Part shown: positions 1-64,000 of the stretch, piece after piece
Layout of the letters: every line of letters begins with the position of its first letter
Position numbering within the stretch: position 1 is the stretch's first letter
From: Amphirosellinia nigrospora
Taxonomy: Eukaryota; Ascomycota; Sordariomycetes; Xylariales; Xylariaceae
Reading direction: 5' to 3'
Assembly (NCBI GenBank): GCA_004123355.1
Contig: SCHM01000002.1
Span: 9,211,569 to 9,275,568 of the forward strand
DNA length: 64,000 nucleotides
Made by a program: the position numbers and the translations under genes
The notes under the pieces: generated by a model
Told to the model about the DNA's origin: nothing
What the model saw: only the letters and a program-made list of their open reading frames with translations
Databases searched by the model: none

Positions 1-1139
1 ATTTTAGTATATATAACCTTTTTTTAATGCTTTTAATTAGGTTTAAAAAAGCTAGTTTTAATATACTAATAATTACTTATATTAACATTAGTTTTTATAC
101 GAACTAATAAAATTTTAAAATTATATTTAATAGTTTTTATAATAAAATAAATAATTAATAATAATTAATTTTTAAGCTTTTTTAAGTAGTTTTTTTATTA
201 AGCTTTAGTTTAAATTTATATTATTATAGCTTAGTTTTATTTATAAATAAAAGCTTTTTTAAGTTTTTTATAATAAATAAGTTTATATTTAATATAAAAT
301 ATTAAATTTTTTTAAATTTAACGATAATAATAATAAATCTAACGAATTTAAGTTTAAATCTAGAATAAAAAACTTTTTTTTTTTTTTTTTTAAACTTTTT
401 TTAGTAAATTACGCTTCGGTTTTTTTTCTTTAAAATCGATCGATTTAAACTTTTTAAAAAACTTATTTATTTTTACCGCTTTATTTAAAAAGCCTAATAT
501 TTTTTAATTATTTTTTAATAATATTATTTATTATTAAATATTTCAAATATATTTTTATTAGCTAGATTAGCTTAATTAACTAGATTAACTAGATCGATTA
601 AAATTAACTTTTTATTTAATTTATTAATTTTTTTAAATTATCGATAATTTATTAAATTTATTTTTTATAAGCTTTATTTTATATTTTAAATTAATAGATT
701 ATTTTTTAATCTTTTTTTAAAGTTTTTAATAACTTTATTATATTTTTTTCTTTTTAGTATAGTTTATTTTATATATTTTAAAATTATATATTATTTTTAG
801 TTATTATTAAACGTTAATTTATTAATTAGTTATTTTATTAAATAAATATAATATTTTATTATTTTAATTTTTAAATTATAATAACTTTTTTAATTTTTTT
901 TAGTTAGTATTTATTAACTTAAATTAATAACTAAAAATAGCTAAAATACGCTAATTAAACGTTTTAAAAATCGATTAATTATAAAATATATTAGCTACTA
1001 TATAAAAATAATATTAATACTAAAAAGTAATATTAGGTTAGTTAGCTTAATTAGTATATTATATTATTATATTTTTAGTTTTTAGTTATAAACTAAATAG
1101 GCTATTTTTTTATTAAATACTAGAAAATCTGCTTAAGCA

Positions 1140-1320
1140 GCTATAGTAGCTTAATATTTTTTTATCCTACGTAGAAAAAGCTTTTTTTACGCGTGCGCGT
1201 AATATCTAGCGCATATATAAAGCTACGTGCTATTATGCTATATAGCTACCTAGGCACTAGTAATTATATAATCTATTACTAGGCTAATCAAGTACTAGAT
1301 CTATATGTTATATATAACTA
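1140..1320. other. Less AT-rich island, possible LTR relic
   Basis: A short stretch with more G and C than its surroundings, including CpG-rich words such as acgcgtgcgcgt near 1189 and several CTAG-type words. It resembles in texture the RIP-mutated LTRs at 4564 and 12133 but I could not align it convincingly to any LTR in the window. It may be an LTR of a different family that was mutated along with the rest of the block. Confidence 0.3.
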
Positions 1321-4300
1321 AATAATATAGTTTTTTATAGTTTTCGTTAAAATTTATTTTAAAACCTTATATTTTTTAAAACTTTATACTTTCCTCGCAA
1401 GTTAACTTAATTAAAAAAAATACTTTAAAAAAATCTAAAAAAAATATTTTTAAAAACAAATAAAACTTAAATTCGGATAAAAAACTAGCTATTTAGCTAT
1501 TTACTTATTTTACTTATATTATAATTATTAACCCTTTACTTTTATTTTAAAAATATTAATTTAAACAATATTTTTGTTTTTAAAAAACTTACTTATTAAA
1601 AGTTATTCTTTAGAAAATTTTATAGCTTTTTTTTTTTACTTTTTTTTTTTTATTTTTTTTTTTTAAAAAATATTTTATTTTTAACAAAAAAAATTTAAAA
1701 ATAAAAACCGCATCCTAATATATTATTTTTTATTAAACCTAATTATATAATATAAAAGCTTTATTAAAAATAAAAAATATTATATTTGTTTTTAATATTT
1801 TTAAAACTTTAAAGTTATAATATATAATATTTTAATCTAACTACTTTTAAAGTTATTATAAATATTTATTAATTAAATATTTTAAATATATAAATAGCTT
1901 TATATTTTATATAATATTATTTAAAAATTTTTTAAAATATAAATTAATAATATCGTTAAAATTTAAACAAATTATAAATATAATATATTATTATACGTAA
2001 TAATTATTTAACTATAATTTAGTTTATATTATTTAAATTAAAATTTTAACTTAATAAATTACCCGTTTTAATAATAAATAGCTAAAACTAGCTTTATTTT
2101 TCCTAATAAATCTAAAAAACTATCGCTAAATTTTTTTAAAACTTTAATAAATAAATTTTAACTATTAATTAATTAAAAACTATATTTAATAATATTATAA
2201 TACTTTTTAATTTTAAAAAAAAATCTCTGATATTAAAAAATTTTTTAAACTAAAATAATTTAATAAACTAAAAAGAAAAAAAAATAAATTAATAACTTTT
2301 TAATATAAAACTATATTAACCTAGCTTAATTAAACAATTATATATAACGTTAGCTATAAAACCTATAAGCTTATATATAAGCTATATTATTAAAATTTAA
2401 AATTAAATAATAATTAATAAACTTTAACGTTAATTTATTATTAAATTATTAGCTGTAAAATAACCTTTTAACTTATTTCTAGCTAAATATAAACTAATAC
2501 TTCGTAATAAATCTTTTTTTAGTTTATAACTTTTAACTTTTAGCTAAAAAAACTATTATTTAATACTTTTTTTAATAATTATAAATATAATATATTATTA
2601 ATATATACGCTTAATTTAATAAAGCTTATATTAGTTTATTTATAACTAATATAATTAAAAATATTAATAATAATAAAAGCGCTAGTAAAAATAATAGTAA
2701 AATATTATTTTATAACCTTTTAAAATATCTTGGTTTAAATTTAAAAACTTAAATAATAACTAAAATATTTTATAATTATTTGTAAATCGCTTTTTTTATA
2801 AACTTTTTAATAACTGTTTTTTAAAACTTTTTAAAAATATTAATTAGTTTTTATATATTAAAAAAGCTAATTTTTATTTAGTAATATATCGATTAATTTA
2901 ATATATTTTAATAAGCTTATATATAAATAGTAAATTATTCGAAGTTTTATATATAATAATTTAAAATCGAATTTATATAAAATATATTAATAGTTTTGCG
3001 TAAAACTAAAAAATTAATTAAATCGGATTATTATTTAGAAATAAAATATAAATCTAGCATTAATAACGCGCTAGCTAAATTAAAAATATTAGCTTAGTTA
3101 ATAGTTAAAATATTTATTTTATAGCTATAATAAAATTTAAAAATTTTTTAAAAAAATATTAAATTCGAAAAAATATTCGAATTTAAATATAAAAATAATA
3201 CCGCTTAATATATTATTAAATTATTAAACTTTAATAAAAAAATCTAATATTTAATATTATTTTTTAAAACTATATTATTTATATTTTTCTAAAAAATTAC
3301 TAAATTAATATATTAAAAAAAAATATTTTAAAAATAAATAAAAAATTTATTTTTATTATTTAAAAATAAAATAAATTTATAAAAAAATATAACTCCTGGT
3401 TTTTCAAACTTTAATAAAAAAAAAGCGTGCTTATTTTAACTTTAAAGCTTTTAAAATTAAGCTAATAATAAAAAAAAACAGCTTTAATTTTAGCTAAAAT
3501 TAATCCTTAAAAAAAAAAAACCCTAAAAAAAACTTAAATAAAAAATCTAAATTAAATTTTAAAAAAAAATAATTTAATACTAAAATATATTAAAAAATAT
3601 CGATTAAGCTAATATAATAAATAAAAAAACAAAAAAAAAACATATTAACGTTATAAAAAAATAACTATTAAACCTTCGTTTATTACGCTAAAAAAAATAT
3701 TAATAGCAAAAAATTACTTATATTTTTTAAAAAAACCTTATTTTTAAAACAAAAAAAAACGAAAAACTTTTAGCTTAATAAAGCTAAAAAAATAAAAATT
3801 AACGCGATATAATTTTAACATTATATTTTAAGCTAAAAATATAAATAAAATATTTTATATTAAATTCTAAGTTAAATATAACTTAATTTTTATATTAGAA
3901 TCGACTTTAAATTAAATTTTAATAAAAATCTTTATAAAACAATATATAAAAATATAACCCGAGTTATAAAACTAGCGCTATTAAACGGTTATTTCTTAAT
4001 AAAATAAAATTTACTAGTAAAAAATACTTAAAACTTTAAACTAACTTATAACTTATTATTATAACTTTAATTTATAACGACTAAAAATACTAAATAAAAG
4101 TTTTACTAAATTATAAAAATATTATAATAATATTATTTTTAAAAACCTAATAATAAAAGTTGTTTATATATAAACGTATATATAACGCATACTTTATAAG
4201 CTTTTAATTTAATATTTAATAAATAAAATAATAAATATTATATAGAACTTTTAGTTTTTAATATTAAAAAAACTATTTTATTTAACTTAATTTTAAATTA

Positions 4301-4563
4301 AATATTATAAAAAATTAAAATATATTTTCTTTTACTAATAGCTTTAATTATATTAGCCTATATATTTTCGCAAATAACGTAAATAAAATCACTTTTTATT
4401 AGATTTTTATTAAAAATATTATACTAATTTAAAGTTATTTCTTTAGCAAATTTATATAATCTAGCTTAAATATAATATTAAAGCGCTTCCGAAATTCTTA
4501 CTTATTATAATAAAAAACTATAAAAATTTTCCCGATTATTAGCTATAAAATTATAAAATAAAT

Positions 4564-4784
4564 TAATACCGCGGGTAAAGGGTATGCGCGTACGCGCATA
4601 TAGCATATATTCGCCCTGGCGGGCGCGCACCAGCTATTATATAGCTAATGCCTAGTCTGTGCGTATAGCTCCGCCACACATATATACACATAAATATTAT
4701 TTAGACCTATAGAATTTATATAAATCTGGAGACTTGTCTTTATTTCTTTTTAATATATAAATTTATCTATATTTACTATATTAA
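4564..4784 (-). repeat. Left LTR of the 7.8-kb element (RIP-mutated)
   Basis: Aligns end to end with the reverse complement of the clean solo LTR at 13197-13418; strand is given relative to that copy. It retains the GC-rich core (gcgcgtacgcgc near 4586, ggcgggcgcgcac near 4618) while flanking parts have lost most C and G. The TAAAT target duplication lies immediately to its left. Confidence 0.88.
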
Positions 4785-5029
4785 ATAGTATTTCTATTAT
4801 TTTATTATATAAACTATATTAAACTATTATTATTATTATTATTATTAATTAGCTTTTTTAATAACTATATATTTTAATAATAAAATCCGTTAATAAAATT
4901 ATTAATAAATTATTTAATTCGCTATTTAACTATCGCTAAAACGTTATTAAATAAAATAACGTTTTTAAGCAAATATTAATAAGTATTTTAGTATATTTTA
5001 TTTTTTTACTTTTTTATTAAAGCTGAACA

Positions 5030-5275
5030 TTTTTATAATTATATATAAATAATATGTTCGAAATCTAAAATTAAAATTATATTAAAATAAACTTAGTTAG
5101 TTTATAATAGTATGCTTAATTAAAATAATAAAACGTATATTTTAATATAAACTTTTATAATTATATATAAATAATATATTTAAAATCTAAAATAAAATTA
5201 TTATTAAAATATAAACTTTAGTTAGTTTATAATAATATGTTTAACTAAAATAACAAAATATATATTTTAGTATAA
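5030..5275. repeat. Two tandem copies of a 122-bp unit inside the retrotransposon
   Basis: A unit starting near 5030 (tttataattatatataaata...) recurs about 122 bp later near 5153 with the same order of sub-words, including a ttagtttataata segment in each. The copies differ at scattered positions, mostly transitions. It lies just inside the left LTR, where untranslated leader or trailer tandem repeats are found in some fungal LTR elements. Confidence 0.65.
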
Positions 5276-8200
5276 ACTTATAAAGCATTAATAAATTTAG
5301 CAATATATTTTTATATTTTATTTTATAATATAAAATAAACGTATTAAATATTATAAAATAAACGTATATAAAAACCTTATTAGCTATTTAAACGTAAATA
5401 TATTTAATTTTTAATTTTTTTAATTCTTATTATTTATAGTTTATATTCGCTTCGTTATTATATTAAAAAAGCTTATATTAATATATATTAAAAAAAAAAA
5501 AAGTTTATAGTTTAAAAAAATAAAATCTATACTAAAACAAAAATTTATACTATAAATAAAAACAAAACAATTTATATTATATTAATAATAGCTTAGTTAA
5601 AACCCTTAGTATTACTTATAAAATTAAAAATAAATAATTAAATAATAAACTAATTAATTAAAAAAACCTAAATATAAAAACTTTATAATAAATATATATT
5701 AATATAATTAAATAAAATAAAAAATTAAATTTTATTAAATTTATATAAGCTAAAAAAAATAAACAAATATAACGTTATAATATTTAATAATTTATACGAA
5801 AATATATAACTTTATATAAAACAAAAATATTTTAATAAAATTAAATAATTTAGCTAATAAATAATCGGACAATCTAGCTAATAAATAGCTAAATAATCTA
5901 GCTAATAAACATAAATATTTTAAAAAAATAAAACAAAAGTTTTTAAATATACGTTAAAAAAATATAATAAAAAAAACGTTATTATAAGCAACAACGAAAA
6001 AAAAAATAATACTAATAATTATATTTATTTATAATATATTTATTATATAAAAATTAAAATAACTAAAAAAAAACCCTTTAAATTTTAGTTTAAACTTAGA
6101 TTTTAATTTAAACAACTTATTAAACAAAAAAAATTTTATTTAAATAAAAATATAAAAAATAATATTAACTTTATAGCTTTAATAGTACTAGTAAATATAA
6201 ATAAGCTTAAACATAATAATATTAATATTTTTGACCTTTATATAATAACCTAAATAATTTAAAAAGTTATAAAAAAAAATATTATATTTACCGACGTTTT
6301 AGTTTTTAAAAACTATATTAAATTATTTTCGAAAATTTAAAATAAAATTTATTAATAAATAATAAATCTTTTTACTATTTAAACTTTATTAATAAGTTCT
6401 ATAGTTTTTTAGTAAAACAACAAAATTATAGCAATTAAAAAACAAAATAGCAAAAAAAAAAAAATAAATAAAATCCTACAAAAATTAAAAGCAATTCTTT
6501 TTAATTTAATATTATAATTACAATTTAAAAAAAACGAACTTATATATAATATTTATTATAATAAATATATTTTTCTTTAAATATAAAAAAAACTATAATA
6601 TGCCCGGATTATAAGATTATAAGCAATAATAACTTAAATTAGCGAAAATAATATTATAATATAATATAATAATATATAAAAATCAAATATTTTTAAACTT
6701 TTTAAAATAACTAAAAAAAATATATATAATAAATCGATAAAAATTAAAGCGATATATAAAACCTAGCTTAAAAAATTATCGGCTATAAAAACAAAAGTTA
6801 TATTTATTTAATAACTTTATTAAATTTTATTTTAGCAAAAATCGTTTATTTTATAGATATAAATAAAATATTAATAATAAATATAGCTTTATATATAATA
6901 AATTATATAACTAATTATATAATTAATTTTTTAATAATATTAACTACGCTATAATAGTTTTAATAAAAATGCTTAATATAATAATTATAAACGTAATAAA
7001 AATATATACCGAAATAAAAATATTATTAAAAATATTGCTTAAATTATTATTAGAAAATAGCAATAATAAATATAATTTAAACCGCTTAAAAAAATATATA
7101 ACCGCAATAATAATAAATATAACAATAGTTATAATTAATAAAATAATAATTATAGCAGAAATAATAACCGTAATAAACATAATAAATATAATAATAGTTA
7201 TAAATATAATAATTAAAATAATATATAATAATTAATAACTATAATAAAAAAGCAATAAATCGTAAGTATATTAAACTAATAATAATAAATAATTAATTAA
7301 TTATTATATATTTAAAAATAAAAATAAAATATAATTATAATTAGATTAAGATTTATTTATTATAAATTATATTAAATTCCGAAATATAAAAAAAAAATTA
7401 AATATTTATAAATATTATTTAAAACTAGTATTAGAAAAATGCACGCTTTTTTATTAAACCTTAAAAACGAACCTATAAATATTATAACGAACTTTTTTTT
7501 ATATAATTAATTGTTTAATATTTTAAATATTATTAAAAAGCATAAAAAAAAATAGTATATTAACCTAATATTATATTTAGTTAAAAAAGTAAAAAAATAC
7601 TTAAAAAGCTTTAACTAATTAAAAACTTAAGCTAAACAAATAAATATAATTTAAAGCTAAATAAATACTAAATAGCAAAATTAAAATAAAAAATATTAGT
7701 AATAATATAAAAAACTTTATATATTTTAAATATATTTATTTTCGGTTTAAAGCTAAAAACTTATATAAAAAAAAATATAAAAATATATAATTTAAAAATA
7801 AATATAATTTATATCGGTTATAAGTTTTTAATATATTAAAATATAACCGAATAAAAAAAATATTATTAAGAGCTTAAACTAAAAAGCTTTAAACTAAAAA
7901 AATAAACATATTTTATATTTTATTTTAAAAATATAATATTAAAAAAAAACTATAATATAAAAATTCTATTATTAAAGTTAAATCGTAAAAAACTTATAAT
8001 AAATATATTAATAATAACTTTTTTTTTTATAAAAAATAATATATATTATACGTTAAATATTATATTATTTAAATTAAAAACTTTATAATAAACTTTAACG
8101 TAATTATAAAAATATTTAAATATAAAAAAAATAAGTTTAATATTATAAATATTTTAATTAATATAAAACCCTATAAATAATACTTATAAAAAATATTTCT

Positions 8201-11200
8201 AACAAACTAATTAAAATTAGCAAAAAATAAAATCGGGTAAATATAAAAAAAATAAATATATTAACTATATAATAATTTATTAAAAAAAGCGCTAAAAGCT
8301 TTAATATTTATTATAGCTATTATATAAATATAATTAATAATTTAATATAAAAATTCTTATTAAATAATATATTCCGTAAAAAAATAGCTTAACTATTTTA
8401 ACTTTAATATAAAAAAAATATTAACGTTTTAATTAATTTAAATACTAAAATTAAAATAATATTTATAATTATAATAATAGTAGCAAAATATATCCTGCTT
8501 AAAATATATTAATTATTAACGAATTAGTTAATATTATATTATATAACCGAACTTATTTAAATTATTTATTTTTTTTAATATAGTAAAAAATATAATTAAT
8601 AAAGCTAATAATATTTATAATATTAATTTAAATTTAGTACTAATATTTAAACTTTTATGTTTAAAAATATTTAAAATATATTTTATATTTAATATTAAAT
8701 AATTAATAAATTTGCTTAAAATAATAAAAAATATATATATTTATATAAAAAAATATTTTTTATTAAAAGTTTTTAAAAATCGTAAAAACTTTTAATATTA
8801 AAAAAATAAAAATATAATTAATATTTTACTAAATAATAGCTAAAAATACTTTTAGTAAAAAGTTAATAAAATTAAAACATTAAAATAAACAGCTAATTTA
8901 TTTATTTAGCTATAAAAATATAAACGTTTTAAATAAATATTCGATAATTTATATAAAAAAAATAAAATAAATAAACAAACTTATTTTATTTATATTTTAT
9001 TATTATATAAAGATTTATTTTTAATAAAATAACTTTATTAAAAAAATAAAAAAATATATTATTATTAATTTATATAGCTTAAACTAAATAATAATATTTA
9101 ATAATTATTTATTATTTTTATAAGCAAAAATAATTTATTATAAAATAAAGTTTTATTATAATTATTAAATAGTATTTTTTTATTAATTTTTTATATATTT
9201 AAACTATAAAAATAAGTTATAATAATAAATTTTTAAATATTAAAATATAAATAATAATAAAATTTAAAATATATATATATATATAAAAGTTTATAAATAA
9301 ATATTAAAAATTTAAATATTTTTATAAATATTTATTAATAATATTATAATTTATTAAATATAGCTAAAAATTATATAAAATATTTATATACGATATTTAG
9401 TTTTTTTGAAAAAAAAAAACATATAAATTTTACGAAATTATTTATTAAATATTTTTTATTAATTTTTTAAATTTAAAGTTAATATATTTAAATTTATTAA
9501 TATTAATAGCTATATTATATATTTTAAATTTGTTTTTTTAAACAATTAAAATTTTTTAAACAATATATTAATATAAATAGTTTTTTTATAACTTAATATT
9601 TTATTACGTATAAATTTCCGAATTATTATAAATAAAAAAAATAAACTACTTATAAAAAAAAAAAATATATTATTATAAAAAATAAAAAAAAAAAATATAC
9701 GTTCGAAATATTTATTATATTTAACTTTTGCTAAAATTTATTTTTTATATAATATAAAATATATATAGCAAAATTATATTATATTATTATAATTTTAAAA
9801 AAAAAACTATTTTATAAATTAATATTTTATTATAAAAAAAATTCGGAATAATATTATTTTAATTATAAAATAATTATATTTAAATTTTTAGCAAAATTAT
9901 TTTTTTAATAAAATTTTTAATATTATATTTAAATATATTTAAAAAAACTAAAATATAATATAGTTTTTTTAAATTAAAAATAGCTTATTTAATTTAAATA
10001 ATAAAAAAGCTATATATTATAATTTAATTAAACAATTATTAGTTATAGTTTTAATAAATTATTTAGCTATTAAAAAATAATTAATTAAACTATTTTTTAA
10101 TATTAATAATAAACTATATAAATAAACGTTTAATTAATTTTTTTATATTTATTATAATATAAATTATAAATATATTATTTATTAAAACATTTAAACTATA
10201 TATTTAATATTTAGCTAATTATAAATAATATTTAATAAAAAAAACTTAAAAAAAAACCTAAAAAAGCAAAAAATATAGCTACTTTAAATATAATATAAAA
10301 TAATTATAACGCTATATTTATATAAATATCGAAAATAGTTATAAATAATATAATATTAATAATTTTAAATAAGCTTATTTAAAAAATATAAAATATATAT
10401 AAATTTTCGAAAATATAAAAAACGTAATAAAAAAAAATAAATATATAAATAAAAATAATATAATAACTTTTTTTAAACTTAGCTACTTTTTTAATTTAAT
10501 AGTTAATAGATTAATTATAATATATATTTATAAATATAACGCTTTATATATTATTAAATAAAATAAAAATATTAAAACTTATATATAATAAAATATTAAA
10601 AAATAATAAAAAATAATATAAATATTTAAACTTTATATAATTATAAAAAAACTTAGCAAATAAAAAATATTTTAAATATTATAATACGTATAAATTTAAT
10701 AAAATAAATAAATAACTATTAGTTAAAAATTTCCGTTTTATTTGCTTAAATAATTATTATTAATATAAATTATTATAATAAATTTTATTTTAGCTTTATT
10801 TAAAATATTAAACAATAATATTTTATAATAATTTAATAATAATAAAATTTATTATTTAATATAAATATAATAATTTATATTTATTTAAATAGTAAATATA
10901 TTTTATTATATTTAATAATAAAAATATATAGCTAAAAAAAAATATTATATTATAAATAAATTATTACTATATAATTAAAATATACTAAAAAAATTATTTT
11001 AACCGAAATAAAAAATTTATTTCTAAATTTTAGCAAAATATATAAAAAACTATAAAACTAGATTACTAATAATAATAGCTATTATTATAAATAGATAAAT
11101 TATTTAAACAAAAAAATTAAACAATTAAAATAGCATTAAAATATTATAACTTTAAAAATCTTAAAACAAACTAAATAAATATTATATTATTTTTATAATA

Positions 11201-11914
11201 AAACTTAAACGCTGCGTATTTTAAAACTATATATTTAATTTTATATAAATAGTTATTCGGATTTAAACTATTAAATATATTTAATATTTTAATTAACGCC
11301 GAAAAAAAAATTTATAAAAATTTAATAATATTAAATTTTTTTAAAAATATATTTAAAAAATAATATTTCGTAATAAATTTCGCGCGAACAATTATTAAAC
11401 GCTAATATAACGCTAAATATAATATTTATAATTTAAAGCTAAAAACTAAGTTTATTTTAAATTATATAAAAAATATTATTTATTTAATAAACTAGCGTAT
11501 AATATTTATAATAACGCTTAAAACTATAAATAATTATTTATAAATAAAAAATTTAGCTTATAAATTAGATTTTTTAAATTTTAAATCTATTTAATAATAT
11601 TTATTAATATATAATTTATATTTAAAAATAAAAATTATTTAAATATTACGTTATTTTTTTAAAACTTATAAAAATAAAACAAAATAACTTTAATATAAAA
11701 AAAAAAAACGTTTAAATTAATATTATATTAATTATTAGCTTAATTATAAATATAATAGTTTAATTATTTAATTAAATAAAAAAATAAAATTATAAATATA
11801 ATAAATAAAATTTAAATAATAATATATATAATAATAAATTAAAAAAAAATACTAAAATTATATTAAACTTTAATTAAATATATAAACAATATAACTTAAA
11901 AAAAGTCGCTTTAA

Positions 11915-12085
11915 TATTATTACGTTTAATAATATTATATTTAATAATATTACGTTTAATAATATTACGCTTAATAATATTACTACTTTTTTAAACTTTA
12001 GTATAAAAAGCGCTTACGTATTACTTTTAATAATATATTAATATATTTTTTTTAAACTTTAATATAAAAAGCGCTTACGTATAAA
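11915..12085. repeat. Short tandem repeats next to the right LTR
   Basis: At 11915-11985 a 15-bp unit close to GTTTAATAATATTAC occurs about four times. Immediately after it, a roughly 32-bp word containing aaactttagtataaaaagcg at 11993 recurs near 12054. Both lie within the last 220 bp before the right LTR. Confidence 0.65.
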
Positions 12086-12132
12086 ATAACTAACTTATTA
12101 AAAGCAGCAAGCTTTTTCGTACGGCCGGCACT

Positions 12133-12353
12133 TAATACGCGCAGGCAAGGGTATGCGCGTACGCGCATATAGCATACATTCGCCCTAGCAGGCGCGCACT
12201 AGCTACTACGTGGCTAGTGCCTAATTTATACGTATAGCTCCGCCATATATATATACATATAAATATTATTTAAACCTATAAAATTTATATAGATCTAAAG
12301 ATTTTATCTCTATTTTTTTCAATATATAAATTCTACTATATTTTACCATATTA
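12133..12353 (-). repeat. Right LTR of the 7.8-kb element (RIP-mutated)
   Basis: Same family and orientation as 4564-4784 and nearly the same length. The core palindrome region is preserved while many C/G positions differ from the clean copy by transition. It is followed directly by TAAAT (12354-12358), matching the word left of the other LTR. The two LTRs also differ from each other at many sites, so RIP hit them independently. Confidence 0.88.
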
Positions 12354-13196
12354 TAAATCTAAAAAAAAAATAATATTTCTTTAAAGTTTTTTATATACTA
12401 TAATAAAAAAACTAAAAATACTTAAACTATAGCTTAATAAAATACTTAATACTAGTTATATTTACAAATTAACTTTTATATAGTATACCTTTTATATTTG
12501 TTAATAGAAAAAACCCTAAAAATTTATTATAACTAATAATAAATTACCGCGGCTTTAATAAAATCATTATCTAAATTTAATATTTATTCTTTTTATTACC
12601 GAACTATAAATTTAGTTTAAATCGGCTAAATAGTTTACTAAAATTAATTTAAAATTAAAGTTTTACTTAATCTAAATTAAAAAAAATTACAAATAAAAAA
12701 TAACCTTTAAATATAAATATAAATTATTTAAATATACTATTATATTAATAAGTTTTATTAATATACTATTTATTTTTAAACGTTAATAAATAATTTTTTA
12801 TAACTTAATTAATATAAGTTATTTATTTATTTAAACAACTTAATTTATATAAATATTATAAAAATATAATATACTGTATATAAAATCTTTTAACGATTAA
12901 CTTATTGTAATTTTATAATTATATTTTAAAAATATAAATAAATAATATAAAATATTAAGTTTTTAAAATATAATATTAATTCTTAAAATATTATATATCG
13001 TAAAATAAAATAAACTATATTAAAAACTAGCTATTTTTTAAAAGTTTTAAAAATATTAATAGTTCGTTAGCTTTATTAATTTTTATTATCATTTTATTTA
13101 CCGGTTTTCTGCTATAATTAAACCACTTATTAACGCTAATAAAATAAACTAGTTAACCTAACAATAAACGCTAAAAATAAACTAAGCATATAAAAC

Positions 13197-13418
13197 TGAT
13201 ATGGTGAAGTATGGGTAGAATTTGTATATTGAAAAGAGATGGAGACGAAGTCTCCATAATCTCTGGGAATTCTACAGATCTAGATAATATATGTGTGCGT
13301 GCGTGTGTGTGTGGCAAAGCCACACGCACAGACCAGCACTAGCCACGCAGTGGCTGGTGCGCGCCCGTCAGGGCGCTGTGTGCGCGTACGCGCACACACC
13401 CCTTGCCCGCGCGTATCA
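13197..13418 (+). mobile_element. Unmutated solo LTR with AAAAC target duplication
   Basis: A 222-bp insertion starting TGATATGG and ending GCGTATCA, flanked on both sides by AAAAC (13192-13196 and 13419-13423). TG...CA ends and a 5-bp target duplication identify an LTR, and no internal region is attached, so it is a solo LTR left by recombination. It is the clean version of the LTRs at 4564 and 12133. It contains a run of abutting inverted repeats: 13241-13255, 13305-13329, 13336-13360, 13361-13376 and a perfect 20-bp palindrome at 13378-13397. Lack of RIP fits either recent insertion or a length below the repeat size that RIP recognises. Confidence 0.88.
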
Positions 13419-13689
13419 AAAACGCTAAAAATATAATTATAACTATATTTATATTAGTATATTTAACCTTAAATTAATTATTTACGTTAAAACTAATTTA
13501 TTAAACTTTATATTAAAAAAAATCTTTTTTAAAAAAAAACCAATAAAAAATTATACTTAATTACGTTTTATTTTTATAAATTAATACTAGTAAAAATTAA
13601 TTATAAATCTATAATAAAAAATTATTAACTATAATCGATTGCTTAAATTAATAATATTATTACTTAAAAAAAACTAAATATTGCGTTAA

Positions 13690-13945
13690 TGTGATGGATG
13701 CACACAGGTAGAAGGTTCAGACACCTAATTTACCCTATATTGGAAGCTAATATTCTACTTAGGGAAGAAAGGAAGGAAGTACTACATTGACCTGCAGGTG
13801 GCAATAAGTATTTGTGTGTGTGCCCCACACCGCCCAGTACTGCCGCCTCACACCGCCTAGCCCAGTACTGCCACACATTCCCTGTGGGGCAGCCACAGTG
13901 CAGCCACAGCCCAGATAAGTGGGTTAAAAGAGTGGGGCTGTGACA
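13690..13945. mobile_element. Unmutated solo LTR, second family, GTTAA target duplication
   Basis: A 256-bp normal-GC island begins TGTGATGG and ends GCTGTGACA, with GTTAA on both sides (13685-13689 and 13946-13950). TG...CA ends plus a 5-bp duplication support a solo LTR. It contains repeated CCCAGTACTGCC words (near 13835 and 13861) and CAGCCACAG words. It has no evident similarity to the 222-bp LTR family nearby and is inserted in RIP-mutated DNA without being mutated itself. Confidence 0.85.
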
Positions 13946-15723
13946 GTTAAAATTTATTTAAATTATTAAAACTTAATATTTTATTATAATTAAAGTTTTA
14001 AACTATAAATAAACTAAATAATTATAATTATTATTAAACTATTAGTTTATTATTAATTATAAATTAAACGTTTAAACTAAAAACTAATATTTTATTTAAA
14101 TTATTATAATATTATTTAAAAAAAAAAAAAAAAACTAGCTAATAATTTCGGTTTTATAAAAAAAAATTTCTTTTATTCGGAAAAAAACGCTATTTATAAA
14201 ACAAAAAAATTAAAAAAAACGCTTTTTATATTATTAGCAATAATATTAATAATATTAATATTATTAACTAGTTTAATATTTTTTAATAAACTTTAATTTT
14301 ATTAAAAAGTTAAAACTATAAAAAAAATACCCAGAATATTAAATATAATTAGTTAACTTAAATAAAAACATAAAATAAAAACTAATTAATATTATAAAAA
14401 ATAATTATAAATATTTACTATAATTTAAAATAAAGTTTTAAATTAAAATATAATATTAAAATAATAAATTATATAAAAATAAACAAAATATAAAAATTAA
14501 TTATTTAAACTTCTAATAGTTTAATTTATAAATAAATATACGTAGTTATATAACTAAATATTATAAATACTAAAAAAATAAAAACTTGCGCTATTACCCC
14601 GTATAAACTATTATAGCTATTAAACTATACTATTTATTATAATAATTTATAGCTATAAACTTATTATAAAATTTATTATTATTTAATAGTTATAACTTTA
14701 TTTAAGCTATAATTAATTTTTTATTAAAATAGTTTATTATATTATTAAAATAAAAAAAAAAAACAAAAAATTTTATTAAAATTTTCGCGAAAATTTATTA
14801 AAAGTTTATAAATACTTTTAAATATTATATTTAATAAAAATTCTAAGTTTATAGCTTATTTTAAAAAAACTTCTTAAAACTTATTAATATTTATAACTAA
14901 ATAAATATAACTTTTTATTTATAAATAAATAAATAAACAAAACAACTTAATTAAATTTTTAAAATTTTTTATAAGCTTTTATTAATTATAAATATTTAAC
15001 TAAAAAAATTTATTATTTATAGCTAAATTTGTTTTAATAATTTTATATTAATAGCTATAAATATAATTTTTTTATATTAATTATAGCTATTATTTATAGC
15101 GTATAATTTTTTAGTTATAACTATTTATATAATCTTAATAGTTAGCTTTATATTTATTAAATAATATAAGTTTATTTTAACGCGTAATAATATTTAAAAA
15201 TTAATCGCTAGTAATAAAAAAATAAGCAAACAAGCAAAAAAAAAAGCTTTTATATACGTTAAAACTAGCTAATAATATTAAACGCTAAAAATATTAAAAC
15301 TAAACGCTTTATAAAAAAGCTAAACAAATAATTATTAAAACTTTTCTAAATTTAAAAAGTATTATTTTTTACTATTATTAAATCTTAAAAAATTTATAAC
15401 TTATTTATATTTTATTTATTAACCTTTTTATTAAACTAGCAATTAAAAAACCTTTAATTTTATACAAATACTATAAAAATAAACTAATAAAAATAAAAAT
15501 TACTAAATAAATATAATTATAAATTTTTTTAAACCGAAAAATATATAAATATTTAATTAAATAATAAAATTAGCTTACTAAAAAACACTAAATTTAAAAC
15601 TTATAATTACTTTAATAGCAAAATATAAAAATAAAAGCAAAATAATCTACTAGCATAACTTAAGCAAACTTATAAACCTACGCGCGTTTAAATAATTTAA
15701 AAGTAATATTAAAAAAAAAAAAA

Positions 15724-16067
15724 TATTATATAAACCCTAGTTAATACGTAAATAGTATTATATAAAGTTATATATAAAGCTTACGAAATATTACTTTACG
15801 AAGCTAAAGCAGTTATATTAAAATTATTATAAATCTTAAAATAAATACCGAGCTAACTTAAACCCGAAATATTCGTTTTACTAGCTATAAAGTTTTACTT
15901 TTCGGTCCTATAAAAAAAAAAAAAAAAAAAAAAAAAGAATTCTAAGCATAAAAAGCGGCAAATCTTCCCTTAAACAAAAAAAAAATTAGATCTATATAGC
16001 CCTTTTAGCACTATAATCGTTTATTTAAATAACCTATTCTAAGCCCTTAAACAAAGCCCTTGTGACA
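15724..16067. repeat. RIP-mutated LTR forming the edge of the AT-rich block
   Basis: Aligns along its length with the clean solo LTR at 18738-19096 when C to T and G to A changes are allowed. Landmarks kept in both include the purine tract (an A run at 15909-15931 opposite a GGAAAGG-rich tract), gaattct followed by agcataaaa, tagatctata, and the end agcccttgtgaca. It is preceded by an A-rich tract that could be a decayed polypurine tract, which would make it the right LTR of an element extending leftward. The 5 bp after it (CTAAA) are not found just before it, so its partner LTR is not adjacent. Confidence 0.8.
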
Positions 16068-16896
16068 CTAAATTACATATACTTTTTCATAACATATACA
16101 TTTAAAACAGAACGGCTATTGACTTTACCATTAAGAATCACACATTAATCGCTTATACCATACAAATTAAGTTGCCGTGTTTAGTGTTTTCTTTTACTTC
16201 GATGTGTCCGGTCGATTAGCAAGACTTACATTGCGTTATGCAGCCTTGGTAGGGATCCAACACCGGTTCCGTTTATATGAGCTTGAAAAACAGACATCTT
16301 GCGCTTCTTTAAGAGAGTCCTTGGCAGCATGATTCGGAGTGGAGATGTGGACGAGAATGTGACGGGAGAGACGAAATGAAATCCTCCGGATGCTTAAAAG
16401 CATGACTAGCTTACGTACAATCAGGCTAAATGGACCACTGCCAGGGAATTGGAAGCAGGAGCTTGAACAGGGCACGAGTGTTGTTGTACGAGCATTCCAT
16501 TAAACACTGGCCAAACTAGGTGCTCGATTAAATTACGATTAAGCACTTTAATTCAATACGCACCATCAATATTTTGCGTCTGAGGCTATGGCGAGCTACG
16601 ACGAAGACAAAACATACAAGCCATATGCAGACAGATTGTAGACTAGCTTCATATCGACACCACTACCCATGTTACTCATATCACAAAGCACATCCACACA
16701 CATGCAGACAAAGAGACTCCTGTACATAGTCAGATAGCCTCCATGAGGGTAGATCTGGAGCCTCGTACAACAACAAGTGTCTATTGCCTACAATTATATA
16801 TAGAGTCCATGACAGCTCGACCACCTTACCGATTTCCTCTCCAGTTTGCTGTCTTTATTGATGAATATATATTAATACTTCTAGTATAGTAAAAAA
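16068..16896. other. Intergenic stretch after the RIP block
   Basis: Normal base composition resumes immediately. I see no conserved coding frame on either strand; the 79-codon open frame on the minus strand at 16236-16475 has no recognisable motif. Nothing else is supported. Confidence 0.6.
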
Positions 16897-17265
16897 ATGG
16901 TTCATGATAGACTTAATTGCACTCAGCTCCAATGTCTCCGCCTGTGTACTAAATTAACCTCACGGCAAAATATCACAGTGAACCGTTTACTGAAACGAAT
17001 TGATGACATTGATATGCGCAAGATTGTAGAGCATAGGTATCACTGTCTACATGCATTTCGTTTTAACAAAGCGACAAGTGGTAAGCAGCAATACGAGTAC
17101 ATCCTCGCCGTCAAGGACTTCGTCCCTCTTGCTGAGTTCATTGCTACCGTCAATAAGCCTAAACCGCTGTCTATTCCCCTAACCATTACAACAACTCTCA
17201 GTCGGGTTATTCGCTTCCGAAAATCCTTTTCGACCCTTGCAAGAGAAAGAAGGAAGCGCACTTGA
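16897..17265 (+). pseudogene. DUF6604-like N-terminal fragment
   Basis: A 122-codon open frame whose second half (VKDFVPLAEFIA, then PLTITTTLSRVIRFRKSF) resembles the N-terminal part of fungal DUF6604 proteins as I know the family. The expected first part, an aromatic/charged YKxxT...WL segment, is not evident, and the frame stops at 17263 with nothing comparable downstream before the guanylate kinase gene. The family is usually several hundred residues long, so this is a fragment or decayed copy next to the transposon block. Function of the family is unknown. Confidence 0.4.
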
Positions 17266-17485
17266 TGGAGCTATCGGCGATAAAGGTACTTCGTCCGTTA
17301 CAACAGTATATCTGATAGATGAATAGTTTCAAATTGAGCTAAGGGGTTCTATATGTCACATGACTTCATTTTGCTATGTTTTAAATCCCCAGCCCAACGA
17401 GCTGAACTGCATTGATGCCTGACAATCAACGAAAACTTTGCGAAGCAACCTTGAGCGAAACATCCTAGCCGCTCCTCTTCTAGTC

Positions 17486-18136
17486 ATGGCTCCTGACATG
17501 CCGATCACTCCTCAAGCGAAGAAAGCTCACCTCAAAATCGCTGGCCTGTTGTAATATCGGGACCTTCAGGTGTCGGCAAAGGAACACTCGCTGAAAAACT
17601 TTTTGATGCGCATCCCGGCGTTTCGCTTCCACTGTTTCTCACACAACTCGGGCACCACGCAGTGGTGAAGTGGAGGGCATAAGCTACTATTTCATCTCCG
17701 TCGCCGAATTTGAGCTTCTCATCTCCCAAAATGCATTTGTGGAGTATACTTCTTTTAGCGGCCATTACTACGGCACCAGCAACACACCATCTTAGAACAA
17801 CCGCAAAGGCTTAGTAGTCGTATTAGACATTGAGATGCATGGTGTAAAGCAAATAAAAAAGCCCCCGGATTTAATGCCCGATTTGCTTTTATTAAGCCGC
17901 CGAGCATGGAAGAGCTGGAAGCACGGCTGAGGGGACGTGGTACAGAAAGCGAGGAAAGTATTCAGAAGAGGCTTACAAGGGCGGAAGCTGAGCTTGAATA
18001 TTCCAAAACATCCGGAGTTCACGATATCATTATCACTAACGATAATATCGAAGAAGCGTTTAAAAAGCTCGATAGATATATTTTTGCGGTTCGACGGCAT
18101 AAATCATGCTTTGGCGTCCCTTGTCGCATGTCTTAG
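17486..18136 (+). CDS. GUK1: Guanylate kinase (frame interrupted, probably by homopolymer errors)
   Basis: Converts GMP plus ATP to GDP plus ADP; essential and cytosolic. The P-loop reads [19 protein letters not shown] from about 17549, followed in other frames by [20 protein letters not shown] (GMP-binding region), [25 protein letters not shown] and, from 17906, the lid and C-terminal part [19 protein letters not shown]...[12 protein letters not shown]. Every feature of the family is present in order. Frame changes fall at mononucleotide runs (about 17534, 17627, 17781, 17799, 17808, 17870), each repaired by one extra base, and no conserved residue is lost. Start chosen at the ATG 17486 ([16 protein letters not shown]), typical of fungal orthologues. 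The length, about 218 codons, is slightly long, so the C-terminal end may also be shifted. It could instead be a dead copy, which I judge less likely. Confidence 0.75.
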
Positions 18137-18732
18137 CCTTTTGTGTTGCTACGAGCAGTAACTATGTTATGAGCTACCAGTATGACGGCCTGTTAAGGAG
18201 ACCTTATACGGTGGTGCCTTATAGTAAGGCCAAGCTAGCCTGGGAGAGACTGTAGGAAGGTTTGGGGCAAGCCACACGGACCTAAAAGCACACAAGGAGT
18301 GATTAGATGATAACGGGTTAGCAGATCAATGCATCAGTTTGATGAGCCAGGGAGCAAGGCATTGATGATTGAAGGAGGAATTATACACTCTACCACTGTT
18401 TCTTATGTTTAAGTATTCATTTATTAAACCAGGAGTCAACTTAAATCCATAACTGGTTCTTCAAATCCACTGTAACAGACAACTTTTTTCTTTACTGTAT
18501 TTGTTTAGTTGTTTCGACCATAAGAACATAAACCGCAATACTCCTATTTGCTACAGAAACCTGTGCGCCGTAGGTGAGTCGTTACATGGCATCATGTATA
18601 TTTGATTTCTTCTAGTTAGAACTGGTCCGTACAAGCTGGGGTATTGTTTCCCAGAGCTCGCGTTAACACAACAAAGGCACGATTCACCTAGCAAGACATC
18701 GCTTCTATTGGAGTTGCCCAAGTAGATCAATG
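18137..18732. other. Intergenic stretch
   Basis: No coding frame, RNA gene or repeat is recognisable between the guanylate kinase gene and the solo LTR. Confidence 0.5.
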
Positions 18733-18737
18733 TGGAC

Positions 18738-19096
18738 TGTCACACGGAACCTGGTCAGTGCGCAATACAGTGCCACACAGGGTCCTACACGGAGTTCGCT
18801 AGATACTATCCTACGAGGTTATGGTCGTCGTACGAGGTTATCGTGAGTCTCAGAAGCAGATACCGAGCTGAACTCGAACACCGAGACACTCGCCTCACCG
18901 GCTATAGAGGTCTTTCCTTTCGGTCCCGTAGAGGAAAGGAAAGGAAGGGAAGGGAAGGGAATTCTGAGCATAAAAGGCGGCGAATCCTCCCCTCAAACGG
19001 AGGAAGGACTTAGATCTATATGACCCTTTTGGCACCATAGTCGTTTATTACTCAAATTGAACCTATTCCAAGCCCTCAATCAGAGCCCTTGTGACA
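18738..19096. mobile_element. Clean solo LTR with TGGAC target duplication
   Basis: A 359-bp insertion starting TGTCACACGG and ending CCCTTGTGACA, flanked by TGGAC on both sides (18733-18737 and 19097-19101). It contains a purine-rich tract at 18932-18960 (repeats of GGAAA and GGGAA). It is the unmutated relative of the RIP-mutated LTR at 15724-16067 and more distantly of the relic at 46831-47126. The open frame of 93 codons that crosses it (18732-19013) is not a gene. Confidence 0.87.
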
Positions 19097-19101
19097 TGGA
19101 C

Positions 19102-20638
19102 ATAGATATCTATACATTATGGTTGTTTCTCGTGGCACATTTCAGCACTGAATATTCCTCCATCAGGGCAACCGCTAACCTTTTAGTAATATGCTGTCAA
19201 TAGCACATCACCTATGGCGCGTCCATAAGCGAAACATATTGAGCCCGACACCATTTGGTCTTGGTGATGTTGCCCTCCTCACCTTTATCCACTGTCCATA
19301 CATACTTGTCTGAAAACCAATAATCCTCTATCTCAGCAACAGGAATGAACAACCAACCAGGGCTTCTAAGTTGTCGTACAAGTTCATCATGTAGTCAAAT
19401 GGCCGCGGTGCCGAGGTGTATAGCGCCCCAACTGTATCTAGGTGATTATATTGAATTAAATGCTTAATGTGGCAGTACAGTGGCTTGCTTTAGTGGCTTA
19501 GCACCACAACCAGTAGCGATAAATCTGACAACCCGCCGAACGCCACTGTTTCAAATTATCAACAACAGACGTGATTTGCTCGCACATTTCGCACCATCAC
19601 TGCGACAAGTGTCGATATACCGACGTACCTATCATAATATTGAAACGTGGTCAGGCAAATTAAATTGATGAGACAGGCCGCTGCCTGCTACAAACAACAA
19701 ATAAGGTGAGTTATCTACGGCACATTATTGTTGCCAGGCCAAACACATCGGGCCCTTGAAGGCGATGCTGATGACAATGCGACGATGCTACTGTATGAGA
19801 GCGCCGAAGATCGGCATGCACTGCCCGAAAACTCCATGCAGCTGTGCCACAGCTGCAAAAATTCTGTCCACACAGAGCAGCTTGGTGGGACAGTAGGGAA
19901 ATGAACGTCGCACTCAATTCGTTCGCTTTGGAATCATTCAAGAAGAGGTATACGGAGGTTGGGATCGAAACCCCCATCGACCTTGGCATTGGCCTACGGT
20001 GTCGAAGCTGAGATATCTGCGACCGCAACCTCCGGACACATCAGCGAAATCTCCGTACCGCTTCATTGTCTGCAGCAGTGTGTATGTGAAGTTCCTCTTT
20101 CAAGTAACTGGCCCCCGACAAGCTGTGCTAAGTAATCAGCCATGGTACACTAAACAGACAGGACGATTTCTCTTCGAGCGAGCAGGGAAATGTATTTTTG
20201 GGGGCTTAGGAGCAATGTGTCAATCTCCTGGGGCGCGGACGACTGCTTTGCATCTGTTGATTTATCATGACGGCAAGAAGCAGGCAGTAGGCTGCACCGT
20301 TCAGCCTTACATTTGCAGCCATAAAATGCAGCGCGGGTTGGCTGACAACCAATCTACATTCCCTTTCCTCGGAAACTCCTTGAACAAGTCACAAGGTTTG
20401 GCTATATCTAGGTTTGAGACTGGATACACGCCAATAGGTGAGTAGGTGTGATTCATTACAGGATTTCACAGTTACAGAGCTAATACTAATACAAGTCGAC
20501 CTCTGGGCGAACTATACGAATAGAAAACACTATTCTCTTACTATCGATTCTCATACGCGCAGACTGTGGTACAGACTTGGAGTTGCCGAATAGATTCACA
20601 GTAGTTGTTTGACGAGAAGTTGAGTGGAGGCGGCAGAG
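19102..20638. other. Intergenic stretch with no supported gene
   Basis: Open frames exist on both strands (for example 19999-20445 plus and 19711-20028 minus) but they contradict each other and show no motif. A short plus-strand segment around 19904-20007 has protein-like composition (ALNSFALESFKKRYTEVGIE) and could be a remnant of an exon, but I cannot assign it. Confidence 0.4.
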
Positions 20639-21679
20639 ATGCCTGCAGGATACACTCGACTTGCGTCCTTGATGGGTGCCCATCCAGACATGACAGCATT
20701 CCGCCGATTCGGATCTCTTAATGCCCTCAATCTCCTCTATCTACAAGCCGACCTGATCGGCCTAGAGAATGAATTAAAAAAGCAAGCCGAAATTGATGCC
20801 GCGTCTGGACATTTCGAAAACTCTATCTATGACAGAGACTGGCAAACTCTCAGCGAGTCTGCGAAAACAGAAGGCGGGGGGTCTACGCAATGGCATACTG
20901 TGTTGAAAGTTAGGGACAAATTGAAGGAGTACAGTGAGCTTTCAAGAGATTCCAATGACACTAAGATCGTGGGCTGAACATCATACCCGCACCAGACCAA
21001 GCCATCTATTTGCAACAAATCATTGCAAAATTAGGGGCACCAAGTGAACAAAATTTCACATCTCTCCAACAATGGATGAAGGATCCATCAATGGGCAATG
21101 TGTATCTCCTTGGTGCAGACAGCGATGTGTGGGAGACATTCAATGCTTCGGAGCTCGTGTGTCTCAAGCCGAATAGGAGCGACAGTTTGGTCACCCGGTT
21201 TTTGACGAACAAAATAATCACATCATACCATTACACCGTGGGGCGTCACTTTAGGGTACAGTATTCTCAATTCGCTCGTGGACTTAGTATTGATTAAGCT
21301 AACGTTGGAGACCCAACACAGAAGCCAGACGCGTTGGACATACACCAGAATACCGTCTATTATTCTCAGAACGGAGTCATACGCTTGAGCATGCTCCTCG
21401 GGACGGTCCTGGCCTCGGTCCTACTGGTCGGGTCAATCGTCATACTATACTCACTAAGAACCATGCCAACTCGATTGGCTTTGATCGGAGTATTCACCGC
21501 GATGTTCTCGCTTGGACTTGGAATATTCACAAATGGCAGAATAATAGAGATCTTTCAGCAACAGCTGCGTACGTTTCACATTTATTAATTAATATCCCCC
21601 ATCAATGAAGTCAGCTGACATAGCCAGATTCGCTGCGGTCCAAGTAGTATTCGTGAGTGGCACAAGTTCAGCAGGATAG
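20639..21679 (+). CDS. DUF6594 family membrane protein
   Basis: A fungal-specific membrane protein of unknown function. Exons are 20639-20933, 20996-21255, 21322-21568 and 21624-21679, giving 285 residues in a continuous frame. Introns are 62, 66 and 55 bp, with donors GTGAGC, GTACAG and GTACGT, and a perfect GCTAAC branch site in the second. The N-terminus GYTRLASLMG followed by FRRFGSLNALNLLYLQADL is the family opening. The middle has the KLKEY and LQQWMKDPSMGN segments and the SDVWETFNASELVCLKP segment. The C-terminus has the typical hydrophobic hairpin, with segments near residues 200-225 and 229-250, then FAAVQVVFVSGTS. I start at ATG 20639 because the longer frame begins with GTG. No frame breaks are needed. 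The family is abundant and often lineage-specific in Pezizomycotina. Confidence 0.85.
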
Positions 21680-21724
21680 CCTAGGTTTCAACGTATGCAC
21701 TCGGTCACTCGGTCACTTCGATTT

Positions 21725-22388
21725 CTACTGCTGCGACCCCCCTTGCTTCTGTTGCTTCTGTTGCTTCTGTTGTTTCTTTTGCTCTTCGAGAGCTGCCTTT
21801 TCCTCCCGTTGTCTCTTCTTGGCCTGTTCGATAGCAGCGTCGTCCCTGATCCATGTCAGGACCGGCCTAGTACGATGGAGGTAACGGGATAGACTTTACT
21901 CACTTTTTTTCGACTTCTTATCTCGCACAAGCGTTAGAAAGGCTCCCTCATTCGTCAATACAAGCTTTTATCCAATATGTACTGAGCACCAATCACCACA
22001 TCCAGGTGCTCAGCGGGCAGAACGTAGAATTTGGTGGCGTGAGTTTGAGTTCCACGTGGAACCCATTTCCATTGCAGATTCACCACACCACAAGGTTTAA
22101 CCAGTTGGCCACTCGCATCGAGAAGTTCAGGGAGGTTGGATTCGGTAGAGATCGAGGATGTCATTCCGAGATCCTCCACGAGCGGTTTAGAGATCCAATT
22201 CCCAATGGAACACTGGGTATCTAGTAGCGCAGTTGCGAAAATCCATTGATCTTTTTTAGTCGAAAAGATTTTGATGTTTCTGTTGAACATCTGTGTCGAG
22301 TGTTAGTGGTATATCGCATCAATTCGGCTTCTCTGGTCTAGATTACCTCCGGGTTTGGTTCCCTGATAGCTGAGAAGCAGTTGCCCAT
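21725..22388 (-). CDS. Retropepsin-like protein with possible N-myristoylation site
   Basis: Exon 1 (22388-22347) encodes MGNCFSAIREPNPE. A 56-bp intron with a CTAAC branch and ACAG acceptor leads in phase 0 to exon 2 (22290 downward). Exon 2 carries the aspartic protease-like core: ALLDTQCSIGNWIS, then LDASGQLV, and EHLDVVIGAQYIL near the end. The tail, reached through a second, uncertain intron or frame change near 21957-21890, reads PVLTWIRDDAAIEQAKKRQ and a KQQ-repeat end, stopping at 21725. MGNC fits an N-terminal glycine acylation plus cysteine palmitoylation signal, implying membrane attachment. The expected catalytic DTG/DSG is DTQ here (about residues 38-40), so protease activity is doubtful. 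Such single-domain genes are common in fungal genomes and are not necessarily retrotransposon pieces. It converges with the DUF6594 gene. Confidence 0.6.
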
Positions 22389-24024
22389 TGCTATACTCCT
22401 CTTGAGTTCGAAGGACAAACTAGTTGGACGATTCGTTGGGAAATAGGTAAACTAGTTAAGGCAGATGGATTTGCGTCTCTACCAAGCTATTGTCAACTGA
22501 TTTCACTTCAAGTGTAAGTAGGCAGGGTAAGTAGGTAGTTTTGAGGTTGTGAAGAGGTGCAGGTACTCAACTTCCGTCACCGGACTTTAATGTAAGTGAA
22601 CCGACCGAATGGTAAGGAACCGACCGAATGGTAAGGAACCGGCAAGGGGTTGCTGCAGCCAAGACTCATCAGGTATTTTGGCGCGCTGGCTGACGGCCCA
22701 ACCTACACCAAAACTCAGCCACCACACTCCCCACCACGGTGCTTCTAACCCAATTTGTATAGGCATTTCGGCATGCCCTAGTAGAATCTACCTCCAGAAG
22801 AGAAACAGGTAAAAAGAACGGTCAGGGTAGCTATTTGCCAGCCTAAAGTATGCTTCAGCCACTACAACTACTTACATATGTATACACACTTATTACTACG
22901 CCTCTTTAACTACGAAAATACTACGCGCATTTAATATTTCTATCGAACGTAATTTATTTTCTATAAAAATTCTTATCTGCTATAATGTTATGAAATTTAA
23001 CCTGGCGATCGCTACTCTTGCTTGAATTTAAGGTTGACTAAACTGTTATTTCTAAGCAATCAAGAGGTGTGGGGGGATGCTGCTGAATCTGGTTAGTTTC
23101 ATAGTTGGATACCCGTACTTATAAGCCCAGATATTTTTCGTAGCTAAGAGCTGGGGCGGTGGAGAGGTAACTCCCGGCCTAAATTGACGTACTCGCTCGC
23201 TGCGCATCAAGAGCCTCATACTAACTACTATGTATGGTATTCGAGACGCCAATTATGGCTTATATCAAGATAGATCATGTTCACCTACAGAGCCAAGGAC
23301 TCTGGAAAATCAAACCCTATTCAACTAAATGGCGGGATCAATCACAAGGGATGTCTTATGGCTCGCGAGACCTGAGGGCTATGATTTCATCTGGGCAGAG
23401 CGAAGATGGCATTTCCAACTTAGTATGAATACGTGGTGTGAGCAGCAACAACACGGAGTATGCCAAGGGTGCTCCACACCCATCCGTCATCTTGCCGGAA
23501 CAAGCATTGCCAAGTCGAGGAATCGACTTGGCAACGATTCTTAGTGGCTGTAATGATTTAAAGTAATCTTTTTTCTTATCCCAGATGAATGCTGAAGCCA
23601 TTGGAAGCAAGTACGTGCGCAACGTATAATTCCCCTTTTATTGTCGCTCTTTGACCTGTTGAATAAACATTGTTAATCTTTTCGGGAGCATAAAGGGGTC
23701 CAAACTGTTAAGGAGAATGAGGAAAGGCTACGCTTTGTGCAGAGATGTACTAGTCACTGTGAAAAAAAGGACTCTATTGTGTGCTTATGGGTGAATCTTT
23801 AGGCCTGGACAATTTTTCATATTGAAAGGAGTTCTAATACAAAGTAAATAAATTAGCGGACAAGTTATTATCTACTCAATATAAGTTGGACTACTGTCCT
23901 TACGATTACCCTTCGACAACGCTCACCAGTTTAATCGTTCAATTCTCTTTCTTTTCTTGTACTATTTCTTTCCTTCTATCTTCACTTCTTGTCTACTCCT
24001 GCGTATATCTTTAAGTCGGTAATA
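22389..24024. other. Intergenic stretch with a short tandem repeat
   Basis: A 19-bp word GAACCGACCGAATGGTAAG is repeated directly at 22598-22616 and 22617-22635. The remainder has only short open frames. One at 23329-23544 (SITRDVLWLARPEGYDFIWAE) has plausible composition but no recognised family or start context. Confidence 0.5.
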
Positions 24025-24650
24025 ATGGCCTCTTCTCAAGCTAGCTGGATGTTTACCGACCCTTACGCTTACCAATATTCGGAGGTCAACCCCGGTTTTG
24101 ATGCCTCCAGGCAAAGGGTCACTGCTGGCAGTGACCGTTGCGAGCTTGAAGGGTCAACCCCGACAGATACAACATACTACGAGCTGCCGTCTAATCAATT
24201 GATTGAAGCCGTTCGCGATAGCCACGGGCTCTCCAGCGAGCCTAGTAGCCCCTGTAGTCTCAATCGCAGCCGGCTTTCAACCTCGCGCACAAGTGTTAGG
24301 TACTCAGATCGCCGCCGGCACCCGTCTGTACACAGGGCAGGGAACCCACCCCACTATCGTCTCATTGTTCGGATTCGGGCCTCATACCTGTCGAAGAGGA
24401 CACTCAAATACCGGCTCAACACGACGTACCCCAAGCCGCTGCACCTCAATTATCGGCACGATTGAGCCCGCCAGCATATCATGCTGGTCTTATTCCTGTG
24501 GACGAGAACGCAACGACACCTAAGGAACCGAGCTCCGATTTTGATGCTATCTTGAGGAATATTGGACCGATCACCAAGAAAGGCAAAGCGAAAATAGGCC
24601 GAGAAAGATCAAGCCGGTATTGCGATCGATACTCTAGCAACTTCGGTTAA
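24025..24650 (+). CDS. Hypothetical low-complexity protein, model uncertain
   Basis: The start region MASSQASWMFTDPYAYQYSE (24025) is open in one frame. From about 24300 a different frame reads as a convincing acidic, proline- and alanine-rich protein that ends KEPSSDFDAILRNIGPITKK...NFG at 24650. It contains an internal duplication: SGLIPVEEDTQIP near 24380 and AGLIPVDENATTP near 24486. The two frames must be joined by an intron or a frame error between about 24200 and 24330; I could not choose a splice pair. No known domain is recognised. It could be the C-terminal part of a larger fungal-specific protein. Confidence 0.4.
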
Positions 24651-25098
24651 GTGTCCCAAAGCGAGGATGGTGGTTTCTGTAAGATCAAAAAAAACATGGG
24701 TATTCGTAGAGAGGATATAATTATATAGGCTAGCTTCGCATCACCACGAATAGTGATACCTTACCAACCCCGACATAATGTGTTGTGAACTGGTTTTCAC
24801 ACTCTCTTTGTCAGTCGCAGGCCGTGAAAAGTCACGCAAGTTGTTTGAACGAGCGAGTAGTAAATAGCGCCATGATTCCTTGCCAAGAATTGAGTGTGGC
24901 CCTGCGGTACTATTATTATGGAGATACCCGGCGCTGTTCCCGGCCGATGCGGGGTCTCCACACACGGGCAGCGCACACGGGTACCTACTTCAATACTTCA
25001 TCCAATAAATAGCACACGACACCACCACGCTCCTCATCAATCTTGTTTCGTTCGGAAGAAGCTCACCACGAGTAGCCATCCCCTAATCCCGCGCAAAA
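24651..25098. other. Intergenic region upstream of SPC19
   Basis: No supported gene. The longer open frame that runs from 24894 into the SPC19 coding sequence is an upstream extension through the promoter and the intron and is not a real start. Confidence 0.5.
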
Positions 25099-25703
25099 AT
25101 GGCCACCGCAACCTACAGCGACTGCGTCGCCGCCCTACGGACATCGCTATCCTTCCTCGAATCGTCCGTGGCCACGCTGGAGAACGGCGTCTCCGACTTT
25201 CCACGTCTCGTAAGCGTATTAAAGACAGCCAGGGTACATACATACATACACACACGAGCTCCTCCCTAATCAACCATCTGACCGTAAGACTAACCTTTAC
25301 ACACCACCAACAGCACTACGAACTGATCCCCCAGAGCACGCTCCAAACCGCCGAGGCCTCCCTCCGCTCCGAGCTAGCGCCCGCGATATCGACGCTGCTG
25401 GACCGAGCAGACGCACACATCGACCGCGTGGACCGGCGCGTCGACTCTCTCAAGGCGCGCGCCGAGCTGCAGCAAGGTCGTCTCGACAACGACGGCAACG
25501 GCAACGGCAACGGCAACAACAACAACTCGCGTGCCTCCCGCCACCAATCTAGCGCCAAGAGCGCCCAGCTCGACGGCAGCGCGAAGCTGCGCGCCCGCGT
25601 GCTGAAGCAGCGTCGCGAGGCGCTGCAGTACAGCGTGGAGCGCCTCGAGCTCGAGGTCCTGCAGAAGGAGCGCGAGCTGAGGAAGAGGTTGGATACTACG
25701 TGA
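25099..25703 (+). CDS. SPC19: DASH complex subunit Spc19
   Basis: A subunit of the fungal DASH/Dam1 ring that couples kinetochores to spindle microtubules. Exon 1 (25099-25233) encodes MATATYSDCVAALRTSLSFL through NGVSDFPRLVSVLKTAR. An 80-bp intron (25234-25313, donor GTACAT, branch GACTAAC, acceptor CAACAG) is followed by exon 2 (25314-25703) starting HYELIPQSTLQTAEASL. The product is 174 residues, close to the 165 of yeast Spc19. The N-terminal C(V)xxLRxSLxxL helix, the FPRL...T(A)RHxEL(I/L)P junction, and the C-terminal coiled coil (RREALQYSVERLELEV) match the family. An Asn/Gly-rich insertion (about residues 107-125) separates the two helical parts. The frame is intact. Confidence 0.88.
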
Positions 25704-27064
25704 GAGAGAGGGCAGAGAAAGGAAGGCGGAGTACATCCTTTTTTTTCGTCTTCTATTCATTCTATACCCCTACCTGTCCCGCAATACCCATTCCAGTCAT
25801 TGTTGGCTCTGAGTAGCGACCATGTTCGCCGATAGCGGTGCCTCCCTTCACTATGGTCATGCGGCGATTTTGCTACCAGGCAGCATATCTATGACTGGCA
25901 ATACTTCATACCATTACATGACTTAACACGTCACGGTACTGGACTTACCAGTTAGCACCCGTTTGCTGGAGGATGGGACGGGACAGTACGTCATGCGCCG
26001 TGCTGGGTACGGTGGGTTTTGTGTCACAATCATGAGGGTTCTATGATGCCTATAGTAGCCCAGTTTCCTCTGGCTGGGAGGTGCAGCATCTACAGGGACA
26101 TCATTAAGGGTGCCTACTATGTTTTCCTCCGATATACAGATCAACGTTTACGAAGAGACCGAGGGAGTTCTGAAAGCTATGAGACACATCAACTGCGAAA
26201 GCAAGTCGGATTAGCGCAGTATAGATAGTATGCAACGCATATTAATGTGTCGACGCGGTGAGCAAAAACATGTCATCATCTGGCTTCCTTTTTGAAAGCA
26301 TTACTTTGACAACTTGTATTCACCGTGTTGGTCATGTCTTAGCAATCAACGCGGGAAACTCTAAAAGATTTCAGAAATTTTCTTGTTCGTTTGTTCATTG
26401 ATGGACAACAGGGTATACATGGGAGTAATCGTAACCGAAAACCTCGTTTTAACCAATGAATACGTAACCTTCGTAAACTCCGTCTTATTTTACGGCAGAT
26501 ATGATAGGCTCTATTTGCCTTGACGGCTTGGCCCTCGCTTTGCCGTTTCCTTACTGCCACCAACTCTGGAACTCCTTACCGGGGAGGCGTGTGTTCCTTG
26601 ACCAAGCCTAGTCATCCGATATACGACCGCCTCACATCCTGTGAGTCAGCATTCCACCATGCTGGACCAAGACTGGTTTGTCCCTCATGTGTCACACAAA
26701 TAATACAACTAAGAGAACAAGTTTGCGGGGAGAATCAGAAACTATGAGGATGCCCCGAGAGAAGAAGAAAATTGACAGATGAAATTTGTCCGTCCTGGGA
26801 GAAGAAATAAATAAACGTAAAATGGTGACGAGGCAAAATAACAAAACCGGTTGTATCGCACTTTTGACCCCAAGCCATGCTCGATATTTTGCGCTAACGG
26901 CGCAGGCTCCGCGGCTGTGGGGGATCTCTATGCCCATTCGGATTCAAGCGTGATCAAAAACCTCCTTATAGGTTCTATTCCGATACGGTGAATCCAGAAT
27001 GTTAGTCCAGGGTGTGTCCTAGGTTTAAAATCATCCGTAGACGCCAAAAGGAACCAAAGCCCGC
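25704..27064. other. Intergenic stretch
   Basis: Convergent space between SPC19 and SHO1. Only short, motif-free open frames on both strands (for example 26019-26228 plus and 26692-26937 minus). No repeat or RNA gene noticed. Confidence 0.5.
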
Positions 27065-28100
27065 TCATAATAGAATGAGGTAGTTGCTAGGAGCAATACC
27101 CGTCTCGCCACTCTCCTTTCTTGCCTGCCACCACCTCCCACTGACGTCGCTGACCTCCAGGATCTCGTGCTTCGAGAAGGAGATTTCATTAGCATCTTCG
27201 GGGTTGGCCTCATAGCTGTAGATGGCTTTCGCACGGTATGGATACTCCGACGGAGCGGCAATCTCAGGTTCAGCCTGTGGCTGTTGGACTGACTTGATAC
27301 CGGGAGCAGGAAAGGCAGGAGATGAGTTTCGAGGCCCATTTCCATTTAGACCACCAACAGGTGATGGGTTTTCGAAGCCATTGAGCTGTGCGGATGTGTA
27401 CATCTGTGGAGGCTGAACCGAAGTAGAGGTTTCGGGACGACCACCATACGCATGCATAGTTTGTCGGCTCATAGTTGATTCCTTCTGCAAGGCGAAGGAG
27501 TCAATGTATGCGCGAGCAACTCCCGACGGCGCCGAGCCGAAATAGAAAATCCAGATGATCTACTTTATCATTAGTACAGAGCACAACGACGCTGCCAAGC
27601 ACAGCGGGTAACGGCGGAGGGAAGGGAATATGGCGAAACTTACGTTAACCATGGATAGCAAAATGAAACCGGCACCAGCAGCTTGGCGAGCGCCTTCGCT
27701 GAAGTATATCAACGAGTTGACAGATGAGGATGTAAGCACGAGGCCAGCACCCATGTAGCCAACCAAGGCCACATGATAAGTCTGGATCGAATCCGAGGCC
27801 ACAACAACGAAAACGGCAGGAATTAATAGAAACATGAATACAATAGACCACCATACGAACTTGGGGAACATGTTTATCTTGTCGTTGGGATCTGAATTGA
27901 TTTGACCAATGATGGAGCCAATCAAAGAAATAAGCCATGAGAGCTGAACGGAAAAAGTATCAGTATTAGGTCTTAAAATATAGAACTGAGATCGCGTTAC
28001 TCACCGCGGCGATAGATATGGTAGCGAGAGCAAATGGGTCGCCGATAACGTTGCCCATGCTCATTCGTTTCCGGCCATAGCCAGCCCTGGATTGTTCCAT
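27065..28100 (-). CDS. SHO1: High-osmolarity signalling protein Sho1
   Basis: A plasma-membrane osmosensor/adaptor that docks the MAPKK Pbs2 through its SH3 domain in the HOG pathway and also acts in filamentous-growth signalling. Exons are 28100-28005, 27943-27644 and 27559-27065 (296 residues). Introns are 61 bp (GTGAGT...TTCAG) and 84 bp (GTAAGT...GTAG). Four membrane segments lie in residues about 20-150 ([64 protein letters not shown]). A proline/serine-rich linker is followed by an SH3 domain at about 237-296 with [15 protein letters not shown] and the terminal PSNYLILL. I start at [20 protein letters not shown] because conserved fungal Sho1 proteins start just before this segment. The frame is intact and the length typical. 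Confidence 0.92.
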
Positions 28101-31100
28101 TTTTCGCAGAGACGGAGAATGAAGAGAACCGTATGAGTTCATAAGGAAGGAGAACAGTCGATTAAATCGCAATCGAACGAGTAGAACTGGTTTGAACAAA
28201 TCCTGGCCCGTTCAGTAACAAGTCTAATTTCAGGGGGAAAATGAAGCTCGGGTTCGAGGCGATCCGAGTCTGAAGCGACAATCTCGGTGGGAATCAAAGA
28301 GAGTAGTGGTGGTGATGTCGGAAGCTCAGTGGTAAAAACTGGGATGTCGCGAAGGTATCAAGCACCGGATGGCAGCTCAAAGTGATTAGGTATTATAAAG
28401 AGTGACTTGATTTGTGAATTTGCCGCCGCGATGAATTTGGGTAGTTCGATAGGCGTCGATAGCAGGGTATGGTAGGAGATAATCAGGTTGATACAGTGGT
28501 CGCGACTTGGTAGCAACTCCAACCCTTAGTACTGGGCTAGCCTGGGTAATTTGGGAGGTTACGCGTGTTACAGGAATTTGATCGCTTTGAGGTTGAGTTG
28601 AGTGAGGCTTGGGTGAGGACGCAGACCGGCTGAGCTTACGCGGAGGGTCAACTCGTCAACTGGGGCTGGAAAGGGATCGCGCTGATGGATGGATCCCAGA
28701 CAATTCGAATCAATCCAGCAAACAGATGTTGTCGGGAAATAGATGTGAATTAGCGTAGTATCCTGCTCCTCCGCTTCGGCCAATGTGCTCTTATTCTCCT
28801 CTTGTTGATATATCCTCGCTTCAGTGTCTGTCCGTCGGTCGATTGCCTCTCGTCTTCCCGTCGCGGAAATTCAGATTGGCGCAATCTCCGAAACAATAAC
28901 AGTCCAGGAATGTCGTAGCCGGCGCGCCACAAAGCGATGTAATCACATTCGAAGGGAGGGCATCTAGAAACAGCGATAAGCGATGGACGATGGTCGACGA
29001 CAAGCAGGTGATCGGCAGCAGTGGACAGTGTTGGTCTCTCGCAGAAAGACGGGGATGGTCGAGTAGTAATTAAAGAAATAGACAGGCAGCGAGGGAAGAA
29101 GGGTGCACAGATGGGCGGAGCAAGGTGTGAGAGATCAAGAATAAGTGGGAACGGGGACAGTGTGCTTACAGTGGTACGCCCAGGTACTTGCTCCAGTCCT
29201 GCTCCAGCGACCAGTGGCACGTTCACACCCAAGGGCCGACGACACCAAGGGGGCTTAAAGTTATGGCAAGACGCGCCGCCATTGGCCTGGGTGAGGGATG
29301 GGTGGGGACGTGGGAGTCTAGCACCATGCCTGGGGTGCTGTCGCCTCTTGCCTGACTGGTCAATCCTGCCCGTGCCTGTGCTGTGCAGGTGTGCCCTGTG
29401 CTATGTACCTGAATCTGCAGGTCTCCCAGGTGGGCAGCCAGTGCCTGTGGCCAGCCAGCCATGTTTAGGAGGTGCAGTACTATTTCTAGCCTGACTGGCT
29501 ACCAACCTGCTAACAGCACACCTATTAGATTAGGTACTCGGTAGGTACCCTCATATATTGATTGCCGCGCGTGTTATTCCTATCAACATTCATGTACCTA
29601 TGTTAGGATGCACTACAATTATAATCCAGCATCTCCCTGCCTGCCTTATGTACTGTATGCTAATTGTTGACGGCGGGTTTTCCACTCATATAGCATACTA
29701 ATGTAATTTTAAGAACCATCAAGTGAATATTGCCCGCCAATGAATCTAATGAATCTAGTGTCCCTATTCAAAAATCAGAACCAACCCAGCATAAGAAAGC
29801 CCTCGGGGACGCAGGTCTGATCACTGCCTACCTACCTATGAGTAGCTGAAGATACAGCATTGCATCCCTTTTCAATAGGTTGATGTACCGTTCAACTAGC
29901 GTAGTGTACAGCCTATAAGCGATAGGTGGTGCTGCCACCTGATGAGCGGACTTCAGCTAAACAACCAACAGCGTCCCGATACAATACCTCCCATCGACAG
30001 GCGAGCAGGCGCTGTCTTTCAAAACATGACGCTGCGAGCTCTATTCTACGTCGTTGTTCCCACCGAAAAGGTTGCGGCTAAAGCAGGAACACAGGTCGGT
30101 CGGCGGCAATTTAATTCTTACGTGGTGAACGGCACAACAATGTCGAATGGTTATCAGGGCGTTTGAGACAGATCGACAACTTCTAACGGGCTAGCATTCG
30201 GACCAGGTGTGCCAAGAAAAACGAAGGGAGGAGAAGGTGGTACTGGCACCAGGTCTCGGGACTCTGTTAAGGAAACACGGAGCTTGATTGGCTGACAATT
30301 CTTGCTTCCGAATTTTAGACTCGATCTGGGTAAAGTGGCGGTTCCATTCCTAACCACCAACCATCATCCCGGTGGCCTTGACGTCCCAAGTTATACCAAA
30401 ACACCACGTGAAGAATGCCGGGTGTGACATGATTATTGTCAATATTAAAGAAACGACAAGGACTGAGATACTCTGCTTTTACTAGTAGTTTGCAGGTATA
30501 CTATAATTTAACGTCTTATTGAGAAATCCCCTTGAATCTGGAATCTGTACCTGACGCTAAGTTGATACAGTAAAGCTGCACGGGGCATGAGTGGGTCAAT
30601 CGCGGAGTTGACAATGACTTAGTTGAGGCTCATCAAACGCTAATCTATAGGTTCGACCCGGTACATCGTCATGCATATAGATAATTAGTGGAAGGCACAT
30701 CCACACTGCAGAATTGCATTCACATTGACTGTGTCAAAATCATGTGCCATTGCAGTTCTAGATAGCTACCAGTGTTTCAACAGTTTCCCACATCAAAGTC
30801 ATGGTAATCGATCACAACGCACTGATAACATAGACTACATTTTGCTGTTGGGTAGTTCATCGATCTGAAACAAGCGCCGGCCCGTAGGCGTTAGTCGTGG
30901 ATCCCCGCCCCGCTATCACACTTGCATGGTAGGTAATTATTACAAGAGGCCTCAACACCGGCCTCGCTTTTCAGAATATCCGATAAGCCGTGTTTTCCGA
31001 GCAGCTGCAAGAGTAAAATAATTTGCCATGTTAGGTATTTGTCGTCACAATGACCGCCCGTTAACATCATCGATCGAACTGTGTGATGCCCATATGCAAT

Positions 31101-31618
31101 ATTAAGGCATGCCAATCCTGAAATCCGAAGCCGTGAATACTGCTGTACACTATAATTAAGCAACCGGAGGACGAAGCAGAGGTTATCCTGAAGCAGAGGT
31201 TATCCTGAAACGTGGAATACCGAAATAAATATCATATAATAGCCTTGGGAACATAATATACGACGAGAATGCGCGCTCCATTTCGACGAGACCCTGTGGA
31301 TGACTGTAGCGGGAAATAGGAATTTGCCTGGTCCTCGGAGCGCATTTCCCTAGTTCTAGCCAACATCTAAAGATGGACGGAACGGCATCCACACAGCGAG
31401 AGGGCTGGTAAGCACGATATGTCCATTTATGAGGGGTATCTTGGGAGTAGATGACCAATATGGTCAGGCCGCTCGGGTCTATGATTGACAAGGCTTCTTC
31501 CCCCACAGATCTGTCGCCTTCCCGTCTCCCTAGTAGTGTTATATTTCAGCCTGATATAACCCAGCAATATTCTGTATTGGTGGGCTTTCAGAATGGAATA
31601 GAACATACAAAAGACCAC
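28101..31618. other. Large intergenic region upstream of SHO1
   Basis: About 3.5 kb. The first 1 kb is likely SHO1 promoter and leader. The 160-codon minus-strand frame at 28750-29232 is proline/arginine-rich and overlaps a plus-strand frame of similar length; neither shows motifs. GC-rich CAGGT/CCTGT words at 29340-29470 and repeated TACCTA words near 29830 are simple-sequence texture. A 17-bp direct repeat GAAGCAGAGGTTATCCT lies at 31173-31189 and 31190-31206. No gene is supported. Confidence 0.5.
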
Positions 31619-31758
31619 CGAAGCCTTCGTCACCGGACTCTTCGGCCTCCTCCTCGTCCTTGGCCTTAGTACTAGCCTCAGTTTTGGGCTTAGTGGCGGC
31701 GGCAGAAGCAGACAAAGCGTAAGCGCCAGGGTTGGCGATGCGGTCCTTGAGCCTGATG
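31619..31758 (-). pseudogene. C-terminal fragment of ribosomal stalk protein P0-like sequence
   Basis: On the minus strand 31758-31619 reads LKDRIANPGAYALSASAAA, then KPKTEASTKAKDEEEAEESG and DEGFGGL. This matches the tail of 60S ribosomal protein P0 (uL10): the (I/L)KDRIANPxAYA segment, an alanine-rich hinge, an acidic stretch and GFG(G)LF. The canonical end GFGLFD followed by stop is not formed here; the frame runs on. The rest of P0 is absent upstream, where the dynactin RO-3 gene lies. It is best explained as a duplicated 3' fragment of RPP0; a genuine terminal exon of an unrelated gene is less likely. Confidence 0.5.
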
Positions 31759-31834
31759 GGTGGAGCTTAATATGGCGTAGAGGCGCGGGCGACGGGTGGT
31801 CTAGGTTTAAAATGAGTTCATTACCGAAGCCACT

Positions 31835-32541
31835 TCAGATCTCGTCTCTGGCTTTCTCGAGCCTCCTTACGGCCCGCTCGACTCTCTCCATACGACCTTC
31901 GACGCCAGCCACAAAATCTGAGTATCCCATGACGTTTTTTATACCACCTACGAACAACTATCTCGCTGCGCGATCGGAGATCTGCGATCTCGGCGGCTTG
32001 TGTCAACTGTGTTGCTTCAATGCCCTTCATTCGCGGTACCAAGGCCGCTAAGCCAGCACTAAGGGCTGGGTCGGGGATGGGTGTATCAGATATTGCTGTC
32101 AGCGCCGAAGCCGTAGCGGGGTATGAAGAGGCGGTGGAAAGAACTATGGCGCGCAGTGCTTCTAGAGACAGCTCGGGTGGAGGTTGAGAGGCCGGGGGGG
32201 TTGAAATAGAGTTGGATTGGATTTATCTGTATATAATCAGTCGCAATTCAAGGAGACGTGGCAAAAGCATGTGCATAGAGGATTCGGTCGGTAGTGTGTG
32301 GACTCTACCAATTAAGAAAGCGATGGGCGAGATTTAACTTACAAAGTTTGAGGAGCTCGCCGTACACACGTATATGTTGTAGCAATTTGGAGAAGCGGTG
32401 TTCGAGGTCTTGCAAGCTTCGTGTTGCTGATGCCGTGGACTGGGTGACCGAGTTACCGTACAAGAGATGCTCGAGCCGCAAGAGTCGTCCCTCCAGAAGC
32501 GAGATAGTTGATAGCGTGGTGTCGTCGATTTTAGAGTCCAT
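31835..32541 (-). CDS. ro-3: Dynactin subunit p22/p24 (RO-3 type), frame interrupted
   Basis: A dynactin shoulder subunit, needed for dynein-driven nuclear distribution in filamentous fungi. Exon 1 (32541-32343) encodes MDSKIDDTTLSTISLLEGRL, the RLEHLLYGN segment and RVYGELLKL. A 116-bp intron (GTAAGT...ATACAG) leads to exon 2 at 32226: YKSNPTLFQPP, then in the next frame ASQPPPELSLEALRAIVL, TPIPDPALSAGLAALVPRMK, GIEATQLTQAAEIADLRSRS and RRWY. After a second shift comes MGYSDFVAGVEGRMERVERA and RRLEKARDEI, with the stop at 31835. The two shifts coincide with a run of seven G (32194-32200) and of six T (31935-31940) on the plus strand. About 196 residues, right for the family. I treat it as a gene with base-count errors, though decay cannot be excluded. 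Confidence 0.75.
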
Positions 32542-33347
32542 CGTGTTATTCGCTCGGTTGGAATTGGCTGTTTTTGTTTATAGGATTCATACACTAACGT
32601 ATGGCGTGAAATTCAAGATACCTAGGTAGAGTTGTGTTGTTTATTCTTAACAGGGACAGCGACGCCTGACAGCGGCAAGAATGATATAATGGGTCAAGTT
32701 TGCAAACGCGGTTTGTAATTTCCCCAGATTCGGGAACTCTAGGTCAGGGGTGTTGAATGGGTCTAGCCCAGCAAAACGGAATTTAATTGGCTCGAGACCC
32801 TGTTTTAGCTCCCTTTTTTGACGCTTTTTCAGGGCACCCTTGCCGAAAGCTTCCAAGGTTCCAATCTCGTAATCCCACTAGTGCTACTTTTTAGTGGTTC
32901 CGATGACAGCTGTCATGTCATCGGTGCCTGCCCACGAAGACCAGAGCACGTCGATCGTTGTCCAAGATTGCTGCCATCGTCAGGCCAGCTTCAATCCAGA
33001 CTCGTTCCACCTTCCCAGACATCTCCAATCCGCTCTAGGCACCGTCCGACCATAATCAATTCCCACGTACCGATTATCGCCTTCGCGCCCCTGCGCCTCA
33101 GCGTATCTATACTTATTTCGCGGCTCTTCATAATTAGGACTAGCAGAACTTCTAAACATTCGGTCAAACCAGAGGTGTAGGCGTAACCGAGCGACGAACG
33201 AGGAATCGAGAGCGAGCCGGGTAGGTGTGTCGCGTCGCCGTCGTCGTCGTTATCGTGCTTAAAAGGACTTTGGCCAGCCGGACTCTCGCTGTTCGTCTGG
33301 TCCGGGGCTGGTCCTCTGGGCTATGCCGAATTATTCCGCAATCACAC
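32542..33347. other. Divergent intergenic region
   Basis: Lies between the minus-strand RO-3 gene and the plus-strand transporter. Open frames here (for example 32818-33180 plus) lack motifs. It presumably holds both promoters; no specific element can be named. Confidence 0.45.
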
Positions 33348-35210
33348 ATGGGGTACTACCTCGACCGCGGGGACCAGTGCATCCGGCGATATGACAAGGT
33401 ATATTACCTCACACTTCACTTTGCGCGGCTTTGTTGTTCAGTGCTGATACCTTGATTGTTTTTCTAGAACTCGGAGAGGGAAGCCTCACCCGAAAGATGG
33501 CGGTAGCGGGTCCGCTACGATGTTCAGCAGCGTGACCAATCTGCTAAACACTAGTACGTTGCGTTATACAGCCTGCCGTCTTCGTCGACAACCACTTCAT
33601 AGTGAACTCTAGATCTGACATGTCTTCTAGTCCTGGGCGCCGGTACCCTTGCCATGCCCTCCGCGCTCTCGCATTTTGGGATGGTGCTTGGAACCTTCGT
33701 CATCCTATGGTCAGGGTTCACTTCTGCCTTCGGGCTTTATCTACAATCACGATGCGCTCGATATCTAGACCGTGGCTCCTCGTCCTTCTTTGCGCTGTCG
33801 CAGATGACGTATCCGAATGCTGCCGTTATTTTCGATGCCGCTATAGCGATCAAGTGTTTCGGGGTTGGCGTATCATACATGATCATCATAGGGGATCTGA
33901 TGCCAGGTTTGTCGAAGGTTTCGATACTAGGGCAGCGTCCATCGCCTACCTGATGGACCGGAATTTTTGGATTACCGTATTCATGCTGGCGATAATCCCT
34001 TTGAGCTTTCTCCGTCGCCTCGACTCGCTCAAATACACCAGTATCATCGCTCTTGTTGCTATTGGCTACCTGATTATACTCGTTGTGTACCATTTTGCTT
34101 CCGACTCTCTAGCACCAAGAGACAAGATTCGTGTCATTGAATGGGCCGGGCCTGTTGAGGCCCTTGCCAGCTTGCCCGTGGTTATTTTTGCCTATACATG
34201 TCATCAGAATATGTTCTCGATTCTTAACGAGATCAAGGACAATTCCCCGAAGAGGTAATGCAACATAAAACATTTGCGACTCCAGCTTCTCTCCAACTTA
34301 CTAATTCGTTACGCAGCATACTTGGCGTAATTTCTTCCAGTATTGGCTCTGCTGCTGGAGTCTACGTTCTGGTGTCAATCACTGGTTACTTATCATTTGG
34401 CAATGATATTACTGGAAACATTGTTTCAATGTGTATGCACTCTCTCTGCCCGCATCGAAATTTCCCCTGTGTAACTAACAAATCGTCAAAGATGCACCAT
34501 CGATTGCTTCTACAATTGCAAAAGCTGCCATTGTCATTCTTGTTACCTTTTCTGTTCCCTTACAGATACATCCGTGCCGGGCATCTGTGGACGCCGTGTT
34601 GAAATGGCGTCCAAACGCTATCCCTGGCACACAGGGTCGAACAGGCTCCCCATCTAGTAGATTACTTCTCCCGACGGCGACGCGGTCGGACCATGGATCG
34701 GCGCCTATGTCGGAGCTACGCTTCGCCATTCTTACAACAATTCTACTTGTCCTAGCCTACACTGTGGCTCTAACAGTCACCTCATTAGAGAGGGTCCTCG
34801 CCTATGTCGGGTCCACAGGAAGCACTGCCATTAGCTTTATCCTGCCTGGCCTATTTTACTATAAGATCTCCGACCCCGACTCCATTCACCACCAACGGCT
34901 AACTAAAGAAGACGATGATGTTATGTCAGCGGCTGCCTCAGAAGTTGACAACAGTGACGCTACTGACGACGAGGGGGCTGAGGGCCTACTGGGTGCAAGT
35001 GTTTCGAGCATCCGCAGTAGCGGAAGTGGTACCAACGCAAGAAGCAAAACCTCGAAATTACCATGGCGATGGCGGACGAAGTGGAGATGGGACATGGAAC
35101 ACCTGAATCCTGTCCATCTTCGAAGAGCTTCCTTAGCATTGGCCCTTTACGGCGCGTGCGTCATGTTAGTATGCCTAACCATGAACCTAGTGGGCGCAAA
35201 TACCAATTAA
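33348..35210 (+). CDS. AVT-type vacuolar amino acid transporter (AAAP family)
   Basis: A proton-coupled amino acid transporter of the AVT group, expected in the vacuolar membrane. Proposed introns: 33399-33467, 33554-33630 (GTACGT...TTCTAG), 34255-34316 (GTAATG...ACGCAG) and 34433-34491 (GTATGC...CAAAG with a CTAAC branch). Conserved segments in order: MFSSVTNLLNT then ILGAGTLAMPSALSHFGMVL, GFGL-like TSAFGLYLQSRCARYLDRG, FFALSQMTYPNAAVIFDA, IKCFGVGVSYMIIIGDLMPG, FVEGFDTRAASIAYLMDRNF, SLPVVIFAYTCHQNMFSILN, GYLSFGNDITGNIV, VPLQIHPCRASVD and, near the end, a serine/acid-rich loop before the last helix. One lost G near 33906 breaks the frame in exon 3. Exon 1 (MGYYLDRGDQCIRRYDK) joins out of phase, so the start is uncertain; ATG 33522 is an alternative. 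Confidence 0.78.
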
Positions 35211-36582
35211 CCATGATTGAATATCATGGGTGATATGCAGGCATTAGAATCGAATTTGTTCAATTCGAATTGTGCTTACTACTAACGATTGAAGGCTGCA
35301 TACCAGGAGTCGGTGCATTCATTGTATGACAAACTACCCTCATTATTGTGCATTGTTGGCGTTTCGGATGTATTTTATCTTTGGTCTTTCCCCGTTCTTC
35401 CACACATGGCCCGTTACATATCAGGATACATAATCTTTGAACCCATGTTTTACAATTCAGCCAGACCTTATGCAATACATAGTTATCTTTTGTAGACTTA
35501 GGTGTATCAACATTGAAACAATGTATTATCCCTATGCAAATCTCCCTCGTCGTCATTTATTCCACCTTAAAGTAGCAAGGCTAAACTTGAACTTCAGTAC
35601 ATACTTGACTAGGTTTCATCCATCAGTCCGATAGGCAAAGCCGACCACCTCATTCCTTGCGACGTTAAGCGCGTCTAACTCCATCCGCAATACACCATTC
35701 AACCGTCTTACGAACCGCGATATCTCAGGCCCATGATGCTATGGTTATGGCATAGCTGTAACTGTCGGCGCTTTCGGTTGTGACGATCCATTTACTTAAG
35801 CTGGCTTTCTACCCATGCGAGCACAATTAATACTGTCGGCCTACTTTCCCTGGTTCCCAACCATTATACAAGGTCCATTGTATGAACTTCTACAAGAACC
35901 ACAATCTTGTCAGGCGGAAAGAATATCCCGATGTAAGTGTCCTATTTTATTCAGAGGGGTCGCTCCCATCGAGGAATTACAACTAGACAGAGAGCTTTCT
36001 ATATGCTATAAGACCAAACTTAGGAGAAGCCGATGTCTAAACGGGGGATTCTTCTATACAGCTCAATATTGCCTTCCTCGAACTGCCCATATTCTCGCAG
36101 ATGTGTATCGTTGACTGTATAGCTACTGGTCTATTGCATCTATTCTGTCTCGGTTATAGATATTCTTTATAACGGGCTATGGGATGGTAAGATATGTCAG
36201 AAGACGATTCCAGCAGGTTAAGTCTATAACAATCGATTATCTAGGTTGGGTTCTATAGGAGTAGAAGAAGTGATATGGAATATACGGCTAGTGAGTATCC
36301 TCCAAAATATTGGCTGGCAAGTATTCTAACTGACAGCTACCTTTAGGTCTACCTAGCATCTCATCCTTTTGCTTATTAGGGATATGGCAGGCAAAAAAAA
36401 GAAAGGTCAGTTTTAAATAAACCAGAGCCTGAATCGAACCTATAGCGTCGAGAAGAGCAATAAGCAATCAACTGCTTATGTGGTAAGGAGTCTAGGTGCT
36501 GAAGAAGCACCTAGGTATGTGCGTACCTACCTCGTTGATGCGTAGCCTCGCGCCTGCCCATTGGTTGCCCCGGCTACCTCAG
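35211..36582. other. Intergenic stretch
   Basis: No supported coding frame. A short near-palindrome around 35250-35275 (aatcgaatttgttcaattcg) lies after the transporter stop and could act in 3' end formation, but this is weak. Confidence 0.4.
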
Positions 36583-36587
36583 CCACG

Positions 36588-36621
36588 TACCTACCTACCT
36601 ACCTACCTACACCTACCTACG
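36588..36621. repeat. TACC microsatellite
   Basis: Roughly seven to eight imperfect copies of the tetranucleotide TACC/CTAC, set in a region with many CACCTAGGTA words. Simple-sequence repeat only. Confidence 0.85.
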
Positions 36622-36919
36622 CACCTAGGTAACAGGGTCAGGTATATAATTAAAAAAACCAGTTCCCTCTAACAACAAGCACCCAAGTAGTCAACCGGTT
36701 AGGTCACCACACCCTCGATCCGCGGGGCTTAGGGTTCAGATACCGGTGCCGCCGCAACAAGTTTGATCCTAACAAGCGCTAGGAGCCTTGGGAAGAACTT
36801 GGTCTGGCAACAGATCTGTGTGGACAGAGGCGGACCACGACCGGCAAGAAATACCCAATCCGAAAGGAGGGCGCGCTGTAGCCCGGGGGGCTTATTGACA
36901 CCCCGGGGCAGGGCGATTA

Positions 36920-37016
36920 ATTTTTTTTTTTTTTTAACTTTTTTTTTTTTGACATATTGTTCTTTTTTTAACCTCCCCCTTTTCTTGACTTTTTTTTTTT
37001 TGATATGTTTTCCTTC
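36920..37016. repeat. Poly-T/pyrimidine tracts
   Basis: Three T runs of 11-15 bases separated by short words (gacatattg near 36951, gatatgtt near 37000). The word TTGACTTTTT/TTTGACATA recurs. Given the base-count problems elsewhere in the window, the exact run lengths are unreliable. Confidence 0.7.
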
Positions 37017-37128
37017 CCTTATTCTTCTTTGATTGATACTCATTGAACTCTGGCTACCTTATTTAGATGTAGCTGTAGTTGTGTGTAGCACGTAAAAAAG
37101 ATGCTGGTGAAGGAGTGCCTCTAAAAGT

Positions 37129-37165
37129 CGGCGCTGATGGGATTCGAACCCATTGCTTCTGTAAA
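37129..37165 (-). ncRNA. tRNA 3'-half relic
   Basis: On the minus strand a perfect T arm (ATGGG TTCGAAT CCCAT at 37137-37153) is followed by a 7-base acceptor strand CAGCGCC, a discriminator G and, a few bases on, TTTT as for a Pol III stop. A possible long variable arm lies just upstream, suggesting a class II (Ser or Leu) tRNA. The partner acceptor strand GGCGCTG is not present within 130 bp upstream, so a complete cloverleaf cannot be drawn. It is most likely a truncated tRNA copy. Confidence 0.45.
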
Positions 37166-37210
37166 AGGGGCTCAGGGGCTCGGCTGCAGCTTGATGAATT
37201 ATTGCAGCAC

Positions 37211-37947
37211 AGAGTATTCTGTGTGTAGACTTTGCAGCCTGCCTGAGAATTTCGTCTCGAGCGAACATTATTATACACCGAGGTAGCGTACATACTGCGA
37301 TGACTGCCACTAACGACTGGCCTAACCTACGGAATTATTTTGCAGCAACTATATATAACAAGCGAGGAAGATACACCCATATCACAGACTGCGGGACTTG
37401 TGATAACGAAGATGGGGCGTATAAGTCAGGACAGGAACATTGCACCAGCAGCAAGTGCCCATTACCTGCTTCACGTACAGGGTCTCTGATAGCCGGAACA
37501 CAGCATAACTCTGAGAACATTCAACAATGTGATATGCTCATTCCTATTTGAGGGTGTTTATCTCCGACAGGCTTCTTCTATAGTGAGCCGAATGTTGGGT
37601 TTGAGGCTGTAAGTACAATGTACGTAAGCGCTCTTAGTTAATATCATCTAGCTGATAGCCTGGTTTCTGCCGACGGCATTCAATCTGAGCAATTCAGCTG
37701 CTAGTATTATAAGGTCTTATTTTGGAGTATTTTTTGTTCTAATAATATGTACATGCCTTTCTTACAGGCGGGTTTTAGGTACAGTTACACGCACTCTCGT
37801 CGAGTTTTCCAAACCATGTACAGCAATCATTGTCAATAGCCCGTGAATACGTCTGTGTTCTCGTCGCACCGTAAGTGCCTCATTAAAGGTGGGCACTATC
37901 CGGAAAGTTACGAAACATGCCAGATTGGACCACTTAATATTCCAGCA
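37211..37947. other. Intergenic stretch downstream of fumarase
   Basis: 3' flank of the fumarase gene. No other gene is supported; the open frame at 37300-37551 is motif-free. Confidence 0.45.
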
Positions 37948-39506
37948 TTAGCCTTTGTAAGGGCTGGGCCCGATCATGAGCTCGGGCTTGACAAGCGTAT
38001 CGAACTCATCCGATGTCAAAGCGTTGAGCTCCAAAGCGCTATCTTTCAGATTAAGACCCTTCTTGTGCGCGTTCTTGGCAACCTTGGAAGCCATGTCATA
38101 GCCAATCTTAGGGTTGAGGCAAGTTACAAGCATGAGACTGGTAGGTAATCGTTAGCGTGGGCGGCTCACAATCGACAAAAATACAAAATTCTACTTACGA
38201 TTCCCTCATGATGCTGGCGATCTTCTCCTCATTAGCCTGAAGACCTACAACTAGGTTCTTCTCGAACGAACGCATGCCGTCCGAAAGCAGCCTGACGCTG
38301 TGGAGCAGGTTGCGGATGAGGGGTTTATACACATTGAGCTCAAACTGGCCGTTCATGCCACCAATCGTTGTAGCGACGTGGTTACCCATGACCTGGGCGC
38401 AAACCATGGTCAAGGCCTCGCACTGAGTCGGGTTCACCTTGCCAGGCATGATACTGGAACCAGGCTCGTTCTCTGGCAGCGCCAGCTCGCCAAGGCCGCA
38501 GCGAGGACCACTGCCGAGGTAGCGGATATCCTGGGCAATCTTGGTGAGTGACGCAGCTAAAGTGTTGAGGGAGCCTGAAGCCTGAACGATGGCATCATGG
38601 GCGGCGAGTGACTCGAATTTGTTAGGCGCCGTCTTGAACTCGGTACCAGTCATTTTGCTGACCTCCTCCGCAATGGCCTCGGCAAAGCCCTCGAAGGTAT
38701 TAATACCTGTTCCAACGGCGGTACCACCCTGCGCCAATAACCTCAGATCCGGGATTGAGCTCTCCACACGCTTGATGCCAAAGTCTAGTTGTGCGACGTA
38801 ACCGGAGAATTCTTGAGCGAGTGTCAAAGGTGTGGCGTCCTGGAGATGTGTTCGTCCGATCTTGATGATATTCTTGGCCTCGAAGTCATCAACCTTCTTC
38901 TGCAGGGCGTCGCGGAGGCTCTTGAGCGAAGGTAGCAGTGATTCTTCAATCTCAAGAACAGCAGCAATGTGCATGACGGTGGGAAAGGTGTCGTTGGACG
39001 AAGCGGATCGGTTCACATGGTCGTTGGGGTGAACGGGCTTCTTGCTGCCCATGGTGCCGCCCAGGATCTCGATGGCTCGGTTCGAAATGACTTCGTTGGC
39101 GTTCATGTTGGACTGTGTGCCAGAGCCAGTCTGCCAGACGACCAAGGGGAAGTGGTCAATGAGCTTCAGGTCGGCGACCTCGGCGGCGGCCTGCTGGATG
39201 GCTTTGCCAACCTTCTCATCTAGAAGCGCGATCGCAACAGTAAGTTTCTTGTCCTCGCAAGCTAACTCCAAGTGACGTCACAAAGACGGGAAGTGGTTTG
39301 CATACCAAGTCCGTATCGCATGTTCACGGTAGCGGCCGCGCCCTTCAAAATACCAAATGCCCTTACGATTGGGGTGGCATCCGGTCTTGGGGCTGGTTGA
39401 TGCGGAAGTTCTCGAGCGATCGCTCCGTTTGAGCTCCCCAGTACTTGTCGGCGGGGACCTGGATCTCGCCAAAGGCATCGCTCTCTGTTCTCGTGTTGGC
39501 GGCCAT
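37948..39506 (-). CDS. FUM1: Fumarate hydratase, class II
   Basis: Interconverts fumarate and L-malate in the TCA cycle (mitochondria) and in the cytosol. Exons are 39506-39306, 39219-38199 and 38137-37948 (about 470 residues). Introns are 86 bp (GTATGC...TTCTAG) and 61 bp (GTAAGT...ACCAG). Exon 1 reads [20 protein letters not shown] and continues to [17 protein letters not shown]. One C is missing from a run at 39371-39374 (GGGG on the plus strand), after which [20 protein letters not shown] continues in the next frame. Hallmarks: [40 protein letters not shown] and the family signature [15 protein letters not shown]. An upstream ATG at 39747 opens MLRSVRVTAGAGRNILGPRT, a basic, mitochondrial-presequence-like peptide that is not directly in frame, so a longer mitochondrial form is possible. 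Transcribed away from SQT1. Confidence 0.9.
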
Positions 39507-39747
39507 TCTAGCAGATGTGGCGTGGAGAGATTCGTTGAAATTGTAGGGGATATTTTGATTTGGTAGAGAGGCTTCTGCTGCTGCTATTGCTACTAGGTTT
39601 CAAGGATGTGTATGACGAAGTGGAGGGGGCGGAGGCGCACGAGGAGGTGGTGGTGCTGGAGTATTTGCATGTGAGTGCTCGTGGAGCCGTCCTCGGCCCC
39701 AGAATGTTTCGGCCTGCGCCGGCTGTAACTCGTACCGATCGAAGCAT

Positions 39748-40400
39748 GGCGGCAGTTGCTTCCCTGGAGATGCGTTCGTACTAGTAAAAGCGTGCAGAAA
39801 GCGCAACCAATTGGAGAACCTAAAAATATGTGGTTTAGTGAATGGTAGTTATGAAGCTTGTATCGCAAAACTGTAATGCGGCTGTCGCAAACTGGCTGTA
39901 CAGGAGGATGGTGTTGAGAAAAAAAAAGGCGCAAAACAGAACACAACGCTTTCGATTGCCAGAAAATTATCGTCGAGCTTCACATTAACCCATCGGGAAT
40001 TGCGCCCAGCTCTCACACATTGCCAGCTGTCTCCGAAAAGCCCCGAAAAGCGGAGCCACAGCTCCCCTGCCTACCCCTGATGATGAACTCCCGGGTAGGC
40101 TCTCTCAAATTCTAAGCCTGTGATGGCGGGGTCGTCGGATCTAATTTAGTACAGTAGCTGTCGACGGGAAGGTATTACCCCACCATCCAACGCGATGGCA
40201 ATTGTCTAAAAAAAAGTTGGGCGATTGATTATCAAGCAACAAAATTCACTTTCGATAAACGTCCATGACTAGAAATAGATCCCCGAAAGTCTTGGATTTA
40301 TAACCGCTCGTCCAGCAAGGATTCTGACTAAGATCTACTCAAATCACTTCATCTTTCCTTCCCGTCTTTTTGCAACATACTATCAAGCACACAGTCCACC
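39748..40400. promoter_or_regulatory. Bidirectional promoter region of FUM1 and SQT1
   Basis: The space between the divergent fumarase and SQT1 genes. No coding frame is supported. A CCAAT-type word (accaattgg at 39808, reading CCAAT on both strands) lies on the fumarase side. Confidence 0.4.
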
Positions 40401-41885
40401 ATGTCTGCCCCTCATCAAGACGACATGGACGATACGCCCGAGATGCTCGATGTAGATGATGCGCTGGAAGAGATCGATGATGTGGAGGGTGATGTTGCCA
40501 TGGATTCGGACGACGAAGAGCCAATAGAGATCAGCCTGCATAACGACAGCATCGCCTATTTTGACGCACAAAAGATTCCGTGTTTGCTATTGCGCAGCAT
40601 CCCACACAACCAACCCTGATCGCAACCGGTGGAAGCGAGGGCGAAGAAGACAACGCGCCAGGAAAGGGTTACGTCTTCGACACGAGCCCCGTTGTCGGCA
40701 GACCCGTCCTGCCCGCCAGCTACAACGCAGACCCGAATGCGACTCAACAGAAGAGCACCGAGCTTCAACCACTATTCACAATCGAGGGTCATACTGATTC
40801 CATCAACGCCTTAGCATTTACATTACCCCGTGGCGATTTTCTGGTGTCAGGTGGCTTAGATGGAAAATTGCGCGCTTACAAACTATCGGTTAATGCGCAT
40901 AACAAAGCATCCTTCGCCTTCGTAGCCGAAGCTGCAGAAGTACCCGAGATTAACTGGCTTGCGCCGTGTCCGGTGCCATCCAATTCGCAAACGAGCGTAC
41001 CAAACACGATAGCACTGGGAGCTTCGGATGGCTCGGTGTGGGTTTACACAATCGATCCAGCGACGAATCAAATCCGCTCCAGATCGTCCAAAGCTATTTC
41101 CTACATACCGAATCGTGCACCGCCGGCGCATGGTCTCCCGACGGAAAATTCCTTGCCACAGTCTCTGAGGATAGCTCACTGCTTGTCTGGGATGTCTGGG
41201 GCGAGGCCGCAGCGAAGGGTCTTACCAACGATAACGGGCAAACAGTTGTTTCGCTCAATAGCTCCGACCAGCGATTCGCCGTTGAGGGTGGATTATATTC
41301 CGTGGCGATTGACCCGAAGACCTCGTTTGTCGCAGTTGGTGGTGCAGGCGGCGCGATAAAGATCGTTGGTTTACCTCGCTTAGGCGCCGACGGTCAATCG
41401 GCCTCGAGCAAGCAAGGCAAGACGAAAGGGAAGGGCGCCGACGCTGGAGGGAGTCAGGGCGGCACGATCTTAGCGGACTTGCACACTCAGGGCGATGGTA
41501 TCGAGACCCTTAGTTTCTCGCCCAATAACCCGCTGCTTGCCGCGGGCAGTGTTGATGGTAGCATTGTTATCTACGATACTTCACGCCGTTTCGCAGTAAG
41601 AAGACACATAAAAGATGCGCACGAAGAGTTTAGCGTTGTTAAAGTGGAATTCGTTCCCAGCTTTGGAGATGGTTGGTTATTGACGAGTTGTGGTATGGAT
41701 GGTGTCGTCCGCCGATGGGATGTCCGTGGCGCCGCTGGCGCCTCAACAGAGAGTAGGGTAAAGGAATGGAAGGACACCGCGGCGACGGCGAAGGTGGTGG
41801 TGTGTTGGGCTTTGTTCAAGGTAGTACGGGCGAACGCGTCGTAACAGCAGGCGATGATGGTATTGTTTTGGTGTTTGAGGCATAG
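40401..41885 (+). CDS. SQT1: WD40 ribosome-assembly chaperone Sqt1/AAMP homologue, frame interrupted
   Basis: Yeast Sqt1 is the dedicated chaperone of ribosomal protein L10 (uL16); AAMP is the animal relative. The acidic N-terminus (MSAPHQDDMDDTPEMLDVDD...) is followed by the first WD repeat in a new frame, DSVFAIAQHPTQPTLIATGG. Later repeats read GHTDSINALAFTLPRGDFLVSGG...LRAYK, ALGASDGSVWVYT, AGAWSPDGKFLATVSEDSSL...VWDVWG, IETLSFSPNNPLLAAGSVDG and GWLLTSCGMDGVVRRWDVRG. The last is GERVVTAGDDGIVLVFEA, ending at 41885. No intron is evident. Three frame changes sit at runs: AAAA 40570-40573, AAA 41070-41072 and GG 41772-41773. All are consistent with one missing base. About 494 residues when read through. 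Confidence 0.82.
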
Positions 41886-42377
41886 GTAGCTCAACTACCA
41901 TTGCGATAAAGAATAGGATTACGCCTCTCGATGCGAAGCCTATATTGCTCGATTCCATCCTGTCACTACACATGGACTCAGCAGAAGGACAAAGGAGATA
42001 CGATTCGGGATGCTTTTTGCTACGGCTAATGGGGGAATATGGCTTGGCATTGCCCATGATAGAACAACTAATCTACACTTCCATGATGTACCAAATCGGG
42101 TAACACCTACTTAACGACGTACTAATGAAGAATAAGAGATCACCCTGGTTTTAAGTACTCGTTACCGACATGTGTCCCAGTGGAGTTTTCTTGGGTGCGT
42201 GTGAGAGTTCATTTATGCTAGATTACCCGCTGCCCCATTCCCCTAAGGAAAGCTATACAGGCGTTTGGGTATAAGTTAATAGCTTTTTAATAGGATTTTG
42301 GCCTTGGACAAGTACTAATTTCAGTACGGAGGTACTTGGAATATCACTGCACTAGCTGTTCTAGAACCACCTCGACA
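41886..42377. other. Convergent intergenic region
   Basis: Between the 3' ends of SQT1 and the GH31 gene. No further feature supported. Confidence 0.5.
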
Positions 42378-44963
42378 TCAACTCACGGTAACTTCAAACG
42401 GTCCATTCAAACTCCAGTTTCCTTCCTTCGTGACTGGCTCTTCAGCACCGAGGATCTTCACGCTCTCGACGACCACGTCGGTCTCGTAGCCGAAGGTCCC
42501 GTCCGCCTTCAAGGTCGTGCCATCCCACGTGAAACTGATATCCGAGTACTTCCCGCCCACATCCAAGCTGTCGCCGTCGTCAAGGTACAGCGACCCGCTC
42601 GCTTTCCCGTCTTTGCCCGGGGCGACGACAAGGGTGAAGTCGTTCTGGCGCACGAGCGCGGTGGTGTTACCCGAGGCGCTTCGTAGCGGTAGCACGGTGC
42701 CCGCGAATGTGTACGGGAATATCCGTGAAAGAAACATCATCCACCGTGACGGTGGCGCCCTTCCCCTCGACGCGCTCGAGGGTCCAGAAGTCGTAGAAGA
42801 CGTCGTCGGGGAGGTAGAACGTCACCGAGGTAGCGTCGTCGTCCGTGACGGGGGACACGAGCAAGGCGTCCCGTAAAACCATTGCAGGTCTATTCCGAAC
42901 GTCTCGGCATCGTTCGGGTAGATGAAGAAGAGCGGGTTCACGGGCGGTTCGCCGGTAGACGCGGCCCGATGCATGGCCGTGTAGATGTAGTCGAGCAGCC
43001 TGTAGCGCGCGTCGATGGCCTTCCGCGCCGCCTGCGTCGTCAGCTCCCAGAGGTAGAACTCCTGGTTCGGGGCCGAGATGTCGGCGTGGTTGCGGTAGAA
43101 GGGCTGGAAGGCGGCGAGCATGGCCAGCGCGCGCACATCTTCTCCTGCGCGTCGCTGTTGAATCCGCAGACGTCGGACCCACCATCGGCATCGCGTGCAC
43201 CGCTGCGAACGAGAGCATCTGGCTGATTGTTGTGCGATAATCAGCCCAGTTGCTGGCATTGTCGCCGAACCAGTGCGCGGCCTTGGTGCCTGCGCCCGCG
43301 AACGTCGAGCGCGTTAACACGAAGGGGCGTGAGTTGGGACGGCGGGTGAGCAGGGAGTTGCGCGTCGCCGTGATCATCATTAGCCCGTGGATGTTGTGGG
43401 TGTCGTATTGCACGCTCCCGTCCCTATTCGTGTTGTTCGTGTATAGCGTCCTGATACTTAGGTCGCCCTGGTGGTTGCCGATGCGATACTTTGGGTTGAA
43501 GAGGTCTCGATCCGGAAGTCCTTTCATGTCTCCCTCGGCAGCCCGGCGCATATATCGCCCCTTGCGAGTTGTGCTAGGGGCGCGCTTGCTGTTGGCTTCA
43601 GAGGGATCGCAGTTCGTGTCGGCGCAAAAGTTAGACACCTCATTCATGTCGTTCCATGCGCCGTCGATATCGAGGCCCGTCTCTGGGTCAAAGAACCGTT
43701 TGATCTCGTCAGTCCACCAGTCCTGCGTTTTAGGTGCGAACCAGTCGGGCCAGACCACTTCACCAGCCCACTGTTCGCCACGATATAGTGACCGTCAGCA
43801 GCCTTGATGAATGCATCGACCTCTTTACCCCTTGAGTATGGGGCATAGCTATCTGAGTATTGGACACCTGGGTCGAGCATCATCACGTACTTCTGACCTC
43901 TCGTGTGCAATTCTGCAACAAGTTCTCTCATCTTGTCGAGCGGGTAGTTCACAGGATCGGTGGTGAAAATGCGTCGCTTGTCCATATAGTCGATATCAGC
44001 CCATAGCACCTCTAGAGGGATGTTAGCCGCGGAGTAGTTTGCGACCACTGCCGCTTCAGTTTGAACGTCTGGCCATCCGTACTTGCACTGCTGGAATCCG
44101 AATGTCCAGTACGATACCATCGCAGGCAGGCCCACCACCTCAGCATACTGCTTGCTGACATCTGTAGGGCTAGGACCGGAGAGGAAAAAAAGTCTAAAAT
44201 ACCACCGAGAATGTTGTATTCGAGAAATTGGTCGCCCGAACTCGTCTTGTTAATGTTGATGTCCATCCCGTTAGCGCTAAGGAGAGCGACGCCATGGCTT
44301 CCGGACTCTCCGCGGTGTTCTATATAATTGGGATGGCTTCCGTATAGGTTACTGTTACGTGGGATGAATGGGGATTCCGCATTCCAGAGTGTACGCCGAT
44401 AGTTGTCGGTCGGCAATCGGAAAGAATCCGAATGCTCTCCAAGTCCGTATATGTTTGGGTCCTTGGGCAGCTGAGTTCGGACGTAGACATATTGTGACTC
44501 AAAGACCAACTTAGTACCGTTTGTGTTGAATAAGACTTCATCAGAGCCGGTGCGTGAGACAGAGAATGAAAAAGGGTCCTCTGTCAGCTTGAACTGGAGC
44601 GCGGAATCTGATGCAAGGACCCCCTGGCTGGAGGGCCTTGGCAGAACGGATTCCTGGATTTGATATACCTGGAGACCAGCATCATAAATCTTGACGTGGA
44701 GCCGAGAGTCTGTAGATCGGTTAGAAATCCAATCTCAAATGGCTGAAGTTTGAAGACGAACCTTGCTGATATTCAACGAGCAGCTTAAGATCAGTAAGAT
44801 CAGTACTATAGAGATTGCATGCCGTGCCCGCGAGACTCAAGTCTGCAGTGAGCTTCCCGTCGCTTTCGACGACATTGGATGCAGTGTATCCGGGGCAATC
44901 GTCAACTGAAGCCGACAAGGCCCCAGAAGCCAAAGCTGCCAACAAATATGGGGAAAACCTCAT
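42378..44963 (-). CDS. Secreted alpha-glucosidase, glycoside hydrolase family 31, frame interrupted
   Basis: Releases glucose from the non-reducing ends of maltose, starch-derived or related alpha-glucosides outside the cell. Exon 1 (44963-44762) begins [20 protein letters not shown], a clear signal peptide. A 52-bp intron with TCTAAC branch is followed by exon 2 (44709-42378). Family landmarks: [44 protein letters not shown], the nucleophile segment [12 protein letters not shown], the acid/base segment [71 protein letters not shown] and [10 protein letters not shown]. About 846 residues. Frame changes occur at 44185-44191, 43774, 43178, 43124, 42870 and 42700, all at mononucleotide runs with the conserved protein resuming in the next frame. 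It may be an AgdC-like enzyme; exact specificity cannot be told. Confidence 0.85.
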
Positions 44964-46830
44964 CGCGATCCACGTTCTCTTTATTAACCTATTGGTAAAA
45001 GGGAGGTGCTTGCGAGCTTAGGATTTCAGTATCGATTCCCGGTGAGGGACACATTCCAGTCGAGTTCATTTATAATTCATTTCGCTGCTACCATGCCGAT
45101 TCGGCAGGCTATCGTACTTGAGGCCATCGTCATCGATGGTGGTCGGCAATGGTATGCGGGCACCGTATATCAATGCAACATATTACAATGCGGGGAAGTG
45201 GGCAGTGCGCAGATCGACCTCATTGTGGGGGTCAATACAACAGGACATTTCTTGGATTCATCTCAATAAGGCTGGTACCAAGGATATATCGGTCCGTTTC
45301 AGTTGGGGGAAAAGGGTTATATGTCCAAATCGTTTGCTAACATGCTCAACTGATTACCAATACCCTAACGATGGCTACGCACAGGCTCTAATATGCCAAT
45401 TGACAGTTCGTATAGAATGGACTAGATCTCTCAAGTGTGACATCATGGGGAAAAGTCTTGAGTTTGTGTAGCATGTGCTGATAAAACTATGATACGATGA
45501 ATCGATGCCTAATATTACCCCGGCCCCATATAGGAGGGCGGGACATTATGTGAGCTAAGGCCAGCAAAGCCGTACCCGCCTTGCAACTATGCTAATGTCG
45601 CTACCTTGGTAAAGTTGTTGAACATTAGCTTTCATATACGTAGACTTACAAGTAATAGCCATGTCAACCCGCCGGAGCATCTATATTGGTCTTGATCTGG
45701 CTTGTACGATAGTACTTGGCATTGAAGCGGTGACTATTAGAGGATAATGCTATGTTACATGGTACGCTTCTATCATGCCAGCGCCCTACCGTTAACATGG
45801 CCGATTTGAAGCGACATGTGATTTCAGCCCGCCGTTACCGGATAGTAACGGTTCAAATTCTCGGCCCCCGAGCGACTTGGTCATGATGCTGTGAAGTGGC
45901 CATCATAACCCATCCACAGTTTCTAATTGTTAAGTACACCGCTTCGGCAATACCACCTGTCAAGGACCCTGTGATATATCGGGCAGGCCATCTATACTTG
46001 TTGCTGCGCAAAAGTCGCCAATAAAACTACCGTTTTACATGTACACGGCGATATACAGATTGTCTCTGTGCTTCATGACTTCGAGACACTATCGTCACCT
46101 TTTTAACTACTGACGTTCTCCCTGGAGTGTCTGGGAGGCAAAGAAGTTTTAGATTGTGTATCTAGCTTTGAGTAGCTTCTGAAGGTCTTGAGGCCTTTGA
46201 TGATGATAATAATAACAATAATGATAGTAGGAGTTATACTATACCCTGGTGAAAAACTCCTACGAAGGTTTATACACCAATGAAGATGGCGATACATACT
46301 AATACTGGTCTTATTTGCTTGTCAAAAAAGAACTATGTTGCTGATTTTCATCACGTTGAGTTGTGCTATATCGGCAACTATCATGTTATATTAGTTCCAC
46401 TTTTGATCACTCTACCTGCCTAAAAGGAAGTTAGTTGTATCGAAAGTTACGGCCCAACATTGTGAACCGTAGGGGCATAAACTGTACATAATGTCTAACG
46501 TGGGGGTGCAGCGCCTAGGGTACCAGATATAGTTCGCCGAAGGTGTAGTTTCCCAACTTGGATTATGTGATTCATAATCACCGGCAACGTGGCGACCTCT
46601 TTCTGGCGAGAGCGGGAAAACAAAATAAAGCAGAGGTCAACACTTAATATTCCGGACGAATGTCGCACCATGGTACTGCCCCTGATGCAATTAGTAATAT
46701 ATTCACTCAGGTCATAAACACTATAGTGCCTCGCATGTCTGCCTCCTGTATCTCTATCGACTGAAGAGACATTTCATTAAGAATAGCCAATGCCAACTTC
46801 GTAATGTTTGTGAGTTGCATATATCAAGTG
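44964..46830. other. Intergenic region upstream of the GH31 gene
   Basis: Nearly 1.9 kb with only short conflicting frames. A small ATC/ATT-type microsatellite lies at about 46199-46225. No gene supported. Confidence 0.5.
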
Positions 46831-47126
46831 TGTTACGCGGATCTCGCACGGAGTTCGCTAAATACTACCCTACGAGGCTGAATCAGTCGTACGAAGTTGT
46901 CGTGAGTCTTAGTTACTTACATACAGCTGAGGTAGATATCACCGAAACATACAGACTCCGGCGTCACGAGTCTACGGAGGTTCGCGAAGCTGTAGGAAAG
47001 ATGGGAGGAAATTCGAGTAGAAAAGGGCATGGAATCCTCCCTCCTGGAGAAGACGAACTTAGATCTTCATAACCCTTTAGCACCTTAGTTGATTATTCCA
47101 AGCCCTCTATCTGAGCCCTTGTGACG
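46831..47126. repeat. Diverged LTR relic related to the 18738 family
   Basis: Begins TGTTACGCGG and ends CCCTTGTGACG. It shares with the solo LTR at 18738-19096 the words CACGGAGTTCGCTA, ACTA(C/T)CCTACGAGG, GTCGTGAGTCT/ATCGTGAGTCT, CTTAGATCT and CAAGCCCTC near the end. No matching 5-bp flanks are visible (AAGTG left, ATTAG right), so it is old, recombined or truncated. Confidence 0.7.
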
Positions 47127-47188
47127 ATTAGTGATGTAGCATCCACTGACAACCAATAAAAGGGGGTCGTTTAAGCTATTTTATTTAT

Positions 47189-47667
47189 TGGAAAGCTTTG
47201 CTTTCTTTCGAATAGGTATTTATAACGTAAATTAAGTAAAAAAGGAAGGCGGAACTTGAGAAGTTAAGCGGTAACTTTTAAAACTTTAAATGGATTCTGT
47301 AAGCTTTTAATTGGTCAGAAAGGACTCTGTAAGCTGCTAATTGGTTAAACTTTAAATCGAAGCATTAACTATGATATATTCGCACCTAAATTAACTATAT
47401 AGCTTGCGTACTGTAATAGTAAACATAGTTACTAACAGGTAATATATCTGCTTACTAGGGGCGAAGCCCCTAGTAAAATAACTACTTAAGTATTTATGTA
47501 GATAAACATTTACTGCTTAGATTACTAAGGGCGAAGCCCCTACTTGGGGGTCCGGGGGGGACCCCTTGGGAATACTACGTAAGATACGTTATTTTAAATC
47601 GAAGTGTTTTGATACTTTGATTTACACCATATTTAAAATGGAATAGCTTTGCCGGCAAAGCTTTCCA
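47189..47667. mobile_element. Hairpin-rich AT-rich element with short inverted ends
   Basis: Inverted copies of TGGAAAGCTTTGC lie at 47189-47201 and 47655-47667. The interior is AT-rich but holds GC-rich hairpins: an 11-bp stem with GAA loop at 47452-47476 (TTACTAGGGGC/GCCCCTAGTAA), a related GGGCGAAGCCC at 47529-47539, and GGGGTCC/GGACCCC at 47547-47565. A palindrome AGCTTTGCCGGCAAAGCT lies at 47645-47662. Such a layout fits a miniature inverted-repeat transposon; the GC-clusters in AT-rich DNA also recall fungal mitochondrial intergenic sequence. Target duplication not identified. Confidence 0.45.
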
Positions 47668-48047
47668 TTTAAGTGACAGGATGGCGCTACAGAGTATTTT
47701 TTTTAGAACCCCATTCCTGGGCGAGGTTGTGTATATTGGTGCTTAAGGAGAGTCGTGTTAGCGTGAAGGATCTCGACGCGTCTTTTCATATGACATCTGT
47801 ATCATGACAAAGGAAGGCTTATTAATGCGAGAATTCTTATTAGCCCGCCACTGTTTCGCTGTTCACGACGCGAATCAGTCATGTAATAGAAACAGCTGAG
47901 AGAGCATGTCAAATAATTATCTTATGTCCGGGTTCCCACCGTGTACGTATAGGTAGCAGTCGGAAGGAGTCAATTAAGTCGAATTTTTTTCTCCCACTAG
48001 GCTCTGGGGAACAACTTAATGCAATTGGACTTTCTCTATATAGAAGG

Positions 48048-48267
48048 TGTTACACGTATCTCGCCTGCGGCTTCAGCCCTTGGCAATTTGCACCCCTTTG
48101 AGCTATATTGGCTACATAGGCCAACGGAGGTCCGTTAGGGTAGTCCGATATTTTATGTATATATAGTAGACTATTCAGGTCCCAAGTCTTGTACTAGGGA
48201 ATCTGGAGGGTAAGAGGTCCTTTGACGCCATAGCTAATTATTGGATTGAATCAGAGCCCTTGTAACA
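48048..48267. mobile_element. Solo LTR with GAAGG target duplication
   Basis: A 220-bp unit starting TGTTACACG and ending CCCTTGTAACA, bounded by GAAGG at 48043-48047 and 48268-48272. The ends form a short inverted repeat (TGTTAC/GTAACA). The right third (ccatagctaattattggat, atcagagccc) resembles the 18738 LTR family, so it is a related subfamily. Confidence 0.85.
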
Positions 48268-48463
48268 GAAGGTTTGTACTAGTGTACTTAATGTTTTTTG
48301 GTAATATATTTTCCGATTGTAGTAGAAGGTTGTGTCGTGGAATAGAGTTGCAGTAATATGCCATGTTACTGTTCAAAGAAGAACGTAGCTAAGTCAAGCA
48401 CTTAACCATTTATAGTAGATTATATACGTACTCTAACAATCTGGCTATAAACCGAATTGTGTG

Positions 48464-49624
48464 TCATAGTGCTTGAGCTGCCTCCGGCTTCCTTCCCCAG
48501 GCCCTTGTAAACACCATATGAACTTTGTAATCCACAAAGTCTTTCTGACATAGCGCGATGAGCTCAGCTGCCTCTTCCGTCGTGGCCATACCCTCGATGC
48601 CTCCTAGACTAACAATCCCCGTAAGTGTTTGCGCGGCCAATGTCCTGATCTGCAAATTCATTCGTGCAGTCCAATCTTTCTTCTTATCTGTATATAACTG
48701 CGAGCTTGAAGGGTATGCCTTGTCACCGCATTCCACGCACCCAGCCTGCCTGAGGTAACCCTGCATGCCGATAGGAAGACTAAACTTATATTAGTTTTAC
48801 GTTGCATCACGCCGTTTTATATATATGAAGAGGCAAGGAGGGGGGGAGAAAGAAGAAGCGTTCTCCGATGACGCACTTCATGTCTCTGCCAACTTTCTTT
48901 GCAAACTTCCAGTTCACTTCTTGGAACTTGAACCATGCTAGGCTGGGCGGCTCAAGGGATGTTAGAATCTATGTCATTGTCAGTATGTCATTTAAGACTA
49001 GAGCCTTGGCGTTTCTAGACATCGTAGGCCAGACTTTCCCCCCAATTATAATAGGGAGCTTACTACGAAATGTCAGCGGGGAATGAAAACGAAGTATTCT
49101 AGGTAGGAGATATACAGGGCGGCATAGGGAAGTTTTTTATACGTACCTGGACTAGTTTCGGCCCATGCTATATAGCCTCCGGGTTTGAGGAGAGTCATTA
49201 GGTTCTTCACTAGGTCAAGTCCGTCCCCTTCCTTTAAGGCGAAGACGATACACCGCACGTTCACAACGTCAAACTTCCCAATTAGATCGCTAGGGAATGG
49301 CTCAAACATGTTGGCTTGTCGTAGGGTAATGTTGGAAGCTAGAGAAGACGTAGATGGGAATTTAGAGGTGTCGAAGTCCAGACCAACAAGCTCTGCATCC
49401 GGAGACAACGTCTTGGCAATCTCCGAGAGCCAAATTGCGGTTCCTGTTGCAATCTCCACGATCTTTGGAGGTGTTGGTGAGGCAGCAAGTGAGGATGCAA
49501 TATGCGGAGGGAGCAAATCATTATGCATGATGTCATCGAATAAGTGATGTTGCCTGTCCAGCCGAGCCTGTTCAGATTCAGCAGACCCGGCATTAAGAAA
49601 ATAGATAGACCCGTTAGTAGACAT
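48464..49624 (-). CDS. SAM-dependent methyltransferase (UMTA/LaeA-like class I), model uncertain
   Basis: Exon 1 (49624-49147) begins MSTNGSIYFLNAGSAESEQA and contains motif I KIVEIATGTAIWLSEIA, ELVGLDFDTSKFP (motif II acid), FDVVNVRCIVFAL (motif IV) and LMTLLKPGGYIAWAETSPG (motif V/VI), ending at a GTACGT donor. The terminal exon, from about 48766 to 48464, reads GYLRQAGCVECGDKAYP, SLGGIEGMATTEEAAELIAL and ends RKPEAAQAL, which is the family's C-terminal helix and strand. The middle part (about 49070-48800) has a plausible exon ILTSLEPPSLAWFKFQEVNW but the splice sites are unclear. Motif I has GTA where GTG is usual. The natural substrate is unknown; the family is common in specialised-metabolite clusters. 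Confidence 0.65.
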
Positions 49625-50430
49625 CTTGACTAAGATGAGCGCTGGTATCTATTTGACAATTTTAGGTATGAGAAATGGAGACGAGGATTTGCAAAGGGTA
49701 TGGTATCTAATGAGTAAAACTGATATATAGAAGGATATATAGTAGCGAAATGGATGCCTGAATTTGCCTTCAGCTAATATTTATATAATACCCGTGTCTA
49801 GTGAAATTACGCGTTGTGGATCGACGGCGATTACCGTATCTAGGAACGTTGTGAGCCGGCCACGGCGCAGCTTAGCATGGGGAGCTCGCTACACGCTACC
49901 GATTGGGTTTGAAGCTCATGATGCATGTTACGATGTACGTACCTAGCCTATAGACAAAGGACGTGTGTGTATATATGGAGACTAGTGGTGTAAGTCCTTT
50001 CCGCAAAGACTAGAGTCTTACCTAGCCCTATACCAGAGGTCCTGACAATGCATAGCCCTTACTTGCCTTGCCACAACTTGGATTTTACCCCAAACTCCTG
50101 TAGTGAAGAACCTCTATATTGAAGAACTAAGTAGAATGGCAGTAACTAATACCTTATACTTAGTTTGATGTAGTCTGCTTTGGGACTGTTTCATTGCATC
50201 GAAACCTCTAAAGTAGCACCCGTGTAAGAGTCAGTCTTTCGACTACCTATACTATTATCCAACTCGTTTGAATATAACGAGCTTTCTGTACTACACGGTT
50301 GATCATGCCTGGATACGACTGGATTCGGTTGTATTGATGTATGTCAGGTAGGTTTCCTCCGTATTACGAAATGCCGTTGTATGTATGTAACCTAAAAAAT
50401 TATTAAAATGGGTACTTTGCTGTACACTAT
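49625..50430. other. Intergenic stretch
   Basis: Upstream region of the methyltransferase. No supported gene or repeat. Confidence 0.45.
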
Positions 50431-50826
50431 TTGCAGCAGGATGCATGCTGCAGAATAAACTTGAGTTGTCGCTTATCAACAAGCGCGTTGATTGGGTGTT
50501 TCGTATCTGTATGCATTACTACACTGGGATATCAATCTTGTTGGAGAATAGACGTGGAACAGATCAAGCTGAAAGATGGGGCCCATATCTTAGCTTACTT
50601 AATGAATAGTGTTCAGCTGTCCACGGGCGACCCTTTCTATCCACCGGAATGGTTGGCCGCTCTCAACTTAGTCTTGACACGTAACGATATTCGGCAATTG
50701 AACAAGTTGATCTCGGCTAGGGCAAAACGCAAAAGAGGGGAACAAGCTAGGGCAACGTCCAACAACATTAGCGAAGGATCTATGCCTGGGGTATCTTCGA
50801 ACCTATTAAATCCTGGGCGAAATTAG
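50431..50826 (+). CDS. Possible terminal exon of an unknown protein
   Basis: An open stretch of about 130 codons with protein-like composition. Its hydrophilic part reads VEQIKLKDGAHILAYLMNSV, FYPPEWLAALNLVLTRNDIR and QLNKLISARAKRKRGEQARA, including a basic KRKR patch that could be a nuclear localisation signal. There is no good ATG at its beginning, and it starts just after a TTTGCAG acceptor-like word, so it looks like a last exon whose upstream part I cannot find. No family recognised. Confidence 0.28.
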   Translation: MQQDACCRINLSCRLSTSALIGCFVSVCITTLGYQSCWRIDVEQIKLKDGAHILAYLMNSVQLSTGDPFYPPEWLAALNLVLTRNDIRQLNKLISARAKRKRGEQARATSNNISEGSMPGVSSNLLNPGRN

Positions 50827-50829
50827 CGA

Positions 50830-52936
50830 CATGTATTGTTACGTGAATTGCTGGGAAACACCCATGCCAACCGTTCTTTATCTACATAGCTGCAAGTTGC
50901 TTCCTTCGTTTAGATGTATGAGGATGCAGGTGTACAGTCATCCATGGATGCTCGCGATAAGGAACTCGCCTGCTGGCATTTGATGCAATAAAATGGAAAA
51001 TAATTTATGTCTAAGCCCGCCCAAAATATTGGAGTACATACTTTAAGCATGAATTAATAGTCATGGCATATTCATAACAACTTGCGGTGTGATTCGAGCA
51101 TGGTTGTGCATTTCTACAATACTACGTACTAGTGGTATAGTAGTACTATCGGCTGGCATCAAATCCCAGGGCCACCTAATAGTCGAGATATAAGCAACTT
51201 GTAGAATAACGCTCCGCTGCTATATGCAAAATGAATACATTAGGTAATTTCAGATTCAAACCTTACGGTATTATTCCTTAAACCAACAATCATACATTCC
51301 TTTTTCGATCTTAGTATGTAGGTCGTTTTGAATAAGTAACAGGTTATATACACATATGTTTCTTTTGACCACAAATATGCGTATTGTGAATAAGTTGGGG
51401 CTTTTTGATAAAATTTAAAAGAGATCGGTAACCTACCTAAAGTCTAGATTGGGGCATTATGTCGGCCTTTTGAGCATCCGCAAGTCTTATTACTGAATCT
51501 TGAACCATGAAATTTCTTGCCTGAGGACTGTGCTCAAACAGCTTCCATGCTGAACTTAACGTATCTTCTAATTACTAGTCACACTGCTTTAACTTGGTTG
51601 TGCGATATTGAATACAAATCACAGGACATCTTGGGGGACTCATATTTTGAAGAGTGACAGGAATATTAAATTTGTCTTGTTATAAGTTCAGGAGTCTGAA
51701 TTTAAATTTCGTTATTAACATCCTGTTCTTATCGAGACTGCATGCCACTAGAGGGCATCGGGGAAGAGGTCTTAGCCACAGAGCAACGAGCCAGCCAGAG
51801 TCCTACATGGCCGGTAGCCCCCAAGCCCTTCTCGAGTATGCCTACAATTAGAAATCCTACAAAGGAGAGGAAGCCTCGAGATCTGTTTATAAATCGGGAA
51901 TGAATGAGATGTTATACTTTAGAGGGAATTAGAAGATTAGAGACCGTATAAACTCCCAAAAGGATGATTAGACGAATAGAACACCACGCTCTAAGCACTT
52001 AAGAACCAGAGGCCGGAGGATCAAACATATGTGAGTCGTCGGATGCCTGTTCAAAGAGACGAGACCAAGTGCCAGAGACGCCAAATATTGTTACGAGTCA
52101 GAAGTGCAGAAGAGTGTAGACGATGGTAGATCATGATCAAAACCAATAGGCGTGTCGGTTTATCGTCAGTGAGTTAGAAAAGAGACGTGTACGCCGATTC
52201 GCCTAGTCTCAATAGAGGCGTAGACAAGAATTCCAACCATGTACTTGATTTAAAACGTCTAGAATGCGGAGTGAAAGATTGGTGATAGAGGTACTAAACA
52301 CTTCATCAGCACAGGAAGTGACTTGAAATATGTCTTGTCAGTCCATGTCCTTATTTCTTGAGCGAGTCTTGTGTGGCCGGTGAAGGGAAATGGCTAAAGC
52401 CTGAGAGCACCGGTATTACACGGAGTACTCCGCATTTGGGCGATTCTGTTTGGCTAGTCAGAAATTGATATATCATCCAGGACAATCGTGCGCTATTTAA
52501 TTTCCAATGTGTTACTTACAAATAGTGTAAGAGTACCGAGGTAGATGCCTCCTTTTTTTTATAAAAAAAAGGGTTCTGCTCTCAAGTTTTGTCGGTTAGT
52601 AATATAAAGTTGGTTTTATGGTTGTTGTCGCCTTCATAACCAGTTCTGCGAGATTATTTCATGGATCTAATATTATCGAATTACATAGCTCAAACGATGG
52701 TACCATCATGCATCATGTGTCAACCGGACGGTTCGCCCATTGGCTTTGTCTTTGGTCACCCAAGCACTAAGCATTTCAGTGACTGGCCCAAGATTTAAAA
52801 CCACGTTTTCCCTTTTCTCCAACATTTGTGCTTACTCATTACTCAGCAACAATTTACCAGAGTCCTCTACGGCCCTCTTCCCAAACTATGAGACTTCGAT
52901 AACATCCCGACTTATCAAGATACGACTCGATTGAAA
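50830..52936. other. Intergenic stretch
   Basis: About 2.1 kb with no recognisable gene on either strand; short frames only. Confidence 0.5.
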
Positions 52937-53654
52937 ATGTTAGTGCGGGCCGCAACCTTGGCTGATCTAGACGAGATCACCTCGTTGAGTATAGCCGCCT
53001 TCAACGACGACGTCCTCTAGCCCTACCGATTCCCACATGCCGCCGAATATCGTATGACCATATCAAGTTCAGTCGCATTCGCTACTCCGAGTATCTGGAG
53101 AATGCCAAAATCGGGGCCTACGCTGCCATGGTGGTCGAAGCACCCAGTAGGGAAGACGCCTCTGTGAAGAAGATCATCGCGATGAGCATTTGGACATTGC
53201 CTGGATATCATCTGCCGAAGGCGCACGCCGCAGTACAAGGCGAGCATTTCATTAGCTTTACCATTCCCTGATGGTAGCTGACTGAATTGGTAGTGAAGAA
53301 GCTGTCTGAGCATCCAGAACGCCGCGATGCTGATCCAGCCCGTATAGCCGAGTTCACAAAAGAGATAGGTCGGGCTAAGAAGAACTGGTTTGACGACGTC
53401 TACGGGATGACCAGTTGAGGTTGATGAACCTCGCTACACACCCAGATTACCGCCGGCTTGGTGCGGCAGCGCTGCTCGTCGAATGGGGTCTAGAGAAGGC
53501 GACGGCGGAACAGGTTCCGGTGACGTTGTTCGCGAGCCCGATGGGTTATCCCCTTTATTCAAAGGTAGGCTTCACCGAGGTTGGTTCGTTTCATGTCCAG
53601 GTCGAGGGAGATGGCGCGTTTGTCTCCCGCCTTGGAATGGTGTGGACGCCTTGA
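52937..53654 (+). CDS. GNAT-family N-acetyltransferase, frame interrupted
   Basis: Acetyl-CoA-dependent acetyltransferase of the fungal GNAT group. It begins MLVRAATLADLDEITSLSIA, then a premature TAG at 53018-53020 where the family has a tyrosine, followed by PYRFPHAAEY, DHIKFSRIRYSEYLENAKIG and KIIAMSIWTLPGYHLPKAHA. A 45-bp intron (53233-53277, GTACAA...GGTAG) fits the phase and removes two further stops, leading to LTELVVKKLSEHPERR and KKNWFDDVYG. After one lost G (53404-53406) comes the acetyl-CoA-binding motif A: LRLMNLATHPDYRRLGAAAL, then PMGYPLYSKVGFTEVG. About 223 residues. The TAG cannot be explained by a base-count error, so this copy may be inactive or carry a substitution error. 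Confidence 0.65.
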
Positions 53655-54257
53655 GGGCCGAGAAGATGAGCTCTGGAAGAGAGTCCCCCCAGATCGAAGG
53701 TGATCTACTAGGGGTTAAGAAGTAGTAAAAGACTTCTCTAACCCTTAGTTGCTCTCCAAAACTCATTGTTCTGCATTCTGAAATTGGGCGCTTAAATACG
53801 GCAAAACGTCGTCGCCTGCCGTGATCCTAAAATTACAGACGTTTCAGCCGTATTATCGTTAGTTGTCGCCTTTTTATGTAGAATCAGAATCCCCGACTTA
53901 CTATTAAAAGCTAAAGTCTACAACAAGCACACACCTACCCCATCTACAGCCGTTCTAAGATGCTTATGTCTATGTTTAAAGTATAGCGAATCAAAAGTTT
54001 GGAACTTCCCAACTGTCGAGATATCTCGAACACGAAACACAGTAAAAGTTTGAGTCGTTGCCTAAATCACATCAAGCCAAGAATAGCCTGGGATGGGGCT
54101 CTAGAGGGCAATGTAGCCTCCAAGAACATGAATTATTATGTAAACATAGCTAAATGAGTAAGTAAATTATATCTCATCCTCCAGTCTCGTATTCCCCAAA
54201 GCCATTTACCTATAGCGATAAGCGGACACTTACTCCTACCCGTGTGTAGTAGTGCAT
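53655..54257. other. Convergent intergenic region
   Basis: Between the GNAT gene and the 3' end of the P450 gene; nothing further supported. Confidence 0.5.
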
Positions 54258-56051
54258 TCAGGCACATAACGGCTTAAGTTTCAGGAGGAGGCCATTCGAA
54301 GGCTTGATGGTGATAGCACCCTTTGGTAGAATTTTCGATTCCTCCATGGCCAACTCCCAAGAGAAGTTACGGATCATGGAGGCGAGTAGACAGCGCATTT
54401 CCGCTTTGGCGAAACCCTGTCCTATACAGCTTCGTGGGCCATGGAGAAAAGTCAAGAACTCGTAGTTGCTGTTGGCGCCGCCATTTGAATTCGGCTTGCC
54501 GGCCGTTATCCAACGCTCGGGGCGGAACTGGCCCGCATCGGGACCCCAGAGGTCAGGGGAGCGGTTCATTTGCCACATCGAGAGAATTATTATCACCCCT
54601 TTGGGAATGACCTGGCCCGCGAGGCTTGAATCACGGATAGCTTGGCGCATTGTCAATGGTACCGTCGGTATAGACGCAACGTCTCGTTCATAATGCCGTT
54701 TAGATATGGCAGTGGCTCCAAAATACCACCGAAATCAGTTGATTTATCAATCTTCGAGTCATCTGGCAGTGCGTGTCGAATCTCGTCTCGGAGCATATCT
54801 TGAAGTTCTGGGTATTTGGCAAGCAAGTAACATGCCCAGCTTAGAGCGGAAGACGTGGTCTCGTGTCTGATTAAATAATATTGCGGTTAGCCTAGTTCTA
54901 AAGTGTAGTAGAGTTTGAGATTAGACCGTTTTGCTATATGCAGAACGTACCCGGCAGCCAAGAAGGTTAAAAGCTGGTCCCTAAGTTGAAGATCGGTAAA
55001 GTTACCCGACTGAATAAGAAGTGATAAAACGTCAAAGTGGTTGTCTTTCGAATCAGCGATTGCGTCCTTCTTTTCTTGTATCATCGGCATGCAAAGACTA
55101 CTAAGAGTGGTCGTTAAGTATCTGAATAAACTGTTCATCTTCCACGGGAGTAGTCGAACGAAAGATAAACCAAACAATAGCGAGGACATAGCAAACACAA
55201 GCTTCGCCGGTGCCGGCTCAAGAAGCTGCTCGTAGATGCCAAGCAGTGGATCTTCTGCTTTCTTCAGCGTGTTAAACTCTCGACCCATGCCTGCTACCCC
55301 GATGATATCAAGAGTGACCTTACTAGTCCAATTTGAGAGGTCGATTATCCCAGTGCCTTTGCCCTCACCATTCTCAAGGGCATCTTTGAGTGCTTTGGAC
55401 ATGAGCACAGACTTTTCCCACATCATGGGGTACAAGTCCTTGATATGACGGAAGCTAAAGGCTGGCATGGTATTCTTCCGTAGAAATTTGTGCTCGTCTC
55501 CCTCGACCATAATAAGTCCATCGCCAAGTATATGGCGCAGTAGTTCGCTGAGTTTTGGTGGCTTGATGAAGTCATATGCTTTGTGGACGAGCAAATCCGG
55601 CAGCATCCGTGGTTTAGTGATTAACACCTGAAAATCAAAAGCACTGAGATTGAGAATATCTTGATTTGGGTACTTCTTGACAAGATCGAGAAAGAGGTCT
55701 CCTCCAGGCCGACCGCTGACGACCAGAGAGCGATGAGTGACACTGAGAAAGTTCTAATACCTAGTGAGTAAATGATTTATGTTACTTGGCAATATTTGCA
55801 AATAGCTTTCTACTTACTCTTGGGCCATCAAGGTGTCTTAGCGGGCTGAGCAATATTGGGTAGAGGAGACCCCAAAATAAAGCAGCGAATGCATAATTTG
55901 CAAGGAAGATGACGGCTGCGATATCCAGATGAGTACCGAAGTTGAATATCTTGGGGAACACATCAGCATAGAGCTTGATAACGAGCAGGGACTCTGCTGT
56001 CGCTATAAGGGTGAGGCTTGGGAAGCTGAAGATCTGAGCTGCTACACCCAT
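54258..56051 (-). CDS. Cytochrome P450 monooxygenase
   Basis: A haem-thiolate monooxygenase anchored in the ER. Exons are 56051-55818, 55753-54951 and 54866-54258 (about 548 residues). Introns are 64 bp (GTAAGT...TATTAG) and 84 bp (GTACGT...AATCAG, CTAAC branch). Two hydrophobic N-terminal stretches (LTLIATAESLLVIKL and AAVIFLANYAFAALFWGLLY) precede the proline-rich hinge. The second intron splits the I-helix oxygen-binding motif AAG/HETTSSALSWACY. ExxR is NETLRLYP, the PERF-like segment is FRPERW, and the haem loop is FLHGPRSCIGQGFAKAE with the cysteine ligand. One C is missing in a run at 54667-54668, between RLYP and TVPLTMRQA. Family number and substrate cannot be assigned. It lies head-away from the GNAT gene and next to a Zn2Cys6 regulator. 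Confidence 0.9.
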
Positions 56052-56930
56052 CGTAGAGAAAGAAGCAAAATGACCAGACTAATCGATAGAGAGAATGAAA
56101 CCCCAAGATAATTTATAGCCTTTGTAGGGCATCTGTAATTGCGAGCCCTTAGCTTTGAAGAATCTACTGAGGTCTGTTTTCTCACGTGAAGACTCTAGGT
56201 ATCGGTAATAGTTTCGCGTCAATCAGGCTGCCGTGATATGAACGACAATGGGGCGATGTTTTTTTGATGAGCCATGGCCGAATCTCCTCAAAGACTTGTT
56301 GGAGTATACTTCGTAGGAATATTCACATGCACCAGGACTTCATAAGATCGGCAGTGCTGGGTGCCAGGATGAGGTGATGGAGTAACCCATACATCTAACG
56401 ATGACTAGCCACCCGCTTGACTTTGCGGGGATGTGGGGGTAGCACAGGCGAATGTCTTGGGATTTATACCTCGCAAAGTACGGCCCCATTCGGTTTAGCC
56501 TACAAGATGCCAATGTTGTACTTCGATATGAGTCTATGTCTCTGTCGGCTTTTGTCCTCTTTCGTGGGCTCGGTCTAAAGCACTTGGACGCCACTAGAAC
56601 CTCGCAAGCTCATACTAAATCAAGGCGGCGTGTCGTATCAGTGCCCCCATTTAGACAAAGCCTCTTGATCTTGTATGCCGACGCAATCTACAACCATAGA
56701 ATGTTTCTATGCTTGAACACACTATTGCCCTCAAGCAGAATAATGAATATGATCATATTAAAAAAGTAAACTAGTGTCAGGTCTGCGAGCCGAGTGTCAG
56801 GGGGATATCAAAAGCTGTGATAAACAATCCATTAGAGTAGCATACTGTATAACCTAATACTTCACGTCATTAATCATAACAATAGAACAAGAGCAGAAAG
56901 ATCCTAGGCAATCAACCTAGTGAGCCTCTT
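56052..56930. other. Intergenic region upstream of the P450
   Basis: Promoter side of the P450 and 3' side of the regulator. The minus-strand frame at 56340-56594 and plus-strand frame at 56452-56769 overlap and have no motif. Confidence 0.5.
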
Positions 56931-58849
56931 TTAGTGTGACGATGGAGAAGCCACTGGCTCATGAGTTGACAGTAACGTCATAGCCCGAACCAAGCTTTGG
57001 GTACCAGGCCGTGGGGGCGCTGGGTTGTTCGAGGCGGTTTGTTTCTCCCACGGGATAGCCGACCTGACTCCGACGGCGGATTTCATACGACTTAGTATAT
57101 CTCGGCCTTGCTTTCGTTGCTCGGTGTTGCGTAAGGGCAATATGTAACCAGCCGGACGGGTTGGAAAACAACTAATGCTGCGGCCCCGTCTTGGGGTACT
57201 GAAACAGGACCACCATCGGGGCCCAGATCTCCCATAGCAAACGGCACGGAATAGAGCATGTCGTCGATTGCAAGTCGGACGTTTTGCTTCAGAATCGGAA
57301 TGCAGTCCGCCCACGCCGCTTGGTCGCCGACTCTCCATGTCTCTGTTTCGTTGGAAGAGATCCGAATCGAATCATAGTATTCCAGTAAACTTAACAACAA
57401 TATCAACCGTGCAGAGCGTATTAATATGATAATACAAGCTGTTTTAGGATCGTAATACGCTGATCCGGCCGCAAGTTGACCCAAGGCAGCCGGAATGCTC
57501 CGGCCATCGAAGGTAATCTCCCAGTATGATTCAGCCTCTATATCCCAACTATCGAACTCTTCAAGGGCTTCAAAGCACTCTCGTAAAACAGATTGGTCTG
57601 TCTCGACCGAACACCATTGACTAATCGATGGTGACGTGTCGCCATTTGCTTCGTGGCCTTCATTTGGATTCGTGCTGCATTTCAACAGACTCTGCCGTAG
57701 ACCCATAGTTTTCGTCATCAAGGACATGGCGCGCATAATCGGATCATACAGGCTTAGTAAAGCAACCAAGCCACCGGGGTCACTGTACCTATTATCTTGA
57801 TTTAAGAAGGAGTGCACTTGCTGTTGTGGACTATCAGCATTCATACTTGATCTACCGGATAGTAGTGAGCAAGTTCCAAGTTCCCAGAATGGCCGACTTA
57901 CTAATTTGAGAAGCGCTAAGAGGAACAGCTCAGACCCCCTATTTGTGTAGAGTTGCTCTACGCCCCTTTTCTCTACAAGGTAGTATAAACCAGAAGTATG
58001 TTCACTAGAGTCGCCCCAGCCTTCTTCGCCAATGTCCTATTCAGCTATCAGCACCGATTAGGTTTTAGGATCTAGGGTTAGCTGAAGACCATTCACCTTG
58101 AACATGCACAAGAGCAAAACCGCGGCAAGTACCCTATCGTCAGTAGCTTCATCCTCAGTCTGAATGGTTTCCCGCAATACCCGTATTGCACGACCATAGT
58201 TCCGGTAAGACTGGATGCGGAACCGACCGCTACCAAACTGATTATACGCCGCCATCTGGGCGACGCTCAGCGTGGCCAACTCTAAAAGCCCGTGGCCGTC
58301 GTGATTGTAGAGACTTGGGAGGAAACTCAAATGACCTGGTAGGTTGTCATTCTCATCCGGCGTTACAAAGCGACGGATGAAGTAGCAAAGTGATATGTCA
58401 TCGTATGAGACTTCCAGCTGTGGCATGATAGCTGGAGGTCGCACGTCGCAATCAGTCCGAATGACAGTGTGGCCGCTGCTGGCCACCCGGGCAGCGGCCG
58501 CGGTTGACGTGGTGCTTGAGACCTTTGCCGACATTGCTGTCGCGATGAGGGGTGCTCTTGCTTTGAAGCTGTCTTGTCCACGCGGAAGTGGAACTGATCA
58601 GCATACCCCGGACAGGGCTGGCCGTAGATATGGCAACGCTGGCACGATGGCCGCTTTTCGTCGCACTAGTCCGGAGGGAACGCGCGGAGTTAGTTAAAGA
58701 CTGACCCCTGAACCTGTCGGGGAACGCTAATAACCCGATATCGTCAAGCGTTCCTCCGGCCGCGAACGTCTATGGAGCTGATAACTTACTTTGATCTTTC
58801 GTTGTCGACAAAGCTTGCAGCCAGTACTAAAACGGCCCGGGAAAACCAT
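56931..58849 (-). CDS. Zn(II)2Cys6 fungal transcription factor
   Basis: Probable pathway-specific regulator. Exon 1 (58849-58790) encodes MVFPGRFSTGCKLCRQRKIK. A 124-bp intron separates it from CDEKRPSCQRCHIYGQPCPG (exon 2, 58665-58097), so the binuclear zinc cluster is C11, C14, C21, C28, C31 and C38, with the intron between K20 and C21. A 60-bp intron (58096-58037, GTGAAT...GAATAG) leads to exon 3 (58036-56931): DIGEEGWGDSSEHTSGLYYL, VEKRGVEQLY, then a long helical regulatory domain ending HEPVASPSSH. About 578 residues. Two single-base losses (runs at 58549-58552 and 57117-57118) shift the frame. The short C-terminal region has no recognised effector motif. It is divergent from the SDR gene at 59313. 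Confidence 0.85.
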
Positions 58850-59165
58850 CTTGGTTAGTAAATTAGACCGAGATGCGAGAAGTCATAACGATTCATAGCT
58901 GACACTTCTAAAGGCCTCCGGCAATTGGGGTACCAAGTGGAACCTAAAAGGCCCTTGCAGATCTGCTGATTTATGCGAGCAGTGGCTTAGTCTAGATGTC
59001 AGACACCAGCTGGGCGAAGCTGATCTTTACTGAGAATGGCTTAAGTTCCGAATTTCGTTAACGGTGCTTGGCATGGAACGGACAAACGTTCGTGGAAGCC
59101 GAGGTTGTTAAACCAATTTAGTCAATGGTAGAGTTAAAGCTGGACTTCGACACTAAGCGACCAGG

Positions 59166-59250
59166 AACTTGCAACACCACCGCCAATCCCAACATGGTGA
59201 CGGGCAATATTTCCAATCCCGACAAAATGCCGTCACTGCCGTTGCAAGTT
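59166..59250. promoter_or_regulatory. Nested inverted repeat with CCAAT direct repeats in bidirectional promoter
   Basis: Within the 463-bp space between the regulator and the SDR gene. Outer arms AACTTGCAAC (59166-59175) and GTTGCAAGTT (59241-59250) are perfect reverse complements. Inner arms GTGACGGGCA (59197-59206) and TGCCGTCAC (59228-59236) are complementary apart from one G. Between the arms, CCAATCCCAACA (59183-59194) and CCAATCCCGACA (59213-59224) form a direct repeat containing a CCAAT box each. The block ends 62 bp before the SDR start codon. The symmetry suggests binding sites for dimeric factors or a small hairpin insertion; function is inferred. Confidence 0.5.
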
Positions 59251-59312
59251 TATTTCACATTGCATCTTCCTGGATGACATGTTGAGAGTACATCACCAAT
59301 AACTCATTCATC

Positions 59313-60404
59313 ATGGCTTCTTCGGCACTGTATTTACCTGTTCATGGGCTCGCGGGGTCGCTACGCGGCGTCGTTTTCTCGCCACTCATATCTGGACCAC
59401 TTCTCTTTGCGGTCATGTACGCTCCAGATGCCGTACGCCGTGTGGTGTCAGATTTTGTGGGCAGACTGCCTGGTTGGCGTATACCGTCAACGAATTCCGA
59501 CCTGTCGACCGCCAAGAAAGTGCTAGGTGTGTTGTTCGCGCTGAGCATCGCGCGCCGCCTGAATCGGGCTCTGAACAATGTGGCCGCCAACTCGTGGCGT
59601 TTGACAGCAAGCAAAGGATGGGATTGGCCCAATGAAATCGCGGTCATCACTGGCGGCTCGAGTGGAATTGGCAAGCTGGTTGTCGAGAAACTCGCTGCCT
59701 CTGGCATCCGTGTTGCGGTTCTGGATATCCAAGATCTGCCCAAATCCATGGAGAACAACACTCATATACGCTTCTTCAAGTGTGATGTGACGTCCTCCGA
59801 GTCAGTTGCGGAAGCTGCGGACTCTATCCGTCGAGAGATTGGACATCCGTCAATACTTATCAACAATGCCGGTATCACCAGCCCGAGTACCATTCTCAAA
59901 ATGCCGGAACCTTTCCTGCGCAAGATTTTCGGCGTCAACATCATGTCGCACTGGTTCACGACACAGCAGTTTCTCCCACATATGATCGAGACGAACAAGG
60001 GTCATATTGTCACAGTCGCCAGTCTGGCCTCCTTCGTGGCATTGCCTACCGCGGCCGATTATTCTGCCACCAAGGCGGCAGCTCTGTCTTTTCACGAATC
60101 ACTCACGTGCGAACTCAAGCACTGTTACAAGGCACCAAATGTCCTCACTACTGTCGTTCACCCCAATTACGTCCATACTCCGCTCATCGAGGACTATGTC
60201 AACCATTTGAAGAGCGCCGGTGTTCGTCTACTCACGAGTGAAGATGTTGCTGAGCCAACAGTAGCGCAGCTTAAGAGTCGACGCGGGGGCCAATTGATTA
60301 TACCCCGATCGACGAGCTTTATTTCCGGGATTAGAGGTTGGCCGACCTGGCTACAAGAACTACTAAGAGACGTTATGGGACGCTCCTCACATGGGTCGCC
60401 ATAG
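59313..60404 (+). CDS. Short-chain dehydrogenase/reductase, membrane-anchored (17beta-HSD11/RDH-like)
   Basis: An NAD(P)-dependent oxidoreductase acting on lipophilic alcohols or ketones. A single intact exon of 363 residues. Hydrophobic segments at about residues 21-37 and 70-80 precede the Rossmann domain, suggesting attachment to ER or lipid droplets. The cofactor motif TGGSSGIG is at 113-120, an acidic residue in AVLDIQD follows the second strand, then CDVT, NNAG at 184-187, catalytic Ser237 (VASLAS), and Tyr250/Lys254 in YSATK. The C-terminal segment has EDVAEPTVAQLKSRRGGQLI and IPRSTSFISGIRGWP, typical of the DHRS3/SDR16C-like fungal group. The start ATG 59313 is the only one giving the full hydrophobic leader. 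No frame break. Divergent from the Zn2Cys6 regulator. Confidence 0.92.
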   Translation: MASSALYLPVHGLAGSLRGVVFSPLISGPLLFAVMYAPDAVRRVVSDFVGRLPGWRIPSTNSDLSTAKKVLGVLFALSIARRLNRALNNVAANSWRLTASKGWDWPNEIAVITGGSSGIGKLVVEKLAASGIRVAVLDIQDLPKSMENNTHIRFFKCDVTSSESVAEAADSIRREIGHPSILINNAGITSPSTILKMPEPFLRKIFGVNIMSHWFTTQQFLPHMIETNKGHIVTVASLASFVALPTAADYSATKAAALSFHESLTCELKHCYKAPNVLTTVVHPNYVHTPLIEDYVNHLKSAGVRLLTSEDVAEPTVAQLKSRRGGQLIIPRSTSFISGIRGWPTWLQELLRDVMGRSSHGSP

Positions 60405-62105
60405 ATTATCAAGTAATGCACAATATCTCTGCAACACTTTCTAGATGAACTTCAATTCTGAATAGTTGTCTAAGACTATGGTCTAGTGTTACGAGCTATC
60501 TTGATAGATTGCCATGTGCTTAAAAGACTGTTGTTTATGTCGTACTCGCAGCTTACAAAACTCGTTATTCCGCTCCTTGATGCTTACTAAGTCTTCTACA
60601 CCACTTATTTAACCATGGGCGGCCATTAAGAGAACCGTAACTACACACTAACGCATCTTCTTCAACCCCGCAATCAAAGTAAGTTAGTGAGGTGTGCTAA
60701 TCTGTTGCCTACTCGAGACCAGGCCATGAATATGATCACACTAGTGAGGCCTGCTTTTAGCTCCCCTACCATATCCCTAATCCCCAATTGGCTCCGGAGA
60801 TCGATATACGAAAGCGAGACCGAAATCGAATGCTTCAAGAGAAACGAGGCTATTTAGTTAGTCTAGACAAACAAGATACAGTGTAGGCCATTCTCCTTAG
60901 GCCATCAGGGGGTAACATCTACGGCCCCTTGACTCCAAGCTCCTATTCTTCCCTCCCACCCCTATTAAACTCGCTACCTGTTTCCTGGCATTACAGGTGG
61001 TACAATTCAATGACTTAAACTCGCTTTATTGCCTTACAGTTATTGTAAGTTTCGCAAAATTAGGATGTTGGATTAAAGTTATAAACTTGTTCGAAAGCGT
61101 CTGTCTACATAATCCATCTGCTTTAGGAGTTCTAAGCATCAAGTGTGCATTTTAACATTGCTCTTGCTTCTAAGCTGTAGTTCACCTCTTTAAAGCGATA
61201 AGATCCCGACTTCTTAACTCATATTATCGGGTGACGCGGCAGGGGGGAAATCGGCGCTCGGATTGCTCCGCTACATCCGGCACCCGCGGCGATCGCTCTG
61301 TGGACTCCGTACAGCTGTGCAGGAAAAGACCGGATTGACCCCATATACCACCAAAAGTCTACAATTTCAGAGGCCGATAGCCTAGCCAGAAAATATGAAA
61401 AATAAGAAATAAGCCGGAGATTATTATAAATAAAAACGTGAAATTTATTTCGTCTTTATCTTTTGAATTTTCTTGTTTATACGCCGAAGAAGTAATAATG
61501 CACCAAAAAAACCCACACAACGCCCGTCGACCCTAGTGTCTCACATTCAAAAGAGCCGTGCCTCGGTTTCGCAAAGCTGACCAATCACACACTAGTGCTA
61601 AGACAAGGGTGGCAGCAACCGCTTCCCCTTTCAGGGCTAGTTTGCGACTTGCAACTTCGACACCCAACAACTCATCATACTCAAAGTTCAGGCAACCGCA
61701 AACAGAAAACGCCCAAGCATTCGACTACGTCCAGGCAGAAACATTCACATCAATGATCCGGATTCTTCGGCCTTGATATCGACCCGGGCCGGATAGGGAG
61801 TCCATGATGTGACGGGCGGCCTCAATAATCTTCGCGATTGATGGCGCTATCATGTTGATGAGCCGGAATCGAATCGTTCCATCCTCGTTCCAATGTCCAC
61901 TCCTATGATACACCTTGTGGAGCCGGTATCGGAGCCCGAGGATTCCAGTTTCTCTCTTAACTATACCGTAAAGTGCTCAGGAAAAGCTCAGTGGTCTACC
62001 TGCAACTAGCTGCTTGCTTTCAATGCATCTACCAATTTTTTGAGTCAAAACCCCTATACAGGATACAGACTCCTCATCATCGGTCTTACAGCCTCAATTC
62101 ATCTT
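60405..62105. other. Intergenic stretch between SDR and flavin monooxygenase
   Basis: About 1.7 kb. No strong coding frame. A minus-strand frame at 61725-61913 (EDGTIRFRLINMIAPSIAKI) has plausible composition but is short and unassigned. The AT-rich segment at 61380-61480 has no repeat partner in the window. Confidence 0.45.
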
Positions 62106-63583
62106 ATGGACACCAAACGTGCCGTCGGCCAGTCGTCGGCGACGCCTGCTACGCTCGACTTTGATGTTATCATCGTCGGTGCGGGAATTTCTGGCATCAA
62201 CGCAGCCTATCGCATCCAGAATCAGGAGCCTCGCGCCTAAAATATGTCATTCTCGAAGGCCGTGACGCGTTGGGAGGCACTTGGGATCTCTTCCGGTACC
62301 CAGGTATCAGATCTGACTCAGATATATTCACATTTGGCTTCTCTTGGAATCCGTTCGGAGCTACAAACACGATGGCATCTGGAGATGAGATAAAGAATTA
62401 CATGGCCCGGTCAGCCCAGTCTGCTGGCATAGATCAACATATCCGCTATCGTCATAAGGTCAAGGCCGCGGACTGGCAGTCGAAAGAGCAAAGTTGGGTC
62501 TTCCAGGTCAATGTAGCGGGTCAGGAGAAGCCGGTCACCTATAGATCGCGTTTTGCACTTCTTGGTACGGGATACTACGACTACGAAACACCTCTACAAA
62601 CTACCATCCCTGGCATCGAGGGCTTCCAGGGCAAAGTCATTCATCCACAATTTTGGCCCGAGGACTACGATTATACAGGCAAAGATGTCGTAGTTATAGG
62701 AAGCGGGGCTACCGCCATCACCATCATCCCGTCTATTACCGACAAGGCTAAACGCGCGACGATGCTACAGAGAAGCCCTGGGTATATCGCCTCTCTGCCT
62801 ACAAGCAATTTCTGGACGAGACTGTTATTCACCATCCTGCCGTAACTCTGGCAAACAGACTGAACAGATATCGGTGGCTCTTTCGAAGCTATGTATCTCA
62901 CCTTGTCTGCAAGTATTATCCTGATCGGGTTAAGAAGGCTATTAGAAAGGCAACAATCGCACAACTTCCCCATCCATCAAGTGGACCCGCATTTCAAACG
63001 CGTTATAACCCATGGGAGCAGCGGTTCTGTGCGTGCAGGAACGGCGACTTCTTCGCCGCTCTTCGCTCCGGCAAAGCGGACGTCGTTACCGATAAGATCA
63101 AGACGGTCACCGCAAACAGCATCGAGCTTGAGTCTGGGGCGGCCTACACCCCGACGTCATTGTGACAGCCACAGGCCTAAAGCTGAGATTTGGTGGAGGC
63201 ATCAAGTTATCAGTGGATGGCAATTACATCGAAGCGGGCGAGAAATTCGCATGGAAGGCAGCCATGCTTGAAGGCGTCCCAAACCTTTTTTTTATGCTGG
63301 GCTACGAGAACGCATCATGGACGCTCGGTGCGGATGTCGGCGCTCATCTTTTCATGCGATTGCTTCGCTTGATGAAAGAGAAACACGCCAAGGTCATCGT
63401 GCCAAAGTCTCCGCGCCTATGGAAGAGAAACCCATGATGAACTTATCGTCGACGTATCTTGTTAAGGCTGGCAGGGTATTGCCTCAGGGCGGGACTGGGC
63501 AATGGAGCCCCAAAACCAATTACTTTGCAGATATGGCGGGAGCCAAATGGGGAAATATTACCCAAGACCTGACATTCATGTAG
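62106..63583 (+). CDS. Baeyer-Villiger-type flavin monooxygenase, frame interrupted
   Basis: A class B flavoprotein monooxygenase that inserts oxygen next to ketones or oxidises heteroatoms using FAD and NADPH. It begins MDTKRAVGQSSATPATLDFD, with the FAD Rossmann motif VIIVGAGISG (GxGxxG at residues 25-30). Then come ILEGRDALGGTWDLFRYPGI, RSDSDIFTFGFSW, the Baeyer-Villiger fingerprint FQGKVIHPQFWP, and the second dinucleotide motif KDVVVIGSGATAI. Later parts are RYNPWEQRFCACRNGDFF, VVTDKI, PDVIVTATGLKLRFGGGI and ML/GYENASWTLGADV, ending at MAGAKWGNITQDLTFM. About 494 residues. Four frame changes fall at 62225, 62840, 63136 and 63416, each repaired by one extra base of a short run. No intron is evident. 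Substrate unknown. Confidence 0.85.
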
Positions 63584-64000
63584 GTAGGGGAATTTGATAT
63601 TTCTCTCGAACCTGTGGAGAAATACATGAGATGAACAAGACCTTATCAGCACATACTAAATGCATTGTCGATTCTGCTTTGCCTAAATAATATTCGAGGG
63701 CCCTTTAAGCCCTCGCTAATCTATCTATACATACTACTAATACACTATTACAAAATAATTCCGAACTCTACATGCCGCCCTCGCTAACGTATTTTTTCGT
63801 AGTCTCTTTACTAATTTCTACCATATATGCCTAAGAAGTAGTTATGTAAGTAGTCACTCCCACTTACATCGATGACGTCACTGCGTCTAGGATTATAGAG
63901 CAGATAGCCTATGTCCCAGAAACCCGTGACAAGTTGCCGTAAGCCACGCCGCCACCACACCACACCATAACAGAATTAGGATCAGCACCCCGCATAGTCA
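63584..64000. other. 3' flank to the window end
   Basis: No gene recognised in the last 417 bases; whatever lies to the right is cut off. Confidence 0.5.

Follow-up and report, generated by a model that had tools for sequence, protein, structure and literature searches.

Genes at the locus and their frame changes

The window, by which we mean the whole 64,000-nucleotide stretch of DNA analysed here (C4:9211569-9275568), belongs to an assembly of 48.1 Mb in 11 contigs, which are labelled C1, C4 and so on below. Its first part is AT-rich, with a GC content of 7–25% per 2 kb over window bases 1-16000, and the remainder has 41–56% GC. The AT-rich block also takes in the 8 kb just upstream (L068; 15.5% GC), and over these 24 kb there is a RIP-like signature (TpA/ApT 1.26, (CpA+TpG)/(ApC+GpT) 0.36).

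Three adjoining window genes could be aligned with close relatives: a fumarate hydratase gene (FUM1; 37951..39747, minus strand), a gene for the ribosome-assembly WD40 protein SQT1 (40400..41883, approximate ends, plus strand) and a GH31 alpha-glucosidase gene (42378..44963, approximate ends, minus strand). In Xylaria multiplex the same three genes carry consecutive locus tags in the same order (GH31 g6984, SQT1 g6985, fumarase g6986), so the window genes appear to occupy an orthologous locus. Identity to the best Xylaria protein was 95.3% for FUM1, 95.7% for SQT1 and 91.7% for GH31, and the fumarase frame was 92–99% identical to four named Xylaria proteins among the matches listed, which marks the organism as a Xylaria-like fungus.

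Frame changes in these genes were called with a custom protein-to-DNA alignment that allowed frame changes, gaps and GT-AG introns, using Xylaria proteins as references. The first-pass annotation of this DNA had counted some 27 frame changes in ten genes, a number that was not reproduced; the three genes with close references held 11 over 1886 aligned codons (5.66 kb coding), and in-frame stops were absent from all 1886 codons. FUM1 (555 codons) contributed two changes, a loss near 39374 and a gain near 39534, along with two GT-AG introns, the first of which has ends that vary with the reference. SQT1 (492 codons) is intronless and showed three losses, near 40569, 41060 and 41770. GH31 (839 codons, one 52-nt intron) accounted for the other six: five losses (near 44188, 43790, 43182, 43123 and 42872) and, near 42702, a two-base loss or its equivalent. 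One-base losses, which had been presented as the systematic pattern, were thus the main type (9 of 11) and not the sole one: the change at 39534 is a gain of one base, and that at 42702 is a two-base loss or the equivalent gain of one. Each of the 11 spans one or two bases, leaving no space for an intron. Further references of 84–96% identity (two more each for FUM1 and GH31, one more for SQT1) reproduced these frame changes, with a shift of 3 bases in one case, and differed in small gaps.

The remaining window genes were read mainly from Pfam segments. An amino-acid transporter gene (PF01490; 33630..34907, plus strand) loses the frame once, between 33917 and 33926, at a switch that leaves a gap of 8 nt, and shows two further gaps of 74 nt each, which are intron-sized. 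Cytochrome P450 pieces (54258..55753, minus strand) show a frame loss at about 54668-54671 and an intron-sized gap of 81 nt at 54866-54946, with the same frame on either side. A short-chain dehydrogenase (59286..60404, plus strand) is a single open frame of 372 amino acids, unbroken within its Pfam match. Pieces of a flavin monooxygenase lie in several frames over 62010..63583 (plus strand); the first two match flavoprotein or FMO families, and neither the profile search nor solved structures gave a match for the pieces at 62752-63165 and 63132-63437. In the DASH complex Spc19 gene (window 25087-25703), two frames overlap in the profile across a 50-nt gap, which makes an intron likelier there than a frame loss.

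An extra guanylate kinase paralogue lies close to the AT-rich block, and its matched part (17542..18085, plus strand) contains Pfam PF00625 in three frames. Pfam recognises all three pieces, although the first is weak and falls under its cut-off. The gene was aligned to an intact guanylate kinase on the same contig (C4:627k), to which it is 57–59% identical; that gene has two exons round a 169-nt GT-AG gap and no frame change, and the reference was made by joining the exons of that same gene. With a reference this distant, the number of breaks (two to four) and the presence of a stop depend on the penalty: strict penalties gave two frame losses and one in-frame stop, and a lenient penalty left no stop and gave four frame changes, three of them one-base losses and the fourth a loss of two bases or an equivalent gain. 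The genome yielded three guanylate kinase loci, and at the third (C1:4191991-4195272) the guanylate kinase domain follows a THO complex subunit 1 domain in a single open frame.

Twelve positions had been listed in advance as examples of breaks, and nine of them have a frame change without intron room no more than about 20 bases away. Alignment to Xylaria proteins bore out 39371, 40570, 41070, 42870, 43178 and 44185, alignment to the other guanylate kinase of the genome bore out 17870, and arithmetic on Pfam segments bore out 33906 and 54667. The other three are unconfirmed, 17534 lying upstream of the aligned part and 62840 and 63416 having no usable reference. Some of the frame breaks attributed to the named genes proved to be introns (two in FUM1, one in GH31) or intron-like gaps (transporter, P450).

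Homopolymer runs at the breaks

The breaks had been said to coincide with short mononucleotide runs, and this held as an enrichment weaker than the claim implied. For each break, the longest run touching its possible interval was compared with 20000 random position sets from the same coding sequences. The mean longest run was 3.0 at the 11 breaks versus 2.05 at random coding positions (P=0.001), and three of the 11 touched runs of at least four bases where 0.65 were expected (P=0.02); five touched only runs of one or two bases. Homopolymer under-calling therefore accounts for only part of the breaks. A pure under-calling model also fails for a minority of breaks, 2 of the 11 window changes and 4 of 17 in the sample from elsewhere described below, which are either gains or involve two bases. 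Runs of six or more bases are rare both in the window (48 kb covered) and in 72 kb of control sequence, which fits under-calling but is not decisive.

Broken genes elsewhere in the assembly

The first-pass annotation described the breaks within this stretch; they turned out to be a property of the whole assembly. Four protein families (CCT, HSP70, HSP90 and actin) were sampled from the best-scoring candidates only, so the 31 loci and 43 junctions obtained are a lower bound on loci. A frame change without room for an intron was found at 17 of the 43 junctions, in 12 of the 31 loci and on six contigs (C1, C4, C5, C6, C7 and C8). This strict set was defined by |d| of at most 4 and an absolute gap of at most 20 nt, a threshold chosen afterwards by reading the list, and the other 26 junctions (intron-sized, in frame or unclear) were excluded from the sign count. 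Thirteen of the 17 were of the loss type, one of these being a four-base shortfall. When the window and the other loci are combined, 22 of 28 changes are losses (P=0.002).

The chaperones HSP90, the HSP70s and CCT are essential, and the 12 broken loci include that of HSP90, four of the HSP70 family and five of CCT. HSP90 has a sole locus, which falls into four adjoining pieces with three breaks; the gaps between pieces are -2 to 4 nt, under intron length, and two of the three changes are gain-type or two-base losses. In-frame stops sit in some of the profile matches elsewhere, among them the first HSP90 piece, which holds two in-frame TAA codons; these stops weigh against indel error as the whole account. 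Four of the ten HSP70-family loci were aligned to each other's products, yielding two frame changes on C8 (presumably SSA), one on C5 (which we take to be BiP), two on C7 (presumably mitochondrial) and one on C1 (which we assume to be SSB-like). At least two non-self references showed each of these breaks. One gain and one loss were seen in a C1 paralogue of GH31 (50% identity).

Errors of this kind appear to be sparse and not universal, given that two TCP1-family loci on C6 each give one continuous match and that open frames as long as 790 and 771 amino acids occur in two of the control stretches. Open frames of at least 200 amino acids numbered 27 in the 72 kb control (nine 8-kb stretches) versus 14 in 48 kb of the window (P=0.27), so that frames are cut up to a similar extent in both. 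The rate of breaks was 1.94 per kb in the window versus 0.87 per kb in the four HSP70 loci (P=0.08), a comparison in which the references differ in closeness. Profile segments covering 35.9 kb gave 0.47 per kb, a rate not directly comparable with one from close references.

Source of the breaks

Our data indicate that the breaks are almost certainly residual insertion-deletion errors, left in a probably long-read assembly whose consensus was insufficiently polished. They are mostly one-base losses, favour homopolymer runs and are spread genome-wide, with some 0.5 to 2 per kb of coding sequence; their source would presumably be long-read technology together with a lack of accurate polishing. 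Assembly error was already preferred to gene death in the first-pass annotation, and that judgement stands. Essential chaperone genes on six contigs are broken in the same way, the window genes with close references keep 92–96% identity and no stops between their breaks, and the fumarase finds no second match in the assembly, all of which argues for error over decay. Joint loss of fumarase, HSP90, these HSP70s and CCT is incompatible with life.

A similar profile is described for bacterial drafts. In the Kastor work, gene-fragmenting indel errors in long-read assemblies are mostly short indels tied to homopolymers, deletion errors go with runs two to eight bases long, a non-repeated base being lost in a small share of cases, and many genes are falsely labelled as pseudogenes, inflating pseudogene counts (PMC12007338). 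The error profile is the same here, but that account concerns small genomes, among them bacterial ones, with reads, whereas ours is an intron-bearing fungal genome in which the error source is inferred. The Polypolish paper names homopolymer-length errors as the most frequent kind left in long-read-only bacterial assemblies (PMC8812927); the error type is the same, though here it extends to runs of one or two bases and some gains. The breaks are a known kind of error, an ordinary artefact that reveals nothing new about the fungus. Until the assembly is polished, it gives wrong gene models, pseudogene calls, family counts and reading-frame claims at many loci.

The alternative that survives best, though it is unlikely, accepts that most breaks are assembly errors and holds that the extra guanylate kinase (17.5-18.1 kb) is a truly decaying paralogue. 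The first-pass annotation spoke of essential genes; that label does not apply to the guanylate kinase here, given the intact two-exon enzyme at C4:627k, the window gene being one of three loci. Its divergence from that enzyme, a density of breaks above that of the other window genes, the single stop seen under strict penalties and its position adjoining the AT-rich block are all consistent with decay, so that, judging from its sequence, this gene could be a real pseudogene. However, its breaks are loss-type or ambiguous, as an artefact would be, the domain is recognised in all three pieces, and both the break count and the stop shift with the penalty because the reference is distant.

Real gene decay across the segment, in which the stretch lost its function and gathers frameshifts, is very improbable. 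Many frame breaks do lie within 46 kb adjoining an AT-rich, RIP-like block, and the guanylate kinase there, an extra copy, is broken at least twice within about 550 nt. Yet 1886 codons without a stop and 92–96% identity between breaks are difficult to reconcile with lost function, as are the same kind of breaks in essential genes elsewhere, an HSP90 confined to one locus and a fumarase with no other match anywhere in the assembly. A duplicated, decaying segment was also considered and rejected: fumarase turned up once, and when 14 kb of the 46 kb (32501-46500) were compared as DNA with the assembly, no second copy emerged, the hits being limited to a short dispersed repeat and a 66% match in a GH31 paralogue. 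The dispersed repeat occupies window 45958-46083, at most about 126 bases, and has at least 38 other genomic matches of 72–90% identity.

Introns mistaken for frameshifts are harder still to credit as the source of the frame switches: the GT-AG introns of FUM1 and GH31 and the intron-sized gaps in the transporter (two of 74 nt) and P450 (one of 81 nt) show how such a misreading could arise, but the 11 counted changes span one or two bases, and three of them fall in the intronless SQT1. Least probable of all, to the point of being negligible, is that the assembled bases are right and the breaks in essential genes are corrected by RNA editing or translational frameshifting; if the bases were true, the genome would be an extreme case of recoding.

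Consensus errors in this assembly may not be limited to one or two bases. At one break in an HSP70 locus on C7 (L058), profile arithmetic gives a shortfall of four bases, suggesting that longer consensus deletions may also occur.
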